This document shows positions 1 to 64,000 of a stretch of DNA of 64,000 bases, in pieces. Within the stretch, counting starts at the first letter, position 1. Each line of letters starts with the position of its first letter. Source of the DNA: Novosphingobium meiothermophilum (lineage in GTDB: Bacteria; Pseudomonadota; Alphaproteobacteria; Sphingomonadales; Sphingomonadaceae); assembly GCF_003171715.1 (NCBI RefSeq), contig NZ_QGHL01000010.1, positions 1 through 64,000 on the forward strand, given 5' to 3'. The position numbers and the translations under genes are program-made. The notes under the pieces were generated by a model that searched no databases, was not told the origin of the DNA, and saw only the letters and a program-made list of their open reading frames with translations.

Positions 1-1
1 T

Positions 2-145
2 GGCGAGGCCGAGATCGTCGCCGCGCAGTGCCTCAAGGGCCGTATCCAGCCCCACGACATCGCCGCCATGGCCCTCTTCCTCGCCTCCGACCAGGCCCGC
101 TTCTGCACCGCTCACGCCTACTGGGTCGATGCAGGGTGGCGATGA
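2..145 (+). CDS. SDR family oxidoreductase, C-terminal fragment
   Basis: This is the last 47 codons of a gene that begins before the window. The readable peptide has the tail typical of classical short-chain dehydrogenases: a segment reading DIAAMALFLASDQARF, followed by a YWVDAGWR end where the family usually has a VDGG-type motif. In SDRs this segment closes the C-terminal part of the Rossmann fold near the tetramer interface. The catalytic Tyr/Lys and cofactor motif lie outside the window, so substrate and cofactor cannot be judged. It is followed 59 bases later by a secreted GH5 gene on the same strand, so co-transcription is possible but not shown. The family call is fairly safe; the function is unknown. 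Confidence 0.75.
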   Translation, partial: GEAEIVAAQCLKGRIQPHDIAAMALFLASDQARFCTAHAYWVDAGWR

Positions 146-204
146 AGGGGCGCAGCATTTCCTGAAGGGCCGATAACAGGCCGCATGGGTTGAGGAGCAC
201 GGCA

Positions 205-1212
205 ATGAAACGGAAAACGGCATTCAAGGCACTGACAGCAATCACTTTGCTGCACCTTTCTGGTGCAGCATTTGCGCAGCATGATGTCCAGGGCACAAGC
301 GCGCTTCCGGTGGGTGCCTGCATCAACATGGGCAACCATCTGGAGCCTCCGCGCGAGGGTGAATGGGGCCGCGCCATTGCCGATGATGATTTTGCCATCA
401 TCGCGCGCGCCGGTTTCCAGACCGTGCGCATCCCGGTGCGCTGGAGCGCGCATCTGGACAAGGAAGGCGGGATCGACCCCAAGTTCATGGAACGGGTGGC
501 GCATGTCGTCGGCCTTGCGCGCAAGGCCGGGCTGAACGTGATCCTCAACGATCACAATTTCGAGGCACTGATGCGCGATCCCGCGGGCGAGCGCGAAAGG
601 CTGGCCGGGATCTGGCGGCAGGTGGCGCGCCGTTTTGCCGCAGAGCCGCGCGCGCACCTCTGGTTCGAAATCGCCAACGAGCCGCACGACAAGCTGACCA
701 ATGCCAATCTGGTGGAAACGCTGAGGCCCGCGCTGGCCGCCATCCGCGAGAGCAACCCCGATCGCCCGGTGATCGTGGGGGGCGAGAACTGGAGCGGCAT
801 CGGCTCGCTCGCCACGCTGGAATTGCCCGATGATCCGCACATCGTGCCCACGGTCCACTATTACGATCCGTTCGAGTTCACCCATCAGGGGGCGGAGTGG
901 GTGAACCCCGCGCCGCCGATGGGCCGCACTTATGGCAGTGCGGCCGATGCCGCCCAGCTTGCCCGCGATGTGGAAACCATGCGCGCCTATATCGCCCGCA
1001 CCGGCAAGACGCCCTTCATCGGCGAGTTCGGCGCGATCGACAAGATCCCCGCAGCGCAGCGCGTGCTCTACATGCAGACAGTGCGCGCCGGATGGGCCGG
1101 GCTGGGCGTGGGCACCTGTGCATGGGCCTATACCAACACTTTCCCGCTTTATGACAGCAAGCGCGGCCAGTGGCTGCCCGGAATGCGCGCGGCCATGGGC
1201 CTGACCGAATGA
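205..1212 (+). CDS. Secreted GH5 family glycoside hydrolase (endoglucanase-like)
   Basis: A 335-residue predicted exported enzyme that would hydrolyse beta-1,4 or similar glycosidic bonds in plant polysaccharide. Residues 1-25 form a signal peptide (basic start, hydrophobic core, AFA before the cut). The rest is a GH5-type TIM barrel: the general acid/base lies in WFEIANEPH (E159) and the nucleophile in FIGEFGAID (E274), with the strand-associated HYYDPFEFTHQG segment between. ATG 205 is chosen over an upstream TTG because a GAGGAG-type ribosome site ends about 7 bases before it and it gives a clean signal peptide. The next gene starts 14 bases after the stop, and a GH10 xylanase follows, so the three likely form one xylan/glucan operon. 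The GH5 subfamily cannot be fixed by eye. Confidence 0.9.
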   Translation: MKRKTAFKALTAITLLHLSGAAFAQHDVQGTSALPVGACINMGNHLEPPREGEWGRAIADDDFAIIARAGFQTVRIPVRWSAHLDKEGGIDPKFMERVAHVVGLARKAGLNVILNDHNFEALMRDPAGERERLAGIWRQVARRFAAEPRAHLWFEIANEPHDKLTNANLVETLRPALAAIRESNPDRPVIVGGENWSGIGSLATLELPDDPHIVPTVHYYDPFEFTHQGAEWVNPAPPMGRTYGSAADAAQLARDVETMRAYIARTGKTPFIGEFGAIDKIPAAQRVLYMQTVRAGWAGLGVGTCAWAYTNTFPLYDSKRGQWLPGMRAAMGLTE

Positions 1213-1226
1213 GGGAGACGCCGACG

Positions 1227-2360
1227 ATGACGACACGCCCCTTGCGCCCGCGCCGGATGCGCAATCTTGCCGCCGCTGCCCTGTGCATGCTGGCAGCGCC
1301 GCTGCTGGTGGCTGCCACACAACGCACGCCCGAACTTCAGGCGCTGGATGATGCGCTGCCGGGCAACCTCATCAACGATCCCTCGAACCTCGATTGGCAG
1401 GTCTATGGCCCCGGTGTTGCAAGCAAGCCGGTGAAGGCCGCCGATCTGCCCGGCGGCGGTGCCTTGCAGATCAAGACCGCTCGGCGCGGCGCGGAACTGT
1501 GGGAAGTGGCTGCCAACGCTCCGATCGAAGCGGCGATCAAGCCCGGCCAGCGCATCACCGTGGCCTTCCATGCCCGCACCGTGAAGGCCGAAACGCCCGA
1601 CGGACAGGGCGTGCTGGGCATTCGCGTGCAGCAGAACGTGGCGCCCTTCGGCGGCTTTGCCGACAACCGCCTGACCATCGGCACCGAATGGAAGCTCTAC
1701 GAAGTGACCGCGATTGCCGACCGCGCGATTGCCGCCGGTGAAGCGGTGGTGGCCTTCCAGCTTGCCGGAGCCAGGCAGACCATCGAGATCGGGCAGACTA
1801 TCGTGGTGGAAGGCGCGGCCAGCATCGTGGCCAACCTTGGTGGCGGCAATGCCGGGGCGCCGCCACCGCTGCCCACCCAGCTTGCAGGCAAAGGCCAGCT
1901 TGTGAGCAACGCAACCGCGTTCGATACCTGGCCCGTCTATGGTCCGGGGCTTGCGGGCAAGGTGGTGAATGCCAGCGGCGCCCCCGGCGGCAAGGCCCTG
2001 CAACTGGTCATGCCGCAAAAGATCGAGACCGCGCACGATGCCGGGCTGATCGTGCCGATTGCCGATGCCATCGCCGAGGACGACGTGATGATCGTGGCCG
2101 TGTTGGCACGCGCCACGGCCACAGAGGCAGCCGACGGCACTGCGCGGATCGGCATCCGCGTGCAGCAGAACGCGCCGCCTTATGACGGCTTTGCCGACAA
2201 CGTCCTGCCCATCGGTCCGAACTGGAAGCTGGTCCAGCTCAAGACGCAGTCGCCCATCGGCATTGCCAAGGGTGAAGCCGTGGTGGCGCTCCATCTGGGC
2301 GGCGCCCGCCAGACGGTGGAAGTGGCAGGGGTCTATGTTCTCAAGGGTGTCGCGCCCTGA
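1227..2360 (+). CDS. Secreted protein with two tandem carbohydrate-binding-like domains
   Basis: A 377-residue exported protein with no recognisable catalytic site. Residues 1-30 are an N-terminal signal or anchor. Two homologous units follow, about residues 48-196 and 225-375. Each has a W-x-V-Y-G-P-G motif near its start, a G-I-R-V-Q-Q-N motif in the middle, then GFADN, IG, WKL and a closing GEAVVAF/L, GARQT segment. A proline-rich linker (APPPLP) separates them. The pattern of beta-strands with conserved aromatic residues suggests jelly-roll carbohydrate-binding modules of the CBM4/9 type; this is inference from pattern and context. It lies between GH5 and GH10 genes and probably acts with them at the cell surface or outside. 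A GAGGGA site precedes ATG 1227. Confidence 0.7.
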   Translation: MTTRPLRPRRMRNLAAAALCMLAAPLLVAATQRTPELQALDDALPGNLINDPSNLDWQVYGPGVASKPVKAADLPGGGALQIKTARRGAELWEVAANAPIEAAIKPGQRITVAFHARTVKAETPDGQGVLGIRVQQNVAPFGGFADNRLTIGTEWKLYEVTAIADRAIAAGEAVVAFQLAGARQTIEIGQTIVVEGAASIVANLGGGNAGAPPPLPTQLAGKGQLVSNATAFDTWPVYGPGLAGKVVNASGAPGGKALQLVMPQKIETAHDAGLIVPIADAIAEDDVMIVAVLARATATEAADGTARIGIRVQQNAPPYDGFADNVLPIGPNWKLVQLKTQSPIGIAKGEAVVALHLGGARQTVEVAGVYVLKGVAP

Positions 2361-2414
2361 TGGCGCCGCCCATCCGCAACCGGACTAGCCCGCAAGATGC
2401 AACGGAGTGAAGCA

Positions 2415-3548
2415 ATGACCCTTACCCGACGCGACAGCCTGAAGTGGGGCTCGACGCTGCTTGGCACGATGGCCGCAGGGCTTGCCGCCTCGCCGCTCAT
2501 GGCGCGCGAGGCCGATGCGCCATCCTTGCACAGGCTGGCCACGGCCAGGGGCATGCGCTTTGGCTCGGCGGTGGCGGGCGGCGGCGGCGGAAGCTGGCGC
2601 AACCCGGCCTATGCCGCCCTGCTCGAACGCGAATGCGGCGTGCTGGTGGCCGAAAATGAAATGAAGTGGCAGGCGATCCGACCTTCGGCCACCCGGTTCG
2701 ATTTTGGTGCCTTCGATGGCATTGCGGGATATGCTGCGGAAAAGCGCATGGCGCTGCGCGGCCACACGCTTCTCTGGCATCGTCCGAAGTGGATGCCGGG
2801 CTGGATGGAGACGCACGATTTCGGCAGCCGTCCGGCCACCGCCGCCGCCGACATGATGACGAACCACATCGAAACCGTGTGCGCGCGCTACAAGGACCGG
2901 ATCGGTTCCTATGACGTGGTCAACGAAACCGTCCTGCCCGAAGACGGATCATTGGCGCAGACCGCGCTGTCGCAGGCGATCGGCGGCACCGAGACGCTGG
3001 TTGATCTTGCCTTTCACACCGCGCGCCGGGCCGCGCCGGGGGTGGAGCTGGTCTATAACGACTACATGAGCTGGGAGCCGGGCAACGAGGCGCACCGCAA
3101 GGGAGTGCTGAAGCTGCTCGAAGGTTTCCGCAAGCGGGGCACCCCGGTCGATGCGCTGGGCGTGCAGTCGCATCTCATTGCGCCCGTGCCAAGCGCGGCG
3201 CACCAGCGCGAATGGCGGCGCTTCATCGATGAGGTGGTGGGGATGGGCTATGGCCTTGTCATCACCGAATTCGACGTGCGCGACCGCACCCTGCCTGCCG
3301 ATGTGGCGCTGCGCGACCGGGTGGTGGCCGAAACCACCCGCGCCTATTGCGACATGATGTTCAGCTATGCGCAGCTTCGCGATGTGCTGGCGTGGGGCCT
3401 CGTCGATACCTTCTCGTGGCTTCAGGGCTTCGAACCGCGCAGCGATGGCGAAGTGGCGCGCGGCTGCCTCTATGATGTGGAATACAAGGCCAAGGCGGTC
3501 CACACGGCGCTGGCAGACGCCTTTGCCGCGGCGCCCGCACGCGGATAA
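2415..3548 (+). CDS. GH10 endo-1,4-beta-xylanase with Tat-type signal
   Basis: A 377-residue retaining xylanase that cuts internal beta-1,4 bonds of xylan. The start MTLTRRDSLKWG carries a twin-arginine motif followed by a hydrophobic stretch to about residue 32, so export by the Tat path is likely. GH10 landmarks are in order: AENEMKWQAIRP (about 80-90), HTLLWH (117-122), SYDVVNETV with acid/base E171, and LVITEFDVRD with nucleophile E285, then the W-rich WGLVDTFSWL strand. Length matches single-domain GH10 enzymes. ATG 2415 has a GGAG ribosome site 8 bases upstream and is preferred over the in-frame ATG 18 bases earlier. It ends the GH5-CBM-GH10 group and is followed by a hairpin terminator. 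Confidence 0.95.
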   Translation: MTLTRRDSLKWGSTLLGTMAAGLAASPLMAREADAPSLHRLATARGMRFGSAVAGGGGGSWRNPAYAALLERECGVLVAENEMKWQAIRPSATRFDFGAFDGIAGYAAEKRMALRGHTLLWHRPKWMPGWMETHDFGSRPATAAADMMTNHIETVCARYKDRIGSYDVVNETVLPEDGSLAQTALSQAIGGTETLVDLAFHTARRAAPGVELVYNDYMSWEPGNEAHRKGVLKLLEGFRKRGTPVDALGVQSHLIAPVPSAAHQREWRRFIDEVVGMGYGLVITEFDVRDRTLPADVALRDRVVAETTRAYCDMMFSYAQLRDVLAWGLVDTFSWLQGFEPRSDGEVARGCLYDVEYKAKAVHTALADAFAAAPARG

Positions 3549-3574
3549 GGCGCGGCGCGCACGTTGGCATCAGG

Positions 3575-3614
3575 AAACGCCGGGATGCGGCAGGCGCTGC
3601 TGCCCGGCGTTTTT
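3575..3614 (+). terminator. Intrinsic terminator after the GH10 gene
   Basis: A 10-base-pair stem (3575-3584 AAACGCCGGG with 3603-3612 CCCGGCGTTT) encloses an 18-base loop and runs directly into a T tract (3610-3614). It sits 27 bases after the xylanase stop and would end the GH5-CBM-GH10 transcript before the convergent SnoaL-like gene. Confidence 0.75.
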
Positions 3615-3627
3615 CGCATCAGCCGGT

Positions 3628-4041
3628 TCAGGCGTCGGCCTTGGCCTTGGCTTCGGCGGCAGCGCGGAACACCGCGTGGTCGAAGTAATAGGGCTTGATC
3701 TCGCAGCACTTGCCATCGCGGAAGCGGAACAGTTCGCACAGTTCGGCGGGTGGCAGCGAAGGATCGGCAAACTGGAATGACAGGATCGTCACGGCGTGGT
3801 CCTTGCCCGCAGTCGTTTCCACCCGGTTCAGCGCCACCACATCCACCAGCCCCATGACCTTGACGTAAAGCTCCTGAAGCGCATTCTTGCCGCGATAGAC
3901 GCCTTCCATCGGCAGGCCGGGCGCTTCGGTAACGAAGAAATCGTCGGTCAGCATCGAGGCCGCCTTTTCCCAGTCCCCCGTGCCGGTGGCGGCATAGAGA
4001 TCATCGACGAACTGGATCATTTCCTGTGCAGTCATGGTCAT
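3628..4041 (-). CDS. SnoaL/NTF2-like small protein
   Basis: A 137-residue protein of the NTF2/SnoaL fold, a cone-shaped alpha+beta barrel used in catabolism for isomerase, hydratase or cyclase chemistry, or simply for binding. The typical start helix (MIQFVDDLYAATGTGDWEKAASML), a TDDFFVTEAPGLP strand, the YRGKNALQELY helix and a C-terminal sheet ending FRFRDGKCCEIKPYYF are visible. ATG 4041 is chosen because a GAGAGGG ribosome site lies about 9 bases upstream; an upstream in-frame ATG lacks one. It is divergent from the MDR reductase at 4174 across a 132-base gap that must hold both promoters. Its substrate is unknown, but the placement suggests the same pathway as the neighbouring reductases and SDRs. 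Confidence 0.7.
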   Translation of the reverse strand: MTMTAQEMIQFVDDLYAATGTGDWEKAASMLTDDFFVTEAPGLPMEGVYRGKNALQELYVKVMGLVDVVALNRVETTAGKDHAVTILSFQFADPSLPPAELCELFRFRDGKCCEIKPYYFDHAVFRAAAEAKAKADA

Positions 4042-4173
4042 GGCAAAAAACCCTCTCTCGCGGTGCCATGGAAGATCAACCATGCGCGCGCATCCGAAAC
4101 CTAGCGATATGACTAGCGCTGCGCCGGGCGCGGGCGCGCTATGGGTTCTGGCAAGAGAGAGGACTTGCCGAAA

Positions 4174-5187
4174 ATGACAGCATCCGTCACCCGCCAGATC
4201 ACCTTGGCCCGCCGTCCGGTGGGCGTGCCCGTGCCCGAAGACTTTGCGCTGAAGGAGGCGCCCCGCCCGGTGCCCGGCCCCGGCGAGATTCTGGTGAAGA
4301 TGCGCGTCTGTTCGTGCGATCCGGCCATCCGGGGCTTTCTGGATGACCGGCCAAGCTATCTGCCGCCGGTGGCGCTGGGGGCGCCGATCAACGGCATGTC
4401 ACTGGGCGAGGTGGTGGAATCGCACAATCCCGATTTTCCCGTCGGCACATTGGTGCGCACATTCGCGGTCTGGTCGGAATACTATGTGGTGGGCGCCGAT
4501 GCACTGGGCATCGAAAAGGTGAATGCCGCGCCCGGCGTGCCCTTGCAGCACTACATGGGCGCGCTTGGCCCGGTGGGGCTGACGGCATGGGTCGGCCTGT
4601 TCGAGATCGGCAAGGCAAGGGCTGGTGAAACCGTGCTGGTAAGCGCCGCGGCAGGGGCCACGGGCAGCACCGTGGTGCAACTGGCCAAGGCCGCAGGTTG
4701 CCGTGTGATCGGCCTTGCGGGCGGCCCGGCCAAGGCGCAGATCGTGCGCGATCTGGGCGCTGATGTGGCGATCGACTACAAGGCTGTGCCCGATCTCGCC
4801 GCCGCGATTGCCGAGGCCGCGCCAGAGGGAATCGATGTCTATTTCGACAATGTGGGCGGCGAAACGCTGGACGCCGTGCTGCCGCTGATGCGCCTGCATG
4901 GCCGCGTGGCGGTGTGCGGCATGATCGCGCAGTATAACGATGCCGACAATCCGCACGGCAACCGCAACCTCTGGCAACTCGTGGTCAACCGGCTGACCAT
5001 GCGCGGGTTCATCACCTACGATCACCCCGAAGTGCTGGGCGAGGCGCAGGCCATGCTTGACCGTCTGTTTGCCGAGGGCAAGCTCAAGCCGCTGGAGAAC
5101 CTGCGCGAAGGGCTGGAGAAGCTGCCCGAAGCCTTCATCGACCTGATGAGCGGGCGCACGACCGGCAAGACGCTGGTCCTGATCTGA
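4174..5187 (+). CDS. NADP-dependent zinc-free MDR reductase (curcumin/prostaglandin-reductase type)
   Basis: A 337-residue medium-chain reductase that would reduce the C=C bond of an alpha,beta-unsaturated ketone or aldehyde with NADPH. The N-terminal GroES-like domain has MRVCSCDPAIRGFLDDRPSY and no zinc-ligand cysteine set. The Rossmann domain has the VSAAAGATGSTV nucleotide loop and the IDVYFDNVGGETLDA and RVAVCGMIAQYN strands that mark the YncB/leukotriene B4 dehydrogenase family. It is the first of three paralogues in this window (others at 10988 and 16252). ATG 4174 follows a GAGAGAGGA site. The gene is followed after 17 bases by an SDR, so they are probably co-transcribed with the VOC, ferredoxin and SnoaL genes downstream. 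Confidence 0.88.
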   Translation: MTASVTRQITLARRPVGVPVPEDFALKEAPRPVPGPGEILVKMRVCSCDPAIRGFLDDRPSYLPPVALGAPINGMSLGEVVESHNPDFPVGTLVRTFAVWSEYYVVGADALGIEKVNAAPGVPLQHYMGALGPVGLTAWVGLFEIGKARAGETVLVSAAAGATGSTVVQLAKAAGCRVIGLAGGPAKAQIVRDLGADVAIDYKAVPDLAAAIAEAAPEGIDVYFDNVGGETLDAVLPLMRLHGRVAVCGMIAQYNDADNPHGNRNLWQLVVNRLTMRGFITYDHPEVLGEAQAMLDRLFAEGKLKPLENLREGLEKLPEAFIDLMSGRTTGKTLVLI

Positions 5188-5204
5188 ACGGGGAGGGCAA
5201 AGCC

Positions 5205-5942
5205 ATGGCCGTGCTTGCAGGAAAGACCGCGTTCGTCACCGGCGGGGCATCGGGACTGGGCGAGGCGATTGCCCGCGCCTATGCCGCCGAAGGGGCCAGC
5301 GTGATCGTGGCCGATATCGATGTGGCGGGCGGCAATGCGCTGGCTGCGGACATCGGCGCCCGGTTCGTGGAACTGGATGTGACGCGCGAGGAATCGTGGG
5401 CTGCGGCGGTTGCCCCGATCGCGCGGATCGATGTGCTGGTCAACAATGCCGGGATCACCACGCTCGGTTCGGTCGAAGACCTGACGCTGGCGCAGTTCCG
5501 GCACGAGCTGGACATCGATGTGCTGGGCGTGTTCATGGGCATTCAGGCTGCCCTGCCGAAGATGAAGGCGCATGGCGGCTCGATCATCAACATGTCCTCG
5601 CTTTCGGGGGTGAAAGCATCGGCCAACCTGTGCGCCTACAATGCCGCCAAGGCCGCAGTCACCTTGATGACCAAATCCTGCGCACTGCACTTTGCGCAAA
5701 AAGGCTATGGCATTCGCTGCAATTCGATCCACCCCGGCGCGATCCACACGCCCATCATCGACAAGGTCCTGGCGCAGAGCGACAACCCGGAAGCGCTTTA
5801 CCGCAGCTTCGTGGATGTTCACCCGGTGGGCCGCCTTGGCAAGCCGGAGGAAATCGCCGCAATCGCGGTCTATCTCGCCAGCGATGCCAGCGCCTTTGCC
5901 ACGGGGGCCGAGTTCCGCGTGGATGGCGGAGCTTCGATATGA
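5205..5942 (+). CDS. SDR family oxidoreductase
   Basis: A 245-residue classical short-chain dehydrogenase. The cofactor loop TGGASGLG is near residue 10 and is followed by VADIDV, whose acidic residue favours NAD(H). NNAG lies in the middle, and the catalytic set reads SSLSG then YNAAK. The C-terminal VDGGAS end is regular. It would interconvert a hydroxyl and keto group on a pathway intermediate. It starts 17 bases after the MDR gene and its TGA overlaps the ATG of the VOC gene (ATATGA at 5937-5942), so translation of the two is probably coupled. The substrate cannot be read from sequence. Confidence 0.9.
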   Translation: MAVLAGKTAFVTGGASGLGEAIARAYAAEGASVIVADIDVAGGNALAADIGARFVELDVTREESWAAAVAPIARIDVLVNNAGITTLGSVEDLTLAQFRHELDIDVLGVFMGIQAALPKMKAHGGSIINMSSLSGVKASANLCAYNAAKAAVTLMTKSCALHFAQKGYGIRCNSIHPGAIHTPIIDKVLAQSDNPEALYRSFVDVHPVGRLGKPEEIAAIAVYLASDASAFATGAEFRVDGGASI

Positions 5943-6484
5943 GCGCCAAGACCATCGGGGGGCTGCCGGTTCGGCAGATCGCCTTCTTTGTCGAGGACGT
6001 GCGCGAAGCCGCGCTGGCGCATCACCGGCTCTACGGCTCAGGGCCGTTCTTCGTGGCCGACAATATCCCGCTGGCGCGCGCGGTGCATCGCGGGGTGGAG
6101 CGCCCGCTCGATCATACCTCGGCCTATGGGCAATGGGGCGAAGTGATGGTGGAGTTCGTGGCGCAGAACAATCCCGGCCCTTCGCCGTTCCGCGATCTCT
6201 ACCCCGAAGGATCGGGGCGCTGGGGGATGCACCATCTGGCGATCTTCGTGGACGACGTGGACGCGGCCATTGCCCGCTTTGCCGCCGCTGGCGCAGCCTG
6301 CGCGCTGCGTGCCGAGATGACCGACGGTTTCGTCTTCGCCTTTGCCGACACATCGGCCACGCTGGGCGCGATGACCGAGCTTTACACCCCGACCACAAGC
6401 CTGCTTGATTTCTATGCCATGGTGGCGCAGGCCGCCAAAGGCTGGGATGGCGGCAAACCGGTCAGAACCATCCGTATTTCCTGA
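5939..6484 (+). CDS. VOC (glyoxalase/dioxygenase superfamily) protein
   Basis: A 181-residue protein with two beta-alpha-beta-beta-beta units of the vicinal-oxygen-chelate superfamily. The first opens with VRQIAFFVEDVREAALAH, the second with MHHLAIFVDDVDAAIARF, the latter giving the usual metal-ligand position (MHH). An acidic candidate ligand occurs late in MTELYTPTTS. VOC enzymes include extradiol dioxygenases, epimerases and hydrolases, so the reaction cannot be named. The ATG overlaps the SDR stop by 4 bases, and the Rieske ferredoxin begins 12 bases after its stop. This tight SDR-VOC-ferredoxin order says it acts in the same pathway. Confidence 0.8.
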   Translation: MSAKTIGGLPVRQIAFFVEDVREAALAHHRLYGSGPFFVADNIPLARAVHRGVERPLDHTSAYGQWGEVMVEFVAQNNPGPSPFRDLYPEGSGRWGMHHLAIFVDDVDAAIARFAAAGAACALRAEMTDGFVFAFADTSATLGAMTELYTPTTSLLDFYAMVAQAAKGWDGGKPVRTIRIS

Positions 6485-6496
6485 GGACTTTGCGAC

Positions 6497-6847
6497 GTGA
6501 GCGATACCTGGCACCCCCTTCTGAGCGAGAGCGACTTTCCGGCAGAGGGCAAGCTTGCCGCAAAAGTGGGCGGATGGCACGTGCTCGTGGCCAGGACCGA
6601 CGATGGCTTTCATGCGGTGAACGATCGCTGCACCCATCAGGCCGCGCTGCTTTCCACCGGCCGCATCCGGCGCGGGGCCGTCATGTGCCCGCTGCACGGC
6701 GCGCGCTTTGAAATGGCCACGGGGCGCTGCATCGGCGGGGCCTACAAGGATCTGCGCACATTTCCCGTGCGCGTGGAAGGCGGGCAGATCGAGGTCTGCG
6801 TGCCCGACGCGGCCCCCGGCATGGATGAACTGCCGGTCGTGCTCTGA
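6497..6847 (+). CDS. Rieske [2Fe-2S] ferredoxin (non-heme oxygenase type)
   Basis: A 116-residue small electron carrier. The cluster ligands are in CTHQ (C45, H47) and CPLHG (C64, H67), the two-loop Rieske arrangement, and the whole length is one Rieske domain as in ferredoxins of ring-hydroxylating systems. The start is a GTG at 6497, with GAGGA about 9 bases upstream. No reductase gene is seen nearby. Two Rieske oxygenase subunits lie 11-14 kb downstream on the other strand and are candidate partners; that pairing is inference. The position directly after SDR and VOC genes shows it is expressed with the catabolic operon. Confidence 0.92.
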   Translation: MSDTWHPLLSESDFPAEGKLAAKVGGWHVLVARTDDGFHAVNDRCTHQAALLSTGRIRRGAVMCPLHGARFEMATGRCIGGAYKDLRTFPVRVEGGQIEVCVPDAAPGMDELPVVL

Positions 6848-6926
6848 ACTCGCTCAAAGCGCAGGTTCCGATGGCGCGGCGGCGCGTTACCTTGCCCGCC
6901 GAAACCACTATCGGGAGAGAACGACC

Positions 6927-7355
6927 ATGCCCTTTACCGGCCCCGCCGAAGACCGCCTCGCCATCCGCGAGCTGCTTGAAACCTATGCCGATGCCGTGAC
7001 CCGGTGCGATGCCGATGCCTGGGCGGCAACCTGGGCGCAGGATGCCGAATGGTCGCTGCCCGATTATCCGGAACTTGGCACGACAAGGGGCCGCGATGCG
7101 ATCCGGGCAATGTGGGTGGAAGCCATGAAGAACTTCCCCGGCATCATGTTCGAGGCATGGCCCGGCTCGATCGAGGTCACGGGCGATACCGCCGTGATGC
7201 GCAGCTATACCTCCGAAGTCTATGACCAGAACGGCACGACCATGCGCGACCGCGGGGTCTATGAGGATACCTGCGTGAAAGTGGACGGCCAGTGGCTGTT
7301 CAAGACGCGCACCTTCCGCAACATCCACCGCCAGCACGCCCCCAAGGGCTGCTGA
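6927..7355 (+). CDS. SnoaL-like/NTF2 family protein
   Basis: A 142-residue single-domain protein. It opens with the helix AIRELLETYADAVTRCDADA, then WAATWAQDAEWSLPDYPE, a G-R-D-A-I-R helix, and a closing sheet with YEDTCVKVDGQWLF, the regular pattern of SnoaL_4-type catabolic proteins. Such proteins in sphingomonad clusters often sit with Rieske oxygenases and SDRs and have no assigned reaction. ATG 6927 follows a GGGAGAG site. It is the last gene of the 4174-7355 set and faces the convergent ArsI/CadI gene across a hairpin. Confidence 0.78.
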   Translation: MPFTGPAEDRLAIRELLETYADAVTRCDADAWAATWAQDAEWSLPDYPELGTTRGRDAIRAMWVEAMKNFPGIMFEAWPGSIEVTGDTAVMRSYTSEVYDQNGTTMRDRGVYEDTCVKVDGQWLFKTRTFRNIHRQHAPKGC

Positions 7356-7386
7356 ACACATCCTAGCTGGAAATCAGGGGCTTTTT

Positions 7387-7406
7387 CCGGGGGCACGCGC
7401 CCCCGG
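7387..7406. terminator. Hairpin between convergent genes
   Basis: CCGGGGGC (7387-7394) pairs with GCCCCCGG (7399-7406) around a 4-base loop, a very stable 8-base-pair stem. The flanking GGCT/AGCC can add a few pairs. There is no T run on the exit side for either strand, so it is not a textbook intrinsic terminator, but its place between two convergent stops (7355 and 7425) fits a transcription block. Confidence 0.4.
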
Positions 7407-7424
7407 AGCCGCAGTGCCTTCCCG

Positions 7425-7859
7425 TCAGCAGCAGGCGCTGGCCGGAGCGCTGGCTGAGACAAGCGCGGCAAGATCGGGGCTATCGCCATAGATCGTGCTG
7501 CTGCCTTCGGTGAGAAACGCTTCCCAGACAACCCCGTCGGGGTCGGCAATCCAGCTCTTGCGCGACTTGGCATAGCAGCAGGTTGCCGCGCCTTCATTGA
7601 CCACCGGCGCCTTGGCACTGACGAGGCGCGACTGGACCTCGGCAAGCTCGGCCGCGCTATCGACCTGCAGGCCGACATGCTCGATTCCCTGTGGCCTGCC
7701 ATTGCGCAGCGATACGGCGAAATTGATGCGCGGATCTTCAAGCATCCACTTGGCATAGTCGTCCTTGACCACGCTGGGCGGCGCATCGAACAGGCCGGTG
7801 TAGAACGCAATCGAGGCGTCGATATCAGCTACGCCGACATGAACATGGAAACGCTTCAT
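7425..7859 (-). CDS. arsI: ArsI/CadI family VOC metalloenzyme
   Basis: A 144-residue VOC protein of the ArsI/CadI type. ArsI is an Fe(II)-dependent dioxygenase that cleaves the carbon-arsenic bond of trivalent organoarsenicals; CadI is the cadmium-induced relative. The signature is complete: H5 (MKRFHVHVG), H61 (GIEHVGLQV) and E113 (VVWEAF) fit the metal triad, and the vicinal thiols in ATCCYA (C94, C95) fit the substrate-binding pair. A second CC ends the protein. The start overlaps the ArsR stop by one base, so the two are co-translated under ArsR control. ArsI activity is likely but CadI-like roles cannot be excluded. Confidence 0.85.
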   Translation of the reverse strand: MKRFHVHVGVADIDASIAFYTGLFDAPPSVVKDDYAKWMLEDPRINFAVSLRNGRPQGIEHVGLQVDSAAELAEVQSRLVSAKAPVVNEGAATCCYAKSRKSWIADPDGVVWEAFLTEGSSTIYGDSPDLAALVSASAPASACC

Positions 7860-8200
7860 CAGTCATTCCTTTCGCTTGAAGTTTCGGCTGTGCATGTGCC
7901 TGCCGGGGCGCAGGCGGCACCGGCGCAGCAGTTTTCGGTCAGGAAGCCCATGACCTGGTCCATCACGCCGTAATCGGCGGCATAGATGACCCAGCGCCCG
8001 CTGCGGCGCTGGGTGACCAGACCCGCATAGGCAAGCTGGGTGATATGGAAGCTGAGCGCGGAAGGTTTGATGCCCAGCGCTTCGGCCAGCGCACCTGCTG
8101 CAAGACCATCCGGCCCTGCCTGCACAAGCAGGCGGAAGGCGGCGAGGCGGTGCTCCTGTGCCAGCGCGGCCAGTGCCTTGACGACTTTTGCAGTGTCCAT
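7859..8200 (-). CDS. arsR: ArsR/SmtB family metalloregulator
   Basis: A 113-residue winged-helix repressor. The recognition helix is in IKPSALSFHITQLAYAG, followed by the wing RRSGRWVIYAADY, as in ArsR proteins. The C-terminus carries C91, C92, C97 and C103 (NCCAGAACAP, GTC), resembling the C-terminal As(III) site described for Acidithiobacillus ArsR, which uses two adjacent cysteines plus one a few residues on. ATG 8200 is the natural start, placing the helix pattern at the usual depth. It is first in a two-gene operon with ArsI/CadI. A nested inverted repeat just upstream (8211-8252) is the probable operator. Confidence 0.88.
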   Translation of the reverse strand: MDTAKVVKALAALAQEHRLAAFRLLVQAGPDGLAAGALAEALGIKPSALSFHITQLAYAGLVTQRRSGRWVIYAADYGVMDQVMGFLTENCCAGAACAPAGTCTAETSSERND

Positions 8201-8210
8201 GACCGTGTCC

Positions 8211-8252
8211 CTTGATTCGATAATTGCAATATACTTGAAATATTGAATCAAG
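8211..8252 (-). promoter_or_regulatory. Probable ArsR operator: nested inverted repeats
   Basis: The AT-rich 42 bases directly upstream of arsR hold two nested dyads. The outer is CTTGATTC (8211-8218) with GAATCAAG (8245-8252), a perfect 8-base match. The inner is CAATAT (8227-8232) with ATATTG (8240-8245). Both are centred near 8232-8236 in an otherwise GC-rich region. ArsR/SmtB repressors bind such AT-rich imperfect palindromes over their own promoter. Confidence 0.65.
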
Positions 8253-8263
8253 CAAGGGGGTGG

Positions 8264-8300
8264 CAAAAAAATGGGGCGAGAGCCATCTGGCTCCCGCCCC
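8264..8300 (-). terminator. Intrinsic terminator after TonB receptor 1
   Basis: On the minus strand a 12-base-pair stem with one mismatch (8289-8300 with 8273-8284) runs into a seven-T tract (8265-8271 on the plus strand are A). It lies 49 bases past the receptor stop at 8350 and separates it from the arsR operon. Confidence 0.8.
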
Positions 8301-8349
8301 CCTTGTCCATCCCGCGGCGCCCATCGTGCCGGGCGCTGCGCGAACGCGA

Positions 8350-10821
8350 TCAGAAGCGCTTCGTCACCTGCACCTGCACCGTGCGCGGCAGGTTGCCGAA
8401 GCCGAGCTGGTCGGCGCGGATGCCGCCAGCGGTGCCGGTGCCGCCACCGGTCGAAGGACCATCGACAACGCCGGTCACGACGAAGCGGTTGGTCAGGTTC
8501 TTGCCGATCACCGCGATCTGCCAGTTGTCGTCCTCGGCGGCAAAGCGCACGCCCGCATCAAGCACGGCGTACTTGCCCTGCCGCGAGAAGGGGTTGCCGA
8601 AGCCGGAGGCGAGGTAGCTCGACGAGAAGCGGGTATCGACGTTCAGGCCGAACTTGTAGCCATCGCTGACCGGGGTTTCATACCCGACACCGAAGGCACC
8701 CGTCCATTCCGGCGCGACCGAGAGCGGACGTCCATTGAGGTTCTGGCGCGCATCCAGCCCGCCGATCAGCGTGCAGCCCTGCGCCGGGGTCTGCCCGGCA
8801 TAGCACGGGGCCTGCGGGAAGCTGGTGTAGCGGGCGTGGGTGTAGTTGACCGAGCCATGGACATTCAGGCCGGGCACATTGCGCGGCGCGAACTCGAAAT
8901 CCACTTCCACACCCTTGGTGCGGGCATTGGCGGTCAGGGTCTGGAAGGCAAAGATCGGCGAGTTGAAGAAATCGACCTGCAGATCATCGTAGGCATAGGT
9001 GAAGCCCACGAGGTTCAGGCGAAGCTGGTTGTCGGCCAGCGTGGTCTTGATCCCTGCTTCAAAGCCGCGCGCCTTTTCCGGATTGAACGTCAGGTCGGCC
9101 AGCGGATCGTTCGAGAACTTGGAGTTGATCCCCCCGTTCGAGAACCCGCCCGACTTGTAGGCCGTCTTGTAGGCACCATAGACGAGGATGCCCTGCTGCG
9201 GCTTCCACGTCAGGGTGACTTCGGGCGACCAGTCATTGAAGACCTGATTGGCGCGCACTTCGCCCAGACCATCCGGGTCATTCCGGTCGCGGAAGATGCC
9301 CTGCACGCCCAGGTTGTTGTAAGGCTGGGTGAAGAAGCTCTTCTTGGTTTCATGCGTATAGCGCACGCCGCCTGCCAGTTCGAGCTTGTCGACCAGCTCC
9401 CAGTTCACCTGCCCGAAAAGCGCCGCGGTTTCGCCGTCGGTGAAGCTCGTCTTGGCCGAAGCGACGAAGCGGTTGGCGGGCGATGCCTGATCGTCGCGCA
9501 GTCCCGCGAACATCACATACTGATCGAAGTCGCGCTTGGTCTTCTGATAAAGACCGCCAACCATCAGGTTGATCGGCCCGTCGAACGCGGTCTGCGCGCG
9601 CAGTTCCTGGCTGAATGCCTTCCAGGTGCTGTTCTCGGTGGCCCAGGTGCCGTTGTTGCTGCTCTGGAAATCGCAGGCGCAGGTCCAGCGGTTGTTGTTG
9701 GTGTTGTAGTTCGTCACCGAACTGATCGTCACGTTGTCGAGATCATAGGTGATGGCGCTGTTGATCGCCCACGAACGGTAGCGGTTGTAGAGCGCGCCGT
9801 CCTTCTTCGCGAAGGGGAAGTTGGCCGCAATGTCCGCCGGCATGTTGTTCTGGTGGGTGACGAAATCGGTGCCGCAGGCATAGCCGGTTAGCTGGCTCAC
9901 GCCGCTGGCAAGCCCGCAGTTATACGCCACGTAGTTCCACGAGGAATTGTTGACGTGGTTGTAGTTGTAGGAACCCTTGAGCACCATGCTGAGGCGATCG
10001 GTCGGGGTGTATTTCAGCGTGACCCTGCCCAGGAACTCCTTCTCGCCGGGCTGGCGTTCGGGCGCAGGCGTTGCCACGTGGCCGATGGGATTGCCGCTGC
10101 CGCCTGCCAAGAGGTTGCGGATGTCAACCGTGGTGTAGGTGCGGTTCACCGACACGTTGCGGTAATAGCCGCCGTCCATCAGCGAGCCGCGCACCGCCAC
10201 GCGCAGGCCAAGCGTATCGGTCAGCGGTCCCGATGCAATCAGTTCGCCCTGATACTGGCGCGAACGGAACTCGTAGGCTGCACGCGCGATGAACTCGCGG
10301 TCCTGCCCCGGATCGTTGGTGGCAAGGCTGATGACGCCCGCGGTGGCGTTCTTGCCGAAGAACAGCGCCTGCGGACCTTTCAGCACTTCGACGCGCTTGA
10401 GATCGAAGAAGCCTTCGTTGATGATGCGGCCCTGCCCGTAATAGGCGCCGTCCACCACCACGGCGACCGACTGCTCGATGCCGATCGAGGTTGACGATGA
10501 ACCGATGCCGCGAAGGGTAAGCTGCGCGCCCGAACCGTTCGAGGCGCGGCCAACGTTGAGATTGGGGGTGGCCGCCGCGATCTTCTCGATCGAGGTGATG
10601 TCGCGCTGCTGGATGACCTTTTCGGAAATGGCCATCACGGCAACGGGCACGGTCTGGACCGATTCCTCGCGCTTGCGGGCGGTAACGATGATTTCCTCAA
10701 GGCCGCCGCTTGAGGCTGCATCCTGTGCTGCATCCTGCGCATGGGCCGCGCCTGCGGGAACAATGGCTGCGCTGCCCAGAATGCAGGACGCAAGCAGCCA
10801 CGATTTGGCGGAGATCTTCAA
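8350..10821 (-). CDS. TonB-dependent outer-membrane receptor 1
   Basis: An 823-residue outer-membrane receptor for uptake of a pathway substrate or a chelate. A signal peptide (ending AHAQ) is followed by the TonB-interacting region LEEIIVTARKREESV, a plug with GIGSSSTSIG and RVEVLKGPQALFFGKNATAG, and a 22-strand-type barrel with alternating aromatic strands ending QVQVTKRF, the usual terminal beta-signal. The start is taken as TTG 10821 because GAGGGAGGATACC immediately precedes it and gives a clean signal peptide; the same 13-base leader stands before the ATG of receptor 2. It is divergent from an MDR reductase gene. The sphingomonad 'small-molecule' receptor type suggests an aromatic or terpenoid ligand rather than siderophore, but this is inference. 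Confidence 0.9.
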   Translation of the reverse strand: MKISAKSWLLASCILGSAAIVPAGAAHAQDAAQDAASSGGLEEIIVTARKREESVQTVPVAVMAISEKVIQQRDITSIEKIAAATPNLNVGRASNGSGAQLTLRGIGSSSTSIGIEQSVAVVVDGAYYGQGRIINEGFFDLKRVEVLKGPQALFFGKNATAGVISLATNDPGQDREFIARAAYEFRSRQYQGELIASGPLTDTLGLRVAVRGSLMDGGYYRNVSVNRTYTTVDIRNLLAGGSGNPIGHVATPAPERQPGEKEFLGRVTLKYTPTDRLSMVLKGSYNYNHVNNSSWNYVAYNCGLASGVSQLTGYACGTDFVTHQNNMPADIAANFPFAKKDGALYNRYRSWAINSAITYDLDNVTISSVTNYNTNNNRWTCACDFQSSNNGTWATENSTWKAFSQELRAQTAFDGPINLMVGGLYQKTKRDFDQYVMFAGLRDDQASPANRFVASAKTSFTDGETAALFGQVNWELVDKLELAGGVRYTHETKKSFFTQPYNNLGVQGIFRDRNDPDGLGEVRANQVFNDWSPEVTLTWKPQQGILVYGAYKTAYKSGGFSNGGINSKFSNDPLADLTFNPEKARGFEAGIKTTLADNQLRLNLVGFTYAYDDLQVDFFNSPIFAFQTLTANARTKGVEVDFEFAPRNVPGLNVHGSVNYTHARYTSFPQAPCYAGQTPAQGCTLIGGLDARQNLNGRPLSVAPEWTGAFGVGYETPVSDGYKFGLNVDTRFSSSYLASGFGNPFSRQGKYAVLDAGVRFAAEDDNWQIAVIGKNLTNRFVVTGVVDGPSTGGGTGTAGGIRADQLGFGNLPRTVQVQVTKRF

Positions 10822-10834
10822 GGTATCCTCCCTC
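10822..10834 (-). promoter_or_regulatory. Strong ribosome binding site deciding a TTG start
   Basis: The minus strand reads GAGGGAGGATACC immediately before TTG 10821. The identical 13 bases precede the ATG of the second receptor at 16096 (16097-16109). The match supports the TTG start and suggests common descent of the two receptor leaders. Confidence 0.65.
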
Positions 10835-10866
10835 TGAAAGGCTTGTCGAGACGTAGAATGCTTATT

Positions 10867-10890
10867 GAAACCGGCATATGTGCAGGTTTC
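10867..10890. promoter_or_regulatory. Inverted repeat in the receptor 1 / reductase divergent promoter
   Basis: GAAACC (10867-10872) and GGTTTC (10885-10890) form a 6-base dyad around a 12-base spacer containing CATATG. It lies 46 bases from the receptor start and 98 bases from the MDR start, a sensible place for an operator controlling both directions. No nearby regulator gene clearly matches it. Confidence 0.35.
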
Positions 10891-10987
10891 GCAGCCGCCC
10901 ACTGCAACAATGGCCAGACTGTCCTTTTGGAGAGGTGAGCGGGCGCAAGCATGGCGGCACCCAACAGAGCCGAGAGGAAATGCCATC

Positions 10988-12016
10988 ATGACCGTAAACC
11001 GTTTCTGGCGGCTCGACCGTCACCCGCACGGGTCCGACTTTGCCGCCGCGCTCAGCCTGCAGACCGAAACGCTGGCCCCGCTTGCCGAAGGCGAGGTGCG
11101 GGTGAAGACCGGCTGGCTTTCGATGGATGCGGGCACGCGCATGTGGATGAGCCCGCGCACCGACGGCTATCAGCCGCCGCTGCCGCTGGGTTCGAAAATG
11201 GCCGGACTTGTCCTTGGCCGGGTGAGCGAGACGCGCGACCCCGCCTTTCCCGAAGGTGCGCTGGTCCGCGGGTTCGGGCAATGGGCCGATTATGCCACCA
11301 TGGCGCCGGGCCTTGCCGGTCTGGAAGTGGTGGATGAAAGCGTGGCCGACATCCGCCAGCACTTCGGCGCGCTGGGGATGAATGCGTGGACGGCCTATGT
11401 CGGCGTGAAGGAAGTGTCCGCGATCAAGGCGGGCGAATGGCTGGTCGTCTCGGCGGCTGCCGGGGCCACCGGCAGCCTTGCCTGTCAGGTCGGGCGCAAT
11501 CTGGGCGCGCGCGTGATCGGCATTGCGGGCGGCCCGGACAAGTGCCGCTATCTGACCGAAACCCTCGGCGTCGACATGGCCATCGACTACAAGAACGAAG
11601 ATGTTGCCGCGCGGCTGGCCGAAGTGGATGGCGGGGTCCACGCCTATTTCGACAATGTCGGCGGGCCGCTGCTCGATGCCGTCCTTCCCAACATGGCGCA
11701 TTACGGGCGCGTGGCGGTGTGCGGCATGGTCGCCGCCTATGACAACGATGCGCCGCTGCCCGGCCCGGCGCGCTTCGATCAGGTGCTGATGCGGCGCCTG
11801 CGCATCGAGGGGTTCTTCATTCCCGATTTCCTGCACCGCGGGGCCGAGTTCCTGCCCACCTTGCGCCAGTGGGTGGATGAAGGCAGGCTGGCCGTGAACC
11901 TTGACGAGACCGAAGGGCTTGAAAACACGCTGGTCGCCTATGACCGGATGCTGTCGGGCAAGGCCGTGGGCAAGGTCATCGTGCGGGTGGGGGGCGATGT
12001 GTCATGCCAATTATAA
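10988..12016 (+). CDS. NADP-dependent zinc-free MDR reductase (second paralogue)
   Basis: A 342-residue relative of the reductase at 4174. It has the same plan: GroES-like domain with KTGWLSMDAGTRMWM in place of a zinc site, the VSAAAGATGSLACQVG nucleotide loop, IGIAGGPDKCRYL, AIDYKNED and YFDNVGGPLLDA, then VAVCGMVAAYDND. It would reduce an activated double bond using NADPH. GAGAGGAAA precedes ATG 10988. It diverges from TonB receptor 1 and its 3' end overlaps the ThuA-like gene by 13 bases, so the pair is translated together. The divergence from the other two paralogues suggests a different intermediate for each. Confidence 0.88.
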   Translation: MTVNRFWRLDRHPHGSDFAAALSLQTETLAPLAEGEVRVKTGWLSMDAGTRMWMSPRTDGYQPPLPLGSKMAGLVLGRVSETRDPAFPEGALVRGFGQWADYATMAPGLAGLEVVDESVADIRQHFGALGMNAWTAYVGVKEVSAIKAGEWLVVSAAAGATGSLACQVGRNLGARVIGIAGGPDKCRYLTETLGVDMAIDYKNEDVAARLAEVDGGVHAYFDNVGGPLLDAVLPNMAHYGRVAVCGMVAAYDNDAPLPGPARFDQVLMRRLRIEGFFIPDFLHRGAEFLPTLRQWVDEGRLAVNLDETEGLENTLVAYDRMLSGKAVGKVIVRVGGDVSCQL

Positions 12017-12795
12017 AGCACCGCGCCGCCTTGCAGTGCCTTGTGGCGGTGCGCGGCCATCCGTTCGATCGCACCGCCTTTGACGCCATGTTTCAGGCGA
12101 TGGAGGGGATTTCGGCCACGATGGTCGATCAGCCCGCCGCCGCGCGCCTGATGAACCCCGAAGGCATGCGCGGCTTTGATGTGCTCGTGCTTTACGACAT
12201 GCCGGGGCTGGATTTCGAGGCGGGAGAGGGCGCACCGCTCTACCGCGAACCCGATGCCGCGCTGAAGGCAGGCTTTCGCGCGCTGCTTGAACAGGGCACG
12301 GGTGTGGTGGCGCTGCACCATGCGCTGGCGGGCTGGCCGACATGGGCGGAATATCACGAATGCCTGGGCGGCCAGTTTTTCTACCATCCCGGCACATGGC
12401 AGGGCCGCCCCGTGCCCGACAGCGGCTATTGCCACGATGTAACGCATGAAATCACGGTTGAGCCGGGCCACCCGGTCACGCAAGGCTTGCCCGAACGCTT
12501 TACCCTGACGGACGAGCTTTATCTTGCGCAAGTCGCCCCCGCCGGGGCAACGCCGCTGCTGCGTTCATCCGCCGCGTTCGACCGGGATCACTTCTGGTCG
12601 GCCGAACTGGCGGTGAAGGGCGAAATGTTCAGCCGCAAAGGCTGGGACCATCCGCCGGGATCGAACCTGATCGGCTGGGCGCGGCAGGCGCTGAACAGCC
12701 GCCTCGTCTATCTCCAGCCCGGTGATGGCCCTTCGGCCTACGATGATCCGCACTACCGGCAGCTGGTGGAAAACGCGATCCGCTGGACCGCCTGA
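12004..12795 (+). CDS. ThuA-like domain protein
   Basis: A 263-residue cytoplasmic protein with the glutamine-amidotransferase-like fold of the ThuA family. Characteristic segments are GFDVLVLYDMPG, GTGVVALHHALAGWPTW (the ALHHA core), a cysteine-containing ECLGGQFFYHPG stretch, DVTHEITVEPGHPVTQGLP and FTLTDELY. ThuA was first named for trehalose utilisation in rhizobia, and many homologues occur next to sugar oxidoreductases without a proven reaction. Here it overlaps the end of an MDR reductase by 13 bases, so it belongs to that operon. Its occurrence in a small-molecule cluster is unusual; a hydrolase or isomerase role on an oxidised intermediate is possible but unproven. Confidence 0.75.
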   Translation: MPIIKHRAALQCLVAVRGHPFDRTAFDAMFQAMEGISATMVDQPAAARLMNPEGMRGFDVLVLYDMPGLDFEAGEGAPLYREPDAALKAGFRALLEQGTGVVALHHALAGWPTWAEYHECLGGQFFYHPGTWQGRPVPDSGYCHDVTHEITVEPGHPVTQGLPERFTLTDELYLAQVAPAGATPLLRSSAAFDRDHFWSAELAVKGEMFSRKGWDHPPGSNLIGWARQALNSRLVYLQPGDGPSAYDDPHYRQLVENAIRWTA

Positions 12796-12816
12796 ACCGG
12801 CAAGGACCATGCGCTC

Positions 12817-12841
12817 TGCGCCCCTGTCATCAAGGGGCGCA
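12817..12841. terminator. Bidirectional hairpin between convergent genes
   Basis: TGCGCCCCT (12817-12825) pairs perfectly with AGGGGCGCA (12833-12841) around a 7-base loop. It lies between the stops of the ThuA-like gene (12795) and the convergent SDR (12853). No long T run follows on either side. Confidence 0.5.
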
Positions 12842-12852
12842 GGCGCGAGCGA

Positions 12853-13617
12853 TCAGAGCGCGGTCATCCCGCCATCGACCACCAGTTCGGTGCCAGTGAC
12901 ATAGCGGCTTTCATCCGAGGCAAGGAACAGGTTCATGTTGGCGATGTCCAGCGGATCGCCCATGTAGCCCATCGGCACGAGCGCCAGCGTTGCATCGTAG
13001 TTCTCGGCATTGTCTTCCTGCGCCACGCCCTGGATGTTCGTGAGGATCATGCCGGGGTGGACCGAGTTCACGCGGATGCCGTCCTTGGCCACTTCGACCG
13101 CGATGGTCTTGGAAAACATGCGCACGCCGCCCTTCGATGCGGCATAGGCCCCGCAGGCAGGCACGCCGATAAGGCCCGCAACGGACGAGATGTTGATGAT
13201 TGATCCCTTGATGCCCGCCTTGCGCATCAGCTTCACGGCGCGCTTGGTGCCCTGAAACACGCTGTCGAGGTTGACCGCGTTCTGCAACGCCCAGTCGGCG
13301 CTGGTCATGTCCTCGATCGGGCGCAGAACCGCGATCCCGGCGTTGTTCACGCAAACGTCGAGCCTGCCGTCTTCGGCCTCGATCGCGGCGAAAACCTCGT
13401 CCCACTGCGCTTCGTTGGTCACGTCGTGCAGCATGGCGCGCGCCTCGCCGCCAGCGGCGCGGATCTCGGCGGCCACCTTCTCCGCGCCTTCAAGGTCGCG
13501 GTCGGTCAGCCACACCTTGGCACCTTCTTCGGCAAAGCGCTTGGCCGTGGCGCTGCCAAGACCGGGCACCGAAGCGCCGCCAGTGATAAGGGCGATCTTG
13601 CCGGAAAGACGAGCCAT
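12853..13617 (-). CDS. SDR family oxidoreductase
   Basis: A 254-residue short-chain dehydrogenase. The cofactor loop is slightly extended (TGGASVPGLG), followed by an acidic LTDRDLEGAE that favours NAD(H). NNAG, NISSVAG and the catalytic YAASK are present, and the end VTGTELVVDGG is standard. ATG 13617 has AGGAG 9 bases upstream and is preferred over two upstream in-frame starts. It lies between the two TonB receptors, downstream of receptor 2 in the same direction (110-base gap), so it may be co-transcribed with it. Probable role: alcohol/ketone interconversion in the same catabolic path. Confidence 0.88.
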   Translation of the reverse strand: MARLSGKIALITGGASVPGLGSATAKRFAEEGAKVWLTDRDLEGAEKVAAEIRAAGGEARAMLHDVTNEAQWDEVFAAIEAEDGRLDVCVNNAGIAVLRPIEDMTSADWALQNAVNLDSVFQGTKRAVKLMRKAGIKGSIINISSVAGLIGVPACGAYAASKGGVRMFSKTIAVEVAKDGIRVNSVHPGMILTNIQGVAQEDNAENYDATLALVPMGYMGDPLDIANMNLFLASDESRYVTGTELVVDGGMTAL

Positions 13618-13726
13618 TGCCTGCAACTCCTGAATGGTCATGAAAAGGGCCGGGGGCGGGGGCAGCAGGCTTGTCGCCCGCAACCCCGCACCCCCAGGCA
13701 AGGTGGATCAGGTCAGTCCTTGCGCG

Positions 13727-16096
13727 TCAGAACTTGACGCCCAGGGTTGCGCCATAGGTGCGCGGTTCCAGCGCCATGCCGAACGACCAGAGGCCCGCCA
13801 CGGTGAACGCGTGGGTGGTGGTCTTTTCGTTCAGCAGGTTGCGGCCGAAGACGCGGACATAGGCCTTGGTGTTGTTGAGATCGAAGTTGAAGGTCAGCGA
13901 CGCATCGACCAGATCCTGCGTGGTGGTGCGCACGCGCGGATCGTTGCCGCCCACGGTGATGAGCGTTGCCTGCCCCGCGCTGTTCAGCGTCGGGGTCAGC
14001 GAAGCGGCCGAGAGCTGCTGGTCATAGGGCGTGATGTGACGCCAGCCGACGTTCGTCGAGATGTCGCCAAAGCTGGTGGGATAGGTGTATTCCGCGTTGA
14101 GCGATGCGGTGAAATCGGGCGCATAGATCAGGCGGTTGGCCGAATAGTCGAACGGCACCAGACCCGCACCGCAGGCGTTGGTCGCAACCGGGCCGCCCGC
14201 ATAGGCGCCGCAGGTGACGAAATTGCGGAAGTGCGAATCGAGGAACGCCAGCGAGCCGGTGAGCTTGAAGTTGCTGGTCACGCGGAAGGTGCCGTCGAAC
14301 TCGATACCCTTGATGAGCGCGCCGCCCGGCACGTTGCCGGTGATCGTCTGGTTGCCGGTAGGCCCGCCGGGAACGGTCAGGTTCTGCTGCATGTCCTTGT
14401 AGTCGGAAATGAACCCGGCAAGGTTGAGATCAAGCCTTCCGTCCAGCGTCGTGAACTTCACGCCCACTTCATAGGCATCGACGGTTTCGGGCTGGAACGG
14501 GGTGCTGGCGGTCTGCGCGGTGGCAGCGCGCGGGCTGAAGCCGCCCGAACGATAGCCGCGCGACCACGAGGCATAGACCATCGTATCGCGGTTGGGGCGC
14601 CAGTCGATGCCAACCTTGGGCGTGAACTTGCTGAAGCTGGCCTTGCCGCGGCCGACCAGCACCACATCGTTCAGCGTCACCGTATCGGGGTTCAGCAGGA
14701 CGTTGGGGGCAAAGCCATTGGCCAGTTCCTTGCGGTCGCGGCTCCAGCGGCCACCGAACGAGAGGCGGAAGCCATCGGCAAAGGCCCAGTTGAAGTCGCC
14801 GAAGAAGGCATAGCTTTCGGTCTTGCCTTCAACGCGCTGCGCGTTGCGGTCAAACAGCGTGGGCGGCACGTTGGGGCTGAAGCCGAACACGCGCGACCAC
14901 TGGGTCAGGTCGTAGTTCGACTTGAAGTAGAACCCGCCAACCACATAGTCGAAGCCTTCGAAGAGGTTGCCGGCAGCGCGCAGTTCCTGGCTCCACTGCT
15001 CGTAGTGCTGGCGGCGATCGACGTAGTAGAGATCGACCGAAGAGCCATCGAAGTCCTGCGTCTGGGCTTCGGTGCTCTTGCGCCAGCCGGTGATCGACGT
15101 CAGCTTGACCCCGCCCGCATCGTAGTTGAGTTCGAGCGTGGCTTCAGGCGCCTTGTAGTTGCTCGATGCGGCATCGCCGAAGGTGGTGTAGAGATCGGTC
15201 GTGCTGTTGCGGTTGCATTCGCGCGCCGGAATGAAGGCGCAGAACACTTCGGTGCTGTTGGTCAGGTTGCTGACCACAGGATCGAAGGTCTGCTCCACCT
15301 GCGCCACGGTAAGCTGCGCCGTGAAGCCCGAACCGGCGGGCTTGAACAGCAGGCTCGCGCCGTAGTTTTCGGCATTGCTCCAGCCCGCGCTGACATTGCG
15401 CGTGACGTTGCGATAATAGCCGTCGGTCTCGTTGTGGAAATACCACGCCTTGACGCCCCAGGTCTCGCCATCGCCGTAGTTGGCAATTGCCTTGGCCGAG
15501 AACGTGTTCCACCGGCCATAAGTGACTTCGGCCTTGAGGCCGGGTTCCATCGTGGGCTTGGAACGGGTGATCGAGATCACGCCGCCGATGGTGTTGGCGC
15601 CGAACAGCGTGCCCTGCGGGCCGCGCAGCACTTCAAGCTGGGCCACGTCGAAGGCGTCCTGAAGCTGGCCGGTGTTGGTGCCGATCACCACGCCATCGAC
15701 AAGCACACCCACGGTCGGGGTCTGCGACTTTTCGATATCGGCATAGGTCAGGCCGCGGATCGAGATGTTGGCCGCCTGCGCGCCGGAGTTCTGCTGCGTG
15801 ATGAGCAGGCCGGGAGCCGCGCCCTGCAGATCGCCAATGTTCACCGCGGCCTTGCTTTCCAGCATGGCAGTGTTGACGGCGGTAATGGCAATCGGAGTGG
15901 ACTGGAGCGTTTCCGAACGGCGGCGGGCGGTAACGATGATCGCTCCGCTGTCTTCCACCGTGGCTTCGGATTCCGTGCTCTGCGCGCTGGTGCCCTGCGG
16001 CTCGTCCGCTTCGGCGGCAAAGGCGGGCAGCGAGAAAGCGAGCGCGGAACTGGCAAGGGCAACGGCAACAATGCGCCGCGCGGCTGGTGTCTTCAT
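13727..16096 (-). CDS. TonB-dependent outer-membrane receptor 2
   Basis: A 789-residue receptor. Residues 1-30 are a signal peptide (RRIVAVALASSALAFSLPAF, then AAEA). The TonB-box region is SGAIIVTARRRSETL; the plug carries NISIRGLTYADIEKS and LEVLRGPQGTLFGANT; the barrel ends with an aromatic terminal strand (GATLGVKF). It imports a small molecule across the outer membrane using TonB energy; the ligand is unknown. The start ATG follows GAGGGAGGATACC, the same leader as receptor 1. It is divergent from the third MDR reductase across 155 bases, repeating the receptor 1 layout. Co-directional SDR 12853 follows it. Confidence 0.9.
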   Translation of the reverse strand: MKTPAARRIVAVALASSALAFSLPAFAAEADEPQGTSAQSTESEATVEDSGAIIVTARRRSETLQSTPIAITAVNTAMLESKAAVNIGDLQGAAPGLLITQQNSGAQAANISIRGLTYADIEKSQTPTVGVLVDGVVIGTNTGQLQDAFDVAQLEVLRGPQGTLFGANTIGGVISITRSKPTMEPGLKAEVTYGRWNTFSAKAIANYGDGETWGVKAWYFHNETDGYYRNVTRNVSAGWSNAENYGASLLFKPAGSGFTAQLTVAQVEQTFDPVVSNLTNSTEVFCAFIPARECNRNSTTDLYTTFGDAASSNYKAPEATLELNYDAGGVKLTSITGWRKSTEAQTQDFDGSSVDLYYVDRRQHYEQWSQELRAAGNLFEGFDYVVGGFYFKSNYDLTQWSRVFGFSPNVPPTLFDRNAQRVEGKTESYAFFGDFNWAFADGFRLSFGGRWSRDRKELANGFAPNVLLNPDTVTLNDVVLVGRGKASFSKFTPKVGIDWRPNRDTMVYASWSRGYRSGGFSPRAATAQTASTPFQPETVDAYEVGVKFTTLDGRLDLNLAGFISDYKDMQQNLTVPGGPTGNQTITGNVPGGALIKGIEFDGTFRVTSNFKLTGSLAFLDSHFRNFVTCGAYAGGPVATNACGAGLVPFDYSANRLIYAPDFTASLNAEYTYPTSFGDISTNVGWRHITPYDQQLSAASLTPTLNSAGQATLITVGGNDPRVRTTTQDLVDASLTFNFDLNNTKAYVRVFGRNLLNEKTTTHAFTVAGLWSFGMALEPRTYGATLGVKF

Positions 16097-16109
16097 GGTA
16101 TCCTCCCTC
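16097..16109 (-). promoter_or_regulatory. Ribosome binding leader shared with receptor 1
   Basis: The minus strand reads GAGGGAGGATACC directly before ATG 16096, identical over 13 bases to the leader at 10822-10834. Confidence 0.65.
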
Positions 16110-16251
16110 AGAACAAGGTCGCATGGCGTCGTTGCGCCACGGCTCGCCTCCTTCATCCACCGCACGCTGCTTTCAACCAACTGCCACTTGTTACAGGTGC
16201 CCTGCCTGCGCGATGCTGCATCCTCGAAACACAGACCGGGAGAGAGACCGC

Positions 16252-17289
16252 ATGACCGTAAACCGCCGATTCCTCCTTGCCCGCCGCCCACATGGCACGC
16301 CCGTTCCGCAAGACTTTTCGCTGGTGGAACAGCCGGTTCCAGAAGCCCCCGAAGGCGGCTTCGTGGTGCGCAACTGCTATGCCTCGCTCGATCCCGCGCA
16401 GCGCGGATGGATGGACGATGCCCCCAGCTACATGCCGCCGATCCCGCTGGGCGATCCGGTGCGGGCCACCACGGTGGGTGTGGTCGCGGCATCGAAATCG
16501 CCTGATTTTGCCGTGGGCGACTGGGTTCTGGGCATGAACGGCCTGGAGGACTACTCGGTAAACGTTGCCGGCGGCTTCACCATGAAGGTTGATGTGTCCC
16601 AGGTTGATTCGCCATCGCGGTTCCTTTCCGCGATGGGTGCCGTGGGGCTTACCGCCTATTTCGGGCTGACCGAAGTGGCAAGGCCCAAGGCGGGGGAAAC
16701 CCTGCTGGTTTCGGGCGCTGCGGGCGCGGTGGGATCGGCCGTGGGTCAGATCGGCAAGATCATGGGCTGCCGCGTGATCGGCATTGCGGGTGGCCCGGCC
16801 AAGTGCCGCCGCCTGATCGAGGATTACGGCTTCGACGTGGCGATCGACTACAAAACCGCTGAGGGACGGGCGAAGAGCGTGGCCGAACTGGCCGCCGAAA
16901 TCCGCGCCGCTGCGCCAAACGGGGCCGATGTGGTGTTCGAGAACGTGGGCGGCGATGTGATGGACGCCGAACTGCTCAATCTGGCCAAGTATGCGCGCAT
17001 CGTGCTGTGCGGCATGATCAGCGAATACAATTCGCCCGAAAAGATCGGCGTGCGCAACCTTTGGCAGGTGCTGGCGCAGCAGGCCACGCTCTATGGCTAC
17101 CTCGTCATGGACTATGTGCCGCGCTTTGCCGAAGGCGGGGCGGTGATGGCCGGATGGATGGCCGAGGGGCGCCTGCGCATCGACGAGGACGTGCAGGAAG
17201 GTCTGGAAAACGCCTATGATGCCTTCATGCGCCTGTTCACCGGCGCGAACACGGGCAAGCTGGTGCTGAAGATCGCCGATGGCCTCTGA
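16252..17289 (+). CDS. NADP-dependent zinc-free MDR reductase (third paralogue)
   Basis: A 345-residue member of the same MDR subfamily as 4174 and 10988. Visible landmarks: VRNCYASLDPAQRGWMDD, SPSRFLSAMGAVGLTAYFGL, the VSGAAGAVGSAVGQIG nucleotide loop, GIAGGPAKCRRL, AIDYKTAEG and VVFENVGGDVMDAEL, VLCGMISEYNSP. The second start residue set MTVNR matches the paralogue at 10988. It likely reduces an enone or enoyl intermediate. The start follows GGGAGAGAGACC. It diverges from TonB receptor 2, and its stop lies 11 bases inside the next SDR gene, so the two are translationally coupled. Confidence 0.88.
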   Translation: MTVNRRFLLARRPHGTPVPQDFSLVEQPVPEAPEGGFVVRNCYASLDPAQRGWMDDAPSYMPPIPLGDPVRATTVGVVAASKSPDFAVGDWVLGMNGLEDYSVNVAGGFTMKVDVSQVDSPSRFLSAMGAVGLTAYFGLTEVARPKAGETLLVSGAAGAVGSAVGQIGKIMGCRVIGIAGGPAKCRRLIEDYGFDVAIDYKTAEGRAKSVAELAAEIRAAAPNGADVVFENVGGDVMDAELLNLAKYARIVLCGMISEYNSPEKIGVRNLWQVLAQQATLYGYLVMDYVPRFAEGGAVMAGWMAEGRLRIDEDVQEGLENAYDAFMRLFTGANTGKLVLKIADGL

Positions 17290-18010
17290 CCGGCTGCTGG
17301 GCCGCAAGGCGATCGTCACGGGGGCGGCATCGGGTATCGGGGCCGCTGCCGCCGCGCGGCTGCGTGCCGATGGCGCAACCGTTTTCACCGCCGACGTGCA
17401 GGCGCCGGATTCGGGCGCGAAGGTCGATTTCGTGGCTGATCTGACCGCGCCCGATGCCAATGCCCGGCTGGTTCAGGCTGCGGTTGCCGCCATGGGCGGG
17501 CTGGATACGCTGGTGCCCTGCGCCGGGATCAGCGCCTTTCATCCGCTGGAAGGGCACGACGATGCCTATTTCCTGCGCGTGCTCGATGTGAACCTTGTGG
17601 CCGTGTTCCGCCTGATCCGCGAAGCCGCGCCGCAGCTGAAGGCGGCGGGCAACGGGCGGATCGTGACCATCGGTTCCACCACGTCGAGCCATGGCGACGA
17701 AGGGCTTTGCGCCTATGCCGCTTCCAAGCACGCGGTGCTGGGCCTGACGAAATCGGTGGCGGCCGAACTGGGACCGTTCGGTGTGACCGCCAATTGCGTG
17801 CAGCCCGGCGCCATTGCCACGCCGATGACCGCACCCGCCTTTGCCGACATGCCTGAGTTCCGCACCTTCTGGGAAAACAAGGCCGCGCTGCGCCGCCTTG
17901 GCCAGCCTGAGGACATTGCCGATGTCATCGCCTTCCTGTGCAGCGATGATGCGCGTTTCATGTCCGGCCACGGGGTGTGGGTGGATGGCGGCGCGATGGT
18001 GCGGCACTAG
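17279..18010 (+). CDS. SDR family oxidoreductase
   Basis: A 243-residue classical SDR. TGAASGIGAAAAARL gives the cofactor loop, TADVQ follows the second strand (acidic, NAD preference), the usual NNAG is replaced by PCAG, and the catalytic set is TIGSTTSS with YAASK. The end is GHGVWVDGGAMV. The NNAG-to-PCAG change is a modest oddity that occurs in some SDRs; the Asn that relays protons is missing at that place. It overlaps the MDR 16252 gene by 11 bases and probably processes the same intermediate. It faces the Rieske oxygenase operon tail to tail. Confidence 0.87.
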   Translation: MASDRLLGRKAIVTGAASGIGAAAAARLRADGATVFTADVQAPDSGAKVDFVADLTAPDANARLVQAAVAAMGGLDTLVPCAGISAFHPLEGHDDAYFLRVLDVNLVAVFRLIREAAPQLKAAGNGRIVTIGSTTSSHGDEGLCAYAASKHAVLGLTKSVAAELGPFGVTANCVQPGAIATPMTAPAFADMPEFRTFWENKAALRRLGQPEDIADVIAFLCSDDARFMSGHGVWVDGGAMVRH

Positions 18011-18077
18011 CGCCCGGACGCGCAGGGCAGAGGGCGGGATGGCGGTATGCCCCGGCCCGATCCGCCCCTGGGGCAGA

Positions 18078-19262
18078 TCACTCCTTCATCACCGGCATCG
18101 GCGTCTGCCCGGTTTCGTCAAGGTAATAGGCCACCCATTTGTGGAAGAACTGGTTGCCCGGTTCGTTGCGGCCGAAGGTCTGGTGCGTCATCGCGCCTGA
18201 TTCCAGCCCGTTCTGCACCTTGAGACCGAGGAAGTAGTCCTCTTCCTCGACCACGTCGAAAAAGAAATCGCACATCCGGTCAAGCGCGGCGAGGCCCTCC
18301 TCGGTTTCGGGTTTCACCGGGAAGATATAGTTCATCACGGTGGTGTTCTGGTTGGCGGCGGGTCCGGGGAACAACTGGGCAAGCTGGCCCATTTCGGGCG
18401 CCAGGAAGAAGCTCATGTTGGGGAACAGCATCCGGATGAAATCATAGCCGTGGTTTTCCTGACGGCCCCATTCCTCGCGCGGGAGATCATGCAGGCGGGT
18501 GATGCTGTTCTGCGGAAAGCCCAGCCGGATGTGCGGGCCGAACCCTTCATAGCTGGCGCGGTTCGAAGGACTGCGCGTGGCCACGGTGTTGGTGTGCGCG
18601 GCCTGGAAGTGATAGCCTTCGAGATAGCCGTCATAGGCCACCTTCCAGTTGGCGCCCTGCATCTTGCGGCTCTTGTGGAAATACCACGTCTCCAGCCGGA
18701 GCGCGGCAAAATCCTCATACATGCCGCCCATCCACGCCACCGCGTCGATCGGCAGACCGGGCGTAAGGATCACGAAGATCATGCCCGCTGCCTCGTCACA
18801 GGGCAGCTCGGTCATGTTGAGGGTAGAGCGATCGACATCGCCGAACGTGCTCGCCTCGGCAATGCCGATCAGCTTGCCATCGTTGGCATAGGTCCAGCCG
18901 TGATACTGGCAGGCAAAGGCCCGGCAGTTGCCCTTGCCTTCGGGCGCAAGGTGCATGGCGCGGTGCTTGCACACGTTGAGGAACGCGCGCGCCTTGCCAT
19001 CCTTGCCGCGGGTGATGAGCACGGGCAGGCCCATCACATCCATCGCCTTGTAATCGTTCACTTCCGGCAATTCGATGGTCAGCGCCAGCATCAGCGGCAA
19101 GCGCTTGAAGATGCGGGCGATCTCGGCATCGAAGCGTTCCTGGCTGAGGTAATCGGCCACGGGCACGCGCATCACGTCGCTGGCCTGATCGGTGGTCTTC
19201 GTTTCCACGAAGTGCAGCATCCGTTCCGCAGCGCGGGCATACTTGTCGTAAAGTTCGGTCAT
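18078..19262 (-). CDS. Rieske non-heme iron oxygenase, large subunit (second in operon)
   Basis: A 394-residue oxygenase component. The Rieske site is C98/H100 in NVCKHRAMHL and C118/H121 in ACQYHGW. The mononuclear iron site is EGYHFQAAH (H218, H223), the usual E/D-x2-H-x4-H motif, with a C-terminal acidic ligand expected but not assigned. Such enzymes hydroxylate aromatic or alicyclic rings or demethylate ethers, fed by a ferredoxin. No beta subunit gene is present, so an alpha-only trimer is likely. It starts 10 bases after the end of a second Rieske gene (19273-20694) and lies downstream of it, so the two are co-transcribed. Substrate unknown. Confidence 0.9.
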   Translation of the reverse strand: MTELYDKYARAAERMLHFVETKTTDQASDVMRVPVADYLSQERFDAEIARIFKRLPLMLALTIELPEVNDYKAMDVMGLPVLITRGKDGKARAFLNVCKHRAMHLAPEGKGNCRAFACQYHGWTYANDGKLIGIAEASTFGDVDRSTLNMTELPCDEAAGMIFVILTPGLPIDAVAWMGGMYEDFAALRLETWYFHKSRKMQGANWKVAYDGYLEGYHFQAAHTNTVATRSPSNRASYEGFGPHIRLGFPQNSITRLHDLPREEWGRQENHGYDFIRMLFPNMSFFLAPEMGQLAQLFPGPAANQNTTVMNYIFPVKPETEEGLAALDRMCDFFFDVVEEEDYFLGLKVQNGLESGAMTHQTFGRNEPGNQFFHKWVAYYLDETGQTPMPVMKE

Positions 19263-19272
19263 CGGTGCGGCC

Positions 19273-20694
19273 TCACTTGTTCAGGTAGTAATCGAGGGTC
19301 TGGTGGATGTGGCGGATGCGGACTTCCTGATAGTCGGCCAGCTCCACCGCCCGATTCTTCGATGCCTTCAGCCCTTCGTGGCAAAGCTGCATGTTCTCGC
19401 TGTCCTGATCGAGCACCGCGCCCAGCACGCCAAGTTCGGGGGCATCGGCCCAGATCTGGTCATCGCCCAGCATGTGCATCGGCACGCCCGCCGGGCGCAG
19501 CCCCTCGCGTCTCTGGTCTTCGGGAATGCGGGCGATCACGCGCACTTCCATCAGGCACCTGTCCTGATCGGGCCATGGCCGCCAGCGATAGACGATGTTG
19601 GGCATGAACCCGCCCCACGGCGCGAAGTTGGGGAACACGTTATAGACCAGCGCATCGAGCAGCTCGCTTTCCGAGACGCCTGAATAGTCGCCGCCATACT
19701 GCTTTTCAGAGACCTCGCGCATCTTCTCGCCAAGGGCGGCGCGGGCACTGCGGCCTTCGGGCACTTCGATGGCGTAGTTGTCCTTGTCCGCGTCGTAGTT
19801 GTCGGCGCTGCGGCCGTTGTATTTGCGGAACTCGTCGATAATGCGCTGCTGCGGCCAGTTCTCGGACCTTGCCTGCGCCTCGATATGCGGGCTGATGACG
19901 CCGAAGGGAGTGTAGTTCACGTTCACGTGCCGCCCCAGCACATGATAGGCCGCGTTGGCATCGCCGGTGAAAGGCATCAGCTGAGGATGCGTGACATAGG
20001 CGTGGTAGCTTTCCATGAAGGCTTCCATCGCGATCTTCCAGTTGGCCGGGATCACCTTGGCCACCCAGGCCACTGTCACGCAATCCTCATGGCGCCAGCG
20101 CCTGAAGAACTCCGGCAGGGGATCGAGGTATTCCTCGATGCTGGGGCCTTCGGGGTTCTCGCGCACGAAGATATAGCCGCCCCACTGCGCAAGGCTGGCT
20201 TCGGGCAACTGCATCTTCTGATCGGTCAGGTGGGGAAAGTCCCAGCGGCAGGGAATATTGCGCAGCGATCCGTCGGGATTCCACGAAAAGCCGTGGAAGG
20301 GGCAGAGGAACTGGTCGGCGCTGCCGCTGTCGGTCTTGAGCTTGCGCCCGCGATGCAGGCACACGTTGTGGAACGCCTTCACACTGCCATCGTCCTGCCG
20401 CACCAGCAGATAGGACCGCCCGGCATTGTCGTAGGTCACATAATCGCCGGGTTCGGGCAGGTCTTCCTCGCGCGCGGCAAACTGCCACACGTTGGGCCAC
20501 ATCTTCTCGCATTCGGCGCGGAAGAAATCGGGGCTGTAGTAGCGCGCCGCATCGATCGGTTCCGAGCCAAGATACTGCGAGCGGTCCTCGGTCATGAAGG
20601 CGGGGGGCTGCACTTCGTCCGAGCGCAGGATGTCTTCCCAGCTTGTGCCGGGGCAGCGGGCCTGATGAAGGGCGCCGGGATCGCGGTCTGCCAT
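19273..20694 (-). CDS. Rieske non-heme iron oxygenase, large subunit (first in operon)
   Basis: A 473-residue oxygenase component, longer than its partner. Rieske ligands are C112/H114 in NVCLHRGRKL and C131/H134 in CPFHGFSW; the iron site is FMESYHAYVTH (H231, H236). The extra length comes from an N-terminal extension of about 45 residues and an insertion after the iron motif. ATG 20694 follows GAGAGGA. It is first in a two-gene operon with the 394-residue oxygenase. The two differ enough that they are not recent duplicates, so they may act on successive intermediates or form a mixed complex. The only ferredoxin in the window is at 6497. A strong dyad (20854-20881) lies 160 bases upstream. 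Confidence 0.9.
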   Translation of the reverse strand: MADRDPGALHQARCPGTSWEDILRSDEVQPPAFMTEDRSQYLGSEPIDAARYYSPDFFRAECEKMWPNVWQFAAREEDLPEPGDYVTYDNAGRSYLLVRQDDGSVKAFHNVCLHRGRKLKTDSGSADQFLCPFHGFSWNPDGSLRNIPCRWDFPHLTDQKMQLPEASLAQWGGYIFVRENPEGPSIEEYLDPLPEFFRRWRHEDCVTVAWVAKVIPANWKIAMEAFMESYHAYVTHPQLMPFTGDANAAYHVLGRHVNVNYTPFGVISPHIEAQARSENWPQQRIIDEFRKYNGRSADNYDADKDNYAIEVPEGRSARAALGEKMREVSEKQYGGDYSGVSESELLDALVYNVFPNFAPWGGFMPNIVYRWRPWPDQDRCLMEVRVIARIPEDQRREGLRPAGVPMHMLGDDQIWADAPELGVLGAVLDQDSENMQLCHEGLKASKNRAVELADYQEVRIRHIHQTLDYYLNK

Positions 20695-20781
20695 GATTGT
20701 CCTCTCCGTGGCGGGGTAGAGGCGAACTTGTCATGGCGGCGGGGGCTGCGGATTGATCGAGGTCAACAAGGGCCTGCGCAC

Positions 20782-20815
20782 GCCCTGCGCTTTTGGCTAG
20801 GCCCTGCACTTTTGG
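20782..20815. repeat. Direct repeat, 15 bases, period 19
   Basis: GCCCTGCGCTTTTGG (20782-20796) and GCCCTGCACTTTTGG (20801-20815) differ at one base and are spaced by 19 bases, about two helical turns. They lie upstream of the Rieske operon, between it and the dyad at 20854. A tandem binding site for an activator is one reading. Confidence 0.5.
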
Positions 20816-20853
20816 AGAGGCCCCGTTCCCGGCCGGATTCAAAGGATGGCGCG

Positions 20854-20881
20854 TGACACTTTGCCCGGCGGTAAAGTGTCA
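20854..20881. promoter_or_regulatory. Perfect 9-base dyad, probable operator
   Basis: TGACACTTT (20854-20862) and AAAGTGTCA (20873-20881) form a perfect inverted repeat with a 10-base spacer. It sits in the 272-base gap between the Rieske operon (starts at 20694, leftward) and the uncharacterised winged-helix-like gene (rightward). The symmetry and spacing suit a dimeric transcription factor. It is too far from a stop codon, and has no T run, to be a terminator. Confidence 0.6.
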
Positions 20882-20966
20882 TAGCCGACAAATGTTGGAT
20901 TGCGCGCATCGCCCGTCGCGAGGGGGATTCCCTTGAATCCTGTTATGTGCTTTCTTGAATCACGAA

Positions 20967-21575
20967 ATGTTCCATGCCGCCATCCCTCTTGCGCCACCGC
21001 TTGCACCTTCGCCGATGTCGCGCCTGCTGGATTGCCTGTCGCAGGCCAGCTCGCGCCCGCGCTATGCCTTCATGGTGCTCAGCCTGATTGCCGAAGTGGC
21101 CGATGCACAAGGAGAGGCCGGGCCATTCGTGCGGCGCGGCGGGCAGCAGTTCACCCTGAGAGACTGGCTGTGCGACAGTCTGGCCCCGATGGGCGGGCGC
21201 GATCCGCGCCGCATCGCGCTGGCAGAGCGGGTGCGCTCGGACCTGCTCCTTGAAGGCCGGATGCCCGCCGACCCGGCAGGGGCTGCGGCGCTGATCGAAC
21301 AGGAAGTGCGCGAGCGCGTGCGCGCATCGGGCAAGACCAATCTTAGCCGCGCGGTCTCCGAACTGGTGGGGGCGGGCCTGCTGCGCCGCTATTACAAGGG
21401 CTATGCCATCGATCATGCGAACCGGGGAGGCCAGCGCCATGCGGTCTATGTGCTGCAAGGTCTGGCGCGCTGCCTCATGGCGCCGTCGCAGGGCGCACAA
21501 GGTCTGCCTGCCAGCCCCGCGCCGCCGCGGCCAATTGCTCCCAAACCGGTGCAGGGTGAATTGCGTTTCGGTTGA
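20967..21575 (+). CDS. Uncharacterised protein with winged-helix-like C-terminal half
   Basis: About 202 residues; I do not recognise a named family. The first part holds a helix-rich segment SRPRYAFMVLSLIAEVADAQ and an RDWLCDSLAPMGGRDPRRIAL stretch. The middle is LIEQEVRERVRASGKT. The end resembles a winged helix: NLSRAVSELVGAGLLRRYY as recognition region, then YAIDHANRGGQRHAVYVL as a beta wing, then a proline-rich tail. A DNA-binding role is inferred from that pattern only. The start is uncertain: ATG 20967 or the later ATG 21015; neither has a good ribosome site. It faces away from the Rieske operon and has a perfect dyad 86 bases upstream, so it might bind there. Confidence 0.5.
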   Translation: MFHAAIPLAPPLAPSPMSRLLDCLSQASSRPRYAFMVLSLIAEVADAQGEAGPFVRRGGQQFTLRDWLCDSLAPMGGRDPRRIALAERVRSDLLLEGRMPADPAGAAALIEQEVRERVRASGKTNLSRAVSELVGAGLLRRYYKGYAIDHANRGGQRHAVYVLQGLARCLMAPSQGAQGLPASPAPPRPIAPKPVQGELRFG

Positions 21576-21608
21576 GCGTGCGCGCAACTGCGGCTAAACC
21601 GGCGAGCG

Positions 21609-23366
21609 ATGACACAGCCCCAATGGCTCTCGCTGGCCACTCTTGGCGGGATGATGGCCCTGTTCCTGTGGGGGCGCTTCCGGTATGACGTGACCGCCGT
21701 GATCGCGCTGCTGGCAGCAGTGGCGCTGGGCGTGGTCTCGCCCAGGGATGCCTTTACCGGCTTTGCCGATGATATCGTGGTGATCGTGGGTTCGGCGCTG
21801 GTCATGTCGGCGGCGGTGCAGCGTTCGGGCATGGTGGAACCGCTGCTGCAATCGCTGGCGGCGCGCGTGCGGCGCCCGCAGCAGCAGATGCTGGTGCTTT
21901 CGGCCACGGTGGGGCTGGCATCGGGTTTCATCAAGAACGTGGGGGCGCTGGCCATGCTCATGCCCGGCGCGGTGCAGATGGCGCGGCGCAACAAGGCTTC
22001 GCCCTCGCTCTATCTCATGCCCATGGCTTTCGGCTCGCTGCTGGGCGGACTGACCACGCTGATCGGCACATCGCCCAACATCATCGTCAGCCGGGTGCGG
22101 CAGGAAATGACGGGCGAACCGTTCCACATGTTCGATTACCTGCCCACCGGGCTGGGACTGCTGGCGCTGGGGCTGGTGTTTCTGGCCGTGGGCTGGCGGC
22201 TTTTGCCGACCGACCGCCGCGCCGCGCAAGGCATGGACGAGGCGATCAACATTTCCGACTACGTGATCGAGGCCACCGTCACCGAAGGTTCGCCAGCCGC
22301 CGGGCTGACCGTGCGCCAGTTCCTGGCCCGCCACGAAGGCGAGATCGAACTGGCCGGTCTGCTGCGCGGCGACATGCGCGGCGAGGTGGACCCCGACACC
22401 CACATCGGCAAGGGCGACGTGCTGATCCTGAGTGGCGAGCCGAACACGCTCGAACGCGTGGTCGGCGCGGACCGTCTGGGTCTTGCCGGGCATGACAGCC
22501 ACCGGGGCGATTCCATCGGCGTGATTGAAGCTGTGGTCCATGCCGATTCCGCGCTGATCGGGCGCACGGCGCGGCGCATGGAACTGCGCGAGCGGCTTGG
22601 CATCAACCTTATCGCCATCTCGCGCGAGGGGGAAACCATCGCCAACAAGCCCGGCAACACCGTGCTTCAGGCGGGCGACGTGATCGTGCTGCAAGGCCCG
22701 GTCGAAACCATGCCCGCCCGCCTTGCCGAACTGGGCGCGCTGCCGCTGGCCGAACGCAAGATCGGGCTTGGCTCGCGCAAGTCGCGCTGGCTGCCCATCA
22801 TCATTCTGGCGGGCGCAATGGTGGCCGCAGGCAGCGGCATCATGCCCGCCGCGCTTGCCTTCTTCGCCGCGGCGGGGCTTACGGTGATAACCGGCGCGCT
22901 GCCCGCCGATGCCGCCTACAAGGCAGTGGAATGGCCCATCCTCATCATGCTGGGCGCGCTCATTCCCGTGAGCGAATCGCTCCAGACATCGGGCGCATCC
23001 GATGTGATCGCGCGGGTTCTGTCCGAGCTTGCCGTCCAGCTTCCGGCATGGGGCGCGGTGGCGCTGATCCTGGTCGCTGCCATGGCTGTCACCCCGTTCC
23101 TCAACAATGCCGCAACGGTGCTGGTCATGGCGCCGATCGCGGCCGTCTTTGCCGAACAGCTTCATTACCGGCCCGAAGCCTTCCTGATTGCCACGGCGGT
23201 GGGCGCGGGGTGCGATTTTCTTACCCCCATCGGCCACCAGTGCAACACGCTGGTGCTCGGCCCCGGCGGCTACCGGTTTGGTGATTATGCCCGCCTCGGC
23301 GCGCCGCTATCGCTGCTGGTGGTGATCTTCGGCACGCCGCTGATCCTCTGGTGCTGGCCGCTCTGA
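21609..23366 (+). CDS. SLC13/DASS-type permease with RCK_C domains
   Basis: A 585-residue inner-membrane transporter. The N-terminal half has hydrophobic helices from residue 5 to about 205, with the KNVGALAMLMP and GTSPNIIVS loops typical of the divalent-anion:Na+ symporter (CitM/SLC13) family. Residues about 215-375 form two soluble TrkA-C (RCK_C) regulatory domains (EGSPAAGLTVRQFLARHEGE; then DSALIGRTARRMELRERLG). The second membrane half follows, with FLNNAATVLVMAPIA and LTPIGHQCNTLVLGPGGY, the repeat of the first motif pair. It probably moves sulfate, a dicarboxylate or a similar anion. It starts 33 bases after the preceding unknown gene. Confidence 0.85.
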   Translation: MTQPQWLSLATLGGMMALFLWGRFRYDVTAVIALLAAVALGVVSPRDAFTGFADDIVVIVGSALVMSAAVQRSGMVEPLLQSLAARVRRPQQQMLVLSATVGLASGFIKNVGALAMLMPGAVQMARRNKASPSLYLMPMAFGSLLGGLTTLIGTSPNIIVSRVRQEMTGEPFHMFDYLPTGLGLLALGLVFLAVGWRLLPTDRRAAQGMDEAINISDYVIEATVTEGSPAAGLTVRQFLARHEGEIELAGLLRGDMRGEVDPDTHIGKGDVLILSGEPNTLERVVGADRLGLAGHDSHRGDSIGVIEAVVHADSALIGRTARRMELRERLGINLIAISREGETIANKPGNTVLQAGDVIVLQGPVETMPARLAELGALPLAERKIGLGSRKSRWLPIIILAGAMVAAGSGIMPAALAFFAAAGLTVITGALPADAAYKAVEWPILIMLGALIPVSESLQTSGASDVIARVLSELAVQLPAWGAVALILVAAMAVTPFLNNAATVLVMAPIAAVFAEQLHYRPEAFLIATAVGAGCDFLTPIGHQCNTLVLGPGGYRFGDYARLGAPLSLLVVIFGTPLILWCWPL

Positions 23367-23451
23367 CTGCGGCGGCGCGAATGGCGTATTGCGGCGGCGC
23401 GCGCTGCACCCAAGGCTGGCGCGGCAGTTACCGCACGGGAGATCGCGCAGC

Positions 23452-24078
23452 ATGAAGGCAGGAATCACCGCAACCGCGCTTTTGCTTGCCGTGCTCACGG
23501 GCAGCACGGCCGCGGCGCAGACCGGCGCGCCTGCAAATGCCGCTTCCGCACCCGCTCCTGCGGCTCAGGCACCTGCGCTCGTGCCCGATGGGTTCGCCGT
23601 GCCCGTGCTGGCGCAAGGTCCGGGCTTTGCGCTGGTGCCGCTTGGTCCGCCGCTCGTGAAGATCGACTATGACGCCTACATGGCCTCGATCGCGCATCTC
23701 CAGCAGACCTTCACCCGCAGCACATCGTGGCCGCATGCCGGACTGACCCATGCCGATGCCATGGCCGACATGGAGGGCGAACAGGCCCGCTTCATGGCGC
23801 GCAAATCCTTTGCCTATGGCGTGCTGACCAGCGACGGCAGGCGCGAACGCGGCAGCGTCTATGTCTCGCCCAGCCCGGTGCCCGGCTATGATGCCATGGT
23901 GCGCCTGTGGGTGACGAAGGCCGAATACGATGCGGGCTTCGATGCCGCGCTTTATGACTGGGTGCAGGGCTGGATCGCGCGGGAATGGCCTTTTGCGCGT
24001 GTGGCCTATCCGGGCCGCGCCATCGCGTGGGACGAATGGGACGCCAAGGTGGCCGCCGCCAAGGCGGTGAAGAAGTAA
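23452..24078 (+). CDS. Secreted GNAT-like protein
   Basis: A 208-residue exported protein. A signal peptide (KAGITATALLLAVLTG, then AAAQ) is followed by a low-complexity Ala/Pro segment (to about 45) and then a domain resembling a family of sphingomonad GNAT-fold proteins: FAYGVLTSDGRRERGSVYVS, PGYDAMVRLWVTKAEYDAGF, YDWVQGWIAREWPFARVAYP and GR. GNAT acetyltransferases use cytoplasmic acetyl-CoA, so a signal peptide on this fold is odd; the usual Q/R-x2-G-x-G/A pyrophosphate loop is not evident. It may have lost acyl transfer and now bind something in the periplasm. ATG 23452 is the first start giving a signal peptide. Family call moderate, function unknown. Confidence 0.55.
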   Translation: MKAGITATALLLAVLTGSTAAAQTGAPANAASAPAPAAQAPALVPDGFAVPVLAQGPGFALVPLGPPLVKIDYDAYMASIAHLQQTFTRSTSWPHAGLTHADAMADMEGEQARFMARKSFAYGVLTSDGRRERGSVYVSPSPVPGYDAMVRLWVTKAEYDAGFDAALYDWVQGWIAREWPFARVAYPGRAIAWDEWDAKVAAAKAVKK

Positions 24079-24083
24079 GCCTT

Positions 24084-25256
24084 TCAGCGCTCAATCGCAT
24101 CGCGCCAGCGCGCCAGCCGCTGAACCGCATCGGCCAGCATGGCCTCCGGTTTGCAGTGGCACAGGCGGGCGATATGGGTGGGGGCGGCATCGCCCTCCCA
24201 CAGCGCGGAAAGCGGGATCGTGGCAACGCCCGCTTCTTGCACGGCGCGCGCGGCGAAGCTGCGGTCATCCATCGGCACGCCCGATGCCGGAAGATCGATG
24301 CAGGCAAACCAGGTGGCCGCCCCCGGCAGCACGGCAAAGCCTTCGCGCGCCAGCCCTTCAAGCAGCGCAAGCCGGGTCTGCGCCCAGTGCGCGGTGCAGC
24401 CTTGCGCAATCTCCGGCCGTTCCAGCCCTTCGGCCACGGCCCATTGCAGCATCGGCGGGGTAGTGAAGGTCAGGAACTGGTGTGCGCGGCCGATCACCGC
24501 GGCAACATCGCGTGCGGCGACGATCCAGCCCACCTTCCACCCCGTTGCGCCAAAGATCTTGCCCGCCGAACCGATCTTCACCGCGCGCGCCGCCATGCCC
24601 GGCTGTGCAAGAAGCGAGGCGTGGCGCAGGCCATCGAAGCGCACGTTCTCCCACACCTCGTCGCAGATGGCGAAAAGATCGTGGCGCAGGCAAAGCTGCG
24701 CCAGCATGGCGAGATCGTCCGCGCTGGCCACGGTGCCCGTGGGGTTGAGCGGATCATTGAGCACGATGGCGCGAGTGCGGGCGGTGATGGCCGCCTCTAT
24801 CGCGGCGCGGCTATACCGCCAGTGCGGCGGCGCCAGCGGCACGAAGACCGGCACCCCGCCCGCACGGCGCACCAGCGGCGCATAGGCATCATAGGCCGGC
24901 GCAAACAGCAGCACTTCATCGCCCGGCTGAACCACGGCAAGGATCGCGGCCGCCACCGCCTCTGTCGCGCCGGAGGTGACGATGACGCTTTCGTCCGTCA
25001 TGTCCAGCCCCTGCGTGCGGGCATAGAAGGCGGCCACCGCACGACGCAGTTCGGGCAGGCCCGCCATGGGCGGATACTGGTGCGAGCGCTCCGCTCCGGC
25101 GCGCGCCAGCGCATCGATCAGCGCCGGTGGCGGCGGTCCATCAGGAAATCCCTGCCCCAGATTGATCGCCCCTGTCTTGCGCGCCAGCGCCGACATGTGC
25201 TCGAAGATCGTCACCGGCATTGCGGCGTAAAGCGGATTGAGGCGGGGTGCAGTCAT
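24084..25256 (-). CDS. Class I/II PLP-dependent aminotransferase
   Basis: A 390-residue fold-type I aminotransferase, close in layout to methionine aminotransferase YbdL and kynurenine aminotransferases. Motifs: INLGQGFPDGPPP at the start, VTSGATEAVAAAI, APAYDAY, NDPLNPTGTV (substrate/PLP contact Asn), ICDEVWENVRF (Asp for the pyridine nitrogen, about 199), and the Schiff-base lysine in SAGKIFGATGWKVGW (K233). It would transfer an amino group from an amino acid to a 2-oxo acid. It ends 5 bases from the stop of the preceding convergent gene. It diverges from the glutathione transferase gene across 113 bases. Confidence 0.88.
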   Translation of the reverse strand: MTAPRLNPLYAAMPVTIFEHMSALARKTGAINLGQGFPDGPPPPALIDALARAGAERSHQYPPMAGLPELRRAVAAFYARTQGLDMTDESVIVTSGATEAVAAAILAVVQPGDEVLLFAPAYDAYAPLVRRAGGVPVFVPLAPPHWRYSRAAIEAAITARTRAIVLNDPLNPTGTVASADDLAMLAQLCLRHDLFAICDEVWENVRFDGLRHASLLAQPGMAARAVKIGSAGKIFGATGWKVGWIVAARDVAAVIGRAHQFLTFTTPPMLQWAVAEGLERPEIAQGCTAHWAQTRLALLEGLAREGFAVLPGAATWFACIDLPASGVPMDDRSFAARAVQEAGVATIPLSALWEGDAAPTHIARLCHCKPEAMLADAVQRLARWRDAIER

Positions 25257-25369
25257 CGCGGCGGAGCCTAGCCGCGGGGCAGGGCGGCTTGCAATGCACG
25301 AGACGGGCGGTAACGTCCCCTGTCCGGAAAAGCCTCCGCGTCCGGCCCGTGCAAGGAGTGTTTCGTCCC

Positions 25370-26008
25370 GTGTCTCAAGAGCTTGTCCTGCATGGCTACT
25401 GGCGTTCCAGCGCATCTTGGCGCGTGCGCATCGCACTGGCGCTCAAAGGGCTGGCGTGGGACAGCGCCCCCCACGATCTGCGCACCGGCGAACAGCGCAC
25501 CGCCAGCTATCTGGCGCTCAATCCGCAAGGCGTGGTGCCTTCGCTTGTGGTGGACGGCGAAGTGCTGACCCAATCGATGGCGATCTGCGAATACCTTGAC
25601 GAGACGCACCCCGAACCGCCGCTGCTGCCCGGAACCGCGCTGGAACGCGCAAGGATCCGCGCCTTTGCCCAGGCCATTGCCTGCGAGATCCATCCCTTGC
25701 AGAACCTGCGGGTTCTGAAAATGGTGCGCGCGCTGGGGCAGGACGAAGCCGGGGTGAACCGCTGGGCCGCCGAAGTGATCGAACGCGGGCTTGAAGCCTG
25801 CGCCCAGCTTGTGGCCGGGCAGGACGGCCCCTATTGCTTCGGCGCGCAGGTCACGCTGGCCGATGTGCTGCTGGTGCCCCAGCTTGGCAATGCGCGGCGC
25901 TATGGCGCGCGCTTCGATTTCGGGCGCATTCCCGCCATCGAGGCAGCCTGCATGGAACTGCCCGCCTTTGCCGAAACCGCACCCGCGCGCCAGAGCGATG
26001 CGGATTGA
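25370..26008 (+). CDS. maiA: Maleylacetoacetate isomerase (zeta-class glutathione transferase)
   Basis: A 212-residue glutathione-dependent isomerase. The zeta-class signature is LHGYWRSSASWRVRIALALKG; the usual SSCxW cysteine is replaced by Ala (SSASW), as occurs in many bacterial relatives. NPQGVVPSLVVDG and QSMAICEYLDE form the glutathione site, and the C-terminal helical domain includes YCFGAQVTLADVLLVPQL. In tyrosine or homogentisate breakdown it turns maleylacetoacetate into fumarylacetoacetate; in sphingomonads it also handles related ring-cleavage products. The start is GTG 25370 after AAGGAGTG. No homogentisate dioxygenase is seen nearby, so pathway assignment is tentative. Confidence 0.82.
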   Translation: MSQELVLHGYWRSSASWRVRIALALKGLAWDSAPHDLRTGEQRTASYLALNPQGVVPSLVVDGEVLTQSMAICEYLDETHPEPPLLPGTALERARIRAFAQAIACEIHPLQNLRVLKMVRALGQDEAGVNRWAAEVIERGLEACAQLVAGQDGPYCFGAQVTLADVLLVPQLGNARRYGARFDFGRIPAIEAACMELPAFAETAPARQSDAD

Positions 26009-26090
26009 GAGGGCCGATTGATGGCGCCGATCGAGGCGCGCGGAGCGAGCGTGTTGCACAGGCATGCCCCAAGCGCCTAAAGCGCGCGCC

Positions 26091-27032
26091 ATGCAGACCA
26101 ATCAGCCCGTCACCGTGGCCGCGCTCTATCGTTTTGCGCCGGTTGCCGATCCTGCCGCCCTGCGCGATGCGCTGGAGGCGCTGTGCCGAAGCTGCGCGAT
26201 CAGGGGCACGTTGCTGGTGGCGCACGAAGGGGTGAACGGCACGATTGCAGGCCCCGGCAGCGGCATTGCCGATGTGGTGGGGTTCCTGCGCGCCCAGCCC
26301 GATTTTGCCGATCTTGACGTCAAGTATTCGGGCGCGGCCGCCATGCCTTTCTACCGCATGAAAGTGCGCGTGAAGCGCGAGATCGTGACGATGGGCCAGC
26401 CCGGCATCGATCCGCGCGCCAGCGTGGGCACCTATGTTGCCCCGCAGGACTGGAACGCGCTGATCGCCGATCCCGATACGATCGTGATCGACACCCGCAA
26501 CGATTACGAAGTGGCCGCAGGCACCTTCGAACGCGCGATCGACCCGCAGACGCGCACCTTCCGCGAGTTTCCCGAATGGTTCCGCCGCGAGCGCGAGCGC
26601 CTGCTGGGCGAGGGCAGGGCGCCAAGGGTGGCGATGTTCTGCACCGGCGGCATCCGCTGCGAGAAGTCCACCGCCTTTCTCAAGGCCGAAGGGGTGGAAG
26701 AGGTCTATCACCTCAAGGGCGGCATCCTGAAATATCTGGAAGAAGTGCCGCCTGACCAGAGCCTGTGGCGCGGCGAATGCTTCGTGTTCGACGAGCGCGT
26801 GACCGTGGGCCACGGGCTGGTGCAGGGCAGCCATGTGCTGTGCCGCGCCTGCCGCCGCCCGGTGAACGAGGAGGGCCGCGCCTCGCCGTTTTACGAGGAA
26901 GGCGTATCGTGTGCGGCCTGCCACGGCGAACGCACCGATGAACAGCGCGCCTCGGCACGCGAACGCCACAGGCAGGAACTGCTCGCCCGCGCACGGGGGC
27001 GGGCACATATCGGCGCGATACTGGAAAACTGA
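26091..27032 (+). CDS. trhO: tRNA uridine(34) hydroxylase, rhodanese family
   Basis: A 313-residue cytoplasmic enzyme of the TrhO/YceA family that hydroxylates uridine 34 of some tRNAs. The N-terminal domain carries [16 protein letters not shown] and [20 protein letters not shown] (wording close to the family's conserved KxR stretch). The rhodanese domain has [15 protein letters not shown] and the active loop [12 protein letters not shown] (C184, C190). The C-terminal part has two CxxC-like pairs (CRACRR, CAACHG) that suggest a metal or structural site. It is a housekeeping gene, unrelated to the surrounding catabolic functions. Confidence 0.9.
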
Positions 27033-27080
27033 CGGCTCGAAGTCTGACAGCTCGAAGTCTGGCGGATCGAAGTCTGACGG
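27029..27080. repeat. 15-base tandem repeat, about 3.5 copies
   Basis: Units CTGACGGCTCGAAGT (27029-27043), CTGACAGCTCGAAGT (27044-27058) and CTGGCGGATCGAAGT (27059-27073) are followed by a partial CTGACGG (27074-27080). The array begins at the stop codon of trhO and fills part of the 173-base gap before the acyl-CoA dehydrogenase. Its unit length is a multiple of three and no stop interrupts it in the other frames. Confidence 0.8.
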
Positions 27081-27205
27081 CGGGGCAGCGCGCCACTTTT
27101 TGACAGATCGCGCCGCGCCCGCCATGCGTCCCCAGATGCGGGTTGATCGGCGTCTGAGGGCCTGCCAATCCCATGGTCGATTTCAGAGTACACGGAGACG
27201 TTTCG

Positions 27206-28390
27206 ATGGCGGGTATGGTGGCGTTCGACTGGGAGGACGCGCTGGGCCTTGACGGCCTGTTGAGCGATGACGAACGCATGATCCGCGATGCCGCGCGCGC
27301 CTTTGCTGCGGACCGGCTTGCCCCGCGCGTGGTCAGGGCCTTTGCCGAAGAGCATACCGATCCCGAAATCTTCCGCGAGATGGGTGAACAGGGCCTGCTG
27401 GGCGTGACCCTGCCCGCCGACTATGGCTGCGCGGGTGCGGGCTATGTGTCCTACGGGCTTGTCGCGCGCGAAGTGGAACGGATCGATTCGGGCTACCGTT
27501 CGATGATGAGCGTGCAATCCAGCCTCGTGATGTTCCCGATCCATGCCTATGGTTCGGAAGATCAGCGCCGCCGCTATCTGCCGAAACTGGCGAGCGGCGA
27601 ATGGATCGGCTGCTTCGGCCTGACCGAACCCGATGCCGGGTCCGACCCCGGCGGAATGCGCACCCACGCCCGCAAGGTTGATGGCGGCTATGTGCTCAGC
27701 GGGTCGAAGACGTGGATTTCCAACGCGCCCATTGCCGATGTGTTCGTCGTCTGGGCGAAGAGCGAGGCCCACGGCGGCGGCATTCGCGGCTTCGTGCTGG
27801 AAAAGGGCATGAAGGGCCTGTCCGCCCCGAAAATCGAAAACAAGGTTTCGCTGCGCGCCTCGATCACCGGCATGATCGTGATGGACGATGTGTTCGTGCC
27901 GGAAGAGGCGCTCCTGCCCAATGTGCAGGGGCTGAAAGGGCCGTTCGGCTGCCTCAACCGCGCGCGCTACGGCATATCGTGGGGGGCCATGGGCGCGGCC
28001 GAGTTCTGCTATCACGCGGCGCGGCAATATGGGCTGGATCGCCACCAGTTCGGCCGCCCGCTGGCCGCAACGCAGCTTTACCAGAAGAAGCTGGCCGACA
28101 TGCTGACCGAGATCACGCTGGGCCTTCACGCCTCGCTTCAGGTAGGCCGCCTGATGGATGCCGGAAAGTTCGCGCCCGAAATGATCTCGATCGTCAAGCG
28201 CAACAACGTGGGCAAGGCGCTGGATATCGCCCGCATGGCGCGCGACATGCACGGCGGCAACGGCATTTCGGGCGAATATCAGGTCATCCGCCACATGGTG
28301 AATCTTGAGACGGTGAACACCTATGAAGGCACGCACGATGTCCACGCGCTGATCCTGGGCCGCGCCATCACCGGTCTTGCCGCGTTCTGA
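27206..28390 (+). CDS. gcdH: Glutaryl-CoA dehydrogenase-like acyl-CoA dehydrogenase
   Basis: A 394-residue FAD enzyme of the acyl-CoA dehydrogenase family. The region [19 protein letters not shown] contains the Arg (R98) that in glutaryl-CoA dehydrogenases contacts the substrate carboxylate, and the catalytic base is in [16 protein letters not shown] (E374). Other family blocks: [62 protein letters not shown] and [14 protein letters not shown]. It would oxidise and decarboxylate glutaryl-CoA to crotonyl-CoA, a step in lysine, tryptophan or aromatic breakdown. ATG 27206 has GGAG about 9 bases upstream; an in-frame ATG at 27173 has no clear ribosome site. Confidence 0.9.
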
Positions 28391-28399
28391 GGCCCTTCC

Positions 28400-28432
28400 G
28401 GCAGGCTGCATCGGCCCAGATGACAGCCTGCC
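28400..28432. terminator. Hairpin between convergent genes
   Basis: GGCAGGCTG (28400-28408) pairs perfectly with CAGCCTGCC (28424-28432) around a 15-base loop. It lies between the stops of gcdH (28390) and the class II aldolase (28451). There is no clear T run, so it is a candidate rather than a proven terminator. Confidence 0.45.
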
Positions 28433-28450
28433 CGATCAATCTGGCCCGGA

Positions 28451-29221
28451 TCATTCAAGAACGGCCGGATCGCGCCTGATCTCGCGGCGGGCCATGGCTT
28501 CCCACAGGAAGGGCATTCCCAGCGGGTCCGACATCTGCGCCACGCGCAGGCTTTCGGGATTGGTGATGGGCTGGCCATGGCCCAGCACTTCGACATGCCA
28601 AGCCAGACGGCAGCGATGTTCAAGCGTGATCGCCCGCAGGTGCGCCTGCCGCACATTGGCCGCAACGATGAAAACGCCGTGATTCTTGAGCAAGGCCCAC
28701 TTGCCCGCGCCAAGGGCTTCGGCTGCGGCGCGCGCCTCGCCTTCGCCGTCCACCGTTCCGGCATATTCATCGTAGAGCACCGGGTCTTCATCGACGTGGC
28801 CCGATGTCTGGTCATAGACCGCCGGGATGCGGCCCGCTGCCGACCAGACCGAACCCCAGCGCGAATGGTTGTGAATCACCACCGCCAGATCATGCCGCCG
28901 CTGGTGCACGGCAAGGTGCAGGCCGATGGCCGGGGTCACGTTCCATGCGCCTTCGATGACGCGGCCGGTGCCGTCCACGCGGATGATGTCGGATGCGGTC
29001 AGCTCGTCCCACGCCAGTTCCCACGGGTTGACAAAGTAGGTGCCATCGCCCGCCGCCAGCGTGATGTGCCCGGCGATGTGATCGTCATAGCCTTCGCGGT
29101 GCAGCGTGCGGCACAGGAGGGCAAGCTGCTGCTGCGCGGAAAGATCGGGCAGCAGGGGGTATCGGCCCGGCATGGGGGCCAGTTCGGCAAGCGTCGGGAT
29201 GCGGCGCGGGGTCATGTCCAT
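28451..29221 (-). CDS. Class II aldolase/adducin family protein
   Basis: A 256-residue protein of the zinc-dependent class II aldolase/adducin fold. The metal ligands appear as VVIHNHSRWG (two His) and a third His in HLRAITLEHRC; HITLAAGDGTYFVNPW at the front and LLKNHGVFIVAANV before the third His are family blocks. In this group enzymes cut or decarboxylate hydroxy-acyl sugars or aromatic keto acids. It is last in a three-gene operon, 36 bases after a COQ4-like gene and downstream of an AtuA-family gene, so it probably acts on a carbon-carbon bond late in that path. The substrate is not deducible. Confidence 0.8.
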   Translation of the reverse strand: MDMTPRRIPTLAELAPMPGRYPLLPDLSAQQQLALLCRTLHREGYDDHIAGHITLAAGDGTYFVNPWELAWDELTASDIIRVDGTGRVIEGAWNVTPAIGLHLAVHQRRHDLAVVIHNHSRWGSVWSAAGRIPAVYDQTSGHVDEDPVLYDEYAGTVDGEGEARAAAEALGAGKWALLKNHGVFIVAANVRQAHLRAITLEHRCRLAWHVEVLGHGQPITNPESLRVAQMSDPLGMPFLWEAMARREIRRDPAVLE

Positions 29222-29257
29222 GGGTCCGGTTCCTGATTTTGTGATGGCCTGTGATGC

Positions 29258-30064
29258 CTAGTTCCACTGCGCCGAGGCAGGGCCGGTATCGACGAACTCG
29301 GCCCCCTTGATGCCCAGCGCGGCGCGCGCCTCGTCGAGCGGCAGGTGGAACACGTCCTCGTAGCGCATCATGTGGATCGGCGCGGAAAGGCGGCCCACCC
29401 GCGCGCCGCGCTCCATCGCGTTCTGCGCGATCAGCCAGGTCTGCGGGTAGTGCAGCACCGCGCGGGTGATGATGCGGGTGGAACCAAGGATCGAGAACAC
29501 CGAAAGCTCGCCCGCCAGTTCGGGGCTGAGGTGCATGAACAGGTTGGTCAGCCGCATGTAATAGGGCACCAGTTCCCCGATGAAATCGAACCCGCCGCCG
29601 CCCACGATGTGTTCCAGATCGTGCGTCTGCCCGGCGCGCAGCTGGAAGTATTCGAAATCGTTGCGGGGGATGAAAGGCGGAACGATGTTCACTTCCATCC
29701 GGTGATCGGCAAGCTGCGCATGAAAGATGCCGCCCAGCGTTTCCGGACCATAGCGCGCCAGATCGTCCACCGTGTAGCTTGAGGAAAAGCCTTCGGAAAA
29801 CCACGCATCAAGCGCGGGATTCTTCGCCCGCTCGGCCGCGAAGAGGGCGTTGATACGGTCGATGTCCTGCACTTCGCGCAGGATCTGGACAAGCTGGATG
29901 GAATCCGAAGGTGTCGGCACATCAGGCCCGTTGCGGCGCAGAAGGTGCGTTGCCACCCAGTCGCGGATGCGCGCATCGTTGAGATAGCGCGACGAACTGA
30001 CCAGCACGCTGCTGGATGTTTCGATCTGGCGGATGCCCTGCATCAGATAGGCGTAATCGGCCAT
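29258..30064 (-). CDS. COQ4-like protein in a catabolic operon
   Basis: A 268-residue protein with the metal-site motif of COQ4: H148-D149-x2-H152 followed eleven residues later by E164 (THDLEHIVGG then FIGELVPYY), matching the HDxxHx11E pattern of eukaryotic COQ4. The all-helical nature and overall length agree with that family. COQ4 has been shown in other organisms to decarboxylate and hydroxylate the ring of ubiquinone precursors. Here it is sandwiched between an AtuA-family gene (33 bases upstream) and a class II aldolase, under a divergent Crp/Fnr regulator, which argues for a catabolic substrate rather than ubiquinone. That role is inference. Confidence 0.75.
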   Translation of the reverse strand: MADYAYLMQGIRQIETSSSVLVSSSRYLNDARIRDWVATHLLRRNGPDVPTPSDSIQLVQILREVQDIDRINALFAAERAKNPALDAWFSEGFSSSYTVDDLARYGPETLGGIFHAQLADHRMEVNIVPPFIPRNDFEYFQLRAGQTHDLEHIVGGGGFDFIGELVPYYMRLTNLFMHLSPELAGELSVFSILGSTRIITRAVLHYPQTWLIAQNAMERGARVGRLSAPIHMMRYEDVFHLPLDEARAALGIKGAEFVDTGPASAQWN

Positions 30065-30097
30065 GGCGGTTCTCCTGCGATAGTGGTGAAAGGGCGC

Positions 30098-31888
30098 TCA
30101 GTCTGCCGCGTCACGCAGCAGGGCGGGGTCGATCGGCACGGGAAAGCGCAGCAGCATCTGGGCCATGCCCTTGGCGGCAGGATCGAGCCGGGTGCTGGCA
30201 TTGATCCCTCCGGTCAGCGCATCGTGGACCACGAAGTTCAGCGCATGAAGGCCGGGCGCCTCGAAGCGTTCGACGCGCGGCGGCGCGCCATTGGGGCCAA
30301 GATGGCGATACCATTCGCTCACCGCCTCTGCACTCAGCGCGGCGCGCAGGGCCGGGAGATATTCCGGCCTGCGGGCAATCACCGCCACGTTGAACAGGTG
30401 CCCCTTGTCGCCGCTGCGGGCAAAGGCCAGCCGCACCAGATCGACCGTCACGCCCCTGCCTTCTGCCGGCGCTGACGGAGGAGGGGGGAGGGGAGAAGCG
30501 GGGGCCGCATCGGCCACCCCTGCCACGGCGGCAATCTCCTGCGTGACCCCGCCGCAGGTCACGCGCGCCATGACCGATTGCCGGTCGATCAGGCACAGGA
30601 AAATGCCTGTCAGCGGCATGACCGTGGTAGCCAGATTGATCGAGGTGCCCACCGCCATGCCCGAAATCGCGGCCCACTGCTCGCGCGCGAAAAGGTCGGC
30701 GCCGCGCTTGTCCGGATGATCGGCCACAAGCTTGGCAATCACCTCGCGCGCGCCGCCGGGCAGGGCGTGGGCGCCAAATCCCGCCTCTGCGCCGATCAGC
30801 ACCGCATCGGTCAGCGTGAAACCGGGCAAGCCCTGCATTTCCAGCAGACGGCGGGTGCGGGCAAAGATCGCCTCGGCCTGTCGCAGGGCCTTGGCGGGCG
30901 CTTCCTCGCCGATGACTGGCTGATAGGCCACCGCGCGCCAGCCGTTGTCGAAGGTGATGCACGCCTTGTAATCGGGCGTGGGCGGGCGGCCGCGCGCTCC
31001 GCTGACGCGCACGCGGTCAGGCCCGATCTGCTCCAGCCGCACCTGGCTGAAATCGCAGCGCACATCGGCCACGATATAGTTGGCCGGATCACTCACTTCA
31101 TAAAGGAGCTGTTCGGCCACCGTGCCGACCGAAACCAGACCGCCCGTGCCTGCGGGCTTGGTCAGCACCATGGTGCCATCGGCATGGCATTCGCCCACCG
31201 GATAGCCGATGTTCGCCCAGTCGGGCACGTCCTGCCAGTCCGTGAAAGTGCCGCCGGTCACTTGGGCGCCGCATTCCAGCAGGTGCCCGGCCAGCGTTCC
31301 GGCAGCCAGCAGGTCATATTCGTGCGCCTGCCAGCCGAATGCGTGGATCAGCGGCCCCAGCACGATGGCGCTGTCCACCACCCGGCCTGTCACCACGATA
31401 TCGGCCCCGGCATCAAGCGCAGCCGCAATCGGAAACGCGCCGAGATAGGCATTGGCGCTGATGATCCGGTCGGGCAAGGGCGCTCCGGTGAACATGTCCT
31501 GAAAGCCGCGGCCGCGCAGTTCCCCGATCCGGTCGCGCAGATCGTCGCCTTCCACGAAGGCCACCTTCAGGCCAAGCCCCGCCGCTGCGATCATCTTCTC
31601 CAGCGCGGCCGCCAGCCCGGCGGGATTGACGCCCCCCGCATTGGCCACGACCTTCACGCCCCGTTCGGCAATCTGCGCCAGATGGGGGCCGACATGCACG
31701 GTCAGGAAATCGGTGCCATACCCGGCGGCAGGATCGGCGGCCTGCATCCGGCCGAAAATGCCCATCGATCCCTCGGCAAGGTAATCGAACACCAGATAAT
31801 CGAGATTGCCGCCTTCCAGCAGTTGCGGCACCGACAGCGCCGTATCCGAAAAGGACGCTGTTGCCCCGCCAATCCTGATTGCCTTCAT
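30098..31888 (-). CDS. AtuA family (acyclic terpene utilisation) protein
   Basis: A 596-residue protein. Residues about 1-455 form the AtuA (former DUF1446) domain: RIGGATASFSDTALSVPQLL, YLVFDYLAEGSMGIFGRMQ, VVANAGGVNPAGLAAALEK, VTGRVVDSAIVLGPLIHAFG and VSVGTVAEQLLYEVSDPANY. After a proline-rich linker, a C-terminal domain (about 485-596) with RSGDKGHLFNVAVIARRPEY matches the ferredoxin-like AtuA partner domain that is fused in many homologues. AtuA is named from the citronellol/geraniol cluster of Pseudomonas; its reaction is not firmly known. ATG 31888 follows GGAG. It heads a leftward three-gene operon and is divergent from a Crp/Fnr-type regulator, its likely controller. Confidence 0.85.
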   Translation of the reverse strand: MKAIRIGGATASFSDTALSVPQLLEGGNLDYLVFDYLAEGSMGIFGRMQAADPAAGYGTDFLTVHVGPHLAQIAERGVKVVANAGGVNPAGLAAALEKMIAAAGLGLKVAFVEGDDLRDRIGELRGRGFQDMFTGAPLPDRIISANAYLGAFPIAAALDAGADIVVTGRVVDSAIVLGPLIHAFGWQAHEYDLLAAGTLAGHLLECGAQVTGGTFTDWQDVPDWANIGYPVGECHADGTMVLTKPAGTGGLVSVGTVAEQLLYEVSDPANYIVADVRCDFSQVRLEQIGPDRVRVSGARGRPPTPDYKACITFDNGWRAVAYQPVIGEEAPAKALRQAEAIFARTRRLLEMQGLPGFTLTDAVLIGAEAGFGAHALPGGAREVIAKLVADHPDKRGADLFAREQWAAISGMAVGTSINLATTVMPLTGIFLCLIDRQSVMARVTCGGVTQEIAAVAGVADAAPASPLPPPPSAPAEGRGVTVDLVRLAFARSGDKGHLFNVAVIARRPEYLPALRAALSAEAVSEWYRHLGPNGAPPRVERFEAPGLHALNFVVHDALTGGINASTRLDPAAKGMAQMLLRFPVPIDPALLRDAAD

Positions 31889-31942
31889 GCCATCCGCTCC
31901 GTCTTGCTGTTGGCAAGCGTAAATCCGGCACTGGCCGAAGAC

Positions 31943-31958
31943 TGTCACGTTCGTTACA
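31943..31958. promoter_or_regulatory. Near-palindrome in the AtuA/Crp-Fnr divergent promoter
   Basis: TGTCACGTTCGTTACA is a 16-base near-palindrome (TGTxACG, TT, CGTxACA; one mismatched pair). It lies 9 bases before the regulator start and 54 bases before AtuA. Crp/Fnr proteins bind TGT-rich dyads of this size, so autoregulation and control of the AtuA operon are plausible. Confidence 0.45.
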
Positions 31959-31967
31959 ATTGAAGGC

Positions 31968-32684
31968 ATGAAACCTGCCGATCACGCCCATGCGCTCGGT
32001 GTGCTGCGTCAGGCGCGCTGGCTGCAAGGATATGCGCCCACGCTTGCCGAAGCGCTGCTGGCCGAGGGCAGGCTGGTGCGCCGCGCGGCCGGAGAATGGG
32101 CCCAGGCCGAAGGCGATGACCGCGGCGGTCTGTTCGTGGTGATCGCGGGCGTGCTCCATTCCTATTGCGCAGCGCCCGGCGACCGCGAAGTGATGATCGG
32201 CCTTGCCGAAGCGGGCGCGGTGCTGGGCCATGCCACGCGCTTCAGCGGCGGCCCGCGTCTGGTCACGGCGGTCTGCGTTGAACCGTGCATTCTGCTGGAA
32301 CTGTCGGAGGCCGCGCTCGACCGTGTGGCGCAGCGGCAGGCCGAGATCTGGCGCGCCATTGCCGACTTCACCTATGCCAATATGCGCAGCGTTCTGCGCA
32401 TGGCCGCCGAGGTCATCTCGCTGCCGCCGCGCCAGCGCATTGCCGCCCGCCTGCTGGCCGCCGCGCAGGGGCGCCCGCCAGCCGCCACCGCGCATGGACC
32501 AATCGTGTTGCGCCTCAGCCAGGAACTGCTGGGAGAAATGACCGGCCTTTCGCGCAAGACCGTGAACCTTCATCTGGCCGCGCTTGAAATGCAGGGCATG
32601 ATCGCGGTCCGCTATGGCGCAATCGGCATCCTGCGGCCCGATGCCCTTGCCGAACTGGCCGATCACCGAACGCCTTCGGCCTGA
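31968..32684 (+). CDS. Crp/Fnr family transcription regulator
   Basis: A 238-residue regulator with an N-terminal cyclic-nucleotide-type beta-roll (LFVVIAGVLHSYCAAPGDRE, then MIGLAEAGAVLGHAT, about residues 50-90), a long dimerisation helix, and a C-terminal helix-turn-helix in QELLGEMTGLSRKTVNLHLA with a short wing RYGAIGILRP. The Fnr cysteine cluster is absent, so it does not sense oxygen through an iron-sulfur centre. It faces the AtuA-COQ4-aldolase operon across 79 bases and probably controls it. The ligand is unknown. Confidence 0.85.
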   Translation: MKPADHAHALGVLRQARWLQGYAPTLAEALLAEGRLVRRAAGEWAQAEGDDRGGLFVVIAGVLHSYCAAPGDREVMIGLAEAGAVLGHATRFSGGPRLVTAVCVEPCILLELSEAALDRVAQRQAEIWRAIADFTYANMRSVLRMAAEVISLPPRQRIAARLLAAAQGRPPAATAHGPIVLRLSQELLGEMTGLSRKTVNLHLAALEMQGMIAVRYGAIGILRPDALAELADHRTPSA

Positions 32685-32774
32685 AACCGCCCGTGCGGCT
32701 GTTTGCTTTAATACAGATAATAATAGTTATGTAAAATGCAAAGCCGGATACGTTGCCATCCGTTCTGCGTCGCA

Positions 32775-32802
32775 CAAAAAAAGGGCCGGCTTTCGCCGGC
32801 CC
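32775..32802 (-). terminator. Intrinsic terminator of the leftward sugar-acid operon
   Basis: GGGCCGGC (32783-32790) and GCCGGCCC (32795-32802) form an 8-base-pair stem with a 4-base loop. On the minus strand it exits into a run of eight T (32775-32782 are A). It lies 124 bases past the stop of the SDR gene at 32926. The rest of the 241-base gap 32685-32925 is AT-richer on its left side and shows nothing else I can name. Confidence 0.85.
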
Positions 32803-32925
32803 GGAAAAGTTTGGGAGAGGATGCCTGAAAGGCCTCTTGGATATGGGTCGCCCGCGTTCATGCTGCAAGTGCGAAACGCGAATCTGCACTTGCAGAATGT
32901 GCATCTTGCCATGCGCCGCGCACCT

Positions 32926-33684
32926 TCAGCTGCCGTCGGTAATCAGGGTGCCGCCATCCACCACCAGGTTGTGCCCCGTGACGAACGCCCCCGCAGGCGA
33001 TGCAAGGAACACGGCCGCTCCGGCAACTTCCTCAGGCGTTCCGGGGCGGCGCAGCGGGGTCATGGCCATGCGCCGTGCCATGAAGGCGGCATCATCCAGC
33101 AGCGGCCGGGAAAGATCGGTGGCGATGAACCCCGGCGAAAGCGCATTCACCCGCACCCCGCGCGGCCCCCATTCCACCGCCAGATTGCGCGCCAGTTGCG
33201 CCACGCCCGCCTTGGCCAGCGCATAGGCATTGATCCGGCCATTGCCGCGCAGCCCGGCCAGACTGGCCACCAGCACCACGCTGCCGCCGCCCGATGCGGC
33301 CATACGCGGCAGCGTCCGGTTGCACAGCACCACCTGGCTGCGCAGGTTTATGGCCATGACGCGGGCGTAATCGTCCATGTCGACATCCGCGAAGGGGCCG
33401 GGCCTGCCGGTGATCCCGGCATTGCACACCAGCACATCGAGCCGCCCCAGTTCGGCCATGCCAAAATCGACCAGCCGGGCCAGCGCGGCATCGTCGGCCA
33501 CGTCGCAGGCCATGCCGGGCGTGTCCAGCCGCGCCGCCACGCGCGCGGTTTCGGCTGCATCCTCGCTGGAAATGACGACCCGCGCCCCTGCGACGATCAG
33601 TGCCTCGGCAATGGCAAGGCCGATCCCGCGGGTAGAGCCGGTGACAATCGCAGCCTTGCCGGAAAGATCGAACAGCGCCTTCAT
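32926..33684 (-). CDS. SDR family oxidoreductase (sugar-acid operon)
   Basis: A 252-residue classical SDR. TGSTRGIGLAIAEAL is the cofactor loop, followed by ISSEDAAE, then CNAGITG, LVASLAG and the catalytic YALAK. The ending is GHNLVVDGGTL. In sugar-acid clusters such enzymes oxidise keto-deoxy or aldonate hydroxyls (KduD/IdnO-like). Its ATG overlaps the cupin gene stop by 4 bases (ATGA at 33681-33684), showing tight coupling. It is the last gene of a leftward operon ended by a strong terminator. Confidence 0.88.
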   Translation of the reverse strand: MKALFDLSGKAAIVTGSTRGIGLAIAEALIVAGARVVISSEDAAETARVAARLDTPGMACDVADDAALARLVDFGMAELGRLDVLVCNAGITGRPGPFADVDMDDYARVMAINLRSQVVLCNRTLPRMAASGGGSVVLVASLAGLRGNGRINAYALAKAGVAQLARNLAVEWGPRGVRVNALSPGFIATDLSRPLLDDAAFMARRMAMTPLRRPGTPEEVAGAAVFLASPAGAFVTGHNLVVDGGTLITDGS

Positions 33685-34211
33685 GCTTTCTCCGGCCGGA
33701 TTTCGGGCAGGGGCTGGCCATCGTGCCGATAGGCCGGCGCCTCGATCAGGATAAAGGCGATGCGGCAGGGCCGGTCGGTGGTGTTGCGCCACAGATGATT
33801 GGTGCCGCGCTGCACGATCACCCCGCCCTTGCGGATCGTGCGCCTTTCCCCGCCATCCAGTTCCAGTTCCACCTCGCCATCCAGCACGATGCCATAATCG
33901 ATGGAATTGGTGCGGTGCATCGGACTTTCCCCGCCCGGCAGCATATCGACGATGCGGATGACCGATCCCCCGTCCAGTGTCAGCCCGGCATCGCGCTCGC
34001 GCCCGTCGGTCTCGTCATTGTTGTCGGCAGGCACAGTGGCCGTGCTCCAGATCAGCAGGAATGCCGCATCACCCGATGGGATCATCCGCGTGGGCGAAAC
34101 GTCCTCTGACCGGAACACCGCGCGCCCCGCCGCATCGTGGCCAGTGACCACCCGCTGCACCGGCGGAAGGCCGGAATCGGAAAGCCCCACATCTGCAACA
34201 GCATCCTTCAT
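33681..34211 (-). CDS. Cupin domain protein
   Basis: A 176-residue single cupin. The two cupin motifs are present: SPMHRTNSIDYGIVLDGEVE for motif 1 (with one His and a Glu) and RGTNHLWRNTTDRPCRIAFI for motif 2 (with one His). Metal ligands seem sparse, so it may bind rather than catalyse. It overlaps both neighbours by 4 bases (epimerase at 34208-34211, SDR at 33681-33684). In similar operons cupins are isomerases or sugar-acid binding proteins; I cannot choose between these. Confidence 0.75.
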   Translation of the reverse strand: MKDAVADVGLSDSGLPPVQRVVTGHDAAGRAVFRSEDVSPTRMIPSGDAAFLLIWSTATVPADNNDETDGRERDAGLTLDGGSVIRIVDMLPGGESPMHRTNSIDYGIVLDGEVELELDGGERRTIRKGGVIVQRGTNHLWRNTTDRPCRIAFILIEAPAYRHDGQPLPEIRPEKA

Positions 34212-35146
34212 GCGCCCATTTCCTCCTGTTCGATTGCCGCCAGCGCCCGCGCCACCAGCCTTGCCGCATCGCCATCGTGGCAGAACCCGGCAGCTTCGGC
34301 GGCGGGCGTGAAAAGCGGCGGCTGCGCGGCGAACGTCGCCTCAAGCGCGGCATCCGGCACGAAGCGCACAAGGCCTGGCGACACTGCGCACTGCCGGGCA
34401 ATCTCGTCTGCCAGATCCGCCATGCGCAGGCGCAGCGCAGGCAGTGTCAGGGCGCGGGTCGGCGGCAGCGGCGCGGTGTTGCAGGCAAGCGCATGGACCA
34501 GATTGGCCGCGCAGCATTCGAGCGATTGTGCCCAGATCGTGCCTTGCGCGCTGACCGGGCAGATCGCCTCGCGCCCGGCGCGCAGGGCATGGAAAAGATC
34601 GGACAGGAACGCCGATTTCAGCCCCGAAGGCCCTTGCGGCCGCGCAAGGATGCCGGGCAGGCGCAGGCTGATCCCGTCGATCAGGCCGCGGTGCGAGAAC
34701 ATCGCCATCGCCTGCTCCATCATGGCCTTGTGTCCGCCATAGATCATGCGCGGCGCCAGCGGCGTCGCATCGTCCACCCGCGCGGGCAGCGGATCACCGA
34801 AGACCGCGATGGAACTGGCAAAGACCACGCGCAGGCCGGGCCGCTGCGTTCCGGCCTCTGCCAGCAGATCATACATGGCATCCACGTTGATCCGCCGCGA
34901 CAGCGCCGGATCGGTTTCGGCCGCGCCGCCCGGCACTGTCGCCAGATGGATCAGCGCATCGAACCCCGCCGCCAGCGCGGCGTCACGCACCGCCCGGTCG
35001 GCCAGATCGCCGACGATGGCCGTGGCGCCTGCGGGAACGGGCGCGCCCGGAACATCGATTCCGGTCACGCCATGGCCCATCGCCAGCGCCCGCGCGACGA
35101 CGGCGCGCCCGACAAACCCTCCTGCCCCTGTCACGAGAACGTGCAA
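34208..35146 (-). CDS. NAD-dependent epimerase/dehydratase family protein (DenD-like)
   Basis: A 312-residue extended SDR. VTGAGGFVGRAVVARAL is the nucleotide loop, VGDLAD follows, and the catalytic YxxxK is in MIYGGHKAMMEQ with SSIAVFG before it. The layout resembles D-erythronate dehydrogenase (DenD) and related aldonate dehydrogenases. It likely oxidises a sugar acid in the same operon as the cupin and SDR genes that follow with 4-base overlaps. It is 122 bases downstream of the IlvD-like dehydratase on the same strand; whether the two are one transcript is not shown. Confidence 0.8.
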   Translation of the reverse strand: MHVLVTGAGGFVGRAVVARALAMGHGVTGIDVPGAPVPAGATAIVGDLADRAVRDAALAAGFDALIHLATVPGGAAETDPALSRRINVDAMYDLLAEAGTQRPGLRVVFASSIAVFGDPLPARVDDATPLAPRMIYGGHKAMMEQAMAMFSHRGLIDGISLRLPGILARPQGPSGLKSAFLSDLFHALRAGREAICPVSAQGTIWAQSLECCAANLVHALACNTAPLPPTRALTLPALRLRMADLADEIARQCAVSPGLVRFVPDAALEATFAAQPPLFTPAAEAAGFCHDGDAARLVARALAAIEQEEMGA

Positions 35147-35268
35147 GACCCCGGCCCTCCCCTGATCGGGAAAGGCTATCGGACCGGCGGCCGCGTCAAG
35201 TCAAAGTCAATCGGCGCATGACATCCAATCACGCGCTTTATGCTTTTCCGCCTGCCGCAGCGGCAAGA

Positions 35269-37071
35269 TTAATGGTTATCCCTTGGCAGGCCCTTGGTCT
35301 GGGCAATGCGCTGGTATTTCTCCATGCCTTCGAGAATGCCGCCGCTGGCAAGCTGGCCGACGCGCTCGCGGTAGATTTCCTGCCACGGGGTCTGCGATGC
35401 CGGATAGGGATAGCCGCCCGCCGCCTCAAGCGCGGCGCGGCGCTCGGCCAGCTCCTCGTCGCTCACCAGCATGTTGGCCGTGCCCCGGCGCAGGTCGATG
35501 CGCACGCGGTCGCCAGTCTTCAACAGGGCAAGCCCGCCCATGGCGGCCGCTTCCGGGCTGGCGTTGAGGATCGAGGGGCTGCCCGATGTGCCCGATTGCC
35601 GCCCGTCGCCAATGCAGGGCAACGCATTGATCCCGGCGGTGATGAGATGGGCGGGCGCGCGCATGTTCACCACTTCGGCAGAGCCGGGATAGCCGATCGG
35701 CCCGGTTCCGCGCATGAACAGAAGAGTTTCTGCCGTGATGCCCGTCGCCGGATCGTCGATCCGCGCGTGATAGTCTTCCGGTCCGTCGAACACCACGGCG
35801 GGGCCTTCGAAGGCATCGGGATCATCGGGGTTGGAAAGATAGCGCTGGCGGAACTCCTCGCTGATGACGCTGGTCTTCATGATCGCGGAATCGAACAGGT
35901 TGCCCGAAAGCACGATGAAGCCTGCATCCTGCACCAGCGGCCGGTCGAACGGGCGGATCACCCGCTCGTCCTCGATCTTCGCATCGCGGCAGTTCTCGCC
36001 CATCGTGCGGCCGTTCACGGTCATGGCGTTCTCGGCAATCAGGCCCTGCCCGATAAGCTGCGCGACCACCGCGGGCACGCCGCCCGCGCGGTAGTAGTCC
36101 TCGCCCAGATATTCGCCCGCCGGTTGCAGGTTCACCAGCAGCGGCACCTTGTGGCCCAGCCGCTGCCAGTCGGTCAGCGGCAGGTCCACCCCCATGTGGC
36201 GCGCAATTGCGGCCAGATGGATGGGGGCATTGGTCGATCCGCCGATGGCCGAATTGACCACGATGGCATTGTGGAACGCCTCCAGCGTCATCACGTCGGA
36301 AGGCTTGAGGTCCTCGTGCACCATTTCGACAATGCGCTTGCCCGTGCGCCATGCGCATTCCTGCCGGTCGCGATAGGGCGCGGGGATGGCCGCAGAACCG
36401 GGCAGCATCATGCCCAGCGCCTCGGCCAGGCTGTTCATTGTCGTGGCCGTGCCCATCGTGTTGCAATAGCCGGTCGACGGGGCAGAACTGGCGACAAGCC
36501 GGATGAAGCCCTCCTCGTCCAGCTCGCCCTTGGCCAGCATCTCGCGGCCCTTCCACACGATCGTGCCCGATCCCGTGCGCTCGCCCTTGAACCAGCCGTT
36601 CAGCATCGGTCCCACCGAAAGCGCGATGGCCGGAATGTTGACCGTGGCCGCGGCCATCAGCAGCGCAGGCGTCGTCTTGTCGCAGCCCGTGGTCAGCACC
36701 ACCCCGTCGATCGGATAGCCATAGAGCGCCTCGACCAGCCCCAGATAGGCAAGGTTGCGATCGAGCGCGGCGGTGGGGCGCTTGCCGGTTTCCTGAATGG
36801 GATGGACCGGGATTTCCAGCGCGATCCCGCCCGCCTCGCGGATGCCTTCGCGCACGCGCTCGGCCAGCACGATATGATGCCGGTTGCAGGGCGAAAGATC
36901 GCTGCCGGTCTGGGCAATGCCGATGATCGGCCTGCCCGAACGCAGCTCCTCCAGGCTCAGCCCGAAGTTGAGATAGCGCTCCAGATAGAGCGAGGTCATG
37001 TCGACATTGTCGGGATTGTCGAACCACGCACGGGAGCGAAGCTTGGGGCGTTTGTGGGAAGAGTCGGTCAT
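35269..37071 (-). CDS. IlvD/Edd family sugar-acid dehydratase (arabonate/xylonate type)
   Basis: A 600-residue iron-sulfur dehydratase. Cluster ligand candidates are in [25 protein letters not shown] and [28 protein letters not shown] and [20 protein letters not shown] are family blocks. The opening [13 protein letters not shown] and the length near 600 favour the branch that dehydrates pentonates and hexonates (L-arabonate, D-xylonate, galactonate) to 2-keto-3-deoxy acids rather than the branched-chain enzyme. ATG 37071 is selected over an upstream TTG. It lies 36 bases after the mutarotase and opposite the transporter/KGSADH/AraD1 operon, which supplies the next steps. Confidence 0.88.
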
Positions 37072-37107
37072 CGCAGCTTTCGGGTGTTGGAGAGGGTTTC
37101 GCAAAAG

Positions 37108-38280
37108 TCAGCGCGGCTTGCGGGCCGTGCTCACGCGGTAGATCATGACATGGCGATAGGGCTTGCCCGGATCGACCCGCGCCGAAATGAAGCCGGGCTG
37201 GTTGGGCGCATCGGGGAACTTCTGCGGCTCAAGCGCAATGCCGTCGCCCATGCGATAGACATGGCCGCGCTTGCCCGTGACCGTGCCGTCAAGAAAGTTG
37301 CCGCTGTAGAACTGCACGCCCGGTTCCGTGCTCAGCACTTCCAGCACGCGGCCCGATGCCGGGTCCTCAAGCCTTGCGGCAAGCTGCGGCGTGGCGGTCA
37401 GCCCCTTGTCGAGCGCAAAGTTGTGGTCATAGCCGCGCCCGATGCGGATCTGCTCGTCGCGCCCGTCGCGCAGCGATGCTGAAATCCGGCGGGGGCGGGT
37501 GAAATCGAACGGGGTTCCCGCCACCGCGCGCAGCTCGCCGGTGGGGATCAGCGTCTCGTCCACCGGGGTATAGCGCGCTGCGGGAATGGTAAGCCGGTTG
37601 TCCATGGCCCGGCCCGAACCTTCGCCCGCCATGTCGAACAGGGCATGGTTGGTCATGTTGACGATGGTGGGCTTGTCGGTGCTGGCCTCGAACGCGATGG
37701 TCAGATTGCCGCGCTCATCGAGGCTGTAGGTCACTCTGGTGTCGAGCCTGCCGGGATAGCCTTCCTCGCCATCAGCGCTGACATGGGCCAGCTCGACACT
37801 GGCAACCGGGCCGGACTTTACCGCAACGATGCGCCAGTTGCGCTTGTCGAAACCCTTTTCCCCGCCATGCAGCGCATTGCCGAGGTTGTTCTGCGCCAGT
37901 TGCCAGGTCTTGCCGTCCAGCGTGAAGCGCCCCTTGGCAATGCGGTTGGCATAGCGGCCCACCGTCACGCCGAAGAAGTTGGGCTTGGCCTCGTAGGTCT
38001 GCACATCGTCATAGCCCAGAACCACGTCGGCCACCTTGCCATCGCGCCCCGGCACCAGCAGCGATTGCAGCGTTGCACCATAGCTGAGGATGCGCGCCGA
38101 AACGCCGTTTGCCGCCGAAAGGGTGATGGCAAAGGCCTCGGTCCCGTCGGCCAGCCTGCCGGCGCTTTCCTGCCGCGCCTCTGCCGCCATGGCCTGCGAC
38201 ACCAGTCCCTGCGGCGAAAGCATCAGCGCCAGCGCAGGCACCGTCAATGCCGCCCGCAGCCCAAAGCCCGCAATCCTCAT
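37108..38280 (-). CDS. galM: Exported aldose 1-epimerase (mutarotase)
   Basis: A 390-residue enzyme that interconverts alpha and beta anomers of free sugars. Residues 1-33 are a signal peptide ending AMAAEA, so it acts in the periplasm, where sugars arrive from the outer membrane. The core has YGATLQSLLVPG, VTVGRYANRIAKG, NALHGGEKGFDKR (substrate His), TNHALFDMAG (catalytic His; usual form is TNHxYFNL) and the catalytic base Glu in IALEPQKFPDAPN. It is first in a leftward operon with the sugar-acid dehydratase and diverges from the sugar MFS transporter. Confidence 0.92.
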   Translation of the reverse strand: MRIAGFGLRAALTVPALALMLSPQGLVSQAMAAEARQESAGRLADGTEAFAITLSAANGVSARILSYGATLQSLLVPGRDGKVADVVLGYDDVQTYEAKPNFFGVTVGRYANRIAKGRFTLDGKTWQLAQNNLGNALHGGEKGFDKRNWRIVAVKSGPVASVELAHVSADGEEGYPGRLDTRVTYSLDERGNLTIAFEASTDKPTIVNMTNHALFDMAGEGSGRAMDNRLTIPAARYTPVDETLIPTGELRAVAGTPFDFTRPRRISASLRDGRDEQIRIGRGYDHNFALDKGLTATPQLAARLEDPASGRVLEVLSTEPGVQFYSGNFLDGTVTGKRGHVYRMGDGIALEPQKFPDAPNQPGFISARVDPGKPYRHVMIYRVSTARKPR

Positions 38281-38423
38281 CCTTCTTGTCCTTCCGGAAG
38301 CATCACACGCAGCGCTGCGCCCATTGACGCGGCTGCTTGCCCGATATAGTCAGACAAATGCCACGAGCGCAAGCCGCTATGCAATCCGGTCCAGCATCAC
38401 GCAGCAGAGAGGAAGTCCAGACC

Positions 38424-39752
38424 ATGCCGCCAGCGGCCGCTCCGCAGCCCAATTCCGCCCAATCAGCCACTTCGGGGGCGAACGTGGGCGCGAATGCGGG
38501 AACGAACTATGGCCCGGCGCTGACCCTGCTGGCCAGCCTGTTCTTCATGTGGGGCTTCATCACGGTCATCAACAACACGCTGCTGCCGCATCTGCGCAGC
38601 GTGTTCGACCTGAGTTATACGCAGACAACTTTGATCGAATCGGTCTGGTTCATCGCCTATTTCGTCGCCTCGATTCCCTCGGCCCGACTGATCGAGAAGC
38701 TGGGCTACCAGAAGGCGCTGGTCATCGGGCTGCTGACCATGGCTGCGGGCGCGCTCGGCATGATGCTGGCGGCGGCGCTGCCCTCCTATGGCGTCACGCT
38801 CGCCATGCTCTTCGTCATCGCCAGCGGCATCACCCTGCTCCAGGTGGCGGCCAATCCCTATGTCGCGGTGGTTGGCCCGCCCGAAACCGCCTCGGCACGG
38901 CTCAATCTGGTGCAGGCGATGAACTCGGCCGGCACCATGCTGGCCCCGATGTTCGGCGCATGGCTGATTCTTGGCCGCTCCAAGGGCGGCACATCGGCCA
39001 GCGGCACCATCCTGACCGAGGCGGAACGCCTTGCCGATGCGCAATCGGTGATCCTGCCCTATGGCCAGGTGGCGGCAGTGCTGGTGGTGCTGGCGCTCGT
39101 CATCGCCCGTTTTCCCCTGCCCGCAATGGGCAGCGCCACGCGGCGCCTTGCCCCGGAAGCGCGCGCGCGCCTTTCCCTGTGGAAGCACCGCAACCTTGTT
39201 TTCGGCATTCCGGCGATCTTCATCTATCTCATCGCGGAAATCGGCGTTGCCAATCTTTTCGTCAATTTCGTCACCCAGCCCGATATTGCCGCGCTCACGC
39301 CCGAACGGGCGGGTCACTATCTCACCTTCCTGTGGGGCGGGATGATGGTGGGGCGCTTTGCCGGATCGGCCTTGATGCAGAAAATCGATGCCGCGCTGGT
39401 GCTGGCGGCCTTCTCGGTGGGGGCCTTCGTGGTCATGCTCGTCACCGTGTTCAGCACCGGCCCGCTTGCCATGTGGGCGCTGATCCTTGCCGGCCTGTTC
39501 CATTCGATCATGTTCCCCACGATCTTCACGCTGGGCATCAAGGGTCTGGGTCCGCTGACGGAAGAGGGATCGGGCCTGCTCATCATGGCGATTGCGGGCG
39601 GCGCGCTGGTCGTCGTGCAGGGCTGGCTGGCCGACAGCTACGGCCTGCAAACCTCGTTCCTGCTGACCGCCGCCTGCGAGCTTTACGTCCTGTTCTACGC
39701 GCTTTGGGGCTGCCGCACGAGCATCGAACACGCGGCCGAACCCGGCGCATAA
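38424..39752 (+). CDS. Sugar MFS transporter, FucP/GluP family
   Basis: A 442-residue inner-membrane proton- or sodium-driven sugar permease with twelve predicted helices. The first helices read [19 protein letters not shown] and the loop [15 protein letters not shown], both typical of FucP-type carriers; [19 protein letters not shown] and [15 protein letters not shown] continue the signature, and [18 protein letters not shown] lies in the second half. ATG 38424 follows AGAGAGGA and is preferred over an in-frame upstream ATG. It heads the rightward operon of arabinose/galactose oxidation genes and would bring the periplasmic monosaccharides into the cytoplasm. Confidence 0.92.
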
Positions 39753-39783
39753 CCGATCTGCCTTTCAGGAGTTTTCCCGTCCC

Positions 39784-41322
39784 ATGTCTCTCAAGCCAGC
39801 CACCTTCCGCGCCATGGCCGCCGCCACTGGCGAGCCTGTCGGCCCCGCCTTTCCGGTGCATGGCCCGGCCGATGTCGCCGCGGCCTGCGCGGCTGCGGCC
39901 GAAGCCTTTCCCGTCTATCGCGCCACCAGCCTTGCCGCGCGCGCCACGTTCCTTGAAACCATTGCCGATGAAATCCTTGGCATCGGCGATGCGCTGATCG
40001 AAGCGGCCATGACCGAAAGCGGCCTGCCGCGCGCCCGGCTCGAAGGCGAACGCGGACGGACCGTGAGCCAGCTTCGCCTCTTTGCCGATGTGGTGCGCAA
40101 GGGCGCGTGGCAGCAGCTTCGCATCGATTCCGCCCTGCCCGATCGCCAGCCCCTGCCCCGCCCGGATCTGCGGATGCGCATGGTGCCGCTGGGGCCGGTC
40201 GCGGTATTCGGAGCATCGAACTTTCCGCTCGCCTTCTCCACCGCTGGCGGGGATACCGCCTCGGCGCTTGCCGCCGGTTGCCCGGTCGTGGTCAAGGGCC
40301 ACCCTGCCCACCCGCAGACGGGCGATCTGGTGGCAGGCGCGATTGCCCGCGCCGTTGCCGCCTGCGGCCTGCCTGCGGGCACGTTCGGCCATGTCACCGG
40401 GCCTGATCACGCGCTGGGCGAAGCGCTGGTTACGGACCCGCGCATTGCCGCGGTCGGCTTTACCGGATCGCGCGGCGGCGGGCTGGCGCTGCTGCATCTG
40501 GCACAGGCGCGGCCCGTTCCGATCCCGGTCTATGCCGAAATGTCGAGCATCAACCCCGTGCTGCTCCTGCCCGAAGCGCTGAAGGCGCGCGGGCCGGAAC
40601 TGGGCACTGCCTTTGTCGGCTCGCTCACCATGGGCGCGGGCCAGTTCTGCACCAATCCCGGCCTCGTGCTGGCAATCGCGGGCGATGGGCTGGACGCCTT
40701 CCTTGAAGCGGCTGCCGACGCCGTTGCCGCAGCCCCTGCGCAGACCATGCTCACCCCCGGCATCTGCCGCGCCTATGCCGGGGGGGTGGCCGCGCTGGAA
40801 AGCCTGCCGGACGTCGAAGTCGTCGCGCGCGGGGCGCCGGGAACGCCCGCACAGGGCATGGCCGCGCTGCTGCGCACCGATGCATCCGCCTTCCTTGCCC
40901 AGCCCGCCATGGGGCATGAAGTGTTCGGCGCTTCCTCGCTCGTCGTCGTCTGCGCCGACGAGGCCGAACTGCGCCGCGTGCTCTCCGGCCTTGAAGGCCA
41001 GCTCACCGCCACCCTGCACATGGATCAGGGCGATCTTGCGCTGGCGCAGCGGCTCCTTCCCCTGCTGGAGGACAAGGCCGGGCGCATCCTTGCCAATGGC
41101 TGGCCCACCGGGGTGGAGGTTTGCCATGCCATGGTCCATGGCGGCCCCTTCCCCGCCACCTCGGATGCGCGCGGCACCTCGGTCGGCAGTCTGGCGATTG
41201 ACCGCTTCCTGCGCCCCGTGTGCTATCAGAACCTTGCCGCCGAGCTGCTTCCGCCGGTGCTGCGCGACGAAAGTTCCGGCGATGGAGCGCCGCGATTGAT
41301 CGATGGGTCGCTCACGCTCTGA
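39784..41322 (+). CDS. 2,5-dioxovalerate (alpha-ketoglutarate semialdehyde) dehydrogenase
   Basis: A 512-residue NAD(P)-dependent aldehyde dehydrogenase. The nucleophile is C289 in [14 protein letters not shown], with [14 protein letters not shown] as the N-terminal block and [14 protein letters not shown] before the catalytic Glu in [12 protein letters not shown]. The ASNFP and GQFCTNPG wording is typical of the ketoglutarate semialdehyde dehydrogenases of pentose oxidation. It makes 2-oxoglutarate from the product of AraD1, encoded next door (26-base gap). An AGGAG site precedes ATG 39784. Confidence 0.9.
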
Positions 41323-41348
41323 CAGGGCGGGCCTGGGGAGAATTGCCG

Positions 41349-42350
41349 ATGGCGCTTCGTCTTTTGCAGCACCGTGCCGATGATGGCACCCGCAGCGTGA
41401 TCCTTGCCGATGCTGCGTGCGCGCACCGGCTTCAGGGCATATCGCGCACCAGCGAACTGGCCGCGCGCGCCATCGCGGCGGGCACCAGCCTTGCGCGCGA
41501 AGCCATGGGCTGCCTTGCGGGCGAGCGAGTCGATCTGGAAAGGGAACTGGCCGCAGGCCGCCTGCTTGCGCCGATCGATCATCCCGATCCGGCGCACCTC
41601 CTGCTGGCGGGCACGGGCCTCACGCATCTCGGTTCCGCCGAAGGGCGCGACAAGATGCACCGCGAAGCCGCAGCCGCTGCGCATCAGACCGATTCGATGC
41701 GCATGTTCCTTGAAGGGCTGGAGGGCGGCAAGCCCGCACCCGGCACGGTGGGCCAGCAGCCCGAATGGTTCTACAAGGGCGATGGTTCGCAGCTTGTCGG
41801 CCCCGGCGAGCCGCTGGAGATGCCGCCCTTCGCGCAGGATGGCGGCGAAGAGCCGGAACTGGCGGGCATCTACCTCATCGGCCCCGATGGCACGCCGTTC
41901 CGCCTCGGCTTCGCGCTTGCCAACGAGTTTTCCGATCACGTGACCGAACGCCACAACTACCTGTGGCTGGCCCATTCCAAGCTGCGCCGCGCCGCCCTTG
42001 GCCCGGAACTGCTGATTGGCGAAACCCCGGCAGACCTGCGCGGCACCAGCCGCATCCTGCGCGATGGCAAGGTGGTTTGGGAAAAGCCCTTCCTCACCGG
42101 TGAAGACAACATGAGCCACACCATCGCCAATCTGGAGCACCACCACTTCAAGTATGACCTGTTCCGCAGGCCGGGCGATATTCACGTCCACTTCTTCGGC
42201 ACGGCCACGCTGTCCTTCACCGATGGGCTGCGCACAAAGGAAGGCGACGTGTTCGAGATTGCGGCCGTCCCCTTCACCCTGCCCTGCCGCAATCCGCTGG
42301 CGCGCGCGGGCGGCGATCCGGCGCAGGCCCTGAAGGTGGGCGTGCTGTGA
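41349..42350 (+). CDS. araD1: AraD1-type 2-keto-3-deoxy-pentonate dehydratase (FAH superfamily)
   Basis: A 333-residue protein of the fumarylacetoacetate hydrolase-like superfamily, AraD1/GguC branch. Visible landmarks: LLAPIDHPDPAHLLLAGTGL, QQPEWFYKGDGSQLVGPGEP, AGIYLIGPDGTPFRLGFAL, NEFSDHVTERHNYLWLAHS and HVHFFGTATLSFTDG. The acidic/His positions chelate a divalent metal in this fold. It dehydrates 2-keto-3-deoxy-L-arabonate (or xylonate) to alpha-ketoglutarate semialdehyde, feeding the aldehyde dehydrogenase encoded just upstream. Its stop overlaps the GTG start of the next gene by 4 bases. Confidence 0.85.
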   Translation: MALRLLQHRADDGTRSVILADAACAHRLQGISRTSELAARAIAAGTSLAREAMGCLAGERVDLERELAAGRLLAPIDHPDPAHLLLAGTGLTHLGSAEGRDKMHREAAAAAHQTDSMRMFLEGLEGGKPAPGTVGQQPEWFYKGDGSQLVGPGEPLEMPPFAQDGGEEPELAGIYLIGPDGTPFRLGFALANEFSDHVTERHNYLWLAHSKLRRAALGPELLIGETPADLRGTSRILRDGKVVWEKPFLTGEDNMSHTIANLEHHHFKYDLFRRPGDIHVHFFGTATLSFTDGLRTKEGDVFEIAAVPFTLPCRNPLARAGGDPAQALKVGVL

Positions 42351-43282
42351 TCCGTATTGCCGTTGTCGGGCTGGGCAAGATCGCGCGCGATCAGCACCTG
42401 CCCGCCATTGCCGCCTCGGCCGATTTCACGCTGGCCGCAACGGTCAGCCCCGATGGTGCAGGGCTGGCGGACACCGGAATGGCGGATGTGCCGCACTTTG
42501 CCTCGCTCGATGCCCTGCTGGCCCAAGGCCCGGCGGTGGATGCCGTGGCGCTGTGCACCCCGCCACAGGTGCGCCGCGAACTTGCGCTCAAGGCGCTGGC
42601 ACGCGGGCTTCACGTGCTGCTGGAAAAGCCGCCCGCCGCCACGCTGGGCGAAGTCGCCGCCTTGCAGGATGCAGCCGCACAAGGCCGGGCAAGCCTGTTT
42701 GCGGCATGGCATTCGCGCTTTGCCGCGGGGGTGGAACCGGCGCGTGCCTGGCTGGCGGGGCGCACCATCACCAGCGTTGCCATCACCTGGCGCGAGGACG
42801 TGCGCGTCTGGCATCCGGGGCAGGCGTGGATCTGGCAGCCGGGCGGGCTTGGCGTGTTCGATCCGGGGATCAACGCCCTGTCCATCGCCACCCTTATCCT
42901 GCCCCGCCCGCTTTTCCTGACGCGCGCGGTGCTGGATTTCCCCGCCAACCGCGCCGCCCCCATCGCCGCCGATCTTGCCTTTGCCGATGCAGCCGGAACG
43001 CCTGTCAGCATGGACCTCGATTGGCGGCAGACCGGGCCGCAGACATGGGACATCGTGGTTCAAACCGATGCGGGCACGCTTGTCCTGCATCAGGGCGGCG
43101 CGGTGCTGAAAGTGCCGGGCTGCACCCAAACGCGCGAGGACCGCGAATATGCCGGGATCTACGCCCGCTTTGCCGAACTCGTCGCCAGCCGGTCGAGCGA
43201 GGTGGACGCCGCGCCCCTGCGGCTGGTGGCCGATGCCTTCCTGTGCGGCACGCACCGCACCTGCGCGGCCTTCGAGGACTGA
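42347..43282 (+). CDS. D-galactose (L-arabinose) 1-dehydrogenase, Gfo/Idh/MocA family
   Basis: A 311-residue NAD(P)-dependent sugar dehydrogenase. The Rossmann start is IRIAVVGLGKIARDQHLPAI and the mid-segment LLEKPPAATLGEV carries the family EKP motif. The run WREDVRVWHPGQAWIWQPGG and GVFDPGINALSI is closely like pseudomonad galactose 1-dehydrogenase, which also acts on L-arabinose. It would give the aldonolactone; no lactonase gene is seen in the window. Start is GTG 42347, overlapping AraD1. It sits between the pentose-specific AraD1 and the hexose-specific DgoK/DgoA, which suits an enzyme that serves both sugars. Confidence 0.87.
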   Translation: MIRIAVVGLGKIARDQHLPAIAASADFTLAATVSPDGAGLADTGMADVPHFASLDALLAQGPAVDAVALCTPPQVRRELALKALARGLHVLLEKPPAATLGEVAALQDAAAQGRASLFAAWHSRFAAGVEPARAWLAGRTITSVAITWREDVRVWHPGQAWIWQPGGLGVFDPGINALSIATLILPRPLFLTRAVLDFPANRAAPIAADLAFADAAGTPVSMDLDWRQTGPQTWDIVVQTDAGTLVLHQGGAVLKVPGCTQTREDREYAGIYARFAELVASRSSEVDAAPLRLVADAFLCGTHRTCAAFED

Positions 43283-43287
43283 CCGCC

Positions 43288-44223
43288 ATGCCCCTTACCG
43301 CGCCATCCTCCACGCGCCGCGTCGTTGGTGACTGGGGCAGCACCCGGCTGCGCCTGTTCCTGATCGAACGGGGCGAGGTTGCCGCGCGGCTCGACGGGCC
43401 GGGCACGACCGCGCTGACCGAACCGGCCGAGCGCGTGCTGGCGCGGATGCTCTCGATCTGGCTGGCGGGCGGGCCGCTGGGCACGATCACCCTGTGCGGG
43501 ATGGCGGGTTCGCCCGCGGGCATTGTCCCGGCCTCCTATGCGCCCTGCCCTGCCGATGCCGCGCTGTGGCACCGCGCGCGGGCGCGGCGCAGGGTAATCG
43601 GACTTGAGGTGGAAGTGCTGCCGGGCCTGTCATGGCGCACCGCCGATGGCATTCCCGAAGTGATGCGGGGCGAAGAAACGCAGGTCTTCGGCGCGCTCTC
43701 GCGCGATCCGGCGCTGGCGCGGGGGGATCACCTGCTCGCTCTGCCCGGCACGCACGGCAAATGGGTTGGCATCAGCGATGGTGCCATAACCGGATTTCGC
43801 ACCGCGCCCACCGGCGAACTCTATGCCGCGATCACCCGCCATACCTCCTTGCCCGGTCCTGTCGCGCCCGGTGCCGACGAGCACGCTCCGGCTGCTTTCG
43901 ACGAAGGCTTTGCCCGCGGCCTTGATCGCTGCACCGAACCGGTAAGCGGCGCCCTGTTCGAGGCGCGGGCGGCAAGGATGCTCGACGCACGGCCGCGCGC
44001 ATGGTCGATGGGCTTCATTTCCGGCCTGCTCATCGGGGCGGAAGTGGCGCAGTTCGGCACCGGTCATGCCGGGGTGACGGTAATCGGCGATGGCGCGCTG
44101 GCGGCGCTCTATCTGCGCGCGCTGACCCATCTTGGCATTGCCGCGCAGACCGTTGACGGAGAGGCAGCGGCCATTGCCGGGCTGCTCGGCGCTCTCGCCA
44201 TGGCACAGGGAAGCACGCAATGA
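43288..44223 (+). CDS. dgoK: 2-dehydro-3-deoxygalactonokinase
   Basis: A 311-residue kinase that phosphorylates 2-keto-3-deoxygalactonate on O6. The phosphate loop region VVGDWGSTRLRLFLIE is at the start, CGMAGSPAG follows, and PEVMRGEETQVFGAL and LPGTHGKWVGISDGAI are typical DgoK blocks; FISGLLIGAEV and VIGDGALAALY come late. Length is normal for the family. It overlaps dgoA by 4 bases (ATGA at 44220-44223). With galactose dehydrogenase upstream and DgoA downstream this is a De Ley-Doudoroff galactose branch. Confidence 0.92.
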   Translation: MPLTAPSSTRRVVGDWGSTRLRLFLIERGEVAARLDGPGTTALTEPAERVLARMLSIWLAGGPLGTITLCGMAGSPAGIVPASYAPCPADAALWHRARARRRVIGLEVEVLPGLSWRTADGIPEVMRGEETQVFGALSRDPALARGDHLLALPGTHGKWVGISDGAITGFRTAPTGELYAAITRHTSLPGPVAPGADEHAPAAFDEGFARGLDRCTEPVSGALFEARAARMLDARPRAWSMGFISGLLIGAEVAQFGTGHAGVTVIGDGALAALYLRALTHLGIAAQTVDGEAAAIAGLLGALAMAQGSTQ

Positions 44224-44858
44224 CCATCGATGAAGCACTGGCCGCAGGCGCACCGCCCATCGTTGCGATCCTGCGCGGCATTGAACCGCACGAGGCCGAG
44301 GCCGTGGCCAGCGCGCTTGTCGATGCGGGCATCCGCCTGATCGAGGTGCCCTTCAATTCGCCCGATCCCGATGGCGCCATCGCCGCCATGGCAAAGGCGC
44401 TGGGCGGCCGCGCGGCCATTGGCGGCGGCACGGTGACAAGCCCGGCCCTTGCCGAAAGGCTTGCCGCAGCAGGCGGTCGCTTCATGGTGTCGCCCAATGT
44501 CGATCCGGCAGTCATCGCCCGCTCGCTGGCGCTTGGCATGGATGTGCTGCCCGGCTTCCTCACCCCTACCGAAGCCTTCGCCGCCTTTGCCGCCGGTGCG
44601 CGCAGGCTCAAGCTCTTTCCCGGCGCGGCGCTGGGCAGCGGCCATGTCAGGGCGCTGCGCGACGTGCTCCCGCGCGAGGTGGAAATCTGGGCCGTCGGCG
44701 GCGTGGGTCCGGCCAACGTGGCCGAGTTCCGCGCTGCCGGTGTGACCGGTATCGGCGTTGGCGGCAGTCTCTACCGGCCGGGTGATGGAGCCAATGCCGT
44801 GGGACAGCGCGCCGCCGCACTTGTCGCCGCATGGCAGGCAGGCGCTCAGACGCTCTAG
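44220..44858 (+). CDS. dgoA: 2-dehydro-3-deoxy-6-phosphogalactonate aldolase
   Basis: A 212-residue class I aldolase of the KDPG/KDPGal family. PIVAILRGIEPHEAEAVA with R at the substrate phosphate, GGGTVTSPALAERL, FMVSPNVDPAVI, GMDVLPGFLTPTEAF and LKLFPGAALGSGHVRAL (Schiff-base Lys of LKLFP) are all present, and VGGVGPANVAEF closes the barrel. It splits the phosphorylated acid to pyruvate and glyceraldehyde-3-phosphate. It is the last gene of the rightward sugar oxidation operon; a 149-base gap with a regulatory palindrome follows. Confidence 0.93.
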   Translation: MTIDEALAAGAPPIVAILRGIEPHEAEAVASALVDAGIRLIEVPFNSPDPDGAIAAMAKALGGRAAIGGGTVTSPALAERLAAAGGRFMVSPNVDPAVIARSLALGMDVLPGFLTPTEAFAAFAAGARRLKLFPGAALGSGHVRALRDVLPREVEIWAVGGVGPANVAEFRAAGVTGIGVGGSLYRPGDGANAVGQRAAALVAAWQAGAQTL

Positions 44859-44935
44859 GCACGGCGCGAATCCCCTTGCCAGGGACAGGCGTTCCACATA
44901 ATTAGAACGTATATTTCAGATTGCGGTCCTGTTTA

Positions 44936-44947
44936 GGTAGCGCTATC
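44936..44947. promoter_or_regulatory. TAGCGCTA-core palindrome before the GH43-xylB-xylA operon
   Basis: The sequence GGTAGCGCTATC is centred 44941/44942, with a perfect TAGCGCTA core and outer G/C pair. It lies 67 bases upstream of the GH43 start, just after an AT-rich stretch (ATAATTAGAACGTATATTTC) that could hold a promoter. The same core occurs in the receptor/SapC region (57491-57502). LacI-family repressors use such even-centred palindromes. Confidence 0.6.
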
Positions 44948-45007
44948 ACACATTCCGAAGCCGGATGGTCGACCAAGAGCGATCACCGGCAAGGAAAGGG
45001 ATGTCCG

Positions 45008-46153
45008 ATGATGAAGGCACGTTCAATTGCCGCCGCGCTTTGCCTCACAGGCGCGCTTGCCACCGCCGCCTGCACCGAAGGGGCCAAGACCACTTCCGCC
45101 AGCGAAGCGGCGGCCGAAGCCGCAGGCACCAACGGCGGCCTTCCCGCCACGGCCTTCCGCGATCAGCCGCTGGTGACGGAAATCTACACCGCCGATCCTT
45201 CGGCCCATGTCTTCGACGGCAAGATCTACGTCTATCCCTCGCACGATATCGAAACCCCCACGTCCGACGATGATCTGGGCAACCAGTATGCCATGCGCGA
45301 TTACCGCGTCCTGATGATGGACCGGGTGGGCGGCAAGGTCACGATCGGCCCGGTCGCGCTCGACGTGAAGGACGTGCCGTGGGCCTCGCAGCAGATGTGG
45401 GCGCCCGATGCCGCCTACAAGGACGGCACCTACTACCTCTATTTCCCCGCGCGCGACAAATCGAAGGACAAGAACGGTCTGGGCGCCTTCCGCATCGGTG
45501 TGGCCACGGCCAGCAACCCGATGGGACCGTTCGTGCCGGAAAAGGAGCCGATCCCCGGCTCGTTCTCGATGGACCCGGCGGTGTTCCGCGATGATGACGG
45601 CACCCACTACATGTATTTCGGCGGCATCTGGGGCGGCCAGCTTCAGCGCTGGGCCAGCGGCAAGTATGATCCCAACGGGTCCGACACCGATCTGATGCAG
45701 GACGACAAGCCCGCGCTTTCGGCCAAGATCGCGAAAATGGGCGCCGACATGAAGACTTTTGCCGAAACCCCGCGCGACGTGGTCCTGCTGGACGAGGCGG
45801 GCAAGCCCATCCTTGGCGGCGATCACGAACGCCGGTTCTTCGAGGCGGCGTGGGTCTTCAAGAAGGACGGGAAGTATTACTTCACCTATTCGACCGGCGA
45901 CACGCACTTCCTGAACTATGCCATCGGCGACAATCCCTATGGCCCGTTCACCTACAAGGGGCACATCCTCAAGCCCGTGCAGGGCTGGACCACGCACCAT
46001 TCGATCGTCCAGCACGAAGGCAAGTGGTGGCTGTTCTATGCCGATACACAGCTTTCGAACAAGAACCACCTGCGCAACGTCAAGGTGACGGAACTGAAGT
46101 TCAACCCCGATGGCACGATCCCGACCATCGATCCTTTCGCTCCGAAGAAGTAG
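45008..46153 (+). CDS. GH43 family glycosidase, probable lipoprotein
   Basis: A 381-residue exported beta-xylosidase or alpha-arabinofuranosidase-type enzyme. The N-terminus has a hydrophobic stretch ending LATAACTEG; C22 could be lipidated, though the residue three before it is Thr, so the lipobox is imperfect. The five-bladed propeller shows GH43 landmarks: TADPSAHVFDGKIYVYPS (general base Asp), SMDPAVFRDDDGTHYMYFGG (second Asp) and RRFFEAAWVFKKDGKYYF (acid Glu). The ribosome site AAGGAAAGGG lies 7 bases before ATG 45008; the next codon is also ATG. The xylulokinase and xylose isomerase genes follow at once, which favours xylo-oligosaccharide as substrate. Confidence 0.92.
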   Translation: MMKARSIAAALCLTGALATAACTEGAKTTSASEAAAEAAGTNGGLPATAFRDQPLVTEIYTADPSAHVFDGKIYVYPSHDIETPTSDDDLGNQYAMRDYRVLMMDRVGGKVTIGPVALDVKDVPWASQQMWAPDAAYKDGTYYLYFPARDKSKDKNGLGAFRIGVATASNPMGPFVPEKEPIPGSFSMDPAVFRDDDGTHYMYFGGIWGGQLQRWASGKYDPNGSDTDLMQDDKPALSAKIAKMGADMKTFAETPRDVVLLDEAGKPILGGDHERRFFEAAWVFKKDGKYYFTYSTGDTHFLNYAIGDNPYGPFTYKGHILKPVQGWTTHHSIVQHEGKWWLFYADTQLSNKNHLRNVKVTELKFNPDGTIPTIDPFAPKK

Positions 46154-46160
46154 GCCAATC

Positions 46161-47603
46161 ATGTTCCTTGGCATCGATGTCGGCACAAGCTGCGTGAAGG
46201 CGGTCGTCACCGCCGCAAGCGGCGAGGTTCTGGCCCAGAACAGCTCCGATCTTGTGGTATCGCGCCCGCAGCCGCTGTGGTCCGAACAGGCCCCGGCCGA
46301 CTGGGTGGCCGCCGCGCACAAGGCGGTGCTCGGCATCGATCCGGCCCTGCGCGCGGGCGTGGCCGCCATCGGCCTTGCCGGGCAGATGCACGGCGCCACC
46401 CTGCTGGGATCGGATGACCGGCCGCTGCGCCCCGCAATCCTGTGGAACGACGGGCGCAGCTTTGCCGAATGCACCGCGCTGGAAAAGGCCGAGCCGCACT
46501 CGCGCGAGATAACCGGCAATATCGCCATGCCCGGCTTCACCGCGCCCAAGCTGGCATGGGTGCGCGCGCACGAACCCGATGTGTTTGCCGCCACCCGCAC
46601 CGTTCTGCTGCCCAAGGACTATGTGCGCCTTGCCCTGACCGGCGAAAAGGCAAGCGACATGTCCGACAGCGCGGGCACCTTGTGGATGGACGTGGACAAG
46701 CGCTGCTGGTCCGATGCCATGCTGGCAGCCACGGGGCTGGACATCACGCACATGCCGCGCCTTTACGAAGGGCCGGACGTGACCGGCACCCTGCGCGATG
46801 ACGTTGCGCGCCAGTGGGGCATGGGCCGGGTGCCGGTGGTGGCCGGCGCGGGCGACAATGCCGCGGGCGCGCTGGGCGTCGGCGTGCTGTGCGATGGGCA
46901 GGGCATGCTCTCGCTCGGCACGTCCGGGGTGATCTTCGTGGCCAATGCGGCCTTTCGTCCCAATCCGGGGCAGGCCGTCCATGCCTTCTGCCATGCCCTG
47001 CCCGGCGTATGGCACCAGATGAGCGTGCACCTTTCGGCGGCCTCGTGCATCGACTGGGCGGCACGCGCCTGCAACGTGCCCGGCCCGGCAGAGTTCTTCG
47101 CCCTGGCCGAAGGGGCGGGCGCGGCCTGCGGGCCGGAACTGTTCCTGCCCTATCTTTCGGGCGAGCGCACCCCGCACAACGATCCGCACATCCGCGCCGC
47201 GTTCCTTGGTCTCGGCAACGAAAGCACCACCCCGCGCCTCGCCTCGGCCGTGCTCGAGGGCGTGGCCTTTGCCCATGCCGACGGAATTGCCGCGCTGCGC
47301 AATGCGGGCACCACGATCGAGGAACTTTGCGTCATCGGCGGTGGCTCGCGCTCGGCCCACTGGGGGCGCATCCTGTCCAGCGTGCTGGGCGTGCGGCTTG
47401 TCTATCTGCACGGCGGCGAGGTCGGCCCGGCGCTTGGCGCGGCGCGCCTTGCCCAGATGGCGGCCACCGGCGCTGCGGCGGCTGATGTCTGCACCCGCCC
47501 GCCCGTGCGCGCCGTGATCGAACCTGATCCCGCCCTTGCCAATGCGCTTGCCCCCAAGCGCGCCCGTTTCCGCAGCGCCTATGCCGCGCTGTCCGCCATC
47601 TGA
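46161..47603 (+). CDS. xylB: Xylulokinase
   Basis: A 480-residue FGGY-family kinase that makes xylulose-5-phosphate. FLGIDVGTSCVKAVV gives the phosphate loop, IGLAGQMHGATLLG and ILWNDGRSFAEC the xylulose contact region, VVAGAGDNAAGALGVG (catalytic Asp region) and LSLGTSGVIFV the ATPase core, then VIGGGSRSAHWGRIL and HGGEVGPALGAARLAQM near the end. It starts 8 bases after the GH43 stop and ends 14 bases before xylA, so the three are one operon. Confidence 0.95.
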   Translation: MFLGIDVGTSCVKAVVTAASGEVLAQNSSDLVVSRPQPLWSEQAPADWVAAAHKAVLGIDPALRAGVAAIGLAGQMHGATLLGSDDRPLRPAILWNDGRSFAECTALEKAEPHSREITGNIAMPGFTAPKLAWVRAHEPDVFAATRTVLLPKDYVRLALTGEKASDMSDSAGTLWMDVDKRCWSDAMLAATGLDITHMPRLYEGPDVTGTLRDDVARQWGMGRVPVVAGAGDNAAGALGVGVLCDGQGMLSLGTSGVIFVANAAFRPNPGQAVHAFCHALPGVWHQMSVHLSAASCIDWAARACNVPGPAEFFALAEGAGAACGPELFLPYLSGERTPHNDPHIRAAFLGLGNESTTPRLASAVLEGVAFAHADGIAALRNAGTTIEELCVIGGGSRSAHWGRILSSVLGVRLVYLHGGEVGPALGAARLAQMAATGAAAADVCTRPPVRAVIEPDPALANALAPKRARFRSAYAALSAI

Positions 47604-47616
47604 GGAGTAAGCCTGA

Positions 47617-48924
47617 ATGTCTGCTGCCTATTTCGACGCCTTCGATACCATCCGCTACGAAGGCCCTGAAACCGCCAATGATCTGGCCTATCGCTGGTAT
47701 GACAAGGACCGCGTGGTCTTTGGCAAGCGCATGGAGGATTACCTGCGCTTTGCCGTGTGCATGTGGCACACCTTCTGCTGGCCGGGCAGCGACGTGTTCG
47801 GCGCGGGCACGTTCGACCGGCCCTGGCTGAACATGCCGCAGGACGAAACCGCCGCCCGCGCCAAGCGCGAGGCCGCGCTGGCCTTCGTCGAAAAGCTCGA
47901 CCTGCCGTTCTACTGCTTCCACGATGTCGATGTGATGGCCCCTGCCGAAAGCATCGGCGATTTCCGCGCCAGCTTTGCCCGCGCGGTCGATCATCTCGAA
48001 GAGCTTCAGGCCGCGCATGGCCGCAAGCTGCTGTGGGGCACGGCCAACCTGTTCGGCCATCCGCGCTATCTGGCGGGCGCTGCCACTTCACCTCGCCCCG
48101 AAGTCTATGCCTGGGGCGCCTCGCAGGTGCGCGATGCGCTTGAGGCAACGCATCGTCTGGGCGGCGCCAACTATGTCCTGTGGGGCGGGCGCGAAGGCTA
48201 TGACACGATCCTCAACACCGATCTGAAGACCGAACAGGAAAACTTCGGCCGCTTCCTCAGCCTCGTGGTCGAGCACAAGCACAAGATCGGGTTTGCCGGC
48301 ACGATTCTCATCGAACCCAAGCCGCACGAACCGACCAAGCACCAGTATGATTTCGATACGCAGACCGTCTATGGCTTCCTCAAGCGCTTCGGCCTTGAAA
48401 ACGAGGTGAAGGTCAACATCGAGGCCAACCACGCCACGCTTTCGGGCCATACCTTCGAGCACGAAATCGCCATGGCGGGCGCGCTGGGCGTGTTCGGTTC
48501 GATCGATGCCAACCGCGGCGATCCGCAGAATGGCTGGGACACCGACCAGTTCCCCAACTCGGTCGAGGAACTGACACTGGCCTGCATCGAGATCGAGCGC
48601 GCGGGCGGCTTCACCACCGGCGGCTTCAACTTCGATGCCAAGGTGCGCCGGCAGTCGGTCGAAGCGGTCGATCTGTTCCACGGGCACATCGGCGGGGTTG
48701 ACGTGATTGCGCGGGCGCTGCTGCGGGCCGAGGCGATCATTGCCGATGGCCGCCTCGATGCCTTCCGCGCCGAACGCTATGCCGGGTGGAACGGTGAACT
48801 TGGCCAGACCATCCGCCAGTCCAGCCTTGCCGAAATCGCCGATCTGGCAGTGGCGCGCGATCTGGCCCCTGCGCCGGTTTCGGGCCGTCAGGAATGGCTG
48901 GAAAATCTGCTCAACCGCTTCTGA
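47617..48924 (+). CDS. xylA: Xylose isomerase
   Basis: A 435-residue TIM-barrel isomerase converting D-xylose to D-xylulose. Key blocks: [33 protein letters not shown] (catalytic His and Asp), [16 protein letters not shown], the metal-binding [19 protein letters not shown], and [19 protein letters not shown] with [11 protein letters not shown]. The length and the extended N-terminus mark class II isomerases. An AGGAG site precedes ATG 47617. Together with xylB it completes the isomerase route for xylose. Confidence 0.96.
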
Positions 48925-49038
48925 TCCGACAATTGGGGGCGCGCACAGCAATGAGTGCGCCCCTGCCTTTGCCGTTTGCAATGCTGGACTTTCCCGCCAT
49001 TGCGGCCGATGAAGGCTGACAGGATCAGGGAAGATATC

Positions 49039-49779
49039 GTGGCAGATCAGCACGAGAGCGACAAACCGGGACACGTCCGATCAGACAAGTCGCTGCGCCT
49101 GCACGGCAGCATCGCGCGCGATCTGGGCATTGCCATCGTCACCGGCCAGTATCCGCCCGGCCACGTGCTGACCACCGAGGTCGAGTTTGCCGAACGCAAC
49201 GGCATTTCGCGCACGGCCTACCGCGAGGCGATCCGTATCCTAGCCGCCAAGGGGCTGGTGGAAAGCCGCCCCAAGGCAGGCACCCGCATCACCGATCCTT
49301 CGCGCTGGCACGTGCTGGACCCGGATGTTCTGGCATGGACCTTTGCCGGAGAGCCGAGCCGCGAGGCGATCGACGATCTGTTCGAACTGCGCCTCATCAT
49401 CGAACCGGCCGCTGCCGAACTGGCGGCAAAACGGCGCACCGGCGCGCATCTGGCGCAGATGGGCCACGCGCTTGAGGAAATGGCCCGGCACACGCTGGCC
49501 ACGGCAGAAGGCCAGGCAGCCGACCAGACCTTTCACGCTGCCTTGCTGGACGCCACCGGCAACCGCGGCCTGATCTCGCTGGCCAGCACCATTTCGGCCG
49601 CCGTTCGCTGGACCACGATCTACAAGCAGCGCAAGCGCAAGCTGCCGCGCGATGCCGTGCCCGATCACCGCCGCCTGTTCGATGCCGTGGCCGACGGCAA
49701 CGCCCCCGCTGCGCGCGAGGCCATGCAAACCCTGATCGAACTGGCCCTTAACGATATCAACCTGCCGGAGCGTGGCTGA
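49039..49779 (+). CDS. FadR/GntR family transcription regulator
   Basis: A 246-residue regulator with an N-terminal winged helix (VTGQYPPGHVLTTEVEFAE, NGISRTAYREAIRILAAKGL, wing RPKAGTRITDPS) and a C-terminal all-helical ligand domain. The region FELRLIIEPAAAELAAKR and the AADQTFHAALLDATGN segment follow the FadR C-terminal (FCD) pattern with its metal-binding Asp/His. GTG 49039 has AGGGAAG 5 bases upstream; an alternative ATG 49009 would add ten residues but lacks a ribosome site. It directly follows xylA (114-base gap with a weak hairpin). It may respond to a sugar acid and control the neighbouring sugar operons. Confidence 0.85.
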   Translation: MADQHESDKPGHVRSDKSLRLHGSIARDLGIAIVTGQYPPGHVLTTEVEFAERNGISRTAYREAIRILAAKGLVESRPKAGTRITDPSRWHVLDPDVLAWTFAGEPSREAIDDLFELRLIIEPAAAELAAKRRTGAHLAQMGHALEEMARHTLATAEGQAADQTFHAALLDATGNRGLISLASTISAAVRWTTIYKQRKRKLPRDAVPDHRRLFDAVADGNAPAAREAMQTLIELALNDINLPERG

Positions 49780-49823
49780 GGCGAAAGCCTGCGTCGGCCT
49801 GACTGTCGGCCTGCTGCATCAGT

Positions 49824-49847
49824 GCGCCAAGGCGCCAAGGCGCCAAG
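49824..49847. repeat. 8-base tandem repeat, three copies
   Basis: GCGCCAAG is repeated three times without interruption (49824-49831, 49832-49839, 49840-49847). It lies in the 154-base gap between the convergent FadR-type regulator and GH3 genes, which otherwise holds only the hairpin at 49890. Confidence 0.8.
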
Positions 49848-49889
49848 CCGCCGACGCCTGACACGCTGGAGCTGCCTCGCCGCCGCACG

Positions 49890-49918
49890 GGCTTGACCGA
49901 TCCACGATCAGTCAAGCC
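49890..49918. terminator. Hairpin between convergent regulator and GH3 genes
   Basis: GGCTTGAC (49890-49897) and GTCAAGCC (49911-49918) form a perfect 8-base-pair stem with a 13-base loop. It lies 16 bases beyond the GH3 stop on the minus strand. No strong T tract is seen, so termination strength is uncertain. Confidence 0.5.
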
Positions 49919-49933
49919 TGTTGAACACCGGCA

Positions 49934-52672
49934 TTATCTGGCAACATCCACCACCCGGTCGACGACAAAGGTCGTCTCGCTGGTGGGCAGGCCCGTGCCC
50001 GGCTGTCCGCCGCCAAGACTGATGCGATAGGTGCCTGCAAAGACCTGCCGCGTTCCATCGGGGCGCACCGCCGAAAGATCACGCGGGGAAAGTTGCAGCG
50101 TCACCGGCTTGCTCTCGCCCGGCTTCAGCGCCACGCGCGCAAGGCCGCGCAGGGCAATGCGCGGCGCGCCGGGCTGATCGGGAAAGCGCAGGTATGCCTG
50201 CACCACTTCCTCGCCCGCGCGCGTGCCGGTGTTGGTCACTGTGGTGGTCACGCGGATGCCCTCCGCCGTGCTGCCACCCACCGGCTCTACCCGCACCGGG
50301 CCATAACCGAAGCTGGTATAGCTCAGGCCATAGCCGAAGGGATAGACCGGCTTGCCTTCGAAATAGCGGTAGGTGCGCCCCTTCATCGCATAATCGCCGA
50401 ACGGCGGCAGCTCATCGACCGAACGATAGAACGTGAGCGGCAGGCGCCCCGAAGGATTGGTCCTGCCCGCAATCACGTTGCCCACCGCAAGCCCGCCTGC
50501 CTGCCCCGGATACCATGCCTCGATCAGCGCATCGGCATTGTCCTTGGGCCAGGAAAGGTTGATCGGACTGCCGTTCATGGTGACAACCACCAGCGGCTTG
50601 CCCAGCGCCTTTGCCCGGATCAGCAGTTCACGCTGGTCCATCGGCAGTTCAAGGCTGGTCTTGTCGCCGCCGTCGAAGCCCTCGATCCTGATCGGCATTT
50701 CCTCGCCTTCAAGATCGGCGGTCAGCCCCACCACGGCCACCAGCACATCGGCATCGGCCGCTGCCCGCGCCAGATCGCCCCACGGATCGCGGGTGATGCG
50801 CTTCCAGTAAAGCCCCGGTCCCACCGGACCGCCGCCTTCCAGATCGAAGTGCAGCGGATAACGCTCGCCCTTGGTCAGTTCCACTTCGACATAGCGCGCC
50901 ATTTCGCCCCAGTTGGAATAGCGCTCGGAACGGATCAGCGGCTTGTCGGCCTGCCCGATCTGGCCCTTCACGCCCACCAGCCCCAGCTTGTAAAGGCCGC
51001 TTTCGGGAGCAACGAAATATCCGTCCCACACCACCTTGTGCGCCGGAGCAATGGCCTTGAACTGCATCGCGCTGCTGGCCAGCGTGGCCTCGGTGCGCAC
51101 CATGGCGGGCTTGGCGGCATAGGTCCGTTCCCCGCGCGGCCGTTCGGGATCGATCGCGTTGTAATAGGCCGCGCGCAGGCCCGGCTTGCCATCAGGCGTC
51201 AGGAAATGGCCCGGCGTCACCAGATCGCCGTCGGTGATCGAAGGAGCAAAGGGCACGGTCACGACCTGCGCCTGCGGCATTGCCTGCTTCAGCCCTTCGG
51301 CCACGGATATCGGCGGCGCGGAATTGGGCGAGGAATAGTTGCCGCGCAGCACGCGCGTGGCATCGCCCAGCGGCCCGATCACGGCAATGCGCGCATCGCT
51401 CTTCAGCGGCAGGACGCCGGTGTTCTTCAGCAGGACAAGGCTCTTTTCGGCAGAGACGAGCGAAAGCCGCCAGCCCTCCTCGGTGCCCACCGCGCTTACC
51501 GGCGTGGCATTGGGCTGGCGTGCGCGCATCCCGGTCAGATCGCCGTTGCGATAGCGCGCCGAGAACAGCCGCACCAGCGCGCGGTCGATGTCGGTGGGGG
51601 TGATATAGCCCTGCCGGAGCGATTCCCGGTAGCGTCCGGCAAGGCCGGGCACTTCGCCCACCGTGCCGGTGTGGCATTCGTTGTCCACCCCGCCCAGCAG
51701 CGCCGCCGCAACGCCCGATGCCGCATCCGTGGCAAAGTGGTGCTTGTCGTAAATGTCGACCACGGCATCGCAGTCCGAGACGACATAGCCCTTGAAGCCC
51801 CACGCCCCGCGAAGATGCTCCTTCAGCAGCAGATCGCTGGCGCAGGCCGGTTCGCCGTTCACGCGGTTGTAGGCGCACATGATCGAACCGGCCTTGCCCT
51901 CGACAATCGCGGCGCGGAACGCGGGCAGATAGGTGTCCTCCAGATCATGGCGGTTCACCATGATGTTGTCGATATGGCGGCTCGGTTCCGGGCCGGAATG
52001 AACGGCAAAATGCTTGGGGCTGGCGATCACGTCTGGCAGGTCCGGGTTCGGTCCCTGAATGCCCTTCACATAGGCCACGCCAAGCTGCGCGGTCAGGAAC
52101 GGGTCTTCGCCATAGGTTTCCTGCCCGCGCCCCCAGCGCGGATCGCGGAAGATATTGATATTGGGCGCCCAGGTATCCAGCCCCGTGCCGATCTTGCCGA
52201 GATGGCCGGTGATGCGCGCCAGCGTGTGCAGCCCGCGCAGTTCGGTGCTGATGACGCGCGCAACATCCTGAATCAGCGGTGGATCGAAGGTGGCCGCCAG
52301 CCCGATCGACTGCGGAAAATTGGTCGTGGGCACCGGGCCGCCCGCGCCATGCAGGCTTTCGGTCCACCAGTTGTAGGCCGGAATGCCAAGGCGCGGGATG
52401 GCCGGGGCCACGTTGAGCAGTTGCTCCACCTTTTCATCGATGGTCATCTTCGCCACGAGCGCGCTGGCCAGCTGTTCGGCCTCGGCCACGGGGGGCGATA
52501 CGCCTTCGCCCGATACCACGGCGCCCGATACCGCAGGGCCGGAAGCTGCGGGGGCCGCTGTCTTTGCGGGAGCGGGGGCCTGCGCATGGGCCGAAGCAGA
52601 TGCGAGCGCTATCACCGCCGCCGAAATCCACAGGCTTCCTGGCCCGCGCGGGGCCAAAGATCGGTCGTTCAC
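49934..52672 (-). CDS. GH3 family beta-glycosidase with inserted PA14-like domain
   Basis: A 912-residue exported enzyme removing terminal beta-linked xylose or glucose. Residues 1-31 are a signal peptide (ending AHAQ), then an Ala/Pro-rich linker. The GH3 barrel carries IPRLGIPAYNWWTESLHGAG, DPRWGRGQETYGEDPF, SPKHFAVHSGPEPSR and nucleophile D in GYVVSDCDAVVD. The second domain starts at SLVSAEKSLVLLKNTGVLPL; an insertion of about 140 residues with KVVWDGYFVAPESGLYKLG resembles PA14; a C-terminal fibronectin-III-like domain ends the protein. The NWWTESLHG form is common in beta-xylosidases. Start is GTG 52672 after GAAGAGGA. It lies downstream of the halogenase-like gene and TonB receptor. 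Confidence 0.9.
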   Translation of the reverse strand: MNDRSLAPRGPGSLWISAAVIALASASAHAQAPAPAKTAAPAASGPAVSGAVVSGEGVSPPVAEAEQLASALVAKMTIDEKVEQLLNVAPAIPRLGIPAYNWWTESLHGAGGPVPTTNFPQSIGLAATFDPPLIQDVARVISTELRGLHTLARITGHLGKIGTGLDTWAPNINIFRDPRWGRGQETYGEDPFLTAQLGVAYVKGIQGPNPDLPDVIASPKHFAVHSGPEPSRHIDNIMVNRHDLEDTYLPAFRAAIVEGKAGSIMCAYNRVNGEPACASDLLLKEHLRGAWGFKGYVVSDCDAVVDIYDKHHFATDAASGVAAALLGGVDNECHTGTVGEVPGLAGRYRESLRQGYITPTDIDRALVRLFSARYRNGDLTGMRARQPNATPVSAVGTEEGWRLSLVSAEKSLVLLKNTGVLPLKSDARIAVIGPLGDATRVLRGNYSSPNSAPPISVAEGLKQAMPQAQVVTVPFAPSITDGDLVTPGHFLTPDGKPGLRAAYYNAIDPERPRGERTYAAKPAMVRTEATLASSAMQFKAIAPAHKVVWDGYFVAPESGLYKLGLVGVKGQIGQADKPLIRSERYSNWGEMARYVEVELTKGERYPLHFDLEGGGPVGPGLYWKRITRDPWGDLARAAADADVLVAVVGLTADLEGEEMPIRIEGFDGGDKTSLELPMDQRELLIRAKALGKPLVVVTMNGSPINLSWPKDNADALIEAWYPGQAGGLAVGNVIAGRTNPSGRLPLTFYRSVDELPPFGDYAMKGRTYRYFEGKPVYPFGYGLSYTSFGYGPVRVEPVGGSTAEGIRVTTTVTNTGTRAGEEVVQAYLRFPDQPGAPRIALRGLARVALKPGESKPVTLQLSPRDLSAVRPDGTRQVFAGTYRISLGGGQPGTGLPTSETTFVVDRVVDVAR

Positions 52673-52745
52673 GTGAAATCCTCTTCCCTTGTGCTGTCCT
52701 GCGAGGCGCGACCCGGCAGGCTCGTGTCGACAAAATCTTGGCCGT

Positions 52746-54308
52746 TCAGACGGGTTGCAGCCCATATCTGACAATGCGTTCGATCAGATCGCGGTGCCTG
52801 GGCAATCCCGCCAGCAGCCGCGCGGTGGCATCGGCATTCTCGCGGCGGGCGCGGCGCGCTTCGCGCACTTCCGGCTCCAGCGCGCGCGCCGAAACTTCCG
52901 TGCGAAAACCCATGCCGTAAAGGACATACTGATACGAGGCCGACGGAAAGACCTCGTCCACCCGGTCGAACTCCTCGTGCATGTAGGGTGGCTGGAACTG
53001 CCACAATGCCAGCAGTTCCTGAAGGCGTTCGGGAATGCTGGCAGGGTCCATGTTGTCGCGCCAGAACGCCGTGTCGCGGCGCTTGCTCAGCACATAGTGC
53101 AGTTTGAGGAAATCGATGATCCGCCCCCAGCGGTAATGCGTCTTGTCGTTGTAGCGCCTCGCCACGATGTCCATGACCTCGCGCGCAGGGGGGAGCTGTT
53201 CGGCAATCATCTTCGCCGAAAGCTCGATCAGCACGATCGCCGATGCCTCCAGCGGTTCAAGGAAGCCTGCCGCCAGCCCCACGGCCACGCAGTTGTTCTT
53301 CCAGAACTGCTCGCGGTGGCCGGAACGGATATCGATCCGGCGCACCGCAAGCCCATCCGCGGCAGGCCCGATATAGGCGCGCAGTTCGGCCTCGGCATCC
53401 TCCCGCGAAATGTGGCGGCTCGAATAGACATGCCCCACCCCGCGCCGCGTCGGCAGGCCGATGTCCCAGATCCACCCTGCCGACTGCGCGGTGGAAATGG
53501 TGTGCGTTGCCACAGGGGCCTGCGGATCGGGATAGGGCACCTGAACGGCCAGCGCGGTATCGCAGAACAGCACGTCGTTGCAGTCGCGGAAACCCACGCC
53601 CAGCGTCTCGCCCAGCAACAGGCTGCGCATTCCCGTGCAGTCGATCCAAAGATCGCCGGTGATCTCGCCCGCCTGCTGCGTGGTGATCGCGCGGATATCG
53701 CCGCGCTCGTCCTGATGCACTTCCAGCATGTCGGCCAGCACATGCTTCACGCCCAGCCTTTCGGTGCAGTGGCGCTGCATGAAGGGCGCGAACCTTCCGG
53801 CATCGAGATGGTAGGCATAGTTGGCCTGCCCCTCGTATTCCGCACTGGCCATGGTCTTGGGGGCAAGGTTCTCGTCGCAGATGCGGCCCTGCGGGCATAC
53901 CGCATCGCAGAACGTCTCGCCATTGTCGCCGTCCGCGTGCAGCGTGCCCGAAAGCCAGTGCGGCGCCAGATTGATCTGGCCGAAGCGCTGCGGCAGCACC
54001 AGCGGGTGATAATAGGCATCATCCGGCGCGCCCGTGGTCCAGCGGGCGAAAAGCGCCCCCTGCTTGAAGGCCGCGTCGCATTCGCGGAAGAAATCGGTTT
54101 CGGAGATGCCCACGCTCTTCAGCGTTGACCGCATGGTCGGCCAGGTGCCCTCGCCCACGCCGATGATCGGCACATTGGGGCTTTCCACCAGGGTCACGGT
54201 CAGATCGTGGCCAATGCGCGCCTTGTGCCGGGCCGCGATGATTGCCGCTGTCAGCCATCCGGCGGTTCCGCCGCCGACAATCACGACATCGCGCACTGGC
54301 CGCACCAT
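52746..54308 (-). CDS. Tryptophan-halogenase-like flavoprotein
   Basis: A 520-residue FAD protein of the tryptophan halogenase family. VIVGGGTAGWLTAAI is the FAD loop; VGEGTWPTMRSTLKSVGI matches the GEATIP-type block. Catalytic-type residues are kept: K82 in AAFKQGALF and E354 in FLEPLEASAI. The halogenase motif WxWxIP appears as WIWDIG (W279, W281, with Gly for Pro). IDCTGMRSLLL and SKRRDTAFWRDN follow. Such proteins recur beside TonB receptors, SapC and cupin proteins in carbohydrate loci of Sphingomonas, Caulobacter and Xanthomonas, and a few have been shown to brominate indoles in vitro; their native job is not settled. It lies between the TonB receptor (70 bases) and GH3 (73 bases) on one strand. 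Confidence 0.88.
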   Translation of the reverse strand: MVRPVRDVVIVGGGTAGWLTAAIIAARHKARIGHDLTVTLVESPNVPIIGVGEGTWPTMRSTLKSVGISETDFFRECDAAFKQGALFARWTTGAPDDAYYHPLVLPQRFGQINLAPHWLSGTLHADGDNGETFCDAVCPQGRICDENLAPKTMASAEYEGQANYAYHLDAGRFAPFMQRHCTERLGVKHVLADMLEVHQDERGDIRAITTQQAGEITGDLWIDCTGMRSLLLGETLGVGFRDCNDVLFCDTALAVQVPYPDPQAPVATHTISTAQSAGWIWDIGLPTRRGVGHVYSSRHISREDAEAELRAYIGPAADGLAVRRIDIRSGHREQFWKNNCVAVGLAAGFLEPLEASAIVLIELSAKMIAEQLPPAREVMDIVARRYNDKTHYRWGRIIDFLKLHYVLSKRRDTAFWRDNMDPASIPERLQELLALWQFQPPYMHEEFDRVDEVFPSASYQYVLYGMGFRTEVSARALEPEVREARRARRENADATARLLAGLPRHRDLIERIVRYGLQPV

Positions 54309-54378
54309 CCGAGTCCCGCTCCGTTCCCGCGCCGATGGCAGCGCCGGGCGCAAACCCGGCGCTGCCATCATGGCTTCA

Positions 54379-57291
54379 TCAGTAGTTGAACCGCGCGCCG
54401 AACACAAAGCGGCGGCCATAGTTGAAGGTTTCCAGCGGCATGTTGGACCAGCGCCCATAGGTGCTGAAGTTCGAGTTGTTGATGTTGGTCACTTCCCCGA
54501 ACACGGTGAACTGCTTCGTCACCTGATAGCTGGCGCTCGCGTCCACCTGGAACTGGCGGTTCACGTTCACCGGCTCGGCCCCGAAGGTGCCGCCCTGCTG
54601 CTGGCCCAGACCCAGCAGATAGCTGTCGCGCCAGTTGGCCGCAACGCGCACTTCCAGACCGTTCTTGTCATAGAAGCCGACGAAGTTGGCCGAATTGGCG
54701 AGCCCCGTGATCGCAAAGGCCGAACCGGAAATGTCGGTCGGATCGAAATTGCGATTGGTGCTGACCAGCGTGCCGTTGGCATTGAAGCCGAAGCCGCTGT
54801 CGCCGAACACGTGCTGCAAAGCCAGTTCCACGCCCTTCACCGTGCCGTCGGGACCGTTGACGCGGCCGTTGACCTGGAACTGGGCAAGCTGGTTGGTGAA
54901 GGGATCGATCACGCCGTTGATCGTCTGCGTGCTCACCCCGCCTACGATGAAGTTGCTGATGTTCTTCAGGAACAGGTTCACCGCAGCATAGGAGTTGGGG
55001 GCATAGTAGTATTCTGCCGCCAGATCGAAGTTGTCGGCCACATAGGGGCGCAGGTTGGGATTGCCCCCCGATGCCGCAAGGCTGCCGCGGCGCAGCGTGC
55101 CAAGGTTCACCGTAGGCCGCAGATCGCCCAGCGCCGGACGGGTCAGCGTGCGCGAAGCATCGAAGCGCGCCACCAGCTTGGGCGTGATTTCCAGTTTCAC
55201 GTCAAGGCTGGGCAGCAGGTAGTTGTAGGAGCTTTCGCGCCGGATGGTCTGTTCGGGCGTGAACGAATCCACGGCAATCAGCGTCGGGTCGGTCAGGACC
55301 GTGATGAGCCGGGTCGGCAGGCGGCCGATCGCCTTCGAAGTGACCTTGGTATATTCGTTGCGCAGGCCCGTGGTCACGTGGAAGGGCATCCCGCCCAGTT
55401 CGGTATCGAACGTGACCTTCACGAAACCGGCCCAGATGCGCTCGGTCACGCCCAGCACGCTGGCCGGATCGAAGGCCGGAAGCGTGGTGCCGCCGCCGGT
55501 GGCCTCAAGGATCCTGTAAACCGCTTCGGGATCGTATTTCACGATCGTCGGCGCAAGATTGCCCTGATAGCCGGGGATGAAGCCCGCGGTGCTGATGTCG
55601 CCCTGGAAGATGCTGGATGGCAGCGGCGCCACGCCGCCAGTGCGGCCCGAAGGCGCGCCATAGCCGCCATAGCGGAAGAACGTGCCGTTGACGAAGGTGT
55701 TCTGCCCTTCCTGATAGAACTCGTCCTCGGCATAGCGCACGCCGAAGTGAACCTTGAGATCATCCTGATCCCACTTGCCCACGACCTTGAACTGCTTGAC
55801 GAGGTCGGTGAAGTAGTTGGGATTGCGCACGATCACGTGGCTGCCCATGATCGACTTGTCGGCAAAGCGGCTGATGTCGCCGGCCGGGCCGATATTCTTG
55901 ATGCTGGGCAGGAACTTGCTGCTCGGCCCAAGGATCGTCACGCCGGTATTGGCGCCCAGAACGGTGCCATAGGTGCTGCAGCTCGTCGGCGGGGTGCTGG
56001 CGGTGGCGCCGTCGGGGAAGGTGCAGGGCGTGGAAACGAATGGCCCGCCCGGATTGGTGCCGCCATAGCCGATGTCCATGTTGTTGACGATGCCGTTGCG
56101 GCCGGGATTGAGCACCGACTTGGAAACCGCGCCGTCAAAGTCGAACGAAAGATTGTCGGTGGCCTCCCACTTGAGGTTGCCGCCGATGATGTAGGTCTGG
56201 TTGATGTTGCGCGTCAGACCCGCGTTGAAATCCATCGGCGTGCCGAACTGGGTGAAGTCGATCACCGTGCCGTTGCTGTCCTGACGCACGTTGCGCAGGT
56301 CATCGCCGTTGAACCACGCGCCATAGCCATAGGCGGCGGTGCGCAGCGTCTGGCGGGTGAAGGTGCCGTCAAGCGTCAGTTCCAGCGTGTCGCTGGGCCG
56401 CCACTGATAGGCCAGCCGCCCGTCGATACGCTCGTCCTGCGTTGTCACCTCGTTCGCGCCGACCTGCTGCGGGAACCAGCCCAGCACGGTCTTCTTGGCG
56501 GGCGTCAGATCGGCAGGCGCGCAGGCGGCCTGCGCCTGGCACTGGTAGAAGCGGTTGCCGATCCAGCCGGGGATGAACACCTGATTGGCCGTGGTATCGA
56601 CCCGGCGATAGGCGGCATAGGCAAGGATGCCCATGGTATCCTCGGCAAAGGTTGTGCTGGCCAGCACGCCGCCCGACGGTCGCACGTTGCCGTTGCGGTC
56701 CTGGATCGACCCTTGCGCCTTGGCCACCAGCTTGGTGCCGGTGCTGTCGAACGGCTTGGGCAGCGCCACGTCGATGGTTGCGCCGATCGCCGCCGAACCC
56801 AGCGTCACGTCGGGCGTCTTGTACACGCTCAGGCGAGTCACGAAGTCCGAACCGATCGTGGTGAAATCCACCGCGCGGCCGCCCGATGCGGTCGACAGGC
56901 GGCGCCCGTCGAACTGGGTATCGTTGAAGTCGCCGCCAAAGCCGCGCACGGTCACACCGGTTGCTTCGCCGCGCGAACCCGAACGCTGGATCGAGATCCC
57001 TGGCAGACGCTGGAGCGCGTCGGCCACGTTGGCATCGGGGAACTTGCCGATGTCTTCTGCCGAGATCGCATCGACCACGCCCGATGCCGAGCGCTTGATG
57101 TCCATGTTGCGCTGGAGCGATCCGCGAATGCCGGTGACGATGATGGCCTCGTCAAGCTCTGCCCCATCGGCCTTGGGCGCGCTCTCGGCCGTCTGCGCGT
57201 GCACCGGCATGGCCGCGCCCAGCGCCAGCATCAACCCCAGCGCGCTTGCGCCGCAGCGCAGCCGCTTCGAGGAAAGACGTGCGATACTCAT
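54379..57291 (-). CDS. TonB-dependent receptor 3 (carbohydrate type)
   Basis: A 970-residue outer-membrane receptor, larger than the other two and of the class linked to oligosaccharide uptake. Signal peptide to about residue 33 (ending VHAQ); TonB region DEAIIVTGIRGSLQRNMD with the SASGVVDAISAEDIGKFPD and NVADALQRLPGISI blocks typical of this class; plug VTVRGFGGDFNDTQFDGR and KTPDVTLGSAAIGATIDVAL; barrel ends FVFGARFNY. It probably carries xylo-, arabino- or galacto-oligosaccharides into the periplasm for GH3, GH27, GH43 and GH51. Its upstream region of 379 bases has two operator-like palindromes and a stable leader hairpin. SapC, a cupin and the halogenase-like gene flank it. Confidence 0.93.
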   Translation of the reverse strand: MSIARLSSKRLRCGASALGLMLALGAAMPVHAQTAESAPKADGAELDEAIIVTGIRGSLQRNMDIKRSASGVVDAISAEDIGKFPDANVADALQRLPGISIQRSGSRGEATGVTVRGFGGDFNDTQFDGRRLSTASGGRAVDFTTIGSDFVTRLSVYKTPDVTLGSAAIGATIDVALPKPFDSTGTKLVAKAQGSIQDRNGNVRPSGGVLASTTFAEDTMGILAYAAYRRVDTTANQVFIPGWIGNRFYQCQAQAACAPADLTPAKKTVLGWFPQQVGANEVTTQDERIDGRLAYQWRPSDTLELTLDGTFTRQTLRTAAYGYGAWFNGDDLRNVRQDSNGTVIDFTQFGTPMDFNAGLTRNINQTYIIGGNLKWEATDNLSFDFDGAVSKSVLNPGRNGIVNNMDIGYGGTNPGGPFVSTPCTFPDGATASTPPTSCSTYGTVLGANTGVTILGPSSKFLPSIKNIGPAGDISRFADKSIMGSHVIVRNPNYFTDLVKQFKVVGKWDQDDLKVHFGVRYAEDEFYQEGQNTFVNGTFFRYGGYGAPSGRTGGVAPLPSSIFQGDISTAGFIPGYQGNLAPTIVKYDPEAVYRILEATGGGTTLPAFDPASVLGVTERIWAGFVKVTFDTELGGMPFHVTTGLRNEYTKVTSKAIGRLPTRLITVLTDPTLIAVDSFTPEQTIRRESSYNYLLPSLDVKLEITPKLVARFDASRTLTRPALGDLRPTVNLGTLRRGSLAASGGNPNLRPYVADNFDLAAEYYYAPNSYAAVNLFLKNISNFIVGGVSTQTINGVIDPFTNQLAQFQVNGRVNGPDGTVKGVELALQHVFGDSGFGFNANGTLVSTNRNFDPTDISGSAFAITGLANSANFVGFYDKNGLEVRVAANWRDSYLLGLGQQQGGTFGAEPVNVNRQFQVDASASYQVTKQFTVFGEVTNINNSNFSTYGRWSNMPLETFNYGRRFVFGARFNY

Positions 57292-57490
57292 AACCCTAGA
57301 TCCCCTCACAAAGGTCTGACGGCTCCCCCGTCCGGGCAGATGGCGGAACCCGGCCTGCCGCGAACCGCGGCAGGCATGACAAGCGTGCATGCAGAGGAAC
57401 CCTTCGCCGGTGCGGTCATGGGCCGCCCGTCATCTCTCTCCACGCCGATGTGCCTTGCGCCATCTTGCCGTGCTGCTTCTAGTCAAAGTA

Positions 57491-57502
57491 GATAGCGCTA
57501 TC
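57491..57502. promoter_or_regulatory. Perfect GATAGCGCTATC palindrome
   Basis: A 12-base perfect inverted repeat, even-centred, 200 bases upstream of the TonB receptor 3 start. It shares TAGCGCTATC with the site before the GH43-xylB-xylA operon (44936-44947). An operator of a LacI-family sugar repressor is the simplest reading. Confidence 0.65.
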
Positions 57503-57612
57503 AAGAATTATTTGTCCGACTTAATGCGCAACCCTTGCAAACTGTATCCACTTCGCATCATAACCGCGCAGGGGCACGCGGAAGCTGCCGGTTTTCGCCT
57601 CTGGCGCGCTGG

Positions 57613-57626
57613 TGATAGCGCAATCA
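57613..57626. promoter_or_regulatory. Imperfect TGATAGCGCAATCA palindrome before SapC
   Basis: A 14-base inverted repeat with one mismatched pair, sharing the GATAGCGC half with the site at 57491. It lies 45 bases upstream of the SapC ATG, near where a promoter would be. Confidence 0.5.
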
Positions 57627-57670
57627 GAAGGCGCCGCGCAGCAAAGACCGCACGAAAAGGGAGGGAACCG

Positions 57671-58411
57671 ATGGCCGAAGATATGCAACTGCTCGACAGC
57701 GCGCTGCATCGCGACCTGCGGATGCACGCCGTGGGAGGCCAGCGCCCGCACATGGTGCAGATCGTCCTTGCAGAAGTGCCGCATGCAGCCACCATCTGCC
57801 CGGTTCTTCTGGCGAAATCTTCCGAAACCGGTCAGTTCTCGCTCGTCGCCCTGTTCGGCTTCACCATCGGCGAATGGCTGGTGGACGGGGCCGAATCGGG
57901 GCTTCCCGCGTTCCTTCCGCTCGATCTGCAACGGCAGGGCTTCTATGCCGCCGACGCGAGTATCGCGATCGACCGCGCGCACCCGCGCTTCGCCGATGGC
58001 GCAGCGGTTGCCCTGTTCGATTCGCATGGCGAAGCCACCCCCGCCATGCGCAAGGTGCAGCAGGCCATCGGCCAGTTGATGGCCATGGGACCGCCGACGC
58101 AGGCTTTCATCGATGCGGCCGTTGCGCTGCGTCTGGTCGAACCGATCGACATCGAACTCCGGTTCGATGATGGCGCGGGCATCACGCTCAACGGGCTTTA
58201 CACGATCAGCGGCGATGCGCTGTCGGATCTCGATGATGCGGATATTGTCCGACTATTCCGGAAAGGCTGGCTTCAGGCCGCCATCGCCATCCGCAACTCG
58301 GTCCACCAGATCGGCACGCTCGCCCGGCGGCGCAACGAAGCGCTTGGTGCGCGCGCCGCCGCGGGCGCAAGCCATGCCCCTCTTGGCAAGGCCCTTGCCG
58401 GCTGGGCCTGA
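57671..58411 (+). CDS. SapC family protein
   Basis: A 246-residue cytoplasmic protein of the SapC family. It opens with MQLLDSALHRDLRMH, then HMVQIVLAEVPHAATICPVL, FSLVALFGFTIGEWLVDG and a central FLPLDLQRQGFYAADASIAI; the end contains NGLYTISGDALSDLDDADIV and LFRKGWLQAAIAIRNSV. The name derives from an S-layer protein exporter component, but these stand-alone proteins occur with TonB receptors, halogenase-like and cupin proteins in carbohydrate loci and have no proven reaction. GAGGGA precedes ATG 57671. It is first in the rightward four-gene operon. Confidence 0.87.
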   Translation: MAEDMQLLDSALHRDLRMHAVGGQRPHMVQIVLAEVPHAATICPVLLAKSSETGQFSLVALFGFTIGEWLVDGAESGLPAFLPLDLQRQGFYAADASIAIDRAHPRFADGAAVALFDSHGEATPAMRKVQQAIGQLMAMGPPTQAFIDAAVALRLVEPIDIELRFDDGAGITLNGLYTISGDALSDLDDADIVRLFRKGWLQAAIAIRNSVHQIGTLARRRNEALGARAAAGASHAPLGKALAGWA

Positions 58412-58414
58412 AGC

Positions 58415-59458
58415 ATGGGCGGCTTACGCGAACTGGCCTGCGATGATCCCGCGCTGCAAGGGCCGGATGCCTTTCGCGTCGGCGTGATCGAACAGGGGCG
58501 GCCCGTGGTCATGCGCGCCATCGGCCGCCAGCTTCCCGCTGTCGGCCATGGCGCGGCATCGCCCGAAGCCGCGCTGGCCTATCTCGCGCGGTTCGAACAG
58601 GCAGGCGCCGGGTCTGAAGGGGCAAACACCGGCGGGCCGGAGGTGTTCATCGCGCCCGCCGATGTCGCGGGCCGCTATTTCTACAGTGCCGATCTTGCGG
58701 GCTTCAACTTCACGCGCCAGACCATGCCGCTGACGCAGGCGTTCGCGCTCATGCTGCGCCATGCTGCGGATGGCACTGCGCCCACCTGCTATGCCGGTTC
58801 GGTGCTGGCCTCGCATTATCTGCCGGGCTTTGCCGAAGCCAATCGCCTGAACGTCGTGCCCCCGCAGGTCGAGGCGCGGCTGTGGATCGGCAATGCCTCG
58901 CACGTTGCCTGCCATTACGATGCCTACGAGAACGTGGCCTGCGTGCTGGCTGGAAAGCGCCGCTTCACGCTCTATCCGCCGGCTGCCATCGCCGGTCTCT
59001 ATCCCGGTCCGATCGATCACACCATGGCGGGCCAGCCCGTGAGCATGGCCGCCGCCGATCCGGCCAATCCTGCCTATCCGCGCTTTGCCAGGGTGCGCGA
59101 TCTGGCCGTGACGGTCGAACTTGGCCCCGGCGATGCACTGTTCCTGCCCAAGCTGTGGTGGCACGAAGTTGCCGCCGCCTCCCCGCTCAACGTCATGCTG
59201 AATTACTGGTGGGATGCCACCGCCATCGGCCCGGATGCGCCGATGCTGTCGCTGCTCCACGCCATGATCGCCCTTGCCGAACGCCCCGCGGCCGAGCGCG
59301 AGGCTTTCCGCGCCTTCTTCGATCACTTCGTGTTCCGTCCTGATGGCCACCCCCTTGCGCACCTGCCCGAAGCGCAGCGCGGCGTTCTGAAGGATCTGCG
59401 CGGCGAGGGCTACGGTCCGATCCGGGCCATGATCGCGCGCGCCCTGCGCGGCAACTGA
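58415..59458 (+). CDS. JmjC/cupin_8-type 2-oxoglutarate oxygenase-like protein
   Basis: A 347-residue protein of the cupin-like (JmjC-related) family. The iron triad of the 2-oxoglutarate oxygenases is visible: H167-x-D169 in VACHYDAYENV and H250 in KLWWHEVAAASP, with the lysine-bearing LAGKRRFTLYPP between for 2-oxoglutarate. LWIGNASH and VELGPGDALFLPKL are typical flanks. Such enzymes hydroxylate proteins or small molecules. It starts 3 bases after SapC and belongs with SapC and the halogenase-like protein as a recurrent trio; the target is unknown. Confidence 0.85.
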   Translation: MGGLRELACDDPALQGPDAFRVGVIEQGRPVVMRAIGRQLPAVGHGAASPEAALAYLARFEQAGAGSEGANTGGPEVFIAPADVAGRYFYSADLAGFNFTRQTMPLTQAFALMLRHAADGTAPTCYAGSVLASHYLPGFAEANRLNVVPPQVEARLWIGNASHVACHYDAYENVACVLAGKRRFTLYPPAAIAGLYPGPIDHTMAGQPVSMAAADPANPAYPRFARVRDLAVTVELGPGDALFLPKLWWHEVAAASPLNVMLNYWWDATAIGPDAPMLSLLHAMIALAERPAAEREAFRAFFDHFVFRPDGHPLAHLPEAQRGVLKDLRGEGYGPIRAMIARALRGN

Positions 59459-59489
59459 AACCCCCTTTCCCACCACACGGAGCCAAGCC

Positions 59490-60599
59490 ATGCCCCAAGC
59501 CCGCCTGACCGCTTTCTCTGCCCTGCTGCTGGGAGCGCTATCCGCGCCGTCCTGCGCCAGCGCGCAAGTTGCCACCCCTGCCCCGGCGGTCATCCCCGGC
59601 GCGCCGAAGGTCACGGTCGAACGGATCATGGTGCATGGCAAGGCGCTTGAAGGCGCGCTTGAGGGCGACAGCGCCGACCGCGAAGTGCTCGTCGTGCTGC
59701 CGCCCAGCTATGGCCGGGACCGCACCCGGCGTTATCCGGTGGTCTATGCGCTGCACGGCTATTCCATCGGCGCGGGCGAATGGACCGGCGAACTGCATGT
59801 GCCGCAGGTGATCGAGGGCGCGCTCGCCAGGGGGCTTCTGGCCAAGGGTGATGCGCCAGAAGGCGCGCGCGAGATGATCGTGGTCTTTCCCGACAGCAAG
59901 ACCGTGCACAACGGCTCGATGTATTCATCGTCCGTCACCACGGGCGATTTCGAACGCTTCATCGCGCACGATCTGGTGGCCGAGATCGACCGCCGCTACC
60001 GCACCATCGCGCGCCGCGAAAGCCGCGGGCTGGTCGGCCATTCGATGGGCGGATATGGGGCCACGCGCATCGGCATGAAGCATGCCGACGTGTTCGGCGC
60101 GCTCTACCTGATGAGCCCGTGCTGCCTTTCGGCGCGCACATCGGCCGGCATCAGCGCCGAGACCATGGCCGCCTATGCCGCGATGAAAAGCCCGGCCGAT
60201 TCGGCCACCCTGCCGTGGATTTCGCGCACCACGCTGGCGGCGGCGGCGGCATGGTCGCCCAATCCGCGCAATCCGCCGCTGTTCCTCGATCTGCCGGTCG
60301 ACCGCGAGGGCGCGCCACGGCCCGATGTGCTCGCCCGGTGGGCGGCCAATGCGCCGCTCGCCTTTGTCGACCAGTATGTCGGCAACCTGCGCCGCTATGC
60401 CGCCATCGCCATGGACGTGGGCGACAAGGACAGCCTCAAGGACGATACCGAACGCCTGCACCGCACGCTTGAAGCCTATGGCATCGCCAACCGCTTCACC
60501 CTTTACGAAGGCGATCACACCAACCGCGTCGCCTTCCGCTTTCAGGACGAGGTCATGCCCTTCTTTTCGCGCCACCTTCAGCACGGTGCGCGCAAATGA
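59490..60599 (+). CDS. Exported alpha/beta-hydrolase esterase (CE1/esterase D-like)
   Basis: A 369-residue exported serine esterase. The signal peptide ends around SCASAQ (residue 26). The core has YPVVYALHGYSIG with the oxyanion region, VVFPDSKTVHNGSMYSSS and the nucleophile elbow GLVGHSMGGYGA (S185); the acid is probably in DVGDKDSLKDD and the His in YEGDHTNRVAF. The plan resembles feruloyl or acetyl esterases of families CE1. It overlaps the GH27 gene by 4 bases (ATGA at 60596-60599), so the two are made together. It would remove acyl groups from side chains so that glycosidases can act; the exact acyl group is unknown. Confidence 0.85.
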   Translation: MPQARLTAFSALLLGALSAPSCASAQVATPAPAVIPGAPKVTVERIMVHGKALEGALEGDSADREVLVVLPPSYGRDRTRRYPVVYALHGYSIGAGEWTGELHVPQVIEGALARGLLAKGDAPEGAREMIVVFPDSKTVHNGSMYSSSVTTGDFERFIAHDLVAEIDRRYRTIARRESRGLVGHSMGGYGATRIGMKHADVFGALYLMSPCCLSARTSAGISAETMAAYAAMKSPADSATLPWISRTTLAAAAAWSPNPRNPPLFLDLPVDREGAPRPDVLARWAANAPLAFVDQYVGNLRRYAAIAMDVGDKDSLKDDTERLHRTLEAYGIANRFTLYEGDHTNRVAFRFQDEVMPFFSRHLQHGARK

Positions 60600-62524
60600 G
60601 CGCGCGGCAGCTTGCGGCGGCATCGCTGCTCGCGGCCACGGCGCTTGGCAGTGCACCGGGCGCGGCGGCGGCCGACCGGCGGCCTGAAGCAGACCAGCGG
60701 CTTGAGGCAAGGGGCGAATGGAGCGTCACCACGCGCGGCACGGCCCCCCTGCCCCCGATGGGCTGGAACAGCTGGAACGCCTTCGGCACCGATATCGACG
60801 AGGAAAAGGTCATCGCCTCGGCGCAGGTCATCGTCGATTCCGGGCTTGCCGCCAAGGGATACCGTTTCATCAACATAGACGATGGCTGGTGGGCAAAGCG
60901 GCGGCAGGCCGATGGCCGCGTGCTGATCCGCACCGACACCTTCCCTTCGGCTGCCACGCCCGATGGCAATACCAGCTTCCGCCCCTTGACTGACCGTCTC
61001 CACGCCATGGGCCTGAAAGCCGGTATCTACAGCGAGATCGGCCGCAATTCCTGCGGGCAGATCTATGGCGATCCGAACGGTCCCGGCCAGCCTTCCGGCA
61101 CCCAGGCAGAGCGCGAGATCGGGCTTTACGGCCATATCGATCAGGACATCGCGCTCTACTTCGGGGAATGGAACTTCGATTACATCAAGGTCGATGGCTG
61201 CGGCATCCGCGCGCTGGGGGCAGAAAGCCCGCAGGTCCGGTCGGGCCGGTTGCGCGCGCTTGCCCCGCTGATCGATTACGACACGATCGCCAATACCGAT
61301 ATCGGCGCGGTCAAGGCCCTGTTCGATCAGGTCGGCCGGGCGCTGTCCCGCAACCGGCCCGATAACGGATTCGTCCTTTCGATCTGCCTGTGGGGCACGG
61401 CCGATGTGCGCTCGTGGGCGCGCTCGCTTGGCAACCTCTCGCGCACCAGCGAGGACATCTCGCCCAACTGGGAGCGAATGCTGCACAATCTCGATTCCGC
61501 CGCGCGGCGCGAGCTATACGCCAAACCCAACAGCTGGAACGATCCCGACATGCTGTTCATCGGCAGCGGCACGTTCGATGATGCGCACATCACCGAGGCG
61601 CGCTCGCACATGGCGCTCTGGGCCATGCTCAATGCACCGCTCATCATCGGCTTCGATCTGCGCAAGGCCACGCCCCGGCTCATGGAGGTGCTGGGCAATG
61701 AACGGGTCATCGCGCTCAATCAGGATGCCGCCGCCAATCAGGCCGTGCTGGCCCATGATGGCGCCACGGTGCAGATCTTCGTCAAGACGCTGGCCGACGG
61801 CACCAAGGCGGTTGCCGTATTCAACCGCACCGGCGGCCCGGTGGAGGCAACGCTCACCGCGGCGCATCTGAAATACCGGGCCGACCGGCCGGTCTTGCTG
61901 GCCGACCTGTGGGACAGCGGCGAACGCACCTTCACCGATGAACTGCCCCTGCGGCTTGCCGCGCACCAGACGCTGCTGTTCCGCGCCAGCGGCACGCGCG
62001 AGCGCCCGCAGGGGTTCTATCTTTCCGAACAGCCCGCAATTGTGAACCCGGCGGTCGATGGCGTGGTCTATCCCATGGCCGATCCGCTGGTGCATCGCGG
62101 CATGTTGCCGTGGCGATCGAGCCGGGGCGATGGCGAACACCCCGTCTATGGCGGGTGGGGCGGCGCGCGGGCCGATGCCACGCCGTTTGCCCAAACGCCC
62201 AAGATGGCGGGCAAGGTCTATCACAGCGCCATCGGCACGCTGGCCAATTCGCGCATCGAAGTGCGCAACACCGGCTTTGCCACCTTCAGCGCGCTGGCGG
62301 GCATCGATGATTCGGTGGCCGATCCGGCCATGCGCGTGCGCTTTTCGGTCCATGCCGATGGCAGGCGCCTGATGCGGACGGGCTGGATGAAGCGGGGCGA
62401 TGCGCCCGCCTCCGTCACCGTCCCGGTCAGCGGCGCGAAGATCATCGAACTCGTGGCCGAAGGCAACCGGCCGGTGATGCAGACGGTGGCCGTCAACTGG
62501 GCCATGGCCGCGCTCGATCGGTAA
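60596..62524 (+). CDS. GH27 alpha-galactosidase with C-terminal NPCBM domain
   Basis: A 642-residue exported retaining alpha-galactosidase (or beta-L-arabinopyranosidase, as some GH27 enzymes are). Signal peptide to about residue 26. The barrel has PPMGWNSWNAFG, FINIDDGWWAKRR, the nucleophile D200 in FDYIKVDGCG and the acid/base D316 in PNSWNDPDMLFIG. A beta-sandwich domain follows, then a C-terminal NPCBM domain (about 490-635) with SSRGDGEHPVYGGWGG, YHSAIGTLANSRIEV and RVRFSVHADGRRL. It would release galactose from side chains of the imported oligomers. Start overlaps the esterase stop by 4 bases. A terminator stem begins 6 bases past its stop. Confidence 0.95.
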   Translation: MSARQLAAASLLAATALGSAPGAAAADRRPEADQRLEARGEWSVTTRGTAPLPPMGWNSWNAFGTDIDEEKVIASAQVIVDSGLAAKGYRFINIDDGWWAKRRQADGRVLIRTDTFPSAATPDGNTSFRPLTDRLHAMGLKAGIYSEIGRNSCGQIYGDPNGPGQPSGTQAEREIGLYGHIDQDIALYFGEWNFDYIKVDGCGIRALGAESPQVRSGRLRALAPLIDYDTIANTDIGAVKALFDQVGRALSRNRPDNGFVLSICLWGTADVRSWARSLGNLSRTSEDISPNWERMLHNLDSAARRELYAKPNSWNDPDMLFIGSGTFDDAHITEARSHMALWAMLNAPLIIGFDLRKATPRLMEVLGNERVIALNQDAAANQAVLAHDGATVQIFVKTLADGTKAVAVFNRTGGPVEATLTAAHLKYRADRPVLLADLWDSGERTFTDELPLRLAAHQTLLFRASGTRERPQGFYLSEQPAIVNPAVDGVVYPMADPLVHRGMLPWRSSRGDGEHPVYGGWGGARADATPFAQTPKMAGKVYHSAIGTLANSRIEVRNTGFATFSALAGIDDSVADPAMRVRFSVHADGRRLMRTGWMKRGDAPASVTVPVSGAKIIELVAEGNRPVMQTVAVNWAMAALDR

Positions 62525-62560
62525 AAAACGGCCCGGACCGGTTCTTGCCCGGTCCGGGCC
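62523..62560 (-). terminator. Intrinsic terminator of GH51, bordering the GH27 stop
   Basis: GGCCCGGACCGG (62530-62541) and CCGGTCCGGGCC (62549-62560) form a perfect 12-base-pair stem with a 7-base loop. On the minus strand the stem exits into TTTTTT (62523-62528). That T tract overlaps the last two bases of the GH27 stop codon on the other strand. It would end GH51 transcripts; the stem may also block the rightward transcript. Confidence 0.85.
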
Positions 62561-62628
62561 GCAGTCATGTGGCAGCAGCTACGGGAGGAACGGCAGTGCT
62601 GCTGCCGGGCACAACCGGTTGATCGGCC

Positions 62629-64000
62629 TCACGGCATGACCTTGACCACGCTGACCGAATGCGGCGGCAGTTCGATGCTCAGCACGCCGCCCTTCGCCCG
62701 CGCCGAAACCGCACGCGGAGCAACCGTCGCGGGCGCGGCGAAGGTGTTCACGCTGTCCACCTTCGGCGCGCCCAGAACTTCGCCGCTGGCCGAGGCAAAG
62801 CCCGGCAGACGGAACGTGGCCGGGCGCGCGGGGTCCACGTTGACCAGCGAGAGCCACAGCGTTCCGTCAGTGGCCTTTGCCGCCATGGCATCCACGCGCG
62901 GCAGGCGGTGCTTGCCGTTCACGTATTGCCCTGCATCGAAGGCCACCGGCACGACGCGCGCATCCTGAAACGGCACATACATGCGGAAGGCATGATAGGT
63001 GGGCGTCAGCACCATCTTGCCGCCATCGGTCAGGATCATGGCCTGAAGCACGTTCACCATCTGCGCGATATTGGCAATCTTCACGCGCTCGGCATGGCGG
63101 GCAAAGATATTGACGTTGAGCGCGGCGATGATCGCATCGCGCATCGAGTTCTGCTGCTGGAGGAAACCGGGATTGCTGCCGGGCGCCGGCTCCAGCCACG
63201 CGCCCCATTCATCCACCGCGATCAGCAGCTTCTTTTCGGGGTCATACTTGTCCATGATCGCGCTCTGTTTGGCGATCAGGCTGTCCATCGTCAGCGTATC
63301 GGCAATCGCCTCGGCATACTGGTCATGGCCGAACCCGGTTGACGGCAGGTGCGGCGGCCAGCCGCCGGTGGTGTATTTGTGCAGCGAAACGCCTTCGATG
63401 TCCCAAGAATAGACGCGGTCCTTCCACGCCTTCATCACCTCTTCGGTATAGTCCAGCTTGTCGCTGTCCCAGCCCACGGCGATGCGCTTCATGCGCGCCG
63501 CACCTTCACGCTGCGCCGGGTTGTAGTTGCGCGTGAACGCGGCAAAGCGCTTCATTTCCTCGACATAGTGCGTGGCCGACATGGCCCCGCCGCAGCCCCA
63601 GTTCTCGTTGCCAAGGCCAAGGATCGGCACCTTCCACGGCGCGGGATGGCCATTGGCGGCGCGCTCCCTGGCCAGCGTCGTGTCCTTTTCGGCGGTCATG
63701 TATTCGATCCAGGCCGCCGCCTCTGCCGCCGTGCCCGATCCGATGTTGACCGAGATATAGGCATCCGCGCCGATCTGCTCGGCAAAGTCCATGAACTCGT
63801 GCGTGCCGAAACTGTTGGGTTCGGGCACCCCGCCCCAGTTGCTGTTGATCTGCACGCGGCGCTTGTCTGCCGGGCCGATGCCGTCGCGCCAGTGGTATTC
63901 GTCGGCAAAACAGCCGCCCGGCCAGCGCACGTTGGGCACCTTCAGCGCCTTGAGCGCGGCCACCACATCGCTGCGGATGCCGCGCACGTTGGGAATGGGC
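62629..64000 (-). CDS. GH51 alpha-L-arabinofuranosidase (N-terminus beyond window)
   Basis: The window holds the last 457 codons of a GH51 enzyme; the start and any signal peptide lie beyond base 64000. The open frame begins PIPNVRGIRSDVV and continues with VRWPGGCFADEYHWRDG, the signature of this family. The acid/base Glu is in LGLGNENWGCGG and the nucleophile Glu in IAVDEWGAWLEP (family: DEWNVW); the C-terminal beta domain ends with ELPPHSVSVVKV. It would release L-arabinose from arabinoxylan or arabinan. It is convergent with the GH27 operon and closes with the terminator at 62523-62560. Confidence 0.94.
   Translation of the reverse strand, partial: PIPNVRGIRSDVVAALKALKVPNVRWPGGCFADEYHWRDGIGPADKRRVQINSNWGGVPEPNSFGTHEFMDFAEQIGADAYISVNIGSGTAAEAAAWIEYMTAEKDTTLARERAANGHPAPWKVPILGLGNENWGCGGAMSATHYVEEMKRFAAFTRNYNPAQREGAARMKRIAVGWDSDKLDYTEEVMKAWKDRVYSWDIEGVSLHKYTTGGWPPHLPSTGFGHDQYAEAIADTLTMDSLIAKQSAIMDKYDPEKKLLIAVDEWGAWLEPAPGSNPGFLQQQNSMRDAIIAALNVNIFARHAERVKIANIAQMVNVLQAMILTDGGKMVLTPTYHAFRMYVPFQDARVVPVAFDAGQYVNGKHRLPRVDAMAAKATDGTLWLSLVNVDPARPATFRLPGFASASGEVLGAPKVDSVNTFAAPATVAPRAVSARAKGGVLSIELPPHSVSVVKVMP

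Follow-up and report, generated by a model that had tools for sequence, protein, structure and literature searches.

The stretch of DNA analyzed here (the window) comprises 64,000 nucleotides of a contig of Novosphingobium meiothermophilum. According to our own gene calls, a catabolic island of 17 genes occupies positions 3628-20694 and is ~95% coding. Comparison with genomes of the same genus that lack the island at that place set its extent at 3549..20850. Homology of the left block (GH5, an unassigned gene and GH10) with genome G315 ends at 3549, and homology of the right block (a hypothetical gene, a DASS transporter and onward) begins at 20,851 in G325, 20,850 in G315 and 20,840 in G354. 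Because both flanking blocks are found elsewhere in the genus beside different neighbors, the island is sharply bounded. An origin as a mobile element was discarded: the longest exact repeat common to both edges (~400 bases each) has 9 bases in direct orientation and 8 in inverted orientation, while a repeat of at least 9 bases is shared by 166 of 186 pairs drawn at random from 24-63 kb. Inverted repeats inside each single edge are short, and neither transposase nor integrase was detected in family scans of the island proteins.

The genes are arranged in seven strand-alternating runs, and the sole regulator is an ArsR protein. The left end encodes a SnoaL_2-like protein (SnoaL1, 3628..4083, reverse strand; PF12680, 36.5 bits), which adjoins CurA1 in Novosphingobium sp. 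ES2-1 too. A forward run follows, encoding a CurA-like NADP-dependent double-bond reductase (CurA1, 4174..5187; PF16884, 110 bits), SDR 1 (5205..5942; PF13561, 200 bits), a VOC-family protein with a 4-base overlap with SDR 1 (5939..6484; PF13669, 37 bits), a stand-alone Rieske [2Fe-2S] ferredoxin with a CxH...CxxH motif (6497..6847; PF00355, 64 bits) and a SnoaL_4-like protein (SnoaL2, 6918..7355; PF13577, 78 bits). On the reverse strand lie an ArsI homologue of the organoarsenical C-As lyase family (7425..7859; NF041414, 117.3 bits with a cut-off of 116), an ArsR/SmtB-family repressor (7859..8200; NF033788, 64 bits with a cut-off of 55) and TonB-dependent receptor 1 (8350..10818, start approximate; PF00593, 124 bits; PF07715, 60 bits). 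Two forward genes encode CurA2 (10988..12016; PF16884, 104 bits) and, with an overlap of 13 bases, a ThuA-domain protein (12004..12795; PF06283, 86 bits). On a Rhodococcus plasmid, a ThuA gene and an RO2-like gene also lie close together, separated by one small gene. SDR 2 (12853..13617; PF13561, 227 bits) and TonB-dependent receptor 2 (TBDR2, 13727..16096; PF00593, 138 bits; PF07715, 62 bits) are on the reverse strand, CurA3 (16252..17289; PF16884, 121 bits) and SDR 3 (17279..18010; PF13561, 187 bits; 11-base overlap with CurA3) on the forward strand. The right end, again on the reverse strand, encodes two Rieske oxygenase alpha subunits, RO1 (394 aa, 18078..19262; PF00848, 166 bits; PF00355, 59 bits) and RO2 (473 aa, 19273..20694; PF00848, 74 bits; PF00355, 62 bits).

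Every class named in the original prediction (Rieske enzymes, three enone-type reductases, three SDRs, two SnoaL proteins) was thus recovered by family scans, and the stand-alone ferredoxin, the ThuA-domain protein, the two TonB-dependent receptors and the arsR-arsI pair are additions to its list. The prediction of a VOC protein was correct as to the fold; there are, however, two such proteins, and that at 7425-7859 is an ArsI homologue, not a ring enzyme. On NF058644, the curcumin reductase equivalog (cut-off 440), CurA1, CurA2 and CurA3 score 310, 271 and 336 bits, respectively; by their profile scores, they are members of the same superfamily as curcumin reductase and not the equivalog. As anticipated, no thiolase, CoA ligase or recognized ring-cleavage dioxygenase was detected in family scans of the 17 proteins. 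The VOC superfamily also includes extradiol dioxygenases, and no ring-cleavage model was reported for the protein at 5939-6484 at E 0.001; the ArsI homologue gave two sub-cut-off matches to such models, at ~19 bits.

In relatives and on plasmid pNL2 of Novosphingobium aromaticivorans DSM 12444, eight further genes adjoin the oxygenase genes. This group, hereafter module B, encodes a VOC protein, two SDRs, a flavoprotein, a CoA ligase, a third oxygenase (RO1b), a TIM barrel protein and an EthD protein; the island will be called module A. The orthologous cluster of pNL2 (SARO_RS18200-18335; RO2 91% and RO1 93% identical) has the same gene order as far as the compared stretch reaches, which ends before the part from SnoaL1 to the ferredoxin. 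Modules A and B are together in pNL2, along with arsC-acr3 and an insert containing a transporter, an oxidase and a sigma-54 activator. In the genome under study, in contrast, the modules are apart, and module B is found on contig C13 at ~58.0-67.4 kb, 80-95% identical to pNL2. Hence, the lack of a CoA ligase holds for the window but not for the genome, and the argument previously drawn from it fails, as the cluster of relatives has one as well. On p1 of strain ES2-1, the compared stretch shows module A in unchanged order and no module B beside it. A locus-tag search, with old tags interpolated from those in PMC12352068, retrieved no paper on the pNL2 cluster.

Conservation was examined in 25 loci with RO2 of at least 73% identity (class A), 21 of them with both 10-kb flanks; neighbors were counted at 50% identity or above. 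RO1 adjoins RO2 in all 25. In the two-flank loci, CurA3, CurA2 and the CoA ligase are each present in 19/21, RO1b and SDR4 in 18/21, ThuA in 17/21, SDR3, TBDR2 and the TIM barrel gene in 15/21, and the flavoprotein and EthD genes in 14/21, so that module B is incomplete in some. Azospirillum and Niveispirillum keep a reduced gene set at 37-61% identity, and a 17 kb comparison with a MAG labelled Chol11 detected an RO2 paralogue (61%) and an SDR (36%). One might suspect that the island is a loose assortment of genes that share a stretch and no joint pathway, given its alternating runs, the lack of any regulator except ArsR and the relocation of one half. This seems very unlikely: gene order recurs in relatives, across genera and mostly at 60-93% identity, which argues against a chance assortment, and gaps inside most runs are short or negative.

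The ArsI homologue scores above the curated family cut-off and has a vicinal cysteine pair that aligns with PDB 5d4f/5c4p, as expected of a putative C-As lyase. An organoarsenical might therefore be detoxified or used by the cluster, with ArsI cleaving the carbon-arsenic bond and the other enzymes taking the organic part. Module A encloses the arsR-arsI pair in this genome, and in pNL2 and ES2-1 an arsR-arsI-arsC-acr3 set adjoins TonB receptor 1. However, ars genes are absent from all nine other class-A loci with both sides of that position visible (L045, L046, L050, L052, L054, L055, L056, L058 and L079). On these grounds arsenic was rejected as the substrate, an option we view as extremely improbable, and the nested arsR-arsI pair is probably a passenger.

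In RO1, residues C98, H100, C118, H121, E215, H218, H223 and D342 are invariant in 33 aligned sequences, and so are C112, H114, C131, H134, E228, H231, H236 and D431 of RO2 in 42. Both proteins have the CxH...CxxH cluster and the 2-His-1-Asp iron site of Rieske oxygenase alpha subunits, if the third iron ligand is, as we assume, the Asp. The bridging residue is Glu in 33/33 and 42/42 sequences, respectively. A bridging aspartate is typical of classical aromatic ring-hydroxylating dioxygenases (alpha3beta3), and naphthalene and phthalate dioxygenases have Asp at this position when aligned with RO1. RO1 and RO2 also depart from the alpha3beta3 type in that family scans of the island detected no beta subunit (PF00866); the whole genome has one marginal match, on contig C14 (23.4 bits, or 27.2 with its neighbors, with a cut-off of 27). 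From their sequences, RO1 and RO2 look like alpha-only, glutamate-bridged enzymes, unlike the classical aromatic-ring dioxygenases.

Similar traits are described for carnitine monooxygenase CntA, a group V Rieske oxygenase with a bridging Glu and an alpha subunit only (PMC7948474). CntA was the top fold match of the predicted structures of both RO1 (pLDDT 92.6) and RO2 (pLDDT 82.8, but <50 at 229-235, the iron-site loop), with classical dioxygenases scoring close behind. RO1 and RO2 share 15-24% identity with CntA and with their respective 50 listed solved chains, which is too low for substrate prediction; the substrate is presumably different from that of CntA, and the structure models gave no substrate clue. 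Another difference is that the CntA system has a CntB-like reductase, while the island has a Rieske ferredoxin in its place (6497-6847), which is likely the electron donor of the oxygenases.

These traits are relevant to another explanation, namely that the substrate of the cluster is phenolic or derived from lignin, such as a lignan, a dimer or an alkylphenol. Demethylation or hydroxylation of the aromatic part would fall to the oxygenases, and reduction of exocyclic enones to the CurA enzymes. Among named relatives, the CurA-type enzymes come closest to curcumin reductase, with all three below its cut-off. The pNL2 cluster includes a Phenol_MetA_deg transporter, a XylR_N/V4R sigma-54 activator and an FAD_binding_4 oxidase whose gene is flanked by two cytochrome c genes, a content that hints at a phenolic substrate. 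Relatives of this oxidase at 50-51% identity are encoded on contig C13 of the genome under study and, in L066 and L085, close to the RO2 paralogue. Furthermore, the best solved matches of the module B CoA ligase are salicylate- and dihydroxybenzoate-AMP ligases, so that an aromatic acid would suit it as substrate, against an alicyclic reading. Nevertheless, the pNL2 insert (Transp, AldDH, VAO, s54) was found in 0/25 class-A loci at 50% identity, no recognized ring-cleavage dioxygenase appeared among the scanned proteins of either half (SDR4 left out), and the oxygenases carry the bridging Glu and lack a neighboring beta subunit. Altogether, we regard a phenolic substrate as rather unlikely.

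The module B flavoprotein provides a clue of another kind. In the PDB it is closest to 4at0 (E 6e-97, 329 bits; next match, 106 bits), the 3-ketosteroid delta4-(5alpha)-dehydrogenase of Rhodococcus jostii RHA1, aligned over residues 14-486 of 491. The positions taken to be catalytic, a tyrosine and a Tyr-x-Ser, are kept as Tyr/Tyr/Ser in this full-length match. Such closeness favors a cyclic ketone intermediate. The family also includes non-steroid dehydrogenases, and of the 25 models shown in a profile scan, NF005510 ‘FAD-binding protein’ is the only one whose cut-off is reached. When 298 genomes were compared, a flavoprotein of at least 70% identity was found in 8 of the 10 that carry the cassette and in 1/288 others; the limits (75% for RO2, 70% for the flavoprotein) were set after the lists were seen. 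Genome G118 has a 60% flavoprotein on a different contig from its RO2, and G289 shows none at E 1e-150. A saturated or partly saturated ring, as originally proposed, is consistent with this homologue in the C13 half and with oxygenases that look alpha-only and glutamate-bridged.

The same relationship raises the possibility that the cluster serves steroid or bile-salt breakdown via the known 9,10-seco route or a sphingomonad variant. Strain ES2-1, which papers name with estradiol, is presumably an estradiol degrader. In the genome under study, C13 encodes two KshA_C proteins, and C2 encodes a KstD-like protein (521 bits, below the cut-off of 789). In addition, N. aromaticivorans is reported to begin cholate degradation by a delta4,6 variant (PMC8399759), and progesterone-gene homologues are described on pNL2 (PMC12239570). 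Island scans, however, detected no KshA or hydrolase family, and the gene set of the 9,10-seco pathway was not found there. KshA_C matches (E 1e-10) occur in 49/298 genomes, specifically in 3/10 with the cassette, the one under study included, vs 46/288 others (Fisher p 0.22). The cassette is thus kept in genomes without this marker, and the classical route was rejected as a general role because 7/10 cassette genomes show no KshA_C. The KshA test bears only on that route, which is unlikely as the general role of the cluster; the steroid explanation as a whole, variant included, we also hold to be unlikely. Steroidal saponin catabolism by the tomato-root Sphingobium sp. RC1 is described as a sphingomonad pathway that includes an orthologue of 3-ketosteroid delta4-dehydrogenase (PMC10653915); the main text of that paper lacks the terms Rieske, TonB and oxygenase.

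Two other candidates were discarded. A link to acyclic terpene utilization (Atu) was rejected because AtuA, located 9.4 kb to the right of the island, does not travel with the cassette (3/10 cassette genomes at E 1e-40). Abscisic acid was considered in view of strain P6W, described as a user of this compound (PMC6938937); the P6W plasmid record has a 41% flavoprotein relative, and P6W is absent among the best 20 of 939 RO2 plasmid records.

With the gene content, boundaries, conserved linkage and catalytic motifs described above, the explanation that we prefer, at a probability of about 0.5, is that a sphingomonad catabolic cluster of ~27 kb, formerly contiguous, has been split here by rearrangement and that the island represents one of its halves; the substrate of the cluster would be a bulky alicyclic, polycyclic terpenoid- or sterol-like compound rather than a simple aromatic. 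Module A would supply uptake, two oxygenases, a ferredoxin, double-bond reductases and dehydrogenases. In a possible order of reactions, the TonB receptors would take in a bulky hydrophobic compound, SDRs might convert a ring hydroxyl to a ketone, and the flavoprotein would desaturate beside the ketone. Alpha-only Rieske monooxygenases, supplied by the small ferredoxin, may then hydroxylate alicyclic or methyl carbons, enones arising en route would be reduced by the CurA-type enzymes, and the CoA ligase would activate an acid product for beta-oxidation.

In agreement with the original prediction, no named pathway with exactly this gene set was found in the open-licence literature. A bolder and tentative proposal, possible rather than probable, is that the substrate is a polycyclic terpenoid or sterol-like compound from plants or algae and that modules A and B together form an aerobic pathway not yet described. 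KshA-dependent 9,10-seco ring opening would be replaced by the action of a 5alpha-3-ketone dehydrogenase and three Rieske monooxygenases of the alpha-only, glutamate-bridged type, and the pathway would be modular enough to be kept when split between contigs.

Strain DSM 12444 is described as a widely studied degrader of lignin aromatics (PMC12239570), and a transposon library exists for it (PMC10725011). As both halves are together in this strain, the substrate can be sought directly. The split itself is a reminder that genes ‘missing’ from a single window may mislead. The cluster could extend the sphingomonad repertoire by one substrate class, and a group of orphan Rieske oxygenases could gain a function.

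Gene calls and family scans placed 17 genes within 3628-20694 of the window, which is the initial 64 kb of contig C4 in a source genome of 3.47 Mb and 20 contigs. Their order is SnoaL1, CurA1, SDR1, VOC, Rieske ferredoxin, SnoaL2, arsI, arsR, TonB receptor 1, CurA2, thuA, SDR2, TonB receptor 2, CurA3, SDR3, and the Rieske oxygenase alpha subunits RO1 and RO2. About 95% of the interval is coding, and same-strand neighbours mostly overlap or lie no more than about 100 bases apart. The gene classes listed in the original prediction were correct, although ThuA, both TonB receptors and the ferredoxin had to be added, and one of the VOC-fold proteins proved to be homologous to ArsI (117.3 bits against a cut-off of 116). 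The observation was confirmed, and the catabolic role attributed to the island was partly supported. In an RO2 search that may omit the source genome itself, the closest named relatives belong to Novosphingobium, with N. jiangmenense at 92% and N. cyanobacteriorum at 91%.

The edges of the island were located by comparison with other genomes. On the left, a block of GH5-like, unassigned and GH10-like genes is also present in G315, and homology stops at window position 3549. The right block, which runs from hypothetical and DASS transporter genes to aminotransferase and TrhO genes, is shared with G325 from 20,851; homology over the hypothetical and DASS genes begins at 20,850 in G315 and at 20,840 in G354. 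Because flank homology stops and resumes at the edges, and different genes adjoin the flanking blocks at the corresponding places in these three genomes, the island is a self-contained insertion-sized unit, about 17.3 kb long. No repeat common to both edges was found beyond chance. An inverted repeat (20854-20881, 12-base arms, 92% complementary) lies at the start of the right block, and the DNA to the left of this block varies among the compared genomes of the genus. TrhO scores above its cut-off, which suggests that the setting here may be chromosomal. In contrast, the best three plasmid-collection records carry RO2 on plasmids, with RO1 also present in the two that are annotated.

Other features of the window were also recorded. 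Polysaccharide genes occupy both sides of the island (202-3548 and 49934-62524) and include a GH5-like gene named by reading, a GH10 xylanase-like gene below cut-off, a TonB receptor, GH3 and an NPCBM-bearing melibiase; the protein encoded among them at 1170-2360 has no Pfam match. An AtuA-family protein (30098-31969, minus strand; PF07287, 444 bits) has a class II aldolase-like protein and an acyl-CoA dehydrogenase in its neighbourhood. Some other genomes (e.g., G296, G200 and G289) have AtuA and KshA_C within about 8-13 kb of one another. A suhB/mmgR small RNA was detected at 32768-32840 on the minus strand (RF00519, 43.4 bits, threshold 41).

In relatives, the other side of RO2 carries VOC2, SDR5, SDR4, a flavoprotein, a CoA ligase, RO1b (54% identical to RO1), a TIM barrel protein and EthD, with gaps in some. 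The same eight genes were found on contig C13 at about 58.0-67.4 kb, with 80-95% identity to those of the N. aromaticivorans plasmid pNL2 and with two extra genes inserted, which we read as an MT-A70-like methyltransferase and its partner. The inserted pair (L119:1914-3304) separates the flavoprotein and CoA ligase genes, where pNL2 has no gene. As both junctions of the split are internal to contigs, it reflects a rearrangement rather than a gap in the assembly, barring misassembly at these points. The island is one half of a larger cluster, the parts of which are separated in this genome. The C13 region from 40 to 120 kb (L118-L121) is rich in catabolic genes, with a further group of Rieske oxygenase, SnoaL and VOC genes besides those eight. 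It also holds a putative P450, which matches a pentalenolactone synthase model below cut-off at 77 bits, as well as a KstD-like flavoprotein and three SDRs beside an RO2 paralogue (63%).

Conservation of the cluster was examined in 79 loci. RO2 was present at 73% identity or more in 25, all of which had RO1. Both 10-kb flanks were available in 21 of the 25, and a gene was scored as present if a single alignment piece covered half of it at 50% identity or more, so that weaker or broken matches were missed. CurA3, CurA2 and the CoA ligase were each found in 19 of the 21 loci, RO1b and SDR4 in 18, ThuA in 17, TIM, TonB receptor 2 and SDR3 in 15, the flavoprotein and EthD in 14, SDR2 in 13 and SDR5 in 11. 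Counts were lower for SnoaL2 (9), ferredoxin and VOC2 (8 each), TonB receptor 1 (7), SnoaL1 (4) and CurA1 (1); distal island genes often lie outside the flanks compared. VOC, SDR1, ars, GH and DASS genes were detected in none of the 21 loci at 50% identity within the 10-kb flanks.

In Novosphingobium sp. ES2-1, TonB receptor 1 is followed by arsR-arsI-arsC-acr3, SnoaL2, ferredoxin, VOC, SDR1, CurA1 and SnoaL1, the order of the window except for arsC-acr3; next to RO2, however, polysaccharide genes replace the eight-gene half. Azospirillum and Niveispirillum harbor a reduced set (RO2, RO1b, a CurA, ThuA, TonB receptor 2, SDRs, CoA ligase, SnoaL1 and ferredoxin) at 37-61% identity. The Rhodococcus sp. 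ZPP plasmid pRZP2 (L127) groups VOC, ThuA and SDR genes with an RO2-like gene (33%), and a flavoprotein at 47% is encoded about 15 kb from them; this cluster is a possible distant actinobacterial counterpart. Flavoproteins, a P450 and PEP-utilising enzymes are also encoded there.

The ArsI homologue has a Cys-Cys pair that aligns with PDB chains 5d4f and 5c4p, which we take to be ArsI in spite of their generic names. The island has arsR-arsI after TonB receptor 1, pNL2 has the same four ars genes as ES2-1 at this position, and ars genes are absent from the nine other loci where both of its sides are visible. We treat the ars genes as a passenger of the cluster.

The best solved match of the flavoprotein is 3-ketosteroid delta4-(5alpha)-dehydrogenase (4at0, 329 bits; runner-up, 106 bits). 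A tyrosine and a Tyr-x-Ser motif, presumably the catalytic residues of that enzyme, are both kept. The family is broad, and among 25 NCBIfam models listed the protein passes NF005510 ('FAD-binding protein') only. Models of medium-chain and cyclohexanecarboxylate ligases match the CoA ligase below cut-off; its best solved matches, salicylate- and dihydroxybenzoate-AMP ligases, would also suit an aromatic acid substrate. Rieske ligands, iron ligands and the bridging Glu are kept in all aligned sequences of RO1 (n = 33) and RO2 (n = 42, with Glu 228 invariant). An initial regular expression had picked up this Glu in no more than 28 of the 77 RO2 relatives; among those it missed, the five listed have WH instead of YH beside it. 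What the bridging Glu does in the carnitine monooxygenase CntA is described in PMC7948474. CntA is the top fold match of both models (pLDDT 92.6 for RO1; 82.8 for RO2, poor at 229-235), with ordinary dioxygenases close behind, so that the fold leaves the reaction unsettled. One marginal beta subunit match was found in the genome.

A link with steroid degradation through KshA was considered in 298 genomes of the family, 10 of which carry the RO2-bearing cassette (RO2 at 75% or more). KshA_C was detected at E 1e-10 in 49 genomes, including three cassette genomes (G000, G118 and G289), an association that was not significant (p 0.22). The flavoprotein, at 70% or more, was found in nine, eight of them cassette genomes (p 3e-13, a value overstated because the genomes are related and the identity limits were chosen afterwards). 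With KshA_C in 3/10 and the flavoprotein in 8/10 cassette genomes, the cassette is thus not coupled to the KshA route. Several observations speak against this view: ES2-1 is presumably an estradiol degrader, and the source genome has two KshA_C proteins. Furthermore, N. aromaticivorans is reported to initiate cholate breakdown (PMC8399759), and pNL2 to carry homologues of progesterone genes (PMC12239570). The cassette may have a steroid role in single strains.

Among the matches listed, we recognised no description of the cluster in the open-licence PMC literature. The island belongs to an orphan catabolic cluster that is conserved in relatives but divided in this genome, and that most likely acts on a bulky alicyclic compound. 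This substrate can be sought in a laboratory strain.
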